DNA of 64,000 nucleotides from Seison nebaliae. Lineage: Eukaryota; Rotifera; Pararotatoria; Seisonacea; Seisonidae. The notes below the pieces were generated by a model. The model made no database searches. It saw only the letters and a program-made list of their open reading frames with translations, and was not told where the DNA came from. Both the position numbers and the translations under genes were made by a program. The stretch covers positions 49,035 to 113,034 of the forward strand of contig JALJEE010000027.1 of the NCBI GenBank assembly GCA_023231475.1. Direction: 5' to 3'. Positions 1 to 64,000 of the stretch are shown here, one piece after another (positions within the stretch are counted from its first letter, which is position 1; each line of letters opens with the position of its first letter).

Positions 1-146
1 TTTATTCATGATTACTCTTGATTACTTCCCCCTATTTAATACTTTCAATATCTAACCAACTTTTCATGATTCTATTTATTCAGATTCTATTCTATTCTTA
101 AAGTATTTTTTGTAGTTGAACCATTCTTTCTAATCGATCGTCAACG

Positions 147-1444
147 ATGCAGTCAACTCTAATTAAAAGTGAATGTCTCCCACAATTGAATGATAATAGC
201 ACGAACGATAACAATCATTTATCAATCGATCAAAATGAGAAACGAACTAATCGAAGAAAACCCAATGTTACCAGACGATTTCAAGGTGTCAATGACAAGC
301 GAATGGAATTGACCACTCCCGAATTATTAAATACTCAATTCGCCAATGATCAACATGATGTAAATATCCACCAGAATGATGACGACGAAGCTGTCGCCGA
401 TTTAAATCAAGAGACGATCAATAACAATCATCAATCCACAACCATCATCGAACCGAGAAGAGATAGTGTTGCCTCCACCTTATCGGATAAAAGTAGTGGA
501 TGTATTTCAAATGGAAGTCGATTTAGCGAAGACGATATTTGTGCAGCGAAACAAAATTTAAATCAGCCATCTCATATGAAAAATGAACATTTAGAAGATC
601 CGGAAATATTATCCAGCATTCTTCACCGATTACTCGGCAACAACAATTCCAGTCTTGCCGACGTATTGCAAAATAAAATTATGTTAAAAATTCATGAAAA
701 TGAAAGAAATACTCCTTCGCCACCTACCACCTCACCACCAAATACTCATGAAGTAAAAGAAATAAAGAAAGAATTGGAAACTTATCCCAAATTGGCAGCT
801 ATGTTATCAGGCGATTCACCCAAATCTTTACCGAGAAATTACAATTCCACCAATCCACCATCTCGTGCCTCTCCCCCAAGAGGACGGTCACGAATTGGTA
901 GTGATGATTTGAAAAATCAGACAATTGCTGAATTATTAGGTAATCGACGTCGTTCCCTCATAAGAAGTGTGGAAAAAGAAGGATTATCGAAAATTAATGT
1001 AAATGAAGTTCTCTCTTCTACTGGAACAACCGTGGGAACTGTTCGAAAATCGACGAAAAGAAATGCTCCTGTCAAATCTCTCACGGCCAATAAACAATTA
1101 AGAATGGATCGGTTTGTAAAATTTGAAATTTTAAAAAAAAATAATTTTAAAAAAATAAATTTTTTAGTTCGTCCGACACTCCATGTGACAGTGGTAGTGG
1201 AAGTGGTAGTGGTGGAGAATCATCGAAAAAAACAACTATGGACGGTGTTGATTTAGCATATTTGGAACGAAGAAGAAAAAATAATGATGCGGCGAAACGT
1301 TCGAGAGATTTACGACGACAAAAAGAAGATGAAATTGCGTTACGCGCTGCGTTTTTAGAACAAGAGAATTTGGAATTACGAGCAAAAGTTGAATTGTTGA
1401 GAAGTGAATTGAACAATCTTCACGTCATTCTATCGATGAGATAA
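147..1444 (+). CDS. PAR-type bZIP transcription factor (CES-2/ATF-2/HLF-like)
   Basis: A nuclear DNA-binding factor expected to dimerise through its C-terminal zipper. Two exons (147-1111 and 1168-1444) join in frame across a 56-nt intron with a GTTTGT donor and a TTTTTAG acceptor, giving 413 aa. The bZIP fills the last ~60 residues: the basic region contains [17 protein letters not shown], followed by leucine-zipper heptads. The KNNxAAKRSRD signature is typical of the PAR/HLF/CES-2 group. The first 340 residues are low-complexity Asn/Ser/Thr-rich sequence with one hydrophobic helix-like patch near residues 150-175. A Gly-Ser tract (GSGSGSGG) links it to the basic region. Without the splice the first exon would end in junk and the second would lack a start, so the join is well supported. 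The family is clear; which paralogue it is, is not. Confidence 0.88.
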
Positions 1445-4400
1445 CAACCCGATGAAGAAACAGTCACTGAATATATTTCACACAACAACAAGAATGTGAT
1501 TAAATTATCGAATTTGAGTTTATATCAAAAAATTATCTTGTCAACTCTTTCTTTTATTTGTGATTAAATAAGAATAATTGTCATAAGAATTTTTTTTTGA
1601 AAAAAAAGTAAGTTTTATTCGAACTTCAATCACTCAACCTTCAACAAAATTTCTCTTCCGATTGTTGTCATTTGAAAACTTCCATGTGAGTCTATGAAGA
1701 GATAAAAATCTCCCTCAGATCTTTTCACACTTAACTTAATTCGTATCGGAGTCACTTTTTATATCTTTTATTCCAATCCTTTCTTTCTCATTAATATCTC
1801 ATATTTTCGTATTCATCCGAACTAACATCTCGAATTCATTCCCGCCAATAGTCAATGTCCGGTCTAAATTTTCCCTCAGAAATCACATTCTTTTTTTTGT
1901 TAAAACCGAAAGATTTTTTTTTTTTTGATTCTTAAAACTCGAAATTTCTCTTTTGACTAATTTCATCAATTTCCAACTCTCAAATTATTTTGTCGCATTT
2001 TATTGACCGTTATTTAAACAAATAATAATGAACCATTCAATTCTTCTAACTTGTCTCTCTCTCAACAGCACGAAAGTAAAAATTGAAAGAAAATATATTT
2101 TTTAAAAATTTGAATTGATGCCAAAAAAAAATTGATTTCCTTTTTACATACTGTATAAACTTACTTACAAACATTAATGAGGGATATATAAAAAAATTGT
2201 GTACAGAGTTATCTGTTCACAGATAAATACGTTTCTTATATAAAACTAAAAAAAAAGTTTATTCGAATTGTGGAGAATGATTTGAATGATAGTTATTATT
2301 ATTTTGAAAAAAAATTTGTGTTTCCTATTGAAACGATCTGTTTTCTCCAAATCACTTTCTCTTATGTCTTCAAATAAATTCTCTTTTTTTTTCTTCTTGA
2401 TAGAAACAATTCAAATGAGTTTTCTAAAACGCCGTTGTCTGTCTATTTGTTTTACGTTGAATGTTTTGCTTATTTATTTTATCTCTCATTATTTTCTAGT
2501 TGTTCATTATTTATGTAATTCGTTATAAGTAACGATCTCCTTCTCAATCGAACTAAAAAATTTTACGAGAGAAAATATACAGATAAATTTCTTTCTGTTT
2601 TCAATTCACCATTCGAGAGAATTTCAAGATAGGACGTTGGAAAAAAATCTTTTTTTTTAATTTTCATTTATTCAACATTTATCATTATTAGAAGTTAGAA
2701 AAGTTGTGTAAATGAATTTTGTATTTTGAGGAGATAAATCAGAGGAATTATTCATGGGAGAGAATTGACCATCAAATATTTCTAAAATTTCCTGATCGAC
2801 TCGGTATCAGTGACGAGTAATAATTAGATGTTAGATGGACAAGTGTTGATGTGAAGTGGGTGAAGGGAGGAGGAGTGTAGGAGATAAATGCTTGAGATAA
2901 GTCAACTTCCAACAGCAGTGAGAGTGAACGTTAAAGTTTTCCGTTAAAAAAGATAAAAAGTAAATTTTTGTGACAAGACAAAAAATTATTCCCATTATTA
3001 GTTCTTCACATCCAATTGATAAGAAGAAAAAAATAATAATGATGAAAGTAATGAGTAATAAAGTTTCATGGGACGAATGAGAGAGCAATAGAGATGACAC
3101 GATTCATTCTAATTTGACAATTATTGTTGTTGTTGATATTATCGATGTTGTTTTTATATTAATTCGAAATGAGATTGAGGATGAAGAGAAAATAGATGCA
3201 GACCGTTAAAAATTGCGAAATGAAGTTTTGATGATCTGATGACGACATGAAGTTCGATAATATAACGTCTCTGATGAATAGATTGGATGAGAGATAGATG
3301 GATTGAATACAGACAAAATGGTTTGATATGTGAATCATGAAATCTCATTTTGATCCGTAAATATGATGAAATTTAAAGTTTAATTTTTTAAGTGGTACAA
3401 TTTATGAAGCGAATCCTAATTCATTTCAACAGTCTCACTCACATTCATTTACGTTCACAGTCATTAAATGAACTAGTAGATTTGACGAAAGAAATTTTAA
3501 TAATCATAATAAATGAAAAATAATCATATTCTACTTTTCGATGGACAAAAGCCATTAAAGAGAGCCCAGTTCATTTGCCTAATCCATTTTCTCATTATAT
3601 AATCCATATTAGGTTATCCGTTCTTCTTCAATTATTTCTCCTTTTCTTTTCTCCTCCATCTACGAAAATTTGAAAAAAAATTCATTTTATCATCACATTA
3701 TCCATATCCATTCTCAATCAATCCACAAGGAATGCGAAGAATTCATGCAAATTCTTTCAGGGAAGTATCATGTCCAATCCGATACATCTGTTTTCCTTTC
3801 TCATTAGAGACGAGTGTGGAGAAATAACTATAAAAATAGCCGATTGCATGCATGCATTTTTGAAGGGAGAATATGATAATTATATGGTTTCTCTCGTGCT
3901 TCCTCATTGGAATGACTCTTTCTCTCTCTCTCTCTCTCTTTCTTTCTTCCTCATTCAATTATTGTGTGTGATGGTGGAAATGAATGTTCTCGGAAACGCT
4001 ATCAAGTAGATTTGAAAGTTGTGGTTAACAAATGTCAAAATGGACAAATTAACGAGCTTTCTTTCTATGTCATCTCTCTTTGAAAATTCTTTTTGTTTTC
4101 ACATTCACGATAATTTTGAAGGGAGAGATGGGACGTTTTCTCTCTTCTCGTCAATGAGACTGCACTTGTTTTTGGACGATTCTTATTATATGAGCGCACG
4201 GTGTATAGATGGTTTTATTCGATCGTATGAAATGATGTGCGCATGTATATATATTTATATATTGAAATGGATTGATGTTATCGATTATAAAGGGAGAGAA
4301 ATAAGAGAGAGGGAACATATTGTGACATTGAATTTCCGATGTGACTACATTTATCCTTTGGTACATTGGATTGACCATTGTCCATCGATAATTAATTTTC

Positions 4401-4554
4401 TTCCTCTTTCTTTCCAATGTATATTCCACTCATTTACTTCCCTTCTTCATTTGGCACCTTCTAATATTCTCCTTTTTTCCATTCCCATTAACATTTCCGT
4501 TCTTCAAGAAATCATATTGTGAAGGGAAGAAACCGATTCCTATTTCGATTGTCG
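1445..4554. other. Non-coding interval between bZIP and TTP-like genes
   Basis: About 3.1 kb of AT-rich sequence. The first part should be the bZIP 3' UTR and the last part the promoter of the downstream gene. A CT microsatellite lies at about 3918-3940. Open frames here are short, many lack an ATG, and none shows a recognisable domain or protein-like composition. Confidence 0.6.
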
Positions 4555-7271
4555 ATGGCAACTTGTCATGTTTCAGGTGCTTCAATGTCTCTCACGCCCA
4601 AAATCAGACGATCGAGACTGTTCATGGAACCGTATCGTAGTTCGCTCACTTGTATAAAACAGGAACGATTCAACCGGTATTCATATCCATCCAAAATCCG
4701 GTTAGATGATACTTGGAAGAGATACATCAGAAATATTCCTCCCTGGAACAATGAAATGAATAAGGAGAACATGACACAACTCGATGTTTCTGTTAGTTGT
4801 CCAAATTAATTTTAATTATCATCTAAAAAAAATTTATTTAAAATAATTTCAAATATCATTTTAAAAAAAAGTGAATGGAAATTTAATTAAATTGAAATTA
4901 ATTATGTTCATAATTAATTTTTTGAAATGTTTCATAAAATTGGAAAATAGTTCTAGAAAAAAAAAAGAGAGAAAAGTTAATAAAACGAATTTGAGTTAAT
5001 GTTTCATGATAAAAAGAGGAAACTTTTAAAAGGAATTCAGACACATTTACTTTTCAATTCAAATTTTTGTTTTAACTTTCCTTTTTCTTTTACCAGGAAC
5101 ATCTAATCAATCGCTGCGAATTTATTTCTCATCATATTCACGTCTTGAAATATTTCGTACAAATCCACAAAACCATCGACCGTCATCTTATTCCTCGCGT
5201 CGAATTGACTGATTGTCAGAAGTGCACGATCGAAGAGTTTAATAGAGTTTATGCCGATATCAGTTTGTTGGAGAAGATGTGTCATCGAGCAACAGCGATG
5301 AATAGAATAAATGAAATAAGAAATCGTTTACAACGATTAACATTATCGATGCGTGGATTGGAAGAGCAATATTGTCATACGAGATTGATGGAAGATAAAA
5401 AAAATGAATTTCCACAAGAAGAATTGGGAGTCACTTTATTATCGATCGAAACATTAGAGAATCATATGGAGAAAGTATTCAAGAGATTATGTCATCTTTT
5501 TGAAATGTATGAGCGTGAATACGAGAATAAAATGGCGGATAAATCCGATAATTATGGAAATTATTCCGATTGTTATTCTGACGGCAAATTTGACGACACT
5601 TATACCGGAATGTCATCAATGATGGAGAGTTGTAAGATATCTGGTGATTCGGATAATTTGTTCGAGAATGATGGATACGGATCATCAGAATGCGATTTAT
5701 TAAAATCCGATTCAAATTATCTATTAAAATCACAATCTAATTATTTATTGAATGTTTATGATAATGAAGTGAATGGAAATTGTCTCTATAATGAATATGA
5801 TCGAACTCCAAAACGTCGTCAATTTATGTCGAATGGAATTCAAAATCATAATTGTAATAACAGTTGTAATAATCATGAAATGTTTAATAATTGTCTTCAT
5901 TCTAGTCACCATGCGAATCATATGACTGAATTCAATGGAACTCCATTGAAACATCGACTTAACACGAAAGAATTCATCGATAATAAATTGACATTTTGTG
6001 CCGTTCGAGATAATTATTTAAATAATTCGACCGATTGTCTCGACCATCAAGACGGTCATACTCATTTGGATGAATCGATTAACGTTTCTTCTCCTTTATC
6101 TCAATCCATCACTACCAATCGTCAAATGAGTCCATCGAGAGAATCGAAATTAAAACCGAAAATCTCACCAGCTTTATCGGTCAATTCTCAACAAACCGTT
6201 CATTCATCATCGTCGAATAATTCGGCATTGAGTAGTGTACAAAAGATTGTGGTTCAAGAGAATGGAATTACTCGTCTCACTAATTATACGCCACCACCAA
6301 ATATCAATATTAATCGATATAAAACGGAATTGTGTCGTCCGTTCGAGGAGAAAGGCGTTTGTCGTTACGGAACGAAATGTCAATTCGCTCATGGTAAACA
6401 TGAATTAAGAGATTTAGATAGACATCCCAAATATAAGACAGAACGATGTAAGACTTATCATACGAAAGGTTTCTGTCCATACGGACGACGTTGTCATTTT
6501 CTTCACGACGATTTGGGATCATCAACAGATTTGTTGTATGATCTCGAATTGACCAGTTCGAGTGAAAATAATTTATTGAATATGAATACAAATACCAACA
6601 ACAACAGTAGTTCAACAAGTAACGGCAGTTCTGGAAATGAAGAAATGGAAACGAGCAACAAAATCGATGGAAAAAGTGAGGAAAAAAAAACCGTTCTAAA
6701 AACCGTTTTAAATTCCTTCATTTCAAATTCACCATCGACCGTCTCGTCGAGACGTAATAGTGTTTCGACAAATGGTAATAAATGTCAAAAGGAGAAAGAC
6801 AACATTTCTGATTATCATACGGCTGATTATCTTCTCGAACAATTAGTGGCGATTCGAGACGAGAGTAAAGTTCGTGAATCGAGTAACGACTCCGTTGAAA
6901 TGGAACGAGACGATCTTATGGAAGCGAATAATAAAGTCCAAAATCAGATTCGTTCGATTGAAGAGGAAATTAATTTGTCTTTAAATTTATTGACGGAAGG
7001 TGTTAAAGGTGATGTTTGTGAACATGAAAATAATTCAAATAATAACGAGAAAATGGAGAGGGAATTATCAGACGATAATGAACATAACAAGGAAAATGAG
7101 TTGAGAGTAAAACCGAGTATTCAACTGAATGGCGAATATTTGTCTTCTCCACAAATCAGTCAAACGATCAATAAGAAGTGCAAGAATAATGGGACTAATG
7201 AAAAGAAAGTTGTAGAGAGTCCACGAACTGAGAATACTTATTCTTCTATTCTTCGACGTTCCTTAATCTGA
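4555..7271 (+). CDS. Tristetraprolin-like tandem CCCH zinc-finger protein (long form)
   Basis: Probable AU-rich-element-binding mRNA decay factor. Exons 4555-4791 and 5097-7271 join in phase 0 (donor GTTAGT, acceptor TTACCAG), giving about 803 aa from the first in-frame ATG. Two fingers sit near residues 488-550, each with C-x8-C-x5-C-x3-H spacing and the family lead-in YKTELC or YKTERC. The inter-finger linker has the canonical TTP length. Vertebrate TTP family members are only 320-500 aa. Here about 480 residues precede the fingers, including a helical, coiled-coil-like stretch around residues 80-210, and about 250 acidic, Asn/Ser-rich residues follow. The protein ends SSILRRSLI, loosely recalling the short basic C-terminal motif of TTP proteins (inference only). 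The RNA-binding family is certain; targets are not visible. Confidence 0.88.
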
Positions 7272-8407
7272 TATTCTACCAGCTTCAAATCGAATGAGTG
7301 GAAATGATGGAACCACACGTTCTCTTCCTCTTTTCATTAAATTATTTCACTCCAAACTATTTTTCATTGCTCTTTTACTATCGATTTCCCGTTCGATTCA
7401 TCTCACTTTCTTCAAATCTCTTTTTCACTATTTCACACACACACATGCACACATACGCACACAATAACTTCACCTTCTCTCCTCTATTGTACACAAAACA
7501 CAAAATACACACATTCAAGACACACAAACACTAACACAATCTTATACATTTCTACTCAATTCATCAATTCAACTGTTTCATTGCATATTTTATCAGGAGA
7601 AGGAGGAATGCGAGAATAATATTTATGTTAAGAAAAAGAAAACTTTTTAAAATTAATTCGAAATTTTTTATCCGATTTATTCCTTTTTTTATATAATTAT
7701 TTCGCTATTCTCATTTCTTTAATTTGTTGTTTCTTTTCCCATCGCTTTTATTTATCTCACTTATCTCGAATGGATAACACTCTAATTTATTATTTCAAAT
7801 TGATGATGTTCATTTCTTATCGATGTGCAAATTGATGTTATATCTATATTAGTATTACGTAATTATTTATGATGTGTAGATTTCCCAATTTTCCCATTTA
7901 TCTTTCAATTTGACAAAAGATTCTTTCTATGTTGTGCCCAAACGAATTTTTCTTCAGAGTATCCACATTTTGAATTCTCAAAATCACTCAGTTCACCATC
8001 TTACATCTCTTATTTATGAAAGTATTAATTATTTTGTATTTAACAACATCCATCATCTAAACACATTGATGCACAAACTGCCCACACATTCATTAGCACA
8101 CATAAATTAGAGTTATCTTAATCAACGAAAAAAAAACATATGAAAATATGTGAAATTATTTTTGTTTCTCCATTTTTTTCTAATCATCATAATTATTATT
8201 GTCTTTTGAACAAATCTATTTATTTCTCTATCATGATTGATCTATAAATTCTTCAATTGAGATCCATAAATCAGATTTCTATTATATTTATACTAAAATA
8301 TTATTCAAACAATTTTTATTAAAATAAAAATTTATTTAATTTCTAATAAATTCCTCTAATTTCAATGAACAACTTTATTTATTATTATTTAATTCCATTC
8401 AATCATT
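7272..8407. other. Convergent 3' flank between TTP-like and RIM-like genes
   Basis: Both neighbouring genes end here, so this should hold two 3' UTRs facing each other. It contains an imperfect CA-rich tract at about 7433-7533 and many TTATTTAT-like A/T motifs. No coding frame is supported. Confidence 0.6.
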
Positions 8408-11400
8408 TTATAACATATTCGCCACTTTTGACGATTTAGCGAATTCGGTTTGAAGATTAATATCGTTCGCTATCTTGTCATTTTTCTCTTGTTCAATCTC
8501 CATCGCTGTCCGTCGTAAATGTTTCTTTGCGTTCTTATTATTCATTCGACCGAATCCCACCGTCGAATTCGATGATGATATTCCAACCGTCGTTCCTCCA
8601 CCAGTAATGGCACTGTTCAGTGCTGAGCCCATAGCACCCGGTGCAGTCGTTGAGAAGTTGGGAACGGCAACTAATGACGATTGTGTAAAAAGTGGAAACC
8701 AAGAAAGTAAAGTCTTTTTTACATTTGAATTTAAATCGACTGCCAAATCATTCATGAGTACTTGTGCTACACCCATAAAACTGTTTCTATCCAATTTTCC
8801 ATAATCACCAGTTATGGCAATATGTAGTACTCGATATCTCCAATCAGTATCAACAAAATCATGTCCATATCTAAACGAAGGTTCCGTCGTTCTCTCATTG
8901 GCAGTAGCCTTCAATTTTTCTGTACAATTCTTCCCATCAAACAAATACAATTTCGCAGTTATAATCGGCAGTTGTTTAATGCTCGGTTTCAACGCCATAT
9001 CTTTAGCTCGCACAATTTCACATCTCAATTGTGTGGGCGGGAGACCAGACTCGATAAATTTCAATTGAATTTTTCCTAAACATGGCGACGCCAACGCTTG
9101 ACGGCTAATAATTTGACCCGGTCCTAAACCGTCCACAAATTCCGTCACACTTTCATCTTCTCGTAACATAGCGTCTTTGAGAATAGACGAAATATCTGAA
9201 CCTTCACTCGATTGACTTGTCGTTCTGCTAAGTGATCGACTCATCAATTTATCAGGAATTCCAATTTCTTCCGTTCGATTAAATCCCAAACGTCTTTGGC
9301 CCAAATTCGATGCCGATTGACTCTTTTTATTAATTCCTAATATTACCAATGCTTTCGCCACACTTGTTCGACGTTTGCCTTTCGTATTTGGTGCAGTGCT
9401 GGTAGCTGTTGCCGCCGTATCAGAAAGATAACCAGTGACCGCACCGATTTGCGTGTTAGTTGTGGAAGTGATTGGTCGAATCATATTATCGGGACCATCT
9501 AAACCGGCCGCATTTTTCCCTTTATGTTTATTTCGACTTTTGGGATCAGGTACGATCTGTCCGAAAGGATCAGCTTCGATCATCGCATTTTTGTCCATTG
9601 ATTTTTGTGCTCCTAATTTCTTCGATTTCGCCAACGATTCACTTTGACTGTGTATCATTTGTAGTTTTTTCTGCGCTTGAATTTGTTGTTGCACTTTCAA
9701 TTCTCGATGTGCTCTCAATTTCTTTTGTCTCAACGGATCGTGTCCTCCGAGAATTCCGGCTTTAATTAATCCCGCATCACCTTCACCAGGAACAGCTGCT
9801 GGAATATTAATATTCTCTACTAATTCCTGATTCTCCATTATCTGTTTCTCATTCAAAGCCAAAGAAATGACATTGGACTTTTGAGATGAACGTCTGGTAG
9901 CATTCAACATTTGATCTTTTCGTTTTCCTCCCAAATGATTTGGTGTCATTCGATGTCTCATCATATTACCACCCATTCCCTTCACATTCGCTTGTTGTTT
10001 TTGTTGTTGTTCTCTCAATCGAACTTTATTTCGATGTTTCTCTTTAAACACTTTAATATCTTCGATCAATTTGGAGGAAGTGACATTTGTTGAATCGCCC
10101 CAAACATTATTATCTTTATCGAATATCGCTGAATGAGTATTAGAACGAGATAATGATGTTTGATGTTTCAATGTCAATTCATTATTCAATAATAAATCCT
10201 CAATACAGAAATCATCAGAAGTATGCAATTCATATGGATGTGTCTTGATAACATGCGGATGTGCCTTCGAACGACCGGTATATGGATTTAATGTCTTAAA
10301 TCCTAACGGAGCTTTCGGAAGTATCACATTCGATTTATTCTTGATTGATGGTGGTTGATATTTACAAATTTTATCATATGTTTCCATCATCTCCTTCCTA
10401 CTTCGTCGACGACTTAATGTCGGTTTAGCAATATGTCCTCCCGTCTGAACATTCATTGTCGTTGCTACTACAACGGCAGGTGACGGTGCAGACATTTGTT
10501 GAAATGAGTTGACAATGTTTTGTGGGAGATTCGTAGTCGTTGTCATCATCATCATCGTCATTGGAACATTATTCATTTTCTGATTATTCGTTAATTGATA
10601 TTGATTTGTTTGAATATTTTCATTCATCGACATATTTGCTGGAAATATTTCCGGATAATTATTCATATTACTTATTTTCATTGTAGTTGTTGTTGTTATC
10701 ATTGTTGTCGTATTTAAATTAGGTGTTGGAACGAATTTATTTATCATTGATGATGGTGGGACGATTGTGCTATTTGTCATTTGCATCGATATCATATTTT
10801 GTTGCGATACATTTCCGTATTGTTGTTCATTTGGTTTCTGTCCTATTAGTTGTGGTGGCTGAATTGGATTAGTTAATATATTGCCAATATTTGGTTGTTG
10901 ATTCGTTTGTAGAATGGGCAAAGTCGATTTACTACTAGTCGATTTGGACGTATCGACACTTCCTTCCAATAAAGTATCTTCGGAATTTCGAGGAGTTAAT
11001 TCATTAAATTTTATTGGTCGGAAATATGCGGCTGTTGTAGTGGAAGTCATTTTCTCAGTGATAATCGGAATCGGTTTCTTATTCGAATATGTTTCACTCA
11101 TAAATTGATTGAATTCTTTTCTTTGCATCGCTATCGATGTTGATGTGACGTCGTTATTTGATTTCTTCTCCAAACCAATCGAAATATTTGAAAGAATTGT
11201 TGTTGGTGTTGTTGTTGTTGTTGTTGGGGATGTGAAGAATTCAGAAGAAACGACATTTGATGAACATGTTTGCACATGCGGATATGGAGACAGTAATCGT
11301 GGAGCTTTAGTTACATTAACTGATTTTGATGTGACATTTCCAATGATGGTCGACGGTAGAGAAGTATCAACTAAATTATTCGTTTGATCTAATGACGAAT

Positions 11401-14072
11401 TGGATTCATGTTTGGAGAATTGACGAATATTCTTCCCATATTTCCGTTTATTATCAATCGGAGTCTTTTTTCGAACCTCTACCGTTTTCTTCTGTTTATT
11501 ACTTTTTAACGATGTCATACTGATGGTATCATTCGATACTTCTTTTGAAAAAGATGTTCCATTTCCTTTCGGTATTCGTCTCATTTTCGTTCGATTTATT
11601 CCAGTTTTACTATTTATCGAAATATTGTCCAATTGTTGTTGACTATTACCTACAACATTTTTCTTCGATAAATCTTTCTTTCGATTTCCAATTTCCGTTC
11701 GTTTTATTTCTTGACGAGGTTTCCCTTTAGACGCTATCGAACCGTTCGAGGTACTAAGAATTCCTTTGATATTCGTTGTCGTATGAGAAGATTTTTGAAC
11801 TAATTTATTCTCCTGTACTTTCTTCTCAACCTGTTTACCGGAATTTATCGGTTTTGTTGTAGACATCGATTTCTTGACAACTTTTCGAATAACTGGTACT
11901 TTTGTGACAGATTGCTTCACCGGTTCCTGATTCGATTCGATAGATGATCTTGAAATCAAATCAGCTTTCGATGATGAATTACTTGGTCGTTTCGATGAAA
12001 TATTTGGTCGTACTTTAGAAGTTGTTGGAATTACTGGAGGTTCTGATATTTCCTCTACGACAACTTCCACTGGAACTGGTTCGATCGGTTTAATAATTTC
12101 TTTTTTAATTTCATCTTCTTTTTCTTCAATTATTTTTATTGGAATCGGATCAGGTTCACGTTCAATTTCATATTTTGTTGTTTCAACTGAAAAACTTTGT
12201 AAATTCGATTGAGTTTCTTTATTACTCGTTGATGGTTCGAGTAAGGAGGAAGGACAAATTGATTCATTTTCATATCGAATCAAATCTGTTTGTTTTGAAT
12301 AAAGATCTTTATAGAAATATCGATTCCATGATCTGATAATATCATCATCTAAATTCGGAATGTTCATGACGTTCGGTGTGTTCTTTCTCATGAAATTTTT
12401 AGTCGTTTCATTTTGGAAAGATTTCTCCAAATTCTCATTTATTCGAATTTTGATCGGTAGAGGTTTATTGAGATCAAATCGAAATTGATCATTTTGTCCT
12501 TCTAATTTCTTAAAGAATTCATTCGATTTATTATTCATCAACTTCTCCAACAATTGAGAACGTTCATCAATTTCATCTTTCGATATATCGGATGGTGTTG
12601 GAATTGATGTTGGAGCAGAATTGAAATTCATTTCTAACAATTCTTCATCATCTCCATAATCAAATTTCGCCAAATTCGCTAAATACTTTTTTCGTTTTTC
12701 TTCTTCATTCACTTTCGACGATTTGATGATTTCTGTCGATTTCGGTTCGAATTTCATTTTTTGTGTGGATAAATTTAAAATTTTAAAATTATCAAACTTT
12801 CTTTCGTTTAAATTTTCAAATTTCTTTTCGCTCAAATGCGATGTGACGTCTATTCGTTTTTGATGGAATTTATCATCCATTTTCTGATCGTTTGATATGG
12901 TTGATGGTAGAATGATATTCTCTTTTGGTTTCGGAAAACTGATCGACGATATCGTCGAACTATTTTTCGAAATTGATGGTGAACTATTCAACAAATTCCC
13001 AATTCTTTTATCAGCCGATTGAGTTAGAATTGACGTGACTAATTTAGATGTCTCTGTTGTTGTTATTGTTGTTGTTGTTAAAGTATCTTGTACATTTGTT
13101 GTTGTTGTTGTTATTGAATTTTTTGAAGATAATTTCAATTTCAATTCATTCAATCGTTGAAGGAATTGATCGGCGGAATTTAAAGATTTTGCATTTAGTT
13201 CTTTCGTATCTTCCTCGACTTCGTCACTACTTTCCGACAAAGATGATGATAACGATAATTCTTTTTTTCCATCAATATTTCCTGATGATTTTGATTTGGG
13301 AGATGATTTATCTACCAAATCCAACCAGAGAGCTCCAGCGTCAATTGGTGCGCTTGTAAAAATTTTTAAAGGTATTTGGGCACATCCAATTTTCGAAGGA
13401 TTCTCCTCCGATAATTTCGTATCCCAAACGGCGAAATTGATTTCTGTCGATTCCACATCTTTTTCTGGGATGGGACTGAATGCAAATTTTTGATTCCAAA
13501 CTGGATCGCATGTTTGTTTTAATGTTTTTGTTTTTCTCGATGACAATAATTTTCTCTCGCTAAATAAAGTGATTCGACAGAAAACATCTAACATCATTCC
13601 ACTAACAGCCGATTTTGGTAAGGAAACTGCTCCCATTACCCAAACTCGAAGTTCATATTCTTTCGCTTCAATTTTCACTTGTAATCGTCCTTTGATGGCA
13701 TCAGTCAACTCTTCTAATGGATCGAAATATTCAGTGAATTTCTTATTCGATTTTTTATTCATTTGATTATAATTATTGTTCATATAATTGAAATGAACTT
13801 CCTCGTTATCCGAATTAATTTGTGGAGACGAATAAACGTCATTCAATTCATCCATATCATCCATTAATTCATTCTCCCAACCAAATCCCATTGTCGGCGT
13901 CGCTGGATCGATTATCGTACTATTGATTAACGTATCGATTCCATCCGGTTTCAATATCGATGCTAATGATGTCGCTTTATTCGCTAACGTATTGAAAATA
14001 TTCGTCGAAGAATTCAATCCCAACAAACTATTCGTTGAACTCATTTCACTCACAATACTTGTTGTTGGAGTT

Positions 14073-14107
<35 letters not shown>

Positions 14108-17100
14108 AATTAACGATGATGAATGAGATATTTCATTATTTTCATTATCATTTCCTGTTAATTTAGATAAACTGTCAAAAACGGAGAATCTGGACGAGAA
14201 AGTTTTGGACAGTTCCTCATTCTTCCGACTCAATTTATCCAGAACTGAACTAGTTCGATTCATAGAGAATTGTTCACTCTTATTCCTCAACATCTTCAGC
14301 GGGGAATTTTGTTGTGATGAATTTTCATTTTCCATTTTCTTCGTTCCTTCTTCGATCATATTACGGATACCGGAAAGGAAGTTTGCACCATCATCTAATT
14401 CATATGTTTTGGAAGAAGTTTCTTTATTTTCTAGAGACAATTTTTCATATTTATTCGTCATTTTCTCTTTGGGCAAATTTGATTTTCCATCTTTCATTGA
14501 TATCAATGACGTTGGTTTCCTGCTTGAAAATAAAATATTTTTAGCAATGACTTCTCAAATTTTATTTTATAAAACAAAATTTTAACTTCTCTTCAGATTT
14601 GAATAAATTCACTTTTTCCAAATTTTCATTATCTCCTTTCACGATATTTGGTAGAATGTTTGTTTGTTTCGTATTATTATTTGAACGGAAATTTGTCGTC
14701 ATTGTTATTCCACCAACAGTAGTAGTAGTAGGAGGAGCGATACTAGTGATGGTGGTAGAGATAGTGGCAATTGTGGTAGTGGTGATGGTAGTGGGAGTAG
14801 TAAATTGAGTTGTAGACGAACTAGTGGAGATATTTGAGAATAGATTTCCCAATAAACTTTTTCGTCCATCATCTGATTTTTCTTCCTTCTCAAATTTCTT
14901 CTCACTTTTGTCAGTTTTCTCTAAAAATACAAATAAATAATAACGGATTAATTTCACTAAATTATAGAAATTTAAAATTTTATTTTCAATTAATTTATAA
15001 AATAATAAATTTTTTTCAAATTTTCATTTGAAGAATTTTCAATTAAATTACAGTTTTTCCATCTCGATCTCGATAGATGGTAGTCGGATCGATACCATAT
15101 CTCCTCATAGCTAATTTCCTAGTTTTCTTACTATGAAATCGTTTTCTCTTCTTCTTCTTCTTCTTCTTCCGTTGACTACCCGGTATATCTTCACCATAAC
15201 TCAAATCTGAATCGAATTCGGGTCCGTCATATTCTTCCTCTGATGATCCGTTTAATTTCTTCAAAATTCGATGTCTACATCTCAACAATTGAACATGAAT
15301 CGATTCGAGACATACATATAATTTACCACCACACACATTCTCCACAAATTTATTGTTAATGGACAAACCGGAATATTTCCTTTTCGATTGTGGAACGGGC
15401 GACCCCGTTGAAGCATTTTCGTGCATGGCAAATGATTTTAATTTATCTAACATCTTTTCATCTCGTTCACTTTCACTTTTCGGACTTTCCATTACATCAT
15501 CATCATCATATCTTTGACCAGTACTTCGAATTTCCGATGATCTATCTGATAAATCTTCCAATTTCGGATCGTCAATAATATCTTCTAAATGACATGTCTT
15601 TGCAACGACGATCGATGAATTATGAAGTTTCGACAACTTTTTCACATCCAAATTCCCTAGAACTCGCATTTTCTCGTCATTAGAAAATTCGAGAATTTGT
15701 TTCACACTCAATTTCCCATTCGATTTCCTTCCGAATGATGACGATAATGAAATATCATAATCATTTTCACCATCACGACGGACAGCAGCGATGGCATTTT
15801 TGAAAAGATTCCATTTCGCTCCATTATATCGAAATGTATTTCTCTTATGAGTTTCACCAATTTCTGAGAAACTTACATCGATAATTGATGTGGGACTATC
15901 TTCGATGACAACTTTCTTCGTTTTCAATTGACTGGAACATTCACAATATTTCTGCGAATGACAAACGGATTCACTTCGACTTTTAATATAAACCGTAAAT
16001 CGTTGGAGTGTGGTTGGAGCGGTGAAGGAACTGTAACATCGTCGAACTATTTTATTCGGTTGGTCACGTTTCCATTTTCTTACTTTTTTTAAACTCTGTC
16101 GCATTAAACGTTTCTCATATTTCTTCCGATGTTCCTCCTCCAATTTCTTCATTTTCTTTTTCATTCTCTTCTTTTTCTTTATTCGTTTCCCTTCTACTGA
16201 ACTATTCTCTTCTATCTCAACATCACTCTTCTTTTCTTCTTCTTCTTCTTCTTCTTCTTTTTCTTTTATTTCCTCAATATTCGTCTTGTTCGTTTCTTCG
16301 CCAGTGAAAAGACTACTAAATAATTGAATTGGAGCATTGATCATATTAGTGAAATAATCAGTCACATTCGTTATTAAATCTCCATTCTGATCATTATTCG
16401 CTTCTATATCATCTTCAGTTTCTTCTTCTTCTTCTTCCTCTACTTTTTTTCCTTTGTTTTTTAAACTTTTCCTTTTCTGATCTTCTGCACTAAATCGAAG
16501 ATATTTTTTCTTCAATTGTTCATATTCCTCTCGAACTCTCTCACTGTCGCCCAAATCATTCGTAGGAATTTCTTTCTCAATAATCTTCTCACTATCATCC
16601 GATGAAGCAATGTCTGAATTAACGATATCCATTTCATCTTTCTCCGATTTGGGAGTGGTGAACATATCCAATATGGGGAAAGCATTCGATCGAAGTTTCT
16701 TATTCAAATCTCGAACTTTTACTCTCGATTGTGGTCCCGCATCGAAACTATCCGATGAACTATCATCCAATTCATCATCAGCATCAACATCAGTTTTATT
16801 AATTGATTTTTGACTTATTTTCGATCTGATATCTTCATCATAATTTATTATTTTTTCGTTACCATCATCATGGTTTTCATTTTCGACATTTTCCAATTCA
16901 TTCTCTCCAACTATTTCACTTTCTTTATCATTTTCTGTTTTCGAAGAAGATCGTTCGTCCACATATGCCACTTCAATTCCCACACTCTCATCATTATCAT
17001 CCTCATCTTCTGATGATGAGACTTGAATAGTTTTGATGATTTTATTTTTGAAATTTTTCAATTTTTTATTCTTCAACAAATTTGCCGATAAGGCACTTTT

Positions 17101-17196
17101 CAATTTCTTTTTTCCTTTAACTTTTTCAATTTCTACAATGTCTCCCACATTTCCCATTGAAGACGCGATCGATGGTCGAAATGACGAATTCATCAT
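8408..17196 (-). CDS. Giant RIM/clarinet-like active-zone protein with C2A and C2B domains
   Basis: Three exons (17196-15052, 14918-14587, 14519-8408) join in frame to about 2862 aa. C2A lies near residues 1100-1220, with KTKTLKQTCDPVWNQKFAF. C2B lies near residues 2640-2780, with AITGDYGKLDRNSFMGVAQ, the RIM-type C2B strand, followed by LSWFPLF. RIM family C2 domains act at presynaptic release sites in other animals and usually do not bind calcium. No PDZ domain or zinc finger is seen in this reading frame. The N-terminal third is acidic and Lys-rich (KKKKKKKRKR near residue 690) and has no recognised domain. The middle is Ser/Thr/Asn-rich with poly-Thr runs. The start MMNSS is preceded two codons upstream by an in-frame stop with no acceptor between, so a separate gene start is favoured over continuation from the zinc-finger gene upstream. 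The exon 1-2 acceptor (TAGAG) is the weakest join. Confidence 0.75.
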
Positions 17197-17333
17197 TTGA
17201 TATTAGAGAATTAATAGAATATAACTTATAAATGACGTTAGGAATGACGAAGGGAATTTAATGATTTCTTGTTCCATAGCAACGAAATGACATCTAAATC
17301 GAAAGAATGAAATTAACAATTAATTAGTGAACA

Positions 17334-18062
17334 TCAATATTTATTAGACGGAAAATATTTATTGGGATGACAATGGCAATTAACAAAATTTTTATATGAT
17401 AAACATTTTGAATAACAATGAAAAAAAAAGTTTTCAATTAACTTCTCATTAATCATCAATTGATCATCAGAAATTGGAAGTAGCACCAAAGTCTCGATTG
17501 ACAAATAAACAAATCGTTCGTTTTTCATCTTCGATAAATTCTCTAATGAAAATGGACGTTCGTCAACATCATTCATCGATCGCAAAAGTTGAATTGATGC
17601 TCCATAAATTTTATTTTTATCTTCAAACGGATTCAATCTGATAATTCTCTTCATATCCTCCAAACTCTTATCTTTTAACAGAATTCCAGCAAACATTATA
17701 ATTTCACTGGCCACTTCCAATTTCCCATTTAATTTCGAACGATTCTCAATGAGAAGATAATTTGATTCTAATTTCTTCACATCGCAAATCTTCTCACTCA
17801 CCAATTTATCATCAAACTGTTTCAATGAATCGAATAAATCATTTGGATGATAATTCCTCTTTTTACGAGAATGAACTAAACGGAAATCTTTTCAATTTAC
17901 TAATTATTCTGATGAGAAATGTATTTAAATTATTTAACCGAAAGGTTTTATTTCAAAGTTATTCATATCAATCTCCTTCCTCAATTTTAATTTTGTCAGT
18001 TTCAGTTTAGCTTTCTCTATTTTATCCGATGTTACATCTACCGCGGTCGACGATTTTGGCAT
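17334..18062 (-). CDS. Small unrecognised protein upstream of the RIM-like gene
   Basis: Exons 18062-17939 and 17875-17334 join through a 63-nt intron (donor GTTAAA, acceptor CGTTTAG), giving 221 aa. The N-terminus is a Lys/Leu-rich helix (AKLKLTKLKLRKEID). A mixed alpha-helical body follows, and the last ~40 residues are Cys/His/Asn-rich and less convincing. I do not recognise a family. An AATAAA motif overlaps the stop codon. The stop lies only about 137 bp upstream of the start of the C2A/C2B gene on the same strand, and an acceptor-like TTTCGATTTAG lies between them, an arrangement seen in polycistronic units. A function cannot be assigned. Confidence 0.55.
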
Positions 18063-18179
18063 CAATAAACATTTACGGACATTCGTCGATGATTTAGATG
18101 GCTTTAAAAAAACAATTAATTGTAATCATCAACACATAATCATCTTCAAGTTTGTACAATACGAGAGACAATTTAAAAA

Positions 18180-18400
18180 TGTAACAGGATAAGTCAAATA
18201 AGAAAAAGATCCATAGTGCAACACAAATGTGCAAAAAAGTTCACAAAACAATACAGTTATGCACCGAACTTCACAGAATAACAGAAATATATAGAAAAGT
18301 TCACAAATTAGCACAATCTTCCACAAAAGTTCGCAAAATAGCACAAAAGTTCACAAAATAGCACAATCATGCACAAAAGTTGAGAAAACAAGTCAATTGA
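18180..18400. repeat. Degenerate minisatellite, unit AAAAGTTCACAAAATAGCAC
   Basis: About seven imperfect copies of a 20-bp unit, some extended by about 10 bp (CAATCATGCAC-like). The clearest tandem copies are at about 18294-18385. It sits in the 400-bp gap between the RIM zinc-finger gene and the small unknown gene. The unit length is not a multiple of three, so the open minus-strand frames it creates are probably fortuitous. Confidence 0.7.
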
Positions 18401-18467
18401 GAAAGATGGAAGTCTCCTCATGGAAGTCCTTTCATGGAAATCATGAAAGATTCTCCTCACAAACATC

Positions 18468-20709
18468 AACATACAAGAAGAATAGACAAACGAAATATAA
18501 GAAGTAGTACTTCGATGGTTTTGCATTCTGAATTAATGGATATATGGTTGAGATAAAGAGAGTTATTCATATACTCTTCTACGTTAAATAAACCTGTTTT
18601 ATAAAGTTGATGAAGATTCTGTTGAGAAGTGATATCATAACGACGTTTCGACATAGTTGTCGATGATGAACGATGTAGATTCGTCAAATCAATCGACGTT
18701 CTCTCAGTCACAAATCCTTTCAAGTTCTTTCCTTTATTCTTATTCTTCTCATAATCATGTAATTCATTTAACGATGTTATCTTTTTTAATTGATCTCGAC
18801 CTTCCTTAGTATCGATGGATGGAAGAGGTGGAGTCTCTGGAGGAGATAACAACGGTGTATTATCCATTGAAGTATTCTCACTAGGAGTCAATGCAAATTC
18901 AATAGATGGTAATGAAAGATTCTTATCTCTCGTTTCCATCAAGAGAAAATCATTTGGAACATCAGAATCGTCATACTCTTCCAATTCTTCTTTCGATAAA
19001 TTATTTGGACTCATCTCAGATGATTGATTGAAAATGTGACGACGCATTTTACTCTTTTTACTTTTAGTCGATGAAATGATGAAACCTTTCCCGCTATTCG
19101 ACGAGATGGTAATACAAGAATCTTCAGGATGATACGAATCACTAAATTTTCTTTTTCCATAAACATTTTTCACATTCGTCTCTTCTATTTCATTCGATTC
19201 TTTCTTCATTAGATGATTATTCAATTCAACTTTAATCGTTTCTCGAACTTTTTCCTTCTTTTCGTTCTCCGGTAAAATTTTCGGTTTATCTTCCACTAAT
19301 TTAATTTCTTTTTTTAAATCTTCTTCCAATTTTTCTTCTTCATAATGTTTTTCTTCCAATTTTGTATTTATTTCCAAATTCAAATTTATTGGAACGACAT
19401 CCTCAATTATCGGTTGTTCCGATAATTTCGATTCAATATCTTGACTTCTCATAGAGGAATTGTCGGTGGACGATTGAATTTTCTCTTTCATTTTAAATTC
19501 GAGTGAAACTCGATTCGATTCATTTTCAATTCTTTCTTCCATTTTCGTATCGGAATTCGTCGAAATACTTTTTTTCGGTTCCGGAGTATCGACAGATGGT
19601 GAACGATCGTCAATTTTCTGTTCATCATTCTTCACTCTCCCTAAATCGATGACATCATTCAACACCTTCTTCTGTTCTTCATGACTAGGTGGAATTTGTA
19701 TAGGAATTGGAAACTGATTAATTTTCTTCGAAAAATTCAAAGATTTCACCCAATCTTTCTCGTCCAGATTTGACGGTTTTAATTTCAACCAACAATTATC
19801 ACAAATATAAATTTTCTTCTTTCTCTTCTCAGTTCGAACGAGACGAGAACAACGACAACAACAACGATGACGACATTTCACACATAATTTCAATTTCAAT
19901 CCTTTTCTCATTTTCGTCATGTCATTATTATTCATTTTCTCCAATTGGATCATATGTGTATGTTGACAAGTGTAACATTGAGATATCATATATTTTAAAG
20001 TGACTTTCGGTTGTTGTTGTTTCATCATTGCCGCTTCCCCACTCATCATTAATTGTGTGGAATCGTTTGTTGGAGTGGGAGTGGAACGATGTAATGAACG
20101 AATATGTCTGGAAAGAACGACTACTTTCTCATTCTGTTTCTCTGGTTGTCTCATCGGTAAATTGATGGCATGTGTCCGATAATCATTAACATTCGATATC
20201 GAATGTGCCATCGGCTTCATTTTGTCCTGTTCTTTATATTTTAAATTAATATCCGTCGACAACGACGAAGTTGGTCGTTTTATTGTGAAATTTTGATTTT
20301 GTTGATAATGTTGATGTTTTTGTTGTTGTTGTTGTTGTTGTTTGGAATTGTCTATATAATTCGTTTCGATACTCGATAAACTCGATCGCTCCGAATATTG
20401 TTGTGTTATTTGACGTGTCTGCTCTTTTAATTGTTTCTGATAATTTATCGGTTGTTGTTCTTGTTGTTGTTGTTGGTGCTGCTGATAATCGAATGCTTCA
20501 GCACCACAACTCATGTTACGAGACATGATTCCAACATTTTCCGATTCATCACGCTTCATTACGTCCATTATGATTTGTCGCTCTTCGTCTGTGAGATGAC
20601 CGAAATTAGGTTGACTTATTGTTTTGGATTGAGCAGACATTTGATTCATCATTACGCCCTTCGGTAACGGCGTACGACCGAAATCAATATTTGACATTGA
20701 CGGCAACAT
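18468..20709 (-). CDS. RIM-type Rab-binding zinc-finger protein (N-terminal half of a RIM)
   Basis: Single long reading frame of about 747 codons from ATG 20709. Residues 38-55, HLTDEERQIIMDVMKRDE, match the RIM/rabphilin alpha-helix that contacts Rab3. Near residues 245-310 a FYVE-like zinc finger carries eight cysteines as CxxC pairs. The block CVKCRHRCCCRCSRLV lines up position by position with the RIM finger, though the loop between the first and second CxxC pairs is longer than usual. Poly-Gln tracts (CAA repeats) lie between helix and finger. The C-terminal half is acidic and Ser/Pro-rich. No PDZ or C2 domain follows. The last ~20 codons (around LLLIFRLSILLVC) look like read-through: a GTATGT donor lies at about 18468, so one more exon may exist. 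Function in Rab3-dependent vesicle docking is inferred from the family. Confidence 0.75.
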
Positions 20710-21378
20710 TCTCTTTTTTTTTCCTGTGTAATCGACGAGTAAATATCCTTCACCAATCCCAAAATTGTTTGCCTCTCATTCTTCTAATATTCTCTTATTA
20801 TCATTCACCTTCTTTCCTCCATTATTGAATTAATTCAATTATTTCTTTCTCCTCTTACTTAATTATAATTTCCTGATAAAATTTATTAAGATTATCGGCA
20901 AACAACAATATCGAGAAAGAATTAATGATTTATTTCCTTTAGACTTATTCTTCAAATTTAACCAATTTACTCATAATAAAAAAAAAATTTTATTTTCTTT
21001 TTCATAATTGTTGAATAAATGAAAATTAATGGCACGTGCAAAAAGAGAATATTTTCATGAGATTGAAAAGAGAATTTTTTTTATTTGAATTATTCAAAAT
21101 TTGAATTTGCGGTTCAATTTATTTCATTTTACAGCTTAATTTTCAAACCGAAAAATATATTGAAAACTTATAAAATGATGTTGAATTTGATTTTGGTAGA
21201 AGTTTCTAGAATATTCTAGAAAAATTCGACTTTTCTCCTTCTGATAAATAAAGAAAAACTTATTAATAAAATACATCAGCACCACTCATATGCTTTCGAA
21301 ATTAACACACAAATTTTATGTGTGACATAAAAAGAAGAAAATAAATTTATTAAACTTCCAACAATCACTCAAATAGTT
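20710..21378. promoter_or_regulatory. Divergent promoter region between RIM zinc-finger and Hsp40 genes
   Basis: A 670-bp AT-rich gap separating two outward-facing genes. It contains the heat-shock element listed separately. TATA-like strings lie at about 21168 and 21244, the latter downstream of the heat-shock element and therefore better placed for the Hsp40 gene. Confidence 0.5.
21199..21227 (+). promoter_or_regulatory. Heat-shock element upstream of the Hsp40 gene
   Basis: Five perfectly phased inverted nGAAn units run as GAA-2-TTC-2-GAA-2-TTC-2-GAA, with a sixth TTC one base out of phase. This is a high-affinity HSF1 binding arrangement. It ends about 150 bp before the ATG of a type II Hsp40, which is an expected HSF target. 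Confidence 0.85.
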
Positions 21379-22404
21379 ATGGGAAAAGATTATTATAAAG
21401 TGTTGAATATTGGACGGGAGGCTGAGGAGACCGAGATAAAGAAAGCTTATCGGAAACAGGCGTTGAAATATCATCCCGATAAGAACAAGTCGCCAGATGC
21501 GGAAGCGAAATTCAAAGAGATTGCCGAAGCTTACGAAGTATTGAGCGATGCAAACAAGAAGAAGATTTATGATAAATATGGAGAAGAAGGATTGAAAGGA
21601 AGTATGGGAGGAGGAGGAGGTGGTGGTGCAGGACCATTTGAAGGTGCACAACGATTTCAATCTTATCGTTTCCATGGTGATCCGATGGCTACTTTTAAAG
21701 CGTTTTTTGGTGATGGTGGAATTGATCAATTTTTCGCTTTCGAAGATGATGGAGATGATGGATTGTTTGGTAATCAACATACATTTATCAATATCGGACC
21801 AGGAATTCAACAAATGAGAACGAATATGTCAACTTTCCCACAGAGTGAAAGTAAAAAGAAACAAGATCCCACAATTTTTCATGATATTAATCTCTCACTG
21901 GAAGATTTGTGGCAAGGAACGACGAAAAAGATGAAAATCAAACGGAAAGTCATCAGTCAATCAGGACATGTGAAAGAAGAACCGAAAATTTTATCGATCG
22001 ATGTGAAAAAAGGTTGGAAAGATGGAACAAAAATCACATTTCCAAAAGAAGGAGATCAATCGGCACGAACCGTTCCAGCGGACGTCACGTTCGTCGTAAG
22101 AGAGAAACCACATACATTATTTACGAGAGAGAGTGACAATTTAGTTTATCGAGCAGAAATTTCATTGAAAGATGCTTTATGTGGAACGAGAATTCAAGTC
22201 CCATTAATATCAGGTCGAGCTCAAATTATTGACGTGTCATCAGAAATTGTCAATCCAAAAACGGAGAAACGAATTCATGGAGCTGGTATGCCAATATCGA
22301 AGAAACCGGGATCTTATGGTGATCAGATTGTTCGATTTGATATAAAATTTCCTTCTCATCTACCGCCAAATATCAAAGCCCAACTTTGTGCTCTTTTGGA
22401 ATAA
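21379..22404 (+). CDS. DNAJB1: Type II Hsp40 co-chaperone (DNAJB1/DNJ-13-like)
   Basis: Intronless, 341 aa, against 340 aa for human DNAJB1. The J domain is at residues 1-70 with the catalytic HPD at 32-34. It stimulates Hsp70 ATPase and hands over unfolded clients in the cytosol. A Gly-rich linker (seven consecutive Gly) follows, then the class II C-terminal beta-sandwich domains without the Cys-rich zinc finger of class I. The C-terminal dimerisation segment is intact and contains [15 protein letters not shown]. The heat-shock element 150 bp upstream predicts stress induction. A vertebrate DNAJB1 has introns; their complete absence here fits the intron-loss pattern of the window. Confidence 0.95.
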
Positions 22405-23137
22405 ATATGAATTTCTATAAATTACAAATTATAAAGTTTGTATTAGTAGAAGATGATGGAGAGATTAATACGATTTGTCCAAACCACCAATCGAAGACGA
22501 GATCATTAGAGAGATAATCATTTGAATACAAAAAGAAAATGGGCCGAATCATCTTACGTATGTAAATACACTGGCATTACATTTTCTTTCATTTCCAATT
22601 CTGAGAATTCGAAGAAAGATTCGATTTATTATCAAATAATTCATCACACAATAATCGATAACTTTTATTTATTCTCTTCATTTCTTCACACAACGTTCTC
22701 TTGATCTTATTTTGTATTTATAATCATTATTATTCATAGAGAGCCTCCCCAAATTTTAAGAAGTTTCTTTTCCAATACTCCAAATATTGACAAAAACTAA
22801 TAAATTCACTAATAAATTTTTATGAAACACTTTCTCTTAATCTCACTCATTTTTCTTCGACATCCTTTTCTATTTCAATAAAGTATTTATTTAATAATAA
22901 ATAAACAAATCGATGTAATAATCTTACAAAATATATTGTTATTTAAATTGAGAATAAAATAAATTGAAAATAAAAATAAAAGAAAAGAAATAATATTTGA
23001 AAGAGGCCAATACTTTTTAATAGAATTTTTGAGTTGAGAATATGTTTGAGAATTTATGAGAGAAGAATATCTTTCGATTTTGAAAAAAAAAATTTTCAGA
23101 AACAAATTCTCCATATCAGCAACACGAGAGTTATATA
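22405..23137. other. Intergenic gap before PCCA
   Basis: Holds the Hsp40 3' UTR and the 5' region of PCCA. A strong acceptor-like AAATTTTCAG lies at about 23090-23099, about 40 nt before the PCCA ATG. It could be a 5'-UTR intron end or a spliced-leader addition site. No coding sequence is supported. Confidence 0.5.
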
Positions 23138-25345
23138 ATGTTGAGTGGAATTGGAAGATGTTGGAGAAAACCATTGAAAATGATGAGAAACCGTTTGTCG
23201 ACATTTTCCGTCCAAAAGAATCATGTTATGAAATGGACGGAAGCTGATGAGGAGTTATGGTGTCGAATGTATGGAAATAAACCGATTTTGCCCGTTTACG
23301 ATAAAATTCTCATAGCGAATCGAGGGGAAATCGCTTGTCGAATTATTCGAACATGTCGTCGACATGGAATTAAAGTCGTTTCCGTTTTTAGTGAGAGTGA
23401 CGCCAATGCTTTACATGTCCGAATGGCAGACGAAGCCGTTTGTATTGGAGGTGCTGCATCGACAGACTCTTATTTACAAATGGATCGCATTGTTGATGTT
23501 TGCAAATTAACGAGTGCACAAGCTGTGCACCCAGGTTATGGTTTCCTATCAGAGAATACGATTTTCGCTTCGAAATTAGAAGAAGCGAATGTGGATTTTA
23601 TTGGACCTCCATCTACTGCCATTCAATCGATGGGAGATAAATTGGAAAGTAAAAGAATCGCTATGAATGCCAATGTGAATATCGTTCCAGGATTTGATGG
23701 TATTTTGAAAGATGAAAATGATTGTATAAATAAAGGGAAAGAGATCGGATATCCGGTGATGGTGAAAGCATCAGCTGGTGGTGGTGGGAAAGGAATGAGA
23801 ATAGCTAATAATGAATCGGAAGTGAAGGAAGCGTATAATTTATCGAAGAATGAAGCAAAATCATCATTTGGTGATGATCGATTATTGATTGAGAAGTTCG
23901 TAAATAATCCTCGACATATCGAATTTCAAATACTCGCTGATAAACATGGAAATGTTCTCCATTTGAATGAACGTGAATGTTCAATTCAACGACGTAATCA
24001 GAAAGTGGTGGAAGAAGCACCGTCACCATATTTGACAGAAGAATTGAGGAAAGCGATGGGAGAACAAGCGATCGCTTTAGCTAAAGAAGTTGGATATTGT
24101 TCAGCGGGAACGGTCGAATTTCTGGTTGACGACAAAAAAAATTTTTATTTTTTGGAAATGAATACGAGATTGCAAGTGGAACATCCGATAACGGAAGCGA
24201 TTACTGGAATTGATATTGTTCATGAAATGTTGAAAATTTCTTCTGGAAAGAAATTGGAGATTGAACAGAAAGATGTACCGATTGATGGTTGGGCTATTGA
24301 GTGTCGTGTTTATGCTGAAGATCCGACGAAACAATTCGGTTTACCATCAATCGGTCGATTACATCGATATGAAGAGCCGAAAATGTTGTGCAGAAAAAGT
24401 GCACTAATTCGTTGCGATTCGGGAGTGGAAGAAGGTAGTGAGATTAGTGTCCATTATGATCCGATGATTTGTAAGTTAGTGACACATTCGAATGATCGTT
24501 TATCGACAATTGAAGAAATGAAGAAAGCTTTAGATAAATATGTCATTCATGGAGTCACTCATAATATTTCGTTATTGAGAGATATCATCGAACAGGAAAG
24601 ATTCGTTTCTGGAGATTTGACAACTTCATTCCTCTCCGATATCTATGGCGATTCATTTGAATCGACAATTAATTTAAATAATTCCGAGAGCGAATATCTC
24701 ATATCAATGGCACATGCGATGTACATGGATAAATTGATGGAATTATCTCATGACAAATTGACAGATATTCAATTGACAATGTCACCAGATAGTCATCTCA
24801 ATTCATCAAATTATCTCTCCAACATCCGATGGATTAGTGAGAGGAAATATGAAATCGAATTATGGAAAACTAATCCATCATCAAACAATCTTAAATTGAT
24901 CAATAAAACATTAATCGATTTAAATGGGATTACTCGCTCTAATATTCTTCATCAATTCAACGACAATTTCATTCAATTAAATTTTGATGATCCGATCGAT
25001 ATCTCGAAAATTTCACTTAGTTATCGTGGGGCCAAATATAAATTTCAACCGTTGACATTACTCCAGAAAGAGATGCTTAATCTCTTACCAGAAGATGTGA
25101 CAGAGAAAGCGAAAATTAGAGCGACTGCTAATTTGAAGAATATCACCGCACACATGCCCGGAGTTGTTCGATCCATCTCTGTCAATGATGATGACATGGT
25201 GGCAAGTGGACAGCAAATTATTGTAATCGAAGCAATGAAAATGCAGAACGCTATCAATTCATCAGTGGACAGTAAAGTGAAAAAGATTCATGCGAAAGTT
25301 GGAGATGCTGTCGCTGAAGGTGATCTCCTCGTCGAATTAGAATAG
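23138..25345 (+). CDS. PCCA: Propionyl-CoA carboxylase alpha subunit, mitochondrial
   Basis: Biotin-dependent carboxylation of propionyl-CoA to methylmalonyl-CoA in mitochondria; it should partner a beta subunit not present here. 735 aa against 728 in human. Residues 1-28 form a basic, acid-free targeting presequence (RLSTFS near the likely cleavage site). The biotin carboxylase core begins at KILIANRGEIACRIIRT (about residue 57). The ATP-grasp glycine loop is VKASAGGGGKGMR (near 208), and catalytic MNTRLQVEHPITE follows. ECRVYAEDPTKQFGLPSIG is characteristic of PCCA rather than MCC or pyruvate carboxylase. The biotinyl domain closes the protein with EAMKM near residue 699. The gene is intronless, which is unusual because its homologues usually have many introns. 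It ends about 146 bp from the stop of the opposing gene. Confidence 0.95.
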   Translation: MLSGIGRCWRKPLKMMRNRLSTFSVQKNHVMKWTEADEELWCRMYGNKPILPVYDKILIANRGEIACRIIRTCRRHGIKVVSVFSESDANALHVRMADEAVCIGGAASTDSYLQMDRIVDVCKLTSAQAVHPGYGFLSENTIFASKLEEANVDFIGPPSTAIQSMGDKLESKRIAMNANVNIVPGFDGILKDENDCINKGKEIGYPVMVKASAGGGGKGMRIANNESEVKEAYNLSKNEAKSSFGDDRLLIEKFVNNPRHIEFQILADKHGNVLHLNERECSIQRRNQKVVEEAPSPYLTEELRKAMGEQAIALAKEVGYCSAGTVEFLVDDKKNFYFLEMNTRLQVEHPITEAITGIDIVHEMLKISSGKKLEIEQKDVPIDGWAIECRVYAEDPTKQFGLPSIGRLHRYEEPKMLCRKSALIRCDSGVEEGSEISVHYDPMICKLVTHSNDRLSTIEEMKKALDKYVIHGVTHNISLLRDIIEQERFVSGDLTTSFLSDIYGDSFESTINLNNSESEYLISMAHAMYMDKLMELSHDKLTDIQLTMSPDSHLNSSNYLSNIRWISERKYEIELWKTNPSSNNLKLINKTLIDLNGITRSNILHQFNDNFIQLNFDDPIDISKISLSYRGAKYKFQPLTLLQKEMLNLLPEDVTEKAKIRATANLKNITAHMPGVVRSISVNDDDMVASGQQIIVIEAMKMQNAINSSVDSKVKKIHAKVGDAVAEGDLLVELE

Positions 25346-25490
25346 TTTTACTCAATAAATTTTATTATTATTATTATTAATGGAATGAAAGGAATTTTTG
25401 AATAGAATTTTATCATTTTATGTTTTTTTTGTTATATAAAAATAAATTGAAATAAATAGAATAAAAATCGTCTAATTCTTTCAAAACTTT

Positions 25491-25965
25491 TTATACTTTC
25501 AATTTTCCCGTTCTATCTCCGAATGTCTGATTAAGTAATTTACGACGATATTCATTCGGTTTCTCATAAAGTAGTCGATGTTTCTGATGGAATGTGGTGA
25601 ATTGTTTCCGTTGTACTTGAGGTAATGTCGCCGTTGTCATCATTTGTGTGTAAATGTCCATTCCCTTAATAAATCTAACGAAAAGAAAGAAGAGTAATTT
25701 AAATTTTAGAGTTTTTTAAACAAAAAAAAATAATTTTTCGAAACTTTTTAGGCGAATGCATTTCATTCATCATTTGTAGATATCTCATATCTTGTAAATT
25801 GTCTGATCGTCTTGTGGATCGTCGTTTCGCGTCATTCATATGATCGATTTCCAATTGGAGATATTTGTGTGCAATAGAAATGCCGATATCATTATCATCA
25901 TTATTAGCAGATAGTTTATCTTCTTCCGAATCATCAATCTCAATCTCGACACCGTTATTACCTTC

Positions 25966-25998
<33 letters not shown>

Positions 25999-26846
25999 GT
26001 CTATAGCTTTCTCGTTATATTCTCCGTTAATTTCATGTTTGGCTTCTAAATTTTCTCGAGCTATACTCTTCCACTCTCTGGCAATTACTTCATAGGTTTT
26101 CAATAAATGATGTTTCTCTCCGTCCATGCTTCGCTTACTCGTATGTTGTTGGTGAAACATTCCGTCATTCTTTTTCATTGATGTCATCAGTATAAGTGCT
26201 TGATTCTTTAGCAATTCACGAAATATTCTCCGTTTATCATTCTCTTTTACATTCAATTGATTGATATCATTAAAATGATTTTGTGATGATGAATATAGTG
26301 GTGATGATTCGCTCGTTTTCTTCTTTTTATTCGATTTGGTTAATGGTGGAGCAGATAGAATGTTTCGTTCCTTATTCACCGTCTTCTTCTTCAGTATTTC
26401 ATAAATATCATATTCTTTATGATTCTTATAATATTTCTGTTCGATATGAAGAAATTCATTTTTCTCCTTCCCACCAAATCGACAACGACCTTCTTTCCCC
26501 AATAATATCCGATAATAATATTCGTAACGTTTCGGCAAATACGATGAACAATGTTGCAATACTTTCTCCGTCTCATAATTCTGACGTTGGATAAATGAAC
26601 GTCGTTCTTTGCCCAATCGACGGAAAGTTTCTTTCAGATCATGAATCGTATGTTGGTTGGACGGTAGTGCATTTATTGCACTTTTATTATTTCTGTAAAA
26701 TCGTGTGACGTCCATGAACAAATCATCCTGTTACAACGCAATATGAACAAATAATGAAATAGTGAAAGTCTAAGTTAAGATTTAACTTCTTTCGCCGTTT
26801 GAGTTCGTCGACTCTCCTTAAACGACATATTTTCATTTGACATCAT
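25491..26846 (-). CDS. Unrecognised 408-aa basic/helical protein
   Basis: Exons 26846-26787, 26727-25745 and 25674-25491 join in frame (donors GTTAAA and GTTTCG, acceptors GTAACAG and CGTTAG). The N-terminus MSFKESRRTQTAKEDDLF is reached only through the first splice. The body is charged and helical, with a conserved-looking block around residues 30-95 (LKETFRRLGKERRSF, RILLGKEGRCRFGG). Low-complexity poly-Asn and acidic stretches lie near residues 245-285. An ordered basic C-terminus is supplied by the last exon (KHRLLYEKPNEYRRK, FGDRTGKLKV). No transmembrane segment or signal peptide is seen. I do not recognise the family. The consistent splicing and ordered ends argue for a real conserved gene, tail-to-tail with PCCA. 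Confidence 0.65.
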
Positions 26847-29800
26847 TCTCTAATTCGTACGAGTTGTCAAAAGAAATTTATGATATTTATGACAAAAAAT
26901 GAAAATGGAAAAATATCATAATTGAAATATGAGTCGAATTATTCAGGAACGGATGCGATTCGATTGCCCTTTACTTTCTCAAGTATTCATTTGGAGCAAT
27001 TTCAAAGAATACACAAATACAACCATTAATGGTCTTCTGTCTTTATTGAGAATTCGAATTTTTTCTCAGAGAAAATCTCATTCATTAATTCCTCATATTC
27101 GACGTTCCATTACATAAGAAGGGGTTGTTGTTTAGGACATTAGCATTTCTTCTATCGAACCCGGTAATGATCCTTAAAAGAACATGTGATAGTTTAATAA
27201 AACATTTCCTTCAAATCTAACGAGTATTATGTGGATGGAACCAAGTATTACACATTAATATGTAAATACTTTCACATCATCTTTCGAATGGTTTGTACCC
27301 AAATTCGATGTCATCAAATTTTACACATCCCAAATAGAAACAACTTACGACAGTTCGTTAGACATTTGCACCAGAAATATTAATTATCAAACTTTCTTTT
27401 ACATCAACTCATTTTCGTAAGAACATTTCTGAAAAGAATCATCATACGCGAGAAATTACGTTTAACATTCCTATAAAAATTTTCATTGTTTATTTCAGTG
27501 TCCTCCTATGTCCTCTCGGATAACAATGGCGAATTGAAGAAGTGGAGATGTTAGGGAAATTCATTTGTCTCTCACAAGAGACATTGTCTATGAGACATGG
27601 AAACATCTAGTTGGGAGAGAAGTGGGAGAGAATGGATCTTGTTATTATTACAGAAGTAAGTAAAAGATTGGAAGAAGGGGGAAAGAAAGTTTAATGGTGT
27701 ACTCTAGAGAAATCTCCTTCAACAGAAGTAGCAGTAGTAGTAAATATGGTAATGCTCGAAAGTTCATACGAATCTAACGACTTTTATGTGTTGCTAATAC
27801 TCATGTTGTTAATCCTTCGGTCATATGATAGAAATCAATATTATCCCATTCTTACCTTCTTCCAGTCATTAATGTATATGATTGTTGATTATATAGGCAT
27901 CGGATTTACCGAATACCGAAAATTATTGATTAGCAAATAACTTAACAAACAGAAAATTCTTCCTCTTACATGAATTTCGTATAAACACACAAACTCTATT
28001 GATCTTTTCATTATCTTACGGTTAATTCGTGAATATCAATTTCTTTTCCAATTTATGAAATCTTTATGATTCAAATACCATCAAATTAATATTTACAAAA
28101 ATTACTCAATAAATTTAAATTATCAGATTAACATATGGAAGTGCATCATCATTCATTCATTCATTTCCAATTCAATTCCCCCATTTTCAAGTAAATGTTA
28201 AGTATTGTTTTAAGTATCAGTCAAATTACAGTTCAAGTCGAAGTATAAACCATATCCGAATTGGTGAATATTTAAAGAAAGAAAGAAACAAAGAAATTAT
28301 TTAAAATATTATTATTTAATTATTTATTTAAAAAAATATTCAAATCAAACAATTTTCCATTAATTATAAGTTGTTTAACTAATATTTGATATGAGACATT
28401 CTTGTTGAAGTGGAGAGGATTTATTGATAATTCTGGTTAACTACATGATTTCAGGAGGCGACTACAACCAGTCAAGGAGGATACATGTCCACTAAATGAA
28501 AATGTTGACGGAAACTGAATAAATAGAGAGCGCTCTTAATTTCTGTATGAAACGATCGACAAAATGAGATTCCCTTAAAATACTTGATTAGAATAATGGA
28601 CAACTGGTTTGCGGATGAAGATGAGTGGTAGAGAAATCTGGTTAGTAAGTCATCTTCGATGTATTCCAATAACTAAAAATAAAATTATCTTCCAATTATT
28701 CCAAATCATCATACAAATAATAATTCTTTATTGTGTCATATTATCATTATCTGGATATTTCTCCTTCAGCTCTCATAAGTAACAATTGATGACCTATGTA
28801 CAGTCATGAAGATTTAATCTCACTATTTATATTTTCTTCCACAACAATATAGTCGATGGAATCCATTAGATTGACGACTAAAATATCGATCGGAAAGGAA
28901 AACCTAAAATATTTTTTCTTTTCACTCAAACAAAATTTTCCTGTCAACAAATTTTAGTTGAGCAATTGTATGAAATATTACAATAATTTAAATATCTTTC
29001 AAAAAGTCTATTATTGATCAATCAGGAAGCAATTTGACATTTCCAACAGAATTTTATTGTGAGTTTTATAAAGAATATTTTTTGGATTCCGACTTTTCGG
29101 AGAGTCATTTTGGACAGACCATATTACAGATTGTCAGAGGTCAGACAGGCAATTATTTCAGTTGTTATCTATCCACTCTCCTCCGATAATTTGTAAGAGA
29201 AATTCCAGTTTTTCAATTTAATAATTTTTGTATATAAAAAATTAATTTAAATTATACAAATCCTCATGAATCTTCATGATTCTCATTGACGTTCATCATC
29301 ATTTTTCAAACCAAACTTTTCCTACACTTTCTCACTTACTTGAAGATTATGTGAAATTTGATATGAGCAGAATAAGAAACGTGAAGGTCAAACTCGATTA
29401 CTCTTAATATGCTAAAATTTTTCCTTATATTTACCCTTTAATACCATGATTAAATGGCGAAATTTCATTCATAAAATTCCACAACATTTTCAAAAGTTGT
29501 TAAATCAATTCCTCTTCAACCTATTCGTTTATGAAACTTTTATATGACTTAACAATCACCGATGGATTGTGTGTGTTGTGATGTAAATAAACATTTTCCT
29601 TTTTTTCCAACTTTTTGTTGTTCATGGTTGAATAATTCCACGTAGTTCATTTTTTGATAAGGTTCTGCTAAAACTGCTTTTCTGTTGGAGACAGTACACC
29701 GTGCTGACTACGGCATGTGATTAATTCGAAATTGATTTTTAACTAACAAAAGTTTCGAAAAGAAAAGGTAGAAGGAGAATTCGAACTATTTTTCCCAGTT

Positions 29801-31298
29801 TTTTTTCTCATTTCATTTTAATCTGCTAATAAAATATCGGAGGATGATATATATCCTTCTTCTTTTTGTACTTTGCACTTGCTTTTCGAAAGACGGTTTG
29901 TCGTGAACAGTATGAGTTCTAACATAGGAAATCTAATACCTGTGGAAACTCGACAAACGAGGAAATAATTGTTGAATTGTTAAAATTTCTCAAACGACTC
30001 AAAAACACCGACTTGTCAGTCAGTCAGAGTGTTTGACTACATTCTTCTGAAAGTAAGGAGGAATGTCTCATATAATATAATAATTAACTAATTTTACATT
30101 TAATAAATTTTTAATACAAATAGTTTCCTTGTTAGTCTAATAGGAGAGTCTCTCCTGGAGAGATAAAAATGAACCGAATGGTCTATGTAGAGTTCTAATA
30201 ATTCTTCCTTAGATATCTGTAAATGGGAAGTGATTCACATAATTCACAAAACCCTTAAAGTGACTATCTTTCCACACAGAAATCGAGACAGACTTACATC
30301 AATTCACGTAAGTGTTTAAGTATAGAGTTAAATTTTGAAAAATTTAGTTGAAGGTCATTGACAACCATCTCGGTCCATCTATACCTAATTAGAAGTCGAA
30401 CAATTGTTTTAACGTTTTAACCTTTTAATATGTTTAATCTCCGAATATTACATTTCTAATCGTCGCCAACATTAATAAAAAAAACTTCATGTGATGAACA
30501 TATCATCGTGATGATCTTCGAATTCGATGCGATTATGATTGTATGTCGATTATGGACTCTGTGTCTCAAAGTGTACACATTTGACTGACTGTTCTAGTGA
30601 GAGAGATTAAATTTCTAAATTGAACATTATGATTATGAGAAATGAAATCAAATTTAAAGAATCAATAAAATATCAAATTATTTCTCATTCTCTTATTCTT
30701 ATCTTTTTCCTTCTTTTGTTGTTGTTGTTGTAGAAAGAAAGAACTTTATAAATCACATTACACATTTCTAAAAAAATCAGACCCGAATATTCTTCTAAAT
30801 GAATTTCAATATGCGAACTACTCCACATTTGTTCATTGCACAGAAATTGAACGAATGCAATATATCAAGATTCATATACGTATACTTTAATATGTATAAA
30901 TGGTCTAGATTGATATGTATATCAGTAGGAAATATGTTTACATTCTATTTCGAATTAATTTGATGTTCCAAAATGGAAATTGTTCATAGTTTACATATGG
31001 CCATGTAGTATGTGTCCAAACATGTATGTAATCATAATTATTTCTTCATATACAATCAGAGGAGGTATTATTCCTCCAAATGTCTATGATTATCATATCA
31101 TCGTTGAAGTTATATAACATAAAAAATATATATTTCATTTTATAGATTTTATGATTAATTAGTTTCTGATAACCAATTGAGCAGAAAACCTCGTTATGGG
31201 GAATAACTCTTCGTTTCAACATGACGAGGAAGCGATTAATGCGGTTTCTCTTCCCATTCTTCATTCCAACTTCTTCATTCCACCACTCACACGTTTAG
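26847..31298. other. 4.4-kb gene-free interval upstream of the PKA-like kinase
   Basis: No frame over about 75 codons looks protein-like, and I could not find a tRNA or a known small RNA by eye. A first non-coding or short coding exon of the kinase may lie here, since the kinase frame opens at an acceptor-like TTTAG just before 31299. Base composition is less monotonous than in the UTRs, which is compatible with regulatory DNA. Confidence 0.5.
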
Positions 31299-31325
31299 TA
31301 CTTGAAGAAGGCGGAGCAAGCATTC

Positions 31326-32740
31326 ATGCAATATTTTAATTCGCCAGAACAAATATCACCAGAACCGCGATCTGATGGTGTTGCTCCAATTCGTTATAAT
31401 GTTAAATGGCCCGTTCTTTCTGACTTCCAATTAATTAGTTCATTGGGAGTTGGATCATTTGGAACCGTATATCGTGCCGTTCATCATGGATCGAAGAGAC
31501 ATGTCGCTCTCAAAATTTTAGAAAAAGAAAAAATGATAAGAGTTAAACAACAGGTATAACATTTTTCATTTATATTCACTAATCGAACAATATTAATCGT
31601 AATAAAAAGAGAAATATGAAATGTATTGGAATTTTTTAAAATTTATTTTTCCTTATTCATTAGGAACATGTTCTTCACGAAAAACGCATTTTGGCAGCAA
31701 TCAGCAAAATTGATTCTTTTCCCTTCATCGGTCGCTTATTAGCGTGGTGGAAGGATACGGCAAATTTGTATATGGCTATGGAATTGATAAAAGGAGGAGA
31801 AATGTTTACACATCTACGTCATCATCGAACTTATACAGAGATTGAAGCAAAATTCTATTCAGCTCAAATTGTACTTATTTTTGAATTTCTTCATCATTTA
31901 AAAGTTTTTTTTTTCATTCTTTTTCTTTTAACTTCATTCAATTACCATTAGATTGTATATCGTGATTTGAAACCAGAGAATATTTTATTCGATCATCGAA
32001 CCGGTTATATAAAACTTGTCGATTTCGGTTTCGCCAAAATTGTTAAGGATTATACTTGGTATAAATTAATTTTAATTTTAATTAATAATCCTTCTTATTA
32101 TTATAAATCATAAAAATAGGACATTATGTGGTACGCCCGATTATTTAGCACCAGAAGTTATTCATAGTCGACGATATAATAAAGCGGTGGATTGGTGGGC
32201 ATTAGGTGTGCTCATATATGAAATGTGTGCTGGAATACCACCATTTTATGCTGATACTACAATTGGTGTTTATGAAAAGATTATTAAAGGTGTCGAACGA
32301 TTCCCTCCCTCATTCTCATCCGAATTACGCGATCTCCTTCAAGGTCTATTACAGGTCGATGTAACTAGGTTAATTTGATAGAAAATTAAAATTTTTTTAA
32401 TTCTCTTTTTTCCATAGACGATTAGGCAACATGAAATATGGAACGAAAGATGTGAAAAATCGTTCTTGGTTTCGTTGTGTGAACTGGGTGAAATTATTCC
32501 AACAAAAAGTTCATTTTTTTTTTGAAAGTTATTTAATGAAATTATTTCGAAAAGATTGTAGCGCCTTATATACCTGAATATCATGGAATTTATCGTATGC
32601 AACCAAATAGTTCTCAACCGAAAATCGAACGGATAACATTCGAAGAACACGAGAAAGATCTATCGATAGTAGACGATCATTCCATTAAAATTACTCATAG
32701 TAATTCCAATTTGTTTTCTGCTGATTTCGAAGCATTTTAA
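31326..32740 (+). CDS. PKA catalytic-subunit-like Ser/Thr kinase (AGC family)
   Basis: Six exons (about 31326-31553, 31664-31903, 31952-32058, 32120-32368, 32418-32508, 32555-32740) join in frame, giving about 366 aa. Motifs in order: Gly loop [12 protein letters not shown]-equivalent VALKIL, PGGEMF-equivalent [10 protein letters not shown], catalytic YRDLKPEN, metal-binding DFGFAK, activation segment [14 protein letters not shown] retaining the PDK1-site Thr, [14 protein letters not shown], and [13 protein letters not shown]. It ends exactly at a C-terminal F-x-x-F (FEAF), as PKA does (FTEF). It differs from canonical PKA in the N-terminus, in the DHRTGYIKL insertion before DFG, and in a tail poor in the usual acidic residues, so it could be PRKX-like or a divergent PKA. 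The frame is closed by a stop just upstream; translation starts at 31326 or enters by splicing at 31299. Confidence 0.85.
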
Positions 32741-33195
32741 CCCGAAATATTTTAAGTTGCAACTTCTCTTCTCCAGTTCCAACTAAAAAAACCTAAAATA
32801 TTTTAACAATAAATTCTGTATATAATTCACAAAACTAAATTAAGTTTTTTGTTATTTAAAAATTTTTATTTTCTTTGCTCAATCAAAAAAAGAAATTTAT
32901 TAAATTTTTAACAATTATCAATAAAAATTATAAATTATTCTTTATTAGGTAATTTTTTAAATGGGATTGGTTTGAGGAGTCGTTGAGTGAGTGTGATTTG
33001 AGAAGAATAAAATCTGATAAATATTTTTCGATCGTTTCAAGCGTCTAAAGTTGATCCGAAGAAGAAAATTTGGGAAATTAATAGAAATAATTTTTTCATA
33101 AATCCATCAATGTGTTTTATTGGCTTATCATAGAAAAAAGTGTGGAACACACTTCATAAATTTATTTATTTTTTCCGAAAAAAAAAAAGAATACG
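32741..33195. other. Gap between kinase and ZC3H15
   Basis: 455 bp of very A/T-rich sequence on the same strand as both neighbours, holding the kinase 3' UTR and the ZC3H15 5' region. No gene seen. The spacing would also allow a co-transcribed pair. Confidence 0.45.
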
Positions 33196-34683
33196 ATGGC
33201 GAAAGGTGGTGCAAACCAACCGGGAAAGAAGCAACAAGAAAAACAGAAGACAAAAATTATTGAAGTTTTTCTTCATCAAAAAAACGATTAAAAATTAATT
33301 TTAAGAATTGAATGAAATTAGGATAAAACTTTCGGTCTGAAGAATAAGAAGGGAACAAAAACACAGAAATATATTCAACACGTTCAACATCAAGTACAAA
33401 ATGCAGGTAAAACTGGTCGTGAAGTTTTCAATTGTATAATTTGTGTAAATTTTTCAAAATTTCTCATTTATAAAAGATCCAAAAAGAGAAAGATGCGAAA
33501 TTGAATAAAAATAAATTGACGGATGAAATCAAACCACTTTTCACTCCTGTTATTGATCAACCGAAAACGGTGATTGATCCAAAATCCATTCTTTGTGTCT
33601 TCTTCAAACAAGGACTATGTACGAAAGGAGCTAAATGTAAATTCTCTCACAATATCGAAAAACCAAAGAAAGCGATCGAGAAGAAAGATTTGTATAAAGA
33701 TGATCGTTTTGATGACGGTTTGATTCCATTTGATAATTCCATTCTATTATTCTATTAATAACGCTAATAATAAAGATGAAGAAGATATGAAAGAATGGTC
33801 AGCTGATGATTTGGAGAAAGCGATCGAACAGAAACATGGCGCTCATAACAAGAGAATTAATCAAACAAATATCGTTTAATTTAAAAATTTGAATTAAATT
33901 CAAATTTAATTAAAATTTTAGGTGTGTAAATATTTCTTGGAAGCTGTGGAAAATCGTACATATGGATGGCGATGGGAATGTCCAAATACGAATGCCAAAT
34001 GCATTTATCGTCATGCACTTCCACCTGGTTTCGTTCTGAAACGAGATCAGAAAGTAGTGAAGAAAGATGAGATTTCTTTGGAAGAATTAATCGAGAAAGA
34101 CGTTTTTCTTCTTTAAATTTTCCATTTAAATATATTTTTATTTTTAGCGTGCTGCATTAGGTGACGACGTAACAAAAATTACATTGGAATCATTCTTAGC
34201 ATGGAAAAAGAAGAAAGTTAAAATGTCTCGACAGAAAAAAAATGAAATTTTATGAAAAAAAATTTTTTTTTAGTTGAAAGAAAAGAAATTGAATTTGAAG
34301 AAAGAATTGGAAACTAAACAAAAAAATTTCAAACAAGGAAAAACTAAAGGAGTTAAAAATTATTTAACTTATATCCATTTAATTTTCATAATTCATTCGA
34401 ATTTTAACAGTTAACTGGTCGAGACATGTTCACTTTCGATCCCGAATTAGCCAAACATCAATTAGGTATTGATGATGATGCGGAATTGGTGACGATGGTG
34501 AAAGAAGAGACAATGGAAGAGCAAGAGTTAACTAATAATGCTCAAGATGTAACATCAGCATTCATCGGTTAGAGAATTAGTTTTTTAAATTCTTTTTTCT
34601 AATTATTCGATAGATGAAACACTTTTTTTCGATTCGGAAACGTTGGCCGATGTGGAGAAACATTTGGATTTGATCACGTAAAT
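33196..34683 (+). CDS. ZC3H15: Zinc finger CCCH protein 15 (DRG-family regulatory protein 1)
   Basis: Cytoplasmic partner that stabilises the translational GTPase DRG1. Nine short exons can be joined in frame, starting at 33196-33264, 33322-33406 and 33487-33717, and ending at TAA 34681-34683. Homology is continuous: [15 protein letters not shown], a first CCCH finger in [19 protein letters not shown], a second starting [16 protein letters not shown] and ending [16 protein letters not shown], then [34 protein letters not shown] and [12 protein letters not shown]. These blocks follow the order of the human protein. The protein is somewhat shorter than human ZC3H15 and its C-terminal acidic tail is abbreviated. 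Most of the donors are GTT. The acceptor of exon 3 (CCAAAAAG) is purine-rich and the least certain. Confidence 0.88.
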
Positions 34684-35035
34684 TTGCGTGTTGAAATTGA
34701 TATTTTATTTTATCAATATTTGACATTTAATGAAATGAAATAAATGAAAAGATAAATTCCGATGAAAAATTTTGTTGGACAAAAAAAAGTTTTGTTTGAA
34801 GAAAAGAATGAAGTTTCTTCTTGTTACGATTACATCTCCGATGATTATTTCGCTTAACGAATTACGATTAAAACGAATAAGATATTTTATATGAAAAGAA
34901 TGTGGGATGAATGTTTGAAAAAATCATTGAAAATTAGAAAGTTGAATAAAATTTTTGAGATTTTTCATCAATTTTTTTTCCAATTTTTTTTTTCGAAATA
35001 TTTACAATTGAATTTCAGTTTATTCTTGTCATCAT
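34684..35035. other. Convergent gap between ZC3H15 and beta-catenin
   Basis: About 350 bp of A/T-rich sequence holding two 3' UTRs. No coding signal. Confidence 0.5.
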
Positions 35036-37398
35036 TCACAAATCCGTATCATGCCAATTGGATTTGTATTGTTCATTCATAATCTGACTATTTCCACTAT
35101 CATAAGAACCGATTGACTGTTGTTGTTGTTGTTGTTGATATGGTGGCATCATTCCATTATTACTATCGGATGATCGATGATCTTCATCTAAATAAGAAAA
35201 ATAAATTTTTATGAAATAAATTTTTGTAAATAAAACAACTAACATCCATTATTTAACATTGCTACTGGTTGTGGTTGTTGTTGTTGTTGTGGTGGTGGTG
35301 GAGGAATTGGTTGTTGATTGTCTTGTTGTTGAGAAAGATCAGTTCCCACATGAGAATCAATACGACGTAATGCACCAGCTGCATAAGTAGCGAGTATGGT
35401 ATCAGGAACGCCGATCAGATCTCTTAATAATTGAGTGCCACCCATATCATTGATTTCATGAGCAGCACGTTCTTCTTTCGAGAGAGTACAAAGAATACCC
35501 ACAGCAGAACGTTGAGCGAATCTCATAGTTGGTGGCCATTGAACAATTTGAATCATAAATTGAACACAATTCTTATCGAGTAAAGCCAATTTTTTATGTT
35601 TGTCCATACACAAATAAATGAGTGCACATAATGTCGCTTCTAATACTTGTTCATATCGAACCCCATCAAATAAAGGAGCATCGGGATGATTTGGACCACC
35701 AAACTCCACAATCTTATTGAAAGAATGAAGTGCAATATCATATAACTTCTCCGTACCATCATAATCTCGTATGATGGTTCTAGTTGAGGCATCTTGTGAC
35801 AAATTACGAACTAAACCGATTGTCGCTTTCATTAATGGGAGAGATGTATGATTTTCAATAATCGACATTAATGGTCGTATTCCATTTTCAGCACGAATGA
35901 TATCGATGGCTGTGGCGAATGATGTGGTACGAAAAGTGAGATGTCTCAAACAACAAACGGTCGGCTCTAAAATCTCTTGACGTAAATTGGCGATTTGTAA
36001 CAAGTGAACTAATCGTTCTACTCCACCTTGTTTTATAACAGTTTCTTTATTCATTCGATTATTACAAGTCAAATTTGAAAGTATTCCAGTAATACATGTT
36101 CTCATATTCAAATCATTTCGATCTAATTTCTCGATTAATTCTCCAATACATTCATCCATATTCGTCACGACATTTGCCAAATCCGAAATATTTCTTAACG
36201 CCCATAACGAATGTTGGAGTAGTCTAGCATCGACATATTCCGGTCGAATGATTTTCGTCACACGAAATGGAAATTGTCCATCAATTAAACATTGTTTCAC
36301 TTCCTTTTGTACACTCAATGTTCGTACTAATTTCATTCCACAAATCACTAATTTCTCATAAGCACAATCGAAAACTATATCGAGAATTGGCGTCAATAAA
36401 TTCTTCTTAATAAAATACAATTTATATTGTGGCTCTTCAAAACAAAGAGCATTCAATGTATCGAATAAAATAGCGAGAAATTTATAATTTTTCTCTTTCA
36501 ATTTCCGTTCCAATAACGTACATAATCGTTCGACGGCGGAACATCGTTTCATTTCGTCTTTCGAATTCGATAAATATATCAGAATATTATGAAGTGACGT
36601 CAATGCATAATTGACGATGTAATCGTCATTTACTGACAATAATGCGACGAGTGCTCGAATTCCGTTAAATTTGAAAATGAAACTTTTAAATTCTTCTTTT
36701 CCACACATATAATTGACACTTGGTAAACATAATTTTACCGTTTCCAAATCATTCGAAGCAACATTTTTCATTATCGCTTCTGCCATTTCACTATCACGAA
36801 TGATAACTCGTCGACAAACATCTTTCTTACAAATATCGTTGACGATTCTCAATGCTTTCTTTCTCACTACTTCGTCACTATCTTTCGATAATCGTACGAG
36901 ATCTGGTAAGGCGTCAATCGCTCGATTAACTTCCTCATGATAATTCACCATATTATTCACCGCTTCATTCAATTCCGATGCTGGTTTTGCCAATTTTTCC
37001 ACATTCGATTTTCCTTGACCATTCTTCTCATTCGATTCATTCATATCTGATTCGTCTTTCACTTCCGCACCAAACATCGCCGCTTTCACTCTCGTCGCAC
37101 TTTCTTCTTCATTTGCGATTCCGATACGATGATTTAGAGATGTTCCCGTTTTCTCTGATCGAAGTGATGGATCGGCTGTATTATAGCCAGAATTAATTCC
37201 ACTATCCAATATCCATTGATCGTGCATCCACATGACGGTATTACCTTTTCCGTTTACTCCTGGTGCCGTTCCGGTGCCAGTCTGTGGAGGTAATTCGTTC
37301 GTATTATTATTATTATTATTATTATTATTAGTTGGAATTGGCATCGGAGCTGTCATTGTACCGCCATTGGAATAACTGTTATTATTCATCTCCCACAT
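35036..37398 (-). CDS. Beta-catenin / Armadillo
   Basis: Adherens-junction linker and Wnt co-activator. Exons 37398-35244 and 35187-35036 join in frame (donor GTTAGT, acceptor TTTAG), giving 768 aa against 781 in human. The degron is LDSGINSGYNTADPSL: S66, S70, T74 and S78 reproduce the exact spacing of human S33/S37/T41/S45 (GSK3/CK1 and beta-TrCP site). AVNNMVNYHEEVNRA at the start of the repeats matches the alpha-catenin-binding helix. About 12 Armadillo repeats follow (residues ~150-690). The groove lysines corresponding to human K312 (in YKFLAI) and K435 (in NLTCNNRMNKET) are kept. The C-terminus is Gln/Pro-rich and ends WHDTDL, equivalent to the PDZ ligand WFDTDL of human. The repeats are divergent, but every functional hallmark is present. 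A poly-Asn tract lies near the N-terminus. Confidence 0.94.
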
Positions 37399-40300
37399 GA
37401 TTTTTGATGGTATTTTTATTTGATTAATTTCTCTTATTCTCTAATTTAATATATGGGAAATGAATAAGATCAATCGAATTCCCAGTGACAATTCGATAAT
37501 TTTTTCTTCCGCAATTTTCCTTCAAATAGAAAACACAAGAAAATAATGGTCTGAGAGATGACTGAATGAAACAAAAGTATATTAATTTCCCCTTAAATAA
37601 AAGAATACGAAAATTTCCTTATACTTTACTTCATGTACATTCATGTCTACCATACCATTTCCCTCAGGTACGTTAACATCTGTATAATGGTAAGCTAAAA
37701 TTGAATATTTATTTCTAACAAATCAATATTAATGAAAAGATTTGTTTATTAGGACAATTTTCTTTTTTACAATTCAAGCTTATCATAAATTTTTCTACTA
37801 ATATTCTCTCATTTATTTTCCTTTTTGTTTCAAATAAGAAGAATTCTAATTAATAATAAATATAACAATTGTCATTCCTCTTCTATTCATTTCACACTAT
37901 TTATTTAATAGATTATTATTATTTTTATTATGCCACATTATTATTATTATCACTTCCTTCTCTCTCTCTCTCTCCCTCTCTCTCTCTCTATTTCTCTTAT
38001 TCATTAACAGAGTATGTGTACATAGACATTAAATCGATCTCACATCTATTTGTGGTTAGAAGTTTCATCACTCAATTTACTTCTCTATCATTCCATCGTT
38101 CAATAACGCATCAATTAAAATGCCTTTACAATTATTAATTATCTCACATTAAATATCTTCCAATTTTCGTGTCTGTCAAAATTAGTAGACATAACAAATT
38201 AATCAGATTCCAAATTGTAGAACATACAAATCATATGAATTAGTATAAACCTTGAATAATCATCAATATCAAAAATAATATCCATGACGGAAATTTACAT
38301 ATGAACTTGAAAATATTTTAAAATTTTTTTCATTCAAAACTTCGTAGTAACTTCAGAAAAATAGAAAAGAAAAAAAAAATAATGAATGAACTTAACTAAT
38401 GATGTCAATCGTTCTTCATTTATTTAACATATTCTCTATCATCCACCATTCATAATGTCAGCACATTTTTTTAAGTTTGATTGACACAATTCTAATTCTT
38501 CTTTTTATAACGAACTGTTGTGTTGGAAGATAAACAAAAAGAATGTCTTTCTTATTGAAGTCTTCGATTATTAATAAGGAAATTCGATAACTATAAATGA
38601 TACATTGTGTCTCCAAAGGAAATTTCTTACAAATCGAATTGTCTATCAACAGAAAATATTCGATGAATTATAAAGATTCCAATGACTATGTGAAAAAGAG
38701 GAATTCTTATTTAAGAATAATGTAGTGGAGTCGAATTTCATTAAGAATGTGAAAATTTTATGATTTGTAAAAACGAAAGAAAACAAACAGGAAAATATAT
38801 TATGGATCCATATCGTTTTCTGAAGAAGAAAAAGAATAATAATTTGAGAATTATCGTAATTCGATTTATCGATTGTTATTAAATTAAGAGAGAGAAGCAA
38901 CACTTCATAACTTTCACTCGTTAGTTGACTGAAGAAAAAGAACGAAACTGAAATTATATGCAAATGAAGAAATTGCACCGGATTCTCTCTTACTTTTTTC
39001 TTCGGAAGAAAACTTAATGTCATGTTATGGCAATGTTTAAAACCACTTCAAACTCGTTCATTATCAATAGCAATTATATAACTTCCGTTATAAATCGAGT
39101 AGACTGAATTTTGCTAACTGACATGAATCAGTGAAAACTGTAAAGTACCAATTTATTTAATCACATTGGAAACGTCGGAGAATTAAAGGAGACTTGTTGG
39201 AGGGAATGGAAGTTGAAAAGAAATGGAGGAGGAGAACGGAAGAAAGATTTAATGGATGGAAAAGTGTAACATATCCAAAGGGAAAGGTGAGAATTGAATA
39301 ATACTTCAATATTTTTGGAAAATCGATATGAGGAAGTTGAAACTGAATGAGGGATAATCGAAATGAGATGCAATCTCTTCTAATGGAATAATATCTTCAG
39401 ATTATCATATTCTAATTTCATTATTTAACGGATTTCTCTTGAGTTATGTTATCAACAGAAAATGATTGTGTGATGGATAAGAAAAATGGATAAGAGAGAA
39501 ACTTATGATATTGTCACGAAGGAAACGGTTTTGGAATTTTTGAGAATTTTCGTCTTTGATTAATGAAATTGTGTTTTGAAGATTTTCGTAACATTTGTTA
39601 GTGGGATGATTTCTAGCAATCCTTCATAAAGATGAACAATAATGGCGGGAATGATGGAATTGGTGGATGATGATAGGAGCGGAAAATTTAAATTTGATGA
39701 TCTAATACTGAATGATATACATTGAATGTATAATTCCATTAAATGTTCGTGTTCGAAAGTTTTTTCCAAACGAAACTGATTTTCATTATTAGTAGTTGGG
39801 TTGAGAATTAGTAAACTCGTTAACTTAAGCACGCTATCCCTCCAACTTAAATGGGAAATGAAGATAAAGTTCGCATTGCTCCAACTCTCATTCCTGATAA
39901 TAGTTTTCTTTTAAGAATTAAGTGGAAATTAAGTAGAAATTAAGTATATCATTTAACTTCCCATAATAAATCACATTGAAAATGTTAACTAACATGGACA
40001 TAGGAATCAAATGTGAAAGGAAATGTTTGTTTGTTGCAGATGAAATTTCACTTTGGAAACGAAATGAAAAATTCATTAAAAGTTTTGTATTTTTTGTTTC
40101 ATAAAAATTTTCATAAAATCAGTTTGATTAAATGGGAAAAGTATGAATAATTATCTATGATAATTTGTTGTTCAAGAGAAATAGATCGTAGAGAAGTCTT
40201 CCTCAATCGTTTCATTGATGTTGCACCTGGAACTCATTCGATGAAGCTGCTAATGAGAGAATGCCAATTGAATGCTTTAACATACACATTTAAGTTTTGG

Positions 40301-41458
40301 AAGATAAATAAATAGGAAATTTAATCTGAAAACTATATCGATATTTCTTCCACTTCTCCTCTCCTCCTCACCATCACTCGCTCCTCCAACTTACTTTTTT
40401 CGGTCTTATTTGAAATAACGGTAACTTATCCTTCCATATTTGTTGTTAGGAAGGAGGAATTATTCGTCTGGACAATTTGAACGTGACGACCATAAGAAGA
40501 GAATGAAGATAAACATTTTCTGAAATTAAAGGAAATATTAGGTTTTCTTCCGTTCTTCAAACATCTCAAATTGCCTAAAAGAATTTCTCATCAACTTATT
40601 TTGGCAGTTGATACAAATCGCCTGATGTTACTCCCATCTGATAACATGTGAAGATAATTTTTGAGGCAAATTAAACTGTCTGGGTAATGACGACGTATTT
40701 GTGTGGACGAAGGAGATAATAAGTGATGAAATGAATTTTGAATTGATTTAACTGTTGTCGATCTTTCCAATCGGTTAATGAATCGGATTATCAGAATTAT
40801 AAAATGATTCTGATCGTTACCAAATATTCATCCTTGAAGAATTCCAATATTATCCTCTGGCTCTTTTTTGTCATTTGTGTTGGCGATGTAGAGAATTATG
40901 ATTAATTTAACGATGTTCGCTGCAAATTAACATGAAAAAAAGAATGTCGAATGAATCTTACGAAATATGATTGTTCATATTCCAATGAGGAGAATGTTGG
41001 AATGTTATTGATTATATAAATTTATTCAACTGATCACATTTATCGCGTGATGGTATATCTTGAGAGAAAATAATGTTGGAAGAAAATAATCATTTTTTCC
41101 ATCATAATTTTTCCTATGTTATCACATGGAAAGTTCTTGTGTAATGCTGTTCTTTTCTAGGGACAACCTTCTCATCCCACTGGAAATTGTGGTGGAAGTT
41201 TCGATTAATATTAGGAAACAATAATATCTGATATTTTAGTTGTCATTTATATGTTGTTATTGAAATATTCTGATTGTTCAAATAGATGGCGAGTGCACAC
41301 ATATATGACACCAAAAGGAGGATGATATTGTTCCATAGTTACAAATTCTTTCTGAAGTAAATCTACACATACATATCAGCATTCATCTTCCATCAGATTG
41401 ATTCGAAGAGCATGATATGTGTAGTGTTGTGGAAGTGTAATATATTGTGATAACATCG

Positions 41459-41491
<33 letters not shown>

Positions 41492-42899
41492 ACATAGTTA
41501 CAATGATATTATTCTCAATCAGTTATTAAGAGAAGAATGGAATATAAGGAACGAAAGGAAAAAGAACATGTAGTTTTCGAAGTATTATTAATCGTTTGCA
41601 TCGCTCGTTACACTTTGCATCATTTACATACGCATCTCTCTTTTTTCTTCATTGTCGTTCAATGAATCGATTCCGTAAAGAGTTTTTCACATGTCTTTCT
41701 ATTATTCTTCCATCGACATCTCCATTACGTATGGCAACTCTCAACTTCGACAGAGCATAGTCCCTAACCATAATAATACCACTAACAATACTTACGACAT
41801 CAATCGGTTAGGTGGAGAATGTCATACCACCTCCAATTAATTGCAATATTTTCTGCATTGGAGAGTCGTCTATGACGATTTCGGAATTTCGAAATTTCCT
41901 CCATTTCAGCTTTATCATCTTCCTGAGTTAGAATTTGAAGGTTTCATCTCATCCATTTCATCGGGGAATCGACGCTTTGTCTAGTTTGGCAGGTGAAAAA
42001 GTTCATTTTTACTTTTTTCATTTTACTCATTTTTCCCCGATAACAACATAAAAGATGTAAATTAAATTTATCTTCAATGATTAATAATGAAATGAGGAGA
42101 ATTGGATAAAGTACTTGATTGGGCGAAAGATGGCGCATAGTTCGATAAGGGAATAGTTTATCGAGTGCAATAGTATTTTATGCAAATTTAATTGCTTATC
42201 TTTATTATTAGATAGATTCATCTATCGGAGTGAGTGAAAGTTTCAATCAAAGTAATTCTTTGTTGATTGAAAGAAATATGAATTATTGTAAATAATTCGA
42301 AATATTGATCGTTTTCATTGTTGTTATGAATTTGGGGGAAAGGAATTTAATAAAAGCAATTCATCTGTTCAATCGATAAACGATTGTCGGATGGATGATT
42401 AATTGAAAAGAATATATTATTCCAACATGTTGTCATTCGTCCAATAATTATAAGTTAATCGTAAGTGAAATAGAAATAAAATTATTATGGTTGTTGTTGT
42501 TGTTGATGGTGATGAATGATTAACAGGAATATTGATGATGATGATAATAATAATATGATAAGATGAACAGCAATAATAAAATAATATCAATAAAATAATT
42601 TGAAAAAAATAAGTAAATAATCGGGTGTCGTTGTGACATCGCTTCTACGTATCTAAAGCGGTTACACTCAGCTTGCTATTATTATGATTAATGATAGATC
42701 AATCATTGTTATCACGTCTTTGTCTCTATCAAACTAATTATTATTCCTTGTATAAGATGTTCTGGAATATTGGGAAAATCATTTCGTCGAGGTATTGACG
42801 AGAAGAAAGGAAGAGAAATGAATCATCCATATAAGAATTTGAAAAGAAAATACAAATACAATATTTCCTACCTAAATTTAGAATGTTAAATAGTCGAGC
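37399..42899. other. 5.5-kb gene-free interval between beta-catenin and TMEM26
   Basis: The two flanking genes are transcribed outward, so both 5' regulatory regions lie here. I see no protein-like frame. Simple repeats: (CT)n at about 37961-37997 and (ATC)10 at about 41461-41490. It is the longest gene-free stretch in the window and is a candidate enhancer field for beta-catenin. Confidence 0.5.
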
Positions 42900-45260
42900 A
42901 TGATTCTATTGAAAGTACCCAAAGCTGTCATTGCACGTTTCATATTCTCATGCCATGCTGTTCTCGCGATAGGTCGAGTGGCTCGTGTCAAAGATTCGCT
43001 CCAATACTGGGCACTCGCCACACCACTCATCGGCCTCCCATTGGAACTCCTCACCACCCTCGCCCGCAACGACGGCAACGAATGGAAATGGTTCTCACCC
43101 AGTGTCTTCTTTTATCTCGCCTCAGTCATACCATCAGTATGGTTTCTCGAATTCGAGCAGTTAGTTAAACGAATTAAAACCGAACAATTACGTCAACAAC
43201 AAGAGAAGTTTATGGAGCAAACGAAACGAATTAATTCGGGCGATATCGCTCTCAAAGTGAATGAACATACGAAAACTTTGAAAAATATCATTTTTCAAAA
43301 TACCCACATTAATTCCATCAATAATGACACGACGAATTCATTTTTGGAGACGGCACATTTATTTGCTGACGATTATCTCCGATCGTTCGAGTCATGTAAC
43401 GGAACAAATCTTCGATATACTCGAGAAGTGCTCACTTATCGTGGAATCGGTTTACGTCATGAATATACCACCACAATGTTTCCATATCGTGACGACGTGT
43501 TAGCCACACCAACTCGACACGATATGAATAGTTTGACGAACGAGAAAGGAATTACAAAGAATCTTTTAAATGTGGTGACGGGAATGGTTCCCACGAACTT
43601 ATTTAACGAAGTTAGTGATCAGAAATGGTTATGGTTAATTGAACAATCGTTGTTATTGATTCTAATTATCGGTCGATGGTTATTACCCAAAGGAGAAATT
43701 ACAAGAGATCAATTATCTCAATTGTTGTTAGTTTATATTGGAATGGCAGCGGATATTATCGAACTTTTCGAAGCATTTAAAGAAGGAGCTGTTCAAAATA
43801 ACGTCCGTTTAGTTGCTGTCGTCTTAGCACTTTGGACCGTTTCGTTAATGCAATTTACTTTGGTTATAACTGCAACAAAAAAATCAGATGGTGATGATGA
43901 TTCGGATGACGAGGAATTTGATGCTTTACATACGTTCGATTTCGATGAGAAGAAGAATAATATAAAATTCGATTTGGAATCATTACAAATGAAGAAATAT
44001 CATGCGAAAGAGAATGAAGTTTTTTATTCTCCCGATTTGTACAATGGGGAAAATTCGACGCAAAATAATGATTCGAAGAATTTTGATGAGAAGTTCGTTC
44101 ATGTCGAAAAACGGTTGGAGGAATTTAAGAAAAATGAACGAGAGAAAAGACAAAGAAATCCATGTGCTCGGTGTTGTGAAACCGAAATTTGGTCGCTATG
44201 TACTGGAATTGTGATGCAAGATGGTCCATTTCTAGGACTTCGTTTATCCCTCATTTTATATTATAAAGTGGTGAGTGATATGAATATTTTCTTCACAATA
44301 AAAAATTCTTTAGTTATTATTTTACAATTGTATCGATTAATTGTGTTGACGTTGGATCATCGGAAGCAGCAGAAAGATGTGCAACAATTGAAGCGGAATA
44401 AGAGAAAGAAGAAATATGAAGCGATTGATAAATTGGCGTCGAGTATTTATAATTATCAAAAAAATGTTTCCACTTTAACTCCATCAGATAAACGAGATAA
44501 TTCTAATTCTCCGTTGAAAGAGAATAAAAATATTCTTCATCAATCGAAAACGAGTGGAAATATTCATGAAATTCAGCACGACCATTTAAACACTTCACCA
44601 TCTTCGCCCGCTCTCATCACTTCCACATCCTCTCTAGATCAGAAAACACGACAAACAGATGGAAGTGTCTGGAATAGTCGAACAGATAACGAGAATCTAC
44701 AACGTGTCAAATATGAAGAGACGAAAATGATTCCAAGACGAATGGATGCGAAAGAACGTCGGAAGAAATTCTCCCAATCTCATCTCCAAATTGATGTGTC
44801 GCAATTGGGAGGGAAAGATAACGAGAATGAGACGACAAAAGATCAGAGTGATGAGAATGAGCAATTATTAAAGAAGCGTAAGAAACACAAAGAGAAGAAA
44901 TCCAATAAAAAGTTAGAAGAGAATTTGGGAGATAATGAAAAGAAATCGGGAAGAAGAAAACGAAATCGAAAAAACAAAAATCATTCGAATGACGTTAATC
45001 AAACGAATCATGATAATGGAATAATGAGGAAACGAAAGAAGAAATATTTATCAAACAACAACAGTGATAAGAAGCAAAATCAGGAGATGGAGGAGGATGA
45101 AGATGATTATGAAGAATTTATCAGTTTGAAAAAGTCGAGTGATCGATCGAAGAACAATTCGTTTTCATTCCACTCCTCACACGAACAGGAAAATATCAAT
45201 GAAACGGTGGAGAAGGATCGATTAACGAATTTTATGAGATTAATTCACGAAAGAGTCTGA
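42900..45260 (+). CDS. TMEM26-family multi-pass membrane protein with long basic tail
   Basis: Intronless, 786 aa. The first ~400 residues match the TMEM26 family: a hydrophobic N-terminus (IARFIFSCHAVLAIGRV), WKWFSPSVFFYLASVIPSVW near residue 61, and the hallmark ITRDQLSQLLLVYIGMAADI near residue 273, followed by two or three more membrane segments. Human TMEM26 is 368 aa with poorly known function. About 380 extra residues follow here: an acidic stretch, one more hydrophobic region around residues 430-490, then a highly Lys-rich low-complexity tail. The extension is in frame with no stop, and its codon use looks like the rest. The stop is only 18 bp from the stop of MRPL23 on the other strand. 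Confidence 0.85.
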   Translation: MILLKVPKAVIARFIFSCHAVLAIGRVARVKDSLQYWALATPLIGLPLELLTTLARNDGNEWKWFSPSVFFYLASVIPSVWFLEFEQLVKRIKTEQLRQQQEKFMEQTKRINSGDIALKVNEHTKTLKNIIFQNTHINSINNDTTNSFLETAHLFADDYLRSFESCNGTNLRYTREVLTYRGIGLRHEYTTTMFPYRDDVLATPTRHDMNSLTNEKGITKNLLNVVTGMVPTNLFNEVSDQKWLWLIEQSLLLILIIGRWLLPKGEITRDQLSQLLLVYIGMAADIIELFEAFKEGAVQNNVRLVAVVLALWTVSLMQFTLVITATKKSDGDDDSDDEEFDALHTFDFDEKKNNIKFDLESLQMKKYHAKENEVFYSPDLYNGENSTQNNDSKNFDEKFVHVEKRLEEFKKNEREKRQRNPCARCCETEIWSLCTGIVMQDGPFLGLRLSLILYYKVVSDMNIFFTIKNSLVIILQLYRLIVLTLDHRKQQKDVQQLKRNKRKKKYEAIDKLASSIYNYQKNVSTLTPSDKRDNSNSPLKENKNILHQSKTSGNIHEIQHDHLNTSPSSPALITSTSSLDQKTRQTDGSVWNSRTDNENLQRVKYEETKMIPRRMDAKERRKKFSQSHLQIDVSQLGGKDNENETTKDQSDENEQLLKKRKKHKEKKSNKKLEENLGDNEKKSGRRKRNRKNKNHSNDVNQTNHDNGIMRKRKKKYLSNNNSDKKQNQEMEEDEDDYEEFISLKKSSDRSKNNSFSFHSSHEQENINETVEKDRLTNFMRLIHERV

Positions 45261-45278
45261 AAAACTATATGAAAATAT

Positions 45279-45909
45279 TTAATTATTGAACCATGATGGT
45301 ATCAAATTAGATTTAGGTAATTCATTTTTATCTAATTCTTTCCGCATCTCTTTCATTTCATCTTCCGCCTTTTCCGATGGTCGTCCGTTTTTTTCGAAAA
45401 TATCAGGAAATTCAAAAGTTTCATTTCTCTATTTTCACAACGAACAGAAATTGAAGAAAAAAGATGATAATGAGTAGAAGGATAATGGAATTTAATCTGA
45501 TAACCAATTGAACATATGCATATTTCCTTGGTGCATCTGGGGGTAGGATCGTCTTCCTCACTGGATGCTTATTTTCTTTTCCTTCCACTATTTGTGTATT
45601 TACATCGAGTACATCGATATCGTAAACTTTCTCTAAATATTGCTTCACATCTAACTTCGACATTCTATTTATGAAATAAAATCACTTATCAATCCATCAC
45701 ATCAATCATCAATAGAACGTTAACTGTAAATGAACTTCGAATTTCGCTACATCGTCTGGTAGTTTCTGATTAGTATATTCCGGATTCATCGGTCTCATCC
45801 AGAACATTGGAAAGAATAATCTACGTTTCGGATCTCCCACATTCCATATTGGCATCGGTTTTATTTTTTTCTGATAAAGAAATTTTAAGGAACTCGGCAA
45901 ATTCCTCAT
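45279..45909 (-). CDS. MRPL23: Mitochondrial ribosomal protein L23 (uL23m)
   Basis: Large-subunit mitoribosomal protein near the peptide exit tunnel. Three exons (45909-45725, 45664-45505, 45428-45279) join in frame, giving 164 aa (human 153). The blocks follow the family: PIWNVGDPKRRLFFPMFWMRP, then EVHLQ|MSKLDVKQYLEKVYD across the first intron, then APRKYAYVQL|RNETFEFPDIF across the second, and a C-terminus of IPSWFNN matching the family's VPSWF ending. The first true ATG is 45909; the frame is open a little further upstream but with no ATG. An acceptor-like AAATTTTAG lies about 20 nt before the ATG. It lies about 200 bp downstream of MED4 on the same strand. Confidence 0.9.
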
Positions 45910-46111
45910 CTTCCCCACAAATCTTAAAATCTAAAATTTCCCCAACAAATAATTTTTAAATCTAAAATTATTTTAAAAAAAATCTAAAATGATTTTTTAA
46001 AAAAATTTTTTAATTCCAAAAATTTTTTTTGGAAACTTTATAATAAAATAAATTCAATAAATTTCATTGACCAAATAAGAAATTTTAAGTTGAGAGTATA
46101 TGAGAGATTGT

Positions 46112-47038
46112 TTAGTCGTCATCGAATAAATCGAAATCGATATCATCATTTTCATTCAATGGATCGTCTAATTTATTAGTTTCATTTGAATTCTGTTTTG
46201 TTGATGATAATTCGGATTTCCTTAATTTATCTTTCTCATGCAACATTAAGAGTGATGTTGTTGGTAAATGTAAATGAGAAGATGATGAATAATTTGTATT
46301 TGATGCATTCTGATTTTGTGTAAAAGTTAATTGTTTGACGAGTGTCTCATCGACGATATTCGCTTCAGACAATAATTTCAGTTCAAGCATTTCCATTTGT
46401 TTTTCGAAATTTTCATCATTTTCCTCAATTTTCGTTTCGGCGAGTAAAGAGGATTGTTTAAATAAATTACCATCTCGTATAACGAGATCTAATGGGAATG
46501 GACGACGTTGATCACCACCACCCCAGGAATGTGGGGCATAAATTCCATAACTGAGTGCCATCGTTTTTGAGTATCTTAACAGATCTCGAATATTGAACGT
46601 TTTCCTCATATTCACTTTCTCCAAATGTTTGCTAGTATGATAAATTCCTTCCTTCATATTCGATGTCATTTGGAAGAGTTTCTTTTGAATTTTCTTCTTC
46701 TCTTCAATCGTTTGGAGATATCTTTCCATTTGAATTTTGGTTCGTTCAAATTGCTTTGATACCACATTATGACCATATTCTAATTGAATAGATAATTTAT
46801 GATAAACATTAGATATTTCTGATATCAATACTTTCAAATCATTCAATTTCTTCTTACTCATCTCAATTTGGATGTCTCCCATCTCATCATATAACATGTC
46901 ATTGTCGGGAGTAGAGAAGACATTCAATCCAGGGAAATTCGTCTTACAATTACACAATAATTCATTTATTAACAATTCTAAATGATATCCATGGACGAAA
47001 ATTCTGACTTTGGTAGAAACAAATTCATCTTCATCCAT
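46112..47038 (-). CDS. MED4: Mediator complex subunit 4
   Basis: Middle-module subunit of the RNA polymerase II Mediator. Intronless, 308 aa. Residues 50-150 form the coiled coil that pairs with MED9/MED21 in the family. The diagnostic MED4 block is RYSKTMALSYGIYAPHSWGG followed by GDQRRPFPLDLVIRDGNL (residues ~157-195), equivalent to the human segment with AP-x-W and DxRRPYPTDLEMR. The tail is Asn/Ser-rich and ends with a run of acidic residues. The sequence is divergent outside the core block, which is usual for Mediator subunits. Confidence 0.85.
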   Translation of the reverse strand: MDEDEFVSTKVRIFVHGYHLELLINELLCNCKTNFPGLNVFSTPDNDMLYDEMGDIQIEMSKKKLNDLKVLISEISNVYHKLSIQLEYGHNVVSKQFERTKIQMERYLQTIEEKKKIQKKLFQMTSNMKEGIYHTSKHLEKVNMRKTFNIRDLLRYSKTMALSYGIYAPHSWGGGDQRRPFPLDLVIRDGNLFKQSSLLAETKIEENDENFEKQMEMLELKLLSEANIVDETLVKQLTFTQNQNASNTNYSSSSHLHLPTTSLLMLHEKDKLRKSELSSTKQNSNETNKLDDPLNENDDIDFDLFDDD

Positions 47039-48450
47039 CTGATTTCTCTCATGAAATATTTTATTTCATCAAGCTGAACTTTCAATTATTCTTCTAATTC
47101 AAATTCATTCCAAACTAATTCAACAATTTTTAAATTATCAGAAGTTCCCAATTTATAAGGTTCATTTATAGTATTTTTAATTTGGAAGAGAAAATTTGGA
47201 ATTCGCTTCTCAACCACATCATTTTTTAGAAGATATTTATTATTGGAAGTTTTCTAAAAATTTTCAAGTATTTTTCTTTGACAAACAATTTTGAAAATTT
47301 TTATGGCATTAAAATCACCTTCCGTAAAGTTCTCTCCTAAAAATCGAACGAGGAACAATTGAAATTCTTATGAAATTTTTCTAGTAAATTACGAATTTTT
47401 TATATGTTCTTATAATTACGAATTGGAAGACTTCTTAAACAAAATTTTAATTTATTCGTATTAAAATGGATCGATGAGAAATGTAGAATAATTAGAGAAA
47501 CGATAAATGAAATGAGAAATTGATGTTAAAAAAGATTCTATTGCAACAATGATTGGAACAATTATTAGTTTAATGATTAGAAGTACGATGGCGCCATCCA
47601 CATGAAATGGAACGATAAAATAAAGGAAGAAATTAATCGAATATGATATTTCATTTTAACATATTATGGTAATTATAATTATGGTATTGATTAATAGTCA
47701 TCGTGTGTAGTTATATGAAGATAGTTTTGATAAATAGGAGACCATAAATATACGAAGTAACAAGATATAAATGATTATTCGTTCAACAGTTGTCAATTTT
47801 CCGAATCATTTCATATAACTAATAATTTTTCTTAAGTAAAACGGTAAATGTATTTAAGATGATATGAGTCTTGTATGATAAGAATAAGATGATTTATACG
47901 TAATCAACAAATAAATATTATGTAGAAGAGACATCATGATCAGACGATATATCAGATATATCGAACGATTTTTAAATTGGTCTCTATGTGTAATATGTAT
48001 GTATGTGAAAGTGTATGTGAAGGTATATGTGAAGTTTAAGGATTTAATGCTAAATGTTTGAAAGACGCATGTTTTCAATTATCGAATGAGTGCGAGTGAG
48101 AATTGTTGGGAATTGTTTAGGTTCAATGCACTTTATAAGATTCAAACTTGGAAGCCAAATTGATCATTCAATTCTCCAATTATTTTTCTACTTTCATTTT
48201 ATTCTCTACAAATATTGCGTAAAAATTTATGTGTATATGTTTGTAGTATAAGAATAATAAGGGTGTAGTTAAGAGAATGATAGAGATTGGATGAAAATTC
48301 TTTTTTTTTAATGTCATTTTTTTTCGTTGAATGAATATTTCAAATATCATTCAAACAATTATTATTCTGACATATAATATCAATTATAATTCAAATAATT
48401 ATTATAGAATATCATTCCAAATAGATTTTTTTTATTAGGAAAAATTAGAA
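47039..48450. other. Divergent promoter interval between MED4 and the first SAM synthetase
   Basis: 1.4 kb of A/T-rich DNA with no supported gene. A strong acceptor-like TTTTTTTTATTAG lies at about 48426-48438, 12 nt before the ATG of the SAM synthetase. It implies a 5'-UTR intron or a trans-splice site. Confidence 0.5.
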
Positions 48451-49659
48451 ATGACAAAATCAAACCATTTGATTCATCACGAAATCACTTCGCTGAAAGA
48501 ATTATCAGCTGATGGTGATTCTTTTCTGTTCACATCAGAGAGTGTTGGAGAAGGACATGCTGACAAAGTTTGCGATCAAGTCAGTGACGCCATTTTAGAC
48601 GCTCATCTTACTCAAGATCCGAATGCGAAAGTGGCATGTGAATGTGTTTCCAAAACGGGAATGATTATGGTTTTTGGAGAAATCTCATCGAAAGCAATTG
48701 TAAATTATCAGAAGATCGTACGAGATGTGGTGAAGAAAATCGGATACGATGATTGTAAAAAAGGTTTCGATTATAAGACATGTAACGTCTTACAAGCGAT
48801 CGAAGAACAGGCGTCGGAAATAGCGGAAGCCGTTCATTTGAATAAAGAGGAAGAAGATTTAGGTGCTGGAGATCAAGGAATTATGTTCGGTTATGCTACA
48901 GATGAAACGGATGAATGTATGCCATTAACATTGATTTTAGCTCATCGTTTAAATAAACAATTAGCCGATTGTCGACGAAATGGAACTTTGCCATGGGCTC
49001 GACCCGATTCCAAAACTCAAGTAACCATCGATTACCGTTTTGATGGTGGGGCGTGTGTCCCACAACGTATTCATACCATCGTCATATCATCACAACATTC
49101 AGCAGAAGTGACTTTGGAGCAAGTACGAATCGGTTTGATGGAACATGTCATCAAACCAATCATTCCTCCACATCTACTCACTGAAGATACCATTTACCAT
49201 TTGAACGCCTCGGGAACTTTCGTAGTTGGAGGACCGATGGGTGATGCCGGTTTAACAGGACGAAAAATTATCGTCGATAGTTACGGTGGTTGGGGTGCTC
49301 ATGGTGGCGGTGCATTTTCAGGAAAAGATTATTCCAAAGTTGACAGATCTGGAGCTTATGCTGCTCGTTGGGTAGCGAAGTCGTTGGTGAAAGCCGGTTT
49401 GTGTCGTCGTGTACTTGTACAAATTTCTTATGCCATCGGTATCAGTGAACCATTATCTATTACCGTTTTCTCATACGGAACGTCGGAAAAAACGGAAGCG
49501 GAATTATTAGATATTGTCATCAATAATTTCGATTTGAGACCTGGAAAAATTGTTCAGGAATTAAAATTGAAGAAACCGATCTATCAAGACACAGCATGTT
49601 ATGGTCATTTTGGGCGCGAAGAATTTACTTGGGAACAACCGAAACCGTTGAAATTTTGA
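48451..49659 (+). CDS. S-adenosylmethionine synthetase, copy A
   Basis: Makes S-adenosylmethionine from methionine and ATP in the cytosol. Intronless, 402 aa (human MAT2A 395). Family motifs: [46 protein letters not shown], the P-loop-like [16 protein letters not shown], and C-terminal [19 protein letters not shown]. It differs at normally invariant positions: the N-terminal active-site motif GHPDK reads GHADK, and [11 protein letters not shown] reads [11 protein letters not shown]. It has about 14 more N-terminal residues than copy B. It is a tandem duplicate of the next gene, 0.8 kb away. Confidence 0.96.
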
Positions 49660-50488
49660 ATTAGACCATCACAAATAGATAAAAAAGGAAATTAATGACG
49701 CTAACATTTTTGTCGATCTCTCGGTCGAACATTATTGGTTCGGCTGCCCAAAATTCATTTTTCATTCACTCATCCACTTCCTACTTTCCTTTTTCATACT
49801 TATTGCCTCTTACTAAGGATTTATAGAAATGGCTTAAGTTCAGTTTTCCTATTCGTTTTCGTGTATAAATCAAGTTTGGGTGCTGAATATACGATGATCG
49901 GATTTCTTTAGACTTTTTTTTTCACAAATTTTAATTTGAATATTTTTCTATCTTAATTCTCTCTCTCTCTCTCTCTCTTCTCAATTCAATATTTACGTTA
50001 TGGAATATAACATCCGTTGAGATGGATATGAGTGAAGATGGAAAAAATTTCAAATTTGAAATTAATGATCTTTTTTAATATTTTATTAACGATCCATCGT
50101 ATATTCTTCGAATTTTCGACTTTGCATTAATTTCCTATTACAGCTTTTTTTCATGTCTATTTCTACTCTTTCCATTAAATAAAAATTTGATTATAGACCC
50201 AAGAAATGAAATGTTTATCTAAAACTTTTTGAAAAATGAGAAATCTTTAAAAATTGACATTTTTTGGTGACGTTGGTCAAATGAGGTTGAGTGAGTGTCT
50301 AATTGACGACTGGAAAAGTTCTTGTGAACTTTGTCCATCGTACCATCACGATCACGAATCGTTACATGTCCATCGAATGAATCGCGTTGTAGATTTGAAG
50401 GATTGTTGTATTAAACTGACATAATTTCGAAAGTTCCTCATAAATATTTGAAGAGTTGTTATACATAAATTATCTTTCATAATTGACA
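49660..50488. other. Gap between tandem SAM synthetases
   Basis: About 830 bp carrying the 3' UTR of copy A and the promoter of copy B. A CT microsatellite lies at about 49961-49980. No gene or third fragment of the duplicated unit is visible. Confidence 0.5.
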
Positions 50489-51649
50489 ATGGAGACTTAT
50501 GATGGAGAATCATTTCTTTTTACTTCGGAGAGTGTGGGAGAAGGACATCCTGATAAGATTTGTGATCAAGTAAGTGATGCTGTACTCGATGCACATTTGG
50601 CAGTGGATCCACATGCCAAAGTGGCATGTGAAGCTGCAGCCATGACGGGAATGATTTTTGTATTTGGTGAGATTTCTTCCAACGCCACAATCGATTATCA
50701 GAAAGTTATTCGGGAGACTATTCGCGATATCGGTTATGATTCGAGTGAGAAAGGATTCGATTATAAAACTTGTAATGTCCTTCAAGCGATCGAGGAACAA
50801 GCTGTAGAAATTGCAGACGCTGTTCATAAAAATCGTGCTCAAGAAGATTTAGGTGCTGGTGATCAAGGAATCATGTTCGGTTATGCTTCAGATGAAACGG
50901 AAGAATGTATGCCATTGTCATTAGTTTTGGCTCATCAGTTGAATAAGAAATTGGCCGATTGTCGACGTGATGGAACGTTATCATGGGCATTACCAGACTC
51001 GAAAACTCAAGTAACTGTCGAATGTAAAATCGAAAATGGTGCCGTCATTCCCATTCGTGTACATACTATTGTCATTTCCAGTCAACATAAATCGAATGTG
51101 ACAGTGGATCAAATTCGTGACGATTTAATGAATATCGTTATTAAAGATGTGATTCCAGCGAAATATTTGAATGAAGAAACGAAATATCATTTGAATCCGT
51201 CAGGTTCCTTCATTTTTGGTGGGCCACTTGGAGATGCAGGATTGACAGGAAGGAAGATTATTGTCGATACTTATGGTGGATGGGGAGCTCATGGTGGTGG
51301 TGCATTTTCAGGAAAGGATTATTCGAAAGTTGATCGATCGGCAGCTTATGCTGCTCGATGGGTAGCGAAGTCGTTGGTGAAGAGTGGTCTTTGTCGTCGT
51401 GTTCTCGTACAATTGTCTTATGCGATCGGAATAAGTGAACCGATATCAATTGCGGTTTTCACTTATGGTACGTCGACGATGAAGGAGAAAGAATTGGTGA
51501 GAATTGTTAAAGAGAATTTCGATTTGAGACCGGGGAAAATTGTGGAGGCATTAAATTTAACTCAACCGATTTATAAAAAAACCGCTTGTTATGGTCATTT
51601 TGGTAGAGAAGACTTTTCATGGGAACAATGTAAAGAATTAAAATTCTAA
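50489..51649 (+). CDS. S-adenosylmethionine synthetase, copy B
   Basis: Intronless, 386 aa from the first ATG (METYDGE). It keeps the canonical GHPDK and [11 protein letters not shown] motifs that copy A has lost, plus [16 protein letters not shown] and [16 protein letters not shown]. It carries its own departures: KTGM of other enzymes reads MTGM, and the R-P-D-S-K-T-Q block reads L-P-D-S-K-T-Q. Both the D and K of that block, which contact ATP in solved enzymes, are present. The two copies are clearly diverged (roughly three quarters identical by eye), so the duplication is not recent. Confidence 0.96.
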
Positions 51650-52301
51650 TTAAATCGAATTTGATGGAACTTCAAAGTTATTTAAATCATAATTATCTTT
51701 TTTTAAATTGCACATTTCGTTTTAATTGATTCAATATGATGTTATTGATTCTTTTCTATTATTCTTTCTAATTTTCATTTTCTTTTCATCAGTTTATTAA
51801 TTAACTTTTAATAATTAAATTTGTTTAATCTAATAAAAGTTAATTTAAAATTATTTATCTAAATTAATAAATTTTGAAATTCTCACACAGTTAGTCGAGT
51901 CTATGTTATTGGTCGTTTTGATCAAATAATCTGCTTTAACATCAGATCCAATAAAATGATGTTAGTGAATTTTTAGTAAAGTAATCCTGATAATTAATTT
52001 TCCTGAATAGTCGTTATATGTATGAAATTATATAATACAATGATCATGATACATTACTGACCAATTAATATTTAGTCTAATAATTATTTTAAGAAATCAA
52101 TTGAAGATAATTGGATTAGGTAATGATTACTGAACCTAAACAGTTTGTGTCATATTAGAAATTAAATGAGGAAAAAATTGTTTATTTCATATTTGAAATT
52201 TAATAAGGAAAGAATTGGTTGTGTCATATCAGAAAGTTAAAAAAAGAAAAATTTTTTTTAAATAAAAGCAATAAAGTGTTGATAATTAAAAGATAGTTGA
52301 A
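51650..52301. other. Convergent gap between SAM synthetase B and ABCG gene
   Basis: 650 bp of A/T-rich sequence with both 3' ends. No gene seen. Confidence 0.5.
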
Positions 52302-54492
52302 TTATCGTTTCTTCAGAAATAATCTGAAAGCCAATACCAATAATCCAACGAGATGAAGGCCAATACCCAATGCGGCGAGTATAGTAAAATCTTTCCATTT
52401 TTTTACCTGCAATATATGAATGATGACAATATAATATGACGAATAAAATACAAACATCATCCATACTCAGAGAATGTAGTACTTGTTCCCCGGTATGAAA
52501 GCAAGTGGTTGTGTTAGCAGGACATGGAATGGTTTTTATATTTTCCCATTGATTCGTACAAATTAAATCATAACCATATTTGAACCAGGACACATATTTT
52601 ATCCAAATAAAATAAATAGGAGTCGATGAATTGTTTAAAAATAATCCTCCGAATAACATTAGCGGAATAGTCATGGGGGCTGACAAGGCCAATGCAACTT
52701 CAATACTCGATGCCAAACATGAGATGAACATTCCAAATCCAGACGCTGAAATTGCAACCAGATTTGTGATAATAACAAATAAACCAAACGCCCGTCCACT
52801 ACTATAAAAGCCAACTGTCCAATAAATAATAGTGGCAAATATTGTGGTGATTATGGCGGTTAATACCATCTAAAAATATCGTCGATTAGTTAGAACAAAT
52901 TATTTCAATAAACATTGACAATTGCTTTCGTGGTGAAGAATGGAATTATTCCATAAACTTTCTTTCTTCTCTCTCTCATGAATAAAGGAATTTGTCCAGT
53001 TATTGTCTGAAAAATTAAAAGATAAATGAAACTTATAAAATTTTACTAAACATTTACAACAGCGAACATACTGGAAAATGAGAGATTTGTTAAAACGACG
53101 AAAGAGATCCCATTGAAATTTTGAATTCCCGTTTGGTTGATAGTCAATTGGAAGAAGATGAATCCCAATAATAAACCGATAAACTATTTTTTTAAGAAAA
53201 TTTTAAAATTATTAAGAAATTATTAAAGAAGGCAAACAGCTGCTTGCATAATTCTCATTCTCAACGCAAATGGTTGACGAATTAATTCGAAGAAACTTCT
53301 CCAAAGTAGCCAGCCCAATTCCTTTCCCATCGACGATTTCTTCCGATTAATCCTGCGAAGTTCAACCGAATTCGATGTGAGATCTTTCGTATTAGCTATA
53401 TCTGCTTTCAATTCCATCATTCGTTGCGAATTATCATATTTTTCAAAAGCAACATCAATGTCTGTTATGCACTTTTGTTCTTGTCCGGGTTTCAACGCAA
53501 ATTCTTCTAAAAGGAATTCGGCCGGATTATAACTAATCGGACATTCTTTTCCATATGTCTCACTAAAGAAAGGGATTGCTGCATTGGCATTACCAAAATA
53601 AACACATCGACCATTCGCCAGTAACATCAGTTGATCGAACATTTGGAAAATCGCACTTGACGGTTGATGAATTGTGCAAACAATTGTCATTCCTCTACGA
53701 GCCAACAGTAACAATGATTTGACAACGGTACTCGCTAAGAATGAATCAAGACCAGAAGTCGGTTCGTCGCAAAAAAGGATTGACGGGTCAGATAACAATT
53801 CGGTGGCTAATGACAATCTTTTCATTTCCCCACCAGAAATTCCTTTTATTGTTCGATTTCCAATTAATGTGTTTTGACATAAAGTTAATCCTAACTAGAA
53901 ATATGATTATTAAATGATGAAACCATTTTTTTTTAAATTACAAACATCAGCTATTAATTCTTCGACATATTCTAATTGATCAATTCTCGAAACTAATTGA
54001 TCAAGACGTAATGCGCTATGAAAACGAAGATGTTCTCTTACGGTCAATTCTCCCACAAACATGTCATCCTGTTCCACATAAGACGAATATTTCCCCATCA
54101 TTTTTTGAGTTGCAGTCAAACAGTTTAGTCTGATATTTCCAATTCGAACTAGATCACTACTATTTCTCAAATTCAAAGTGTTTAACAAAGTCGTTTTTCC
54201 ACTTCCACTACAAATAAATTTTTAAATTATAAAAAGAAAAAGAAAATTTTTTAATAAATTGGAACCTCGCACCCAAAATGGCCAACATTTGACCACTTTT
54301 TACACAACCAGAAACGTTCGATAAAATCTGTTTAGATGGAACGATTTTCCTGCACAAACTCTTTTTACTCTTCGTTTTAACACCCAAATTCTCCCATGTT
54401 AACGAGACATTTCTTTCCTGGTGCCAAGTTCCTTGAGATGCGAACGTCTTAAACGGTGACGATTCCGGACTACCAATTAGATTTTCATCCAT
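52302..54492 (-). CDS. ABCG-family half-transporter (White/ABCG2 type)
   Basis: Membrane exporter, probably of lipids or small metabolites, working as a dimer. Seven exons (54492-54266, 54207-53946, 53894-53238, 53183-53058, 53006-52914, 52869-52456, 52406-52302) all join in frame, giving 627 aa. The nucleotide-binding domain comes first, as in all ABCG proteins: Walker A GASGSGKTT is created by the first splice, then Q-loop YVEQDDMF, signature ISGGEMKRLS, Walker B ILFCDEPTSGLD and H-loop TIHQPSS. Membrane segments follow, starting FIGLLLGFIFFQ, then ITGQIPLFMRERRKKVYGI, VLTAIITTIFATIIYWTVGF, and a last helix LAALGIGLHLVGLLVLAFRL. The signature has GEMKR instead of GERKR, a mild change. The substrate cannot be told from sequence. 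Confidence 0.9.
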
Positions 54493-54788
54493 ATTAAATT
54501 CAATATTTTTGATGAAATAAATTTCTTAATCTCACTTATATATATGGACTATTATCTTGAAATGATGGTGGTAAATTGCGCTAGACCTTCTACTGAACTT
54601 TGATCCTAAAGTTCGTTAGCTTAAGGAAAATAGTTAGAAAATTGTACGTTAATTAATTTCTTAAAAATTCATTCAAAAATTTGAAGAAATTTTAATTTAC
54701 AATTTTAGCTTGTCAATTTTTATGTGATACGTAATAAATTTATCAATTCATTCATCTTTACTTCATTCACACTCATACGTGCAGTTCG

Positions 54789-55770
54789 ATGTTATTGTGT
54801 AAGAGGAGAAACAATTTCTTTTCATTAGTCTCGAGAACATTTGCCACAGGTTTCTTCTAACGTCATCAAATGAATTAACCGCTCAATGTTACCAATAGAT
54901 GAAAAAAGAAGTGTAAAAATTGTTGAAGTGGGTCCACGTGACGGTTTGCAGAATGAGAAAATGATCATTCCAATTCAAACCAAATTGGAATTTATTCGAC
55001 AATTGATCGACTGTGGAATAAAAAATATCGAGGTTGCCAGTTTCGTCTCACCGAAATGGGTACCACAAATGGCTGATTCGAAAGAATTATGTAAAAAATT
55101 GCCAATTATCGATAATGTGAATTATTCAGCTCTCGTACCGAATGAACGTGGAATGATAAATATGATGGAATGTAAAGAGATTAAAGAGATCGCTGTATTT
55201 GGTGCAGTGAGTGAAGAATTTACTAAACGGAATGCTAATTGTTCAATTGATGAAGCACATAAACGATTTAAACCGATTGTACAACAAGCCTTAAATAATG
55301 GAATTAAAGTACGAGGATATATCAGTTGTGTGTGGGGATGTCCATATGAAGGTATTCGAATTAATCAAAAACAAAACGATAAATTAGTTCATGTCATTAA
55401 TACTCTATTAGAAATGGGATGTTATGAAATCGCTTTATCTGACACAATTGGTGTGGCGACTGCGAATCGAGTTACTGAAATTTTGAAGGAATGTGAAAAA
55501 TCGAAAATTTCTTTCGATAAAATCGCACTTCATATGCATGACACGAGAGGACAAGCGTTGTGTAATATTAAGACTGCTTATGATATGGGAATTAGAGTAT
55601 TCGATAGTAGTGTGGGTGGTCTTGGCGGTTGTCCATATGCCGATGGTGCCACTGGCAACGTAGCGACTGAACATCTTGTTTATCTTTTCGATTCGTTGAA
55701 TGTTGAACATGGAATCGATTACGAGAAATTGTTAAGTTGTGGACAATTCATAAAATCTTATTTAACTTAA
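54789..55770 (+). CDS. HMGCL: Hydroxymethylglutaryl-CoA lyase, mitochondrial
   Basis: Splits HMG-CoA into acetoacetate and acetyl-CoA, the last step of leucine breakdown and ketone formation. Exon 1 (54789-54849) encodes MLLCKRRNNFFSLVSRTFAT, a mitochondrial presequence. It joins in frame through a 49-nt intron to exon 2 (54899-55770), giving 310 aa (human 325). Catalytic features: VEVGPRDGLQNEK (Arg and Asp of the active site), SFVSPKWVPQM, ALHMHDTRGQAL (metal-binding His-x-His) and GLGGCPYADGATGNVATE with the active-site loop Cys. No peroxisomal SKL-type end (the C-terminus is IKSYLT). Without the splice, translation could begin at an in-frame ATG at 54886 inside the intron and yield an enzyme without presequence. 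AIMP1 follows 124 bp downstream on the same strand. Confidence 0.93.
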
Positions 55771-55893
55771 ATTATTCTTATTAATTATTTTTTCTTTAGC
55801 TCTTCACACACAAAAAAACCATCAGAAATTTTAAAATTTTTTGAAAATTTTTTATTTTCTTAAAAATTATTAGAATTCATTTGTTTGACAGGA

Positions 55894-56333
55894 ATGGCAA
55901 CTAAATCTGCTGTAATTCAATCACTTTTAGCAAGCGTCGAACAACAACTATCGATATTGAACGGTTTTTTTTCATATTTCAATTTTATTATGACGGTTTT
56001 TGAAACAACTTTTTTTTGGAAGGTATTTCACGTCGTATTGAATTCGAAGGATTATTAAATCAAACTACAGATCCGAAATGTGAAGAATTAGATAATTCGA
56101 TATTTCTTGAAAAACAAAAATTATGTTATTTAGAAGCGGTACGAATTGGTTAGTATTTTCGACTTGATTTTTCATTTATAAATTTAAATATTATTCAAAT
56201 TTAAATTATCAAAATAAATTATGTAGCAAAACCGTTAATGGATAGTGGATTGAAAATGAAGAATGAGAAAAGTGAAGTGAAAAAATCAATTGGAAAAAAA
56301 CCGGCTGATATTCCATCCAATCAACAAAGCACT

Positions 56334-56370
<37 letters not shown>

Positions 56371-56963
56371 GCAAAGTAGTAGAAGAGAAAAAAGAAGTTC
56401 CATCATCGAATAAGAAGGAGAAGAAGAAGAAAGTGAAGAATGAGAAGAAGGAACCGGTGAAAATGAATGAGAAAATTGACGTTTCTCGATTGGACATGAG
56501 AGTGGGAAAGATTTTGTCGATAGAAAAACATCCGAATGCTGATGCATTATATGTAGAGAAGATTGATGTTGGAAATAATGAAATTCGAACAGTTTGTAGT
56601 GGATTAGTGAACTTTATGGGAATGGAAGAAATCAATAATTCTTTAGTTGTTGTTCTTTGTAATTTGAAACCAGCAACAATGAGAGGAGTGACTAGTGAAG
56701 CAATGGTGATGTGTGCGAGCACTCCTGACAAAGTGGAATTGATGAGACCGAATGATTCTTCTGTTCCCGGTGATAAAGTGGAATGTGGAGAATATCTGGG
56801 AGTACCAGACGAACGATTAAATCCAAAAAAGAAAATTTTGGAACAAATTTTACCAGATTTAAAAACAAACGCAAATCGTGAAGCTACTTATAAAGATTGT
56901 TTGTTAAAGATCAAAAATGAAGTAATTCTTTCAAAGACATTGACGAATGTTATTATAAAATAA
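55894..56963 (+). CDS. AIMP1: AIMP1 (p43/ARC1-type tRNA-binding cofactor of aminoacyl-tRNA synthetases)
   Basis: Scaffold and tRNA-binding subunit of the multi-synthetase complex. Three exons (55894-55963, 56023-56148, 56227-56963) join in frame, giving 310 aa (human 312). The N-terminal ~65 residues are a divergent helical region, as in the family. A linker holds an ACA-encoded poly-Thr run (about 14 Thr) and a Lys-rich stretch. The EMAPII/tRNA-binding OB-fold begins at KIDVSRLDMRVGKILSIEKH and contains VVVLCNLKPATMRGVTSEAM and LNPKKKILEQILPDL. The start ATG is two bases after a TTTGACAG acceptor motif, consistent with spliced-leader addition in a two-gene transcript with HMGCL. Confidence 0.93.
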
Positions 56964-57382
56964 CTGTCATTGTTATTTTTGTTAATTTAAATGTTTTATC
57001 AAATAAAATTAATTTTAAATATTTTTTATTCTTTCATTCCAATTAATTTCGATGAATATTAAATTAAATTTTATTAAATTTAATTTATGGAAAAGCGGTT
57101 TTTTAAATGGGGAAGAAAATCGAGTTTTTTTGCAAAAATTGAAAATCGTAATTTGATGCATATATGTTGCACTTGTTGAGTTTGCATTTGCAGTTCTTTT
57201 TTTATTTCACATTTTCCACTTTTTGTATTTGGTGTTTCATTTCAATTTTCGACTAAATGATTCCGGAGAACATCGTACATCGTCGGAGTTATGTGGGATG
57301 TCAACCCAACTCTTGCTTCCTAGCGAGATTCATTCACAATGTAAATTTTAAATGTCGAAAATTAATACGTCATGCAACGGAA
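56964..57382. other. Gap between AIMP1 and the orphan gene
   Basis: About 420 bp, A/T-rich at its start with AATAAA-like motifs suited to AIMP1 polyadenylation, then the presumptive promoter of the next gene. No gene seen. Confidence 0.45.
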
Positions 57383-59281
57383 ATGATGACTTTTCTTTAT
57401 CTTCTACTATTTCTTTCGTTAGGAGATTTTTGAAGTAGAATAAATTTTATGATTCTCTTAACAGATACTATCTTGCGTACAGTATGTGTGGTGGGATATT
57501 TTTCTGCATTGTTTGCATAGGAATTTTGAAGAAATTAGAATTTGATCGATTTCTTCGAGATACTCGCATTCAATTATTATTTGGTTATTAATTTAACTAA
57601 TTAATTTTATTATTAATTTTTTATAGAATTATATAGATGTTTCTTCCGAGGACTATTACCATTACCAACCATGAAAGTATTCGGTTGTGTTTCCGAATCC
57701 ACAATGGAATTAATTCGAAAAGGCAAAATAAATGAAGCGAAATTGAACAAACAATTTTATGGTGAAACGAGTGATGTAACAGCTGTAGATCCATCATGTT
57801 TCAATAAATCATCTAATAATCAAGATGGAAAATTGGGTCAAAGTAAAGCAAACAGCATAAGAAATAGAAATCCGTCAAAACCGGTTTCTACTACTATGGC
57901 AGCACCTGTATCGTCTCCCAAAAAATTATCACATACTTCAGTAAATCAATCCAATCGACATCAATCAGAATCGATGCTTGATCATTCTAGTCTAAAAAAA
58001 AAATCACAAACCAATAAAAAACCATCGGCCACTTCGGCCGGAAAAACATCGAAATCGGTAAAAGTATCAGATATAATCGAACCACCAAAATCTGTCAGTC
58101 AACATCAAACAGAAAGTCCAATAACTGACAATGATAATGACAATGAAAATAAAAATGAAAGTGACAATGAAAATGAAAACACTACTAATAACAACGTGTC
58201 ACTTTCGGACCAATTAAATAAAAACCCAAATGCCACAACATCGATCTTATCTCAATTTCCAATAAAATTTGATGAAAGTCGTACCAGTTATGAAATAAAT
58301 GACAACGAAATCAATTTTGCTAATATGCCAGTTGATTCGGCCGAGTATGTTTTTAAAGAAACCAAAAATAAAAATTCCACAAGTCAAAGTGGAAGTACAC
58401 CGGAGAATTTACCGGCCTACAAAACAAATTCAACTACTTCGAAACATTCACGAAAGGAACAAAGTACGTTTAAAACGAATGAAAGTACTAGCAAAATGAA
58501 AGAAAGTACTAGTAGAACGAAAGAAAGTACTAGCAAAACGAAAGAGAGTACTAGTAAAATTTCCAGACGTTCATCTATCCGAAAGAAACGAAGACGACAA
58601 ATAAAACCAGTGAAAGATTCAAGTGATTCATTATCAAAATTTTCAAAAGCAATTGAACAAAAGAAAGCGGATATTTCTGCAAGATCTTCTAAAAGAAAAC
58701 ATAGATCTATAAAACGAAGATCGATATCAAAAAAGAGAACAAAATCAAACAAAAAGATACATACTAGTTCACCTGATGTTTATACTACTCCTCAAACAGC
58801 AAGTCCTACAATAGAAAATAGATCTTCGAAAAATGTGAAGAAACATAAAGTTTTAAGAAAACGAGTCAGTAGAGACAGAAAAAGTGAATATAGAACAAGA
58901 GACATAAAGAAACATGAGAAAGATATACATGAAACTCAATCGAAACATCATAGAAAGAATGAGGAGAAAATGAAGAAAGTTGAACAAGATAAGAAAATAC
59001 TTAAAGAAAAACGATCACATATGAGAGAGAATTTAACTGAAACAAGAGGTTTTGATGATTCTTGTGCGAAATCGCATAATAAAAAAGACTTAACACAAGT
59101 ATCGGAACCAACTTCTGGTGGTCTAAATAATAATAACAAGACAATTCCCACAAACTCAACGAAAGAACTTTTGTCTAATGGAAATGTCTCAAATCTATTC
59201 AAATCTACATCAAGAAACTCAAGTGATAAGAATGGTTTGGTAACGGCTAAATGTGAAGAAAAAACAACCGAATCATATTGA
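57383..59281 (+). CDS. Putative secreted Lys/Ser-rich protein with heptad repeats; orphan
   Basis: I do not recognise a family. The long frame ending at 59281 opens upstream to an acceptor at 57636. Joining it to 57383-57417 (donor GTTAGG, acceptor ATATAG) gives a 559-aa protein starting MMTFLYLLLFLSCFFRG, a convincing signal peptide. This first exon is inferred. A short ordered segment follows (LLPLPTMKVFGCVSESTMEL, IRKGKINEAKLNKQFYGE). The rest is low-complexity Ser/Thr/Asn/Lys sequence. Residues ~278-305 contain four tandem copies of a 7-aa unit K-T-K-E-S-T-S, encoded by a 21-bp DNA repeat at about 58470-58555. The C-terminal half is strongly basic. If the signal peptide is wrong, a nuclear basic protein is the alternative. 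Confidence 0.6.
58470..58555 (+). repeat. 21-bp tandem repeat inside the orphan gene
   Basis: Four copies of AAAACGAAAGAAAGTACTAGC with a few substitutions, in frame, each encoding K-T-K-E-S-T-S or a close variant. Confidence 0.85.
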
Positions 59282-59702
59282 CAAAAAAAAAACAATTAAC
59301 AAGTGAATAATTTAATATCTTGTTGATGTGATTGATCGGTGAGTTTCATTAAACTCATTGGATTGAAAACAATTTATAATTCTCGGGAACAAATTTCTAA
59401 TAGTAAATTGAAAAAAATTCATAAAGAAAACTATTTCTATGAACTCTTCTAAATGTCGTTTATTTCCTCAAACTAATCTCATTGCTTCTTTTCTTTTAGT
59501 TGTGGAAATTTTTTGTTTGAAAAAAATTTTGATAAATTTTTTTTTTCAAAAATAATAAATATTTTCTTTGTTTCAGTTTGAAGTCGGCTCAATTGATGTA
59601 TTCACCTTTGAAAATTTGAAATTGAAATAATTGACATTTAAAAATGAAAAAATATAAATTAAGAGCCGAAAAAAGATTCACATTTTTTTTACGATTCTAA
59701 TC
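59282..59702. other. Gap before WDR74
   Basis: 420 bp. A good acceptor motif, TTTCTTTGTTTCAG, ends at about 59577, 125 nt before the WDR74 ATG. It may mark a 5'-UTR intron or leader-splice site. Nothing coding. Confidence 0.45.
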
Positions 59703-61277
59703 ATGCTATTAGGCATAGGAGAAACGGGACTTCAAAAACGAATTGAAATAGATAAAAATAATTTTAAGAATTTAAATCCGGATCATGAAAAATCGAGAAA
59801 ATGTATTCCAACCGCTTTCTGTTGGGAGAATGATGATGAAGTTTTTATTTTTGACAATATTCAATAATTAATTTTAATAGTTTTTAGTAGTTCAACGTGA
59901 TGGAAATGTGAGTCGTACTCGGATCGAATCAAACGAGAAAATGACAATTGAGACAATTTCTCAATTGGAATTGGTGTCGATCGATGAAGAGAAACCAATT
60001 CAATATATTGAGAATTCAATCGATTTAGAATTGACAAAAGTTTATGGGAAACATATAATTTTGTTAGATGTTCTTCCTTCCGGATATTTCACTTGTGATA
60101 TCGACCGCAATATCAGATATTATAATTCAAAAGTTAAATATAAATTTTTGAAATTTTTTAAAATTTTTTTAAATTAAAGTTTGAACTGATTTCATCAAAA
60201 GACGATCTTTCGATTTATAATGAGAAGATAATTGTGAAGGAATTAACATCGACAATTGTAAATCATCGATTAATTGGAAAATATAATCGAATTAATAAAG
60301 TTTTAGCAACTGGTGGATTTGAGTTTGAAATCGAATTATTTCAATTGAATGAAAATAATAATCAATTTTCATCAACTCCATTTTGGAGATCAAGAAATGT
60401 TAGAGAGTTTTTTTCAAATTGACAAATATCCCAAATTCCTTTAAGGTCTCTCATGATCATTTGAGTTTAAGAATACCAATATGGATAAGAGATATTGTAT
60501 TCTATCCTCAACTCTCACAAAATTCTTTATTCAAAAATGAGAAACATTCTAACGATTTAATTGTCTGTACAGCATATGGTCATGTTCGATATTATTCTCC
60601 AAAGACTTCAAAACGACAACCGTTATGGAAGTTCGATTATGAAGGAACTGCTCTCTCACATATCCGATTTCTACCAAATTCTAATAAGTTAATAAGAAAT
60701 TAAATTTAATTATTTTTCTTAATTAATTACTCTGAATTTCAATAAGCTTATTCGTTTGCTCTACAACAAATAATGATTTGTTATTGTTTGATATGAATCA
60801 ACGTCAGAAAAATGAGAAGGGATTATTAATTCGTGGTTATCGCGGCCATGCAGGATTGATAGAAGATATCCAATTTCTTTACGGAACTAAACGAGAAATT
60901 ATTTTAGGAAAGAAACCACTCAAAAGATCAATTCTTACGACGAGTACTGATGACTCGAGGGAAAAGATTCGCTATTCCTCCAAAAAGATTATGAGACAAT
61001 CAGATGAATTGATCGAAATAAATTTATCAGATTTATCTGATGACGAAAAAGAAGAAGAAAATAAGATTAAAATTATTGCTGATGAAAATGACGATGACGT
61101 AAAGAAACAATTATTCATCGTTACAGGAAGTTTAGATCGTTATATTCGAATTTATGAAATAGATGATTCATTTCCATTGAAACAAGTTCCATTTTTCATT
61201 AACATCTCCATGTGAATTTATTTTAGATATATGTGAAATCGAGAATGAAATTTCTCGGAACGACAATCAATCGATAA
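59703..61277 (+). CDS. WDR74: WDR74 / Nsa1 ribosome-biogenesis WD-repeat protein
   Basis: Nucleolar WD40 factor acting with NVL in pre-60S maturation. Six exons (59703-59840, 59881-60132, 60180-60398, 60446-60687, 60747-61185, 61227-61277) join in frame, giving 446 aa. The order of blocks follows the human protein: MLLGIGETGLQKRIEI, AFCWENDDE|FLVVQRDGNV, FWRSRN|VSHDHLSLRIPIW (human FRAKNVRNDWLDLRVPIW), CTAYGHVRYYSPKTSKRQPL, RGYRGHAGLIEDIQF, VTGSLDRYIRIYEI and a final KQ|IYVKSRMKFL. An acidic insertion of about 50 residues interrupts the last blade. All five introns are tiny (40-59 nt), and all five donors begin GTT. Confidence 0.9.
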
Positions 61278-63610
<2,333 letters not shown>

Positions 63611-63935
63611 AGAAGAATCGACGAGAAAAAATGCTTTTATAAAATTTCTTAAATAAATAATTTAATTAATTTGAAAACAATTACAAAGATCTCGCTATAA
63701 TCCAATTAATTCAATTTTCACATAATTCATAGTCCTTCAAGGTATCATATAAAAATATTCTTCTACTTTCCAATCTGAATATGACTAAAAATATGAATAT
63801 TTTGAAGAGAAAAATATTTATACGAATTCTTTTTATAAAAATAGAAACTAAATGAACGAACTGAAATGTATTTAAAAGTTTCATAAATAATAACCCTAAT
63901 TCTGACCAGTCTCAATTACATATATTTGAACAGTA

Positions 63936-63970
<35 letters not shown>

Positions 63971-64000
63971 CCAAAGCCCCCGGGGGTTATTAAAAAAGAA
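63611..64000. other. Alpha-tubulin 3' flank ending in poly-T and a GC-rich tail
   Basis: A/T-rich 3' UTR sequence with AATAAA at about 63652, then 29 consecutive T (63940-63968), then GCCCAAAGCCCCCGGGGG followed by A/T sequence. The GC run is unlike anything else in the window. Confidence 0.6.

What the first reader, a model, noticed from the sequence alone, without database searches (positions are those of the whole stretch)
1112..61226. Window-wide GTT 5' splice sites instead of GTRAGT
I resolved 38 donors whose use restores both reading frame and family homology (bZIP, TTP-like, RIM-like, two unknown genes, PKA-like, ZC3H15, beta-catenin, MRPL23, ABCG, HMGCL, AIMP1, WDR74, orphan). By my count 33 begin GTT (GTTAAA, GTTTTT, GTTAGT, GTTTGT and so on), and only five begin GTA; none needs GTG. 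In nearly all eukaryotes +3 is a purine. T at +3 disrupts pairing with the conserved ACUUAC of U1. Acceptors mostly end TAG. A shifted donor consensus this strong implies a compensating change in U1 (for example ACUAAC facing GTTAGT), in U6, or relaxed U1 use with 40-60 nt intron definition. Frame and homology were used to choose the joins, not the GTT itself.
Basis: partly seen in the sequence, partly recalled or inferred. Interest (0 to 1): 0.85.

Follow-up and report, generated by a model that had tools for sequence, protein, structure and literature searches.

The report
Rewritten splice donor with matching U1
In a tiny marine rotifer most introns examined begin GTT instead of the usual GTA/GTG, and three of the four U1 RNA genes found, which make the RNA that finds intron starts, carry the one base change that pairs with it, so the two halves of a usually fixed recognition code appear to have changed together.

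Summary
The window lies in the genome of the rotifer Seison nebaliae. A spliced alignment with no donor preference beyond GT gave GTT at 25 of 28 introns in five conserved genes. A gene finder started from uniform or canonical donors ended at about 90% T at +3; redrawing +3 in the sequence removed that signal. Two public gene models agree at 9 of 9 introns. The genome search found four U1 genes. Three begin AUACUAAC, complementary to GTTAGT; one begins the canonical AUACUUAC. The first 12 nt of the three match at 11 or 12 positions, though the rest is only 60-64% identical. U6, U5 and U2 keep their usual recognition sequences. Best explanation: U1 nucleotide 6 changed from U to A, with genome-wide co-evolution of +3, inside an otherwise ordinary major spliceosome. 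Exceptions are real: two PKA introns use GTATAA. I had no RNA-seq, no U1 expression data and no sister-group genome. The literature searches listed found no printed account.

The parts
33265..33321 (+). ZC3H15 intron 1, donor GTTTTT
   Evidence: public model SNEBB_001831; splice-neutral alignment to 6 homologs
33424..33476 (+). ZC3H15 intron 2, donor GTTTTC
   Evidence: one of 6 homologs placed a GTAAAT at 33445 instead
33718..33775 (+). ZC3H15 intron 3, donor GTTTGA
   Evidence: donor the same in 6 of 6; acceptor 33775 in 3, 33781 in 2, 33784 in 1
33874..33921 (+). ZC3H15 intron 4, donor GTTTAA
34102..34147 (+). ZC3H15 intron 5, donor GTTTTT
34217..34273 (+). ZC3H15 intron 6, donor GTTAAA
34352..34410 (+). 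ZC3H15 intron 7, donor GTTAAA
34568..34613 (+). ZC3H15 intron 8, donor GTTAGA
   Evidence: public model SNEBB_001831; not reached by the alignments
35188..35243 (-). beta-catenin-like gene, last intron, donor GTTAGT
   Evidence: public model SNEBB_001832
31554..31663 (+). PKA catalytic subunit intron with the exceptional donor CAG|GTATAA
   Evidence: splice-neutral alignment gapless against PKA-C
31904..31951 (+). PKA intron, donor GTTTTT
32059..32119 (+). PKA intron with the exceptional donor TTG|GTATAA
32369..32417 (+). PKA intron, donor GTTAAT
32509..32554 (+). PKA intron, donor GTTCAT
1112..1167 (+). bZIP gene intron, donor GTTTGT
   Evidence: gene finder, also with neutral donors
4792..5096 (+). 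TTP-like (CCCH) gene intron, donor GTTAGT
   Evidence: gene finder, also with neutral donors
14523..14586 (-). RIM-like gene intron, donor GTTAAA
14919..15051 (-). RIM-like gene intron with a possible exceptional donor GTAATT
   Evidence: gene finder; no homology check
52407..52455 (-). ABCG transporter intron, donor GTTTGT
   Evidence: gene finder after EM only
52870..52913 (-). ABCG transporter intron, donor GTTTAT
   Evidence: gene finder after EM only
53007..53051 (-). ABCG transporter intron, donor GTTTAG
   Evidence: gene finder after EM only
53184..53237 (-). ABCG transporter intron, donor GTTTGC
   Evidence: gene finder, also with neutral donors
53895..53945 (-). ABCG transporter intron, donor GTTTGT
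   Evidence: gene finder, also with neutral donors; joined protein aligns without gap there in the second printed domain
54208..54265 (-). ABCG transporter intron inside the ATP-binding GASGSGKTT stretch, donor GTTCCA
   Evidence: gene finder, also with neutral donors; joined protein aligns without gap
55964..56022 (+). intron in the HMGCL/AIMP1 region, donor GTTTTT
   Evidence: gene finder, also with neutral donors; no homology check of the junction
56149..56226 (+). AIMP1-like gene intron, donor GTTAGT
   Evidence: gene finder, also with neutral donors; downstream exon matches AIMP1
59841..59880 (+). WDR74-like gene intron, donor GTTTTT
60133..60179 (+). WDR74-like gene intron, donor GTTAAA
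   Evidence: gene finder, also with neutral donors
60407..60489 (+). WDR74-like gene intron, donor GTTTTT
   Evidence: gene finder, also with neutral donors
60688..60746 (+). WDR74-like gene intron, donor GTTAAT
   Evidence: gene finder, also with neutral donors
61186..61226 (+). WDR74-like gene intron, donor GTTCCA
   Evidence: gene finder after EM only

Best explanation
In Seison nebaliae the 5' splice site code of the ordinary (U2-type, GT-AG) spliceosome has been re-specified at one position. Three of the four U1 genes found carry A instead of U (pseudouridine in the canonical RNA; recalled) at nucleotide 6 of the 5' arm, giving AUACUAACCUGG or AUACUAACUUGG. That base faces intron position +3, so U1 now makes an A-U pair with a T at +3, and about nine introns in ten of those examined have T there. 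Shown here: the donor bias, the U1 gene sequences, and the ordinary U6 ACAGAGA, U5 loop and U2 GUAGUA sequences. Inferred: that the ACUAAC genes are the expressed, major U1, that A6-U(+3) pairing is what holds the bias in place, and that this state is derived from the usual U6-R(+3). The canonical-ended U1 gene is either a remnant or a second U1 for the minority of GTA donors.
For: Donors: 25/28 GTT by splice-neutral homology; 9/9 in two public models; EM converging from a uniform and from a canonical start with negative controls. The genes for U1-associated proteins fit too: U1-C (GTTATA, GTTCGG; joined by hand) and LUC7 (GTTCAT, GTTATT, GTTGGC; neutral gene finder). U1: four loci at 97-113 bits against a gathering score of 69.5, aligned full length with base 6 read directly. 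The three ACUAAC copies agree at 11-12 of the first 12 nt but are 60-64% identical elsewhere, which suggests constraint on the arm. They keep AUUGCAC in stem-loop 2, where the ACUUAC copy has AGAGCAC. They share a downstream AATTAAACT element with the U5 gene, and one (L004) shares an upstream element, 16 of 18 nt, with U5. Each GTT donor gains one Watson-Crick pair with the A6 arm; in 81 filtered introns (EM-selected, so leaning to GTT) the mean is 5.05 against 4.11 pairs over -3..+6. U6, U5 and U2 recognition sequences are normal.
Against: No RNA-seq was available, so neither junctions nor U1 expression were seen. One U1 gene is canonical and fits the U1 model as well as the best variant (112.4 against 112.9 bits). 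+4 and +6 are close to composition, so U1 pairing is weak overall and other factors may matter. GTA exceptions exist (PKA). Under 1% of the genome (303 kb of 36 Mb) was scanned for introns, and the ab initio finder makes many false calls (decoys). No sister-group genome was available to show the change is derived. The U1 search scored 41 of 293 candidates, so further U1 copies could exist.
Confidence: 0.83

Rival explanations
1. The GTT donors are real but not set by U1: the canonical-ended gene makes the working U1, the three ACUAAC genes are minor or silent variants, and T at +3 is tolerated or favoured at the U6 or protein (Prp8, U1-C) stage in an AT-rich genome.
For: The canonical gene scores as well as the variants; +4 and +6 carry little information; genes of the METTL16 family (PF05971) and SNRNP27 family are present, so the U6 side looks ordinary; the review PMC11732430 argues that U6 rather than U1 commits the site (passages).
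Against: The predicted compensating base occurs in three diverged copies. The canonical copy is the one that lacks AUUGCAC and has the less similar downstream element. A is 36% of filtered intron bodies but only 2 of 28 homology-placed donors have A at +3, so AT-richness alone does not explain T.
Confidence: 0.1
2. A two-U1 division of labour: ACUAAC U1 serves GTT introns and the retained ACUUAC U1 serves a small class of GTA introns.
For: Both U1 ends exist on one contig. Two PKA introns are GTATAA, one with CAG in front, giving six contiguous pairs to the canonical arm against five to the variant.
Against: Only 2 of 28 homology-placed donors are GTA; none of 81 filtered introns is GTAAGT or GTGAGT; the canonical-ended gene lacks the AUUGCAC loop, so its function is uncertain.
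Confidence: 0.25
3. Artefact: wrong joins chosen because GTT is common in AT-rich sequence.
For: GT is followed by T 40% of the time, the finder calls introns even with decoy donors, and the EM overshoots.
Against: Splice-neutral homology alignments, public gene models and the redrawn-base controls all agree on GTT.
Confidence: 0.02

Closest known systems
Canonical major-spliceosome U1/5' splice site pairing (ACUUACC with GTRAGT)
   Same: GT-AG introns; U1 5' arm at the same register; U6 ACAGAGA, U5 loop and U2 GUAGUA ordinary
   Different: U1 nt 6 is A in three of four genes found and +3 is mostly T. PMC10581693 (passages) reports ACUUACC invariant in all species where its authors found U1 (227 of 230 yeasts, 9 of 10 outgroups).
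Experimental U1 suppressor mutations (recalled; early compensatory experiments are mentioned in PMC11732430, passages)
   Same: A base change in the U1 arm restores pairing with an altered donor
   Different: Here it appears to be natural and genome-wide rather than one reporter
Human variant U1 genes (vU1; PMC13172311, passages)
   Same: Extra U1 genes with changed 5' arms beside the canonical one
   Different: In humans the canonical U1 remains the main form and donors stay GTR (recalled); in Seison the donor consensus itself has moved
Fritillaria borealis non-canonical introns (PMC13326754, abstract and passages)
   Same: An animal with a widely altered splice-site code
   Different: Fritillaria introns mostly abandon GT/AG while its two U1 versions have identical 5' ends; Seison keeps GT-AG and changes U1
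Diplonemid S. specki alternative U1 (PMC12621601, passages)
   Same: A canonical and an altered U1 end in one genome
   Different: There a run of C replaces the conserved arm and complementarity to the donors is described as comparable; here one base matches a consensus shift
Entamoeba introns beginning GTTTGT (recalled, not checked; the one paper listed was not opened)
   Same: T at +3
   Different: A protist; no matching U1 change is known to me

Membership tests
U1 snRNA (Rfam RF00003) | Full-length match above the gathering score | tested here: met
   112.9, 112.4, 108.0 and 97.4 bits against 69.5, positions 1-166
U1 snRNA (Rfam RF00003) | 5' arm AUACUUACCUG | tested here: not met
   AUACUAAC in L001, L003, L004; AUACUUAC only in L002. 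The three are U1 by covariance model, with an altered arm
U1 snRNA (Rfam RF00003) | Stem-loop 2 U1A motif AUUGCAC | tested here: met
   Present in the three ACUAAC copies; AGAGCAC in L002. That AUUGCAC is the U1A motif is recalled
U1 snRNA (Rfam RF00003) | Expressed and assembled into snRNP | not testable with these tools
   No RNA data; only shared flanking elements
Canonical U2-type introns | GT...AG ends | tested here: met
   All nine introns of the public models can be placed as GT-AG. GT-AG was assumed in the spliced alignments. Decoy donor dinucleotides gave lower likelihood after 3 rounds (-761003 at best) than GT after 3 rounds (-760806)
Canonical U2-type introns | Purine at +3 | tested here: not met
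   25/28 T, 2/28 A, 1/28 C
Canonical U2-type introns | U6 ACAGAGA and U2 GUAGUA | tested here: met
   (one U6 and three U2 loci found)
U12-type (minor) introns | U12 snRNA present | tested here: inconclusive
   No hit, but nothing rang in the control genomes either

The most novel reading that the evidence does not exclude
Seison holds a natural orthogonal pair: a new U1 (ACUAAC) that took over nearly all introns with GTT donors, and a retained ancestral U1 (ACUUAC) dedicated to a small GTA class. It would be a genome caught part-way through, or stably kept in, a switch of splice code driven by duplication of U1.
Probability: 0.25. Interest if true: 0.93.

Novelty: new variant of a known kind. 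Interest (0 to 1): 0.86.

Why it matters
U1's ACUUACC arm is treated as one of the fixed points of eukaryotic biology, and recent work argues that shifts in 5' splice sites come from U6 methylation and proteins rather than from U1. An animal in which the U1 arm and the donor consensus differ from the norm at the same base pair looks like a natural compensatory-mutation experiment on a whole genome. It makes the question of how much U1 pairing itself shapes splice sites directly testable. It also has a practical side: gene finders with fixed GTRAGT models may mis-annotate this genome.

Tried and rejected
Considered and dropped: an eriophyoid mite or orthonectid as source (small AT-rich genome); the public protein name settled it as Seison nebaliae. 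The window itself holds no Rfam match and no tRNA. A first version of the gene finder called only 15 introns on C465 (9 T, 4 A, 1 C, 1 G at +3) and was rescored. A first 'high-confidence' filter kept 1 intron and was useless; a later one kept 81 of 197. EM models were found to overshoot, so the headline number rests on splice-neutral alignments. ABCG, HMGCL and AIMP1 were compared with solved structures but not put through the splice-neutral alignment. One more ACUAAC site, on C629, shows none of the U1 sequence that should follow the arm. A branch-point search gave no clear CTAAC-like motif. A bdelloid-type spliced leader pattern (recalled sequence, up to 3 mismatches) was not found; this does not show absence of trans-splicing. 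U12 gave no hit but without a working positive control. Aculops, diplomonad/parabasalid and Giardia papers, searched by passages, showed no precedent. An upstream promoter element could be matched convincingly only between U1 copy L004 and U5.


Full report
What the window is. The window is part of a 36.03 Mb, 846-contig assembly. A protein search with the beta-catenin-like exon returned a public protein identical over the whole query, 'hypothetical protein SNEBB_001832 [Seison nebaliae]', on a contig of the same length, 113,034 bases (contig length). S. nebaliae is an epizoic rotifer (Seisonidea). Its genome paper (PMC8351084; abstract and passages seen) shows no analysis of donors or snRNAs: in its main text 'splic' occurs once, 'donor' and 'snRNA' not at all.

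Is the donor bias real? I tested it in four ways. First, a generalized HMM gene finder trained on long open frames of 303 kb (one search lists the pieces) was run with donors restricted only to GT, then by EM. From a uniform start it ended at 190 of 205 T at +3; from a canonical GTRAGT start at 191 of 209. In an earlier neutral pass T was 97 of 160 short introns, diluted by false calls. Second, controls: redrawing +3 at the called introns from the genome's own GTN frequencies gave 50/201 and 49/188 T, and redrawing them as purines gave 1/216, against 186/208 for the real sequence under the same five rounds. The same call shows the finder's weakness: with decoy donor dinucleotides (GA, GC, CT, TT, GG) it still introns, at lower likelihood. 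Third, public gene models: SNEBB_001831 (ZC3H15) has eight introns and SNEBB_001832 one; all nine donors are GTT, and within shifts of 12 nt no other GT-AG placement yields the same proteins; the neutral finder had placed 8 of these 9 exactly. How those models were made I do not know. Fourth, a splice-neutral spliced alignment against homologues, in which any GT..AG pair costs the same: PKA 3 GTT and 2 GTATAA, PITP 5 GTT, PheRS-alpha 5 GTT, Sec24 5 GTT and one GTC that competes with a GTT 3 nt away, ZC3H15 7 GTT with six homologues (41 of 42 placements; the other was GTAAAT). Total 25 of 28, p about 1e-7 against the 40% background and 5.5e-6 against the 48% T of intron bodies. Two of the 21 junctions have alignment gaps within four residues (one in PITP, one in PheRS). 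The five genes were chosen by me, for clear homologues, from the 14 multi-intron models printed.

How strong is it? The EM and the filtered set (77 of 81) overshoot. In PKA the EM took a nearby GTT where homology requires CAG|GTATAA, and skipped the exon bearing the DFG motif where a second GTATAA is needed. In the EM-derived filtered set, G at +5 is enriched (28% against 5% in intron bodies), G at +4 is nearly absent and +6 is uninformative.

U1 and the other snRNAs. The genome search with Rfam U1 found four loci above threshold, having scored 41 of 293 candidates. Read in sense, L001 and L003 begin ATACTAACCTGG, L004 ATACTAACTTGG and L002 ATACTTACCTGG. In the canonical register U1 nucleotide 6 faces +3 (established knowledge), so the variant arm pairs with GTTAGT. 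The copies are 58-64% identical outside the first 12 nt, yet the first 12 nt agree at 10-12 positions. The three ACUAAC copies keep the AUUGCAC loop that U1A binds (binding recalled), while the canonical-ended copy has AGAGCAC. All three share an AATTAAACT element just downstream, as does the U5 gene; the canonical-ended copy has a less similar one. L001 and L002 lie tail to tail on one contig, which argues against the two kinds being a mixture of the two strains reported for this species. A pattern search for U1-like arms found ten sites: four are the U1 genes, one more with ACUAACUUGG was read and does not look like a U1, and five were not read; the reversed control pattern gave 38. The single U6 found has ACAGAGA, U5 its CGCCUUUUACU loop, and the three U2 loci GUAGUA. 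A gene of the METTL16 family (PF05971, 44.8 bits) and one of the SNRNP27 family are present.

U1 proteins. U1-C is conserved and aligns without a gap to human U1-C through residue 57, with K and N at human R28 and K29. Its own two introns are GTTATA and GTTCGG. I joined these by hand; the neutral gene finder found the second donor but called a different first intron (GTGGGA) that breaks the conserved U1-C start. The three LUC7 introns found by the neutral gene finder are GTTCAT, GTTATT and GTTGGC.

How it most likely works. U1 with A at nucleotide 6 makes a Watson-Crick pair with T at +3. The donors have few other pairs (mean 5.05 of nine positions with the A6 arm, 4.11 with the canonical arm, in the filtered set), so this pair is a sizeable share of the helix. 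The rest of the reaction would use an ordinary U6 and U5. Whether the ACUUAC gene is a remnant or serves the GTA minority is open: CAG|GTATAA pairs over six contiguous positions with the canonical arm and five with the variant.

What is known. PMC10581693 (passages) found ACUUACC invariant wherever U1 was found in a survey of yeasts and outgroups, and linked +4 shifts to METTL16 and SNRNP27K. PMC13326754 (abstract start and passages) reports that Fritillaria, an animal genome where 95% of introns escape GT/AG, has two U1 versions with identical 5' ends. PMC12621601 (passages) describes an altered U1 in a diplonemid with comparable, not better, pairing. Human variant U1 genes exist beside the canonical form (PMC13172311, passages). 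My literature searches cover open-licence PubMed Central only; neither the listings nor the passages I looked up report this case, and most listed papers were not opened.

Limits. No transcript data, no snRNA expression, no relatives' genomes; under 1% of the genome was scanned for introns; that the change is derived rests on general knowledge of U1.

Noticed in passing
L001, L002 (contig C208:6576-8439): A canonical-ended and an ACUAAC U1 gene lie tail to tail about 1.5 kb apart.
   Followed up: partly
L001, L003, L004, L006 (flanks of the U1 and U5 genes): A shared downstream AATTAAACT element, and a TACAGTTCRCACTTTCT element about 60-80 nt upstream of L004 U1 and of U5, look like this animal's snRNA 3' box and promoter element.
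   Followed up: partly
L031 (U1-C gene): U1-C has K and N where human U1-C has R28 and K29, within the zinc-finger stretch.
   Followed up: no
window 48439-49659 and 50483-51649 (+): Two neighbouring long open frames that read as S-adenosylmethionine synthetase (naming from recall).
   Followed up: no
window 18180-18400: A run of imperfect short repeats of the type AGTTCACAAAATAGCACAA.
   Followed up: no
C465:2357-2410: PheRS-alpha contains an intron of 54 nt (a multiple of three, donor GTTTAT) that my gene finder read through as protein; homology revealed it.
   Followed up: yes
whole genome: About 35% of BUSCO genes are reported missing in this species (PMC8351084, passages). The transcriptome gives a similar figure, so unusual donors are probably not the main cause, but genome-based gene finding should be rechecked.
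   Followed up: no
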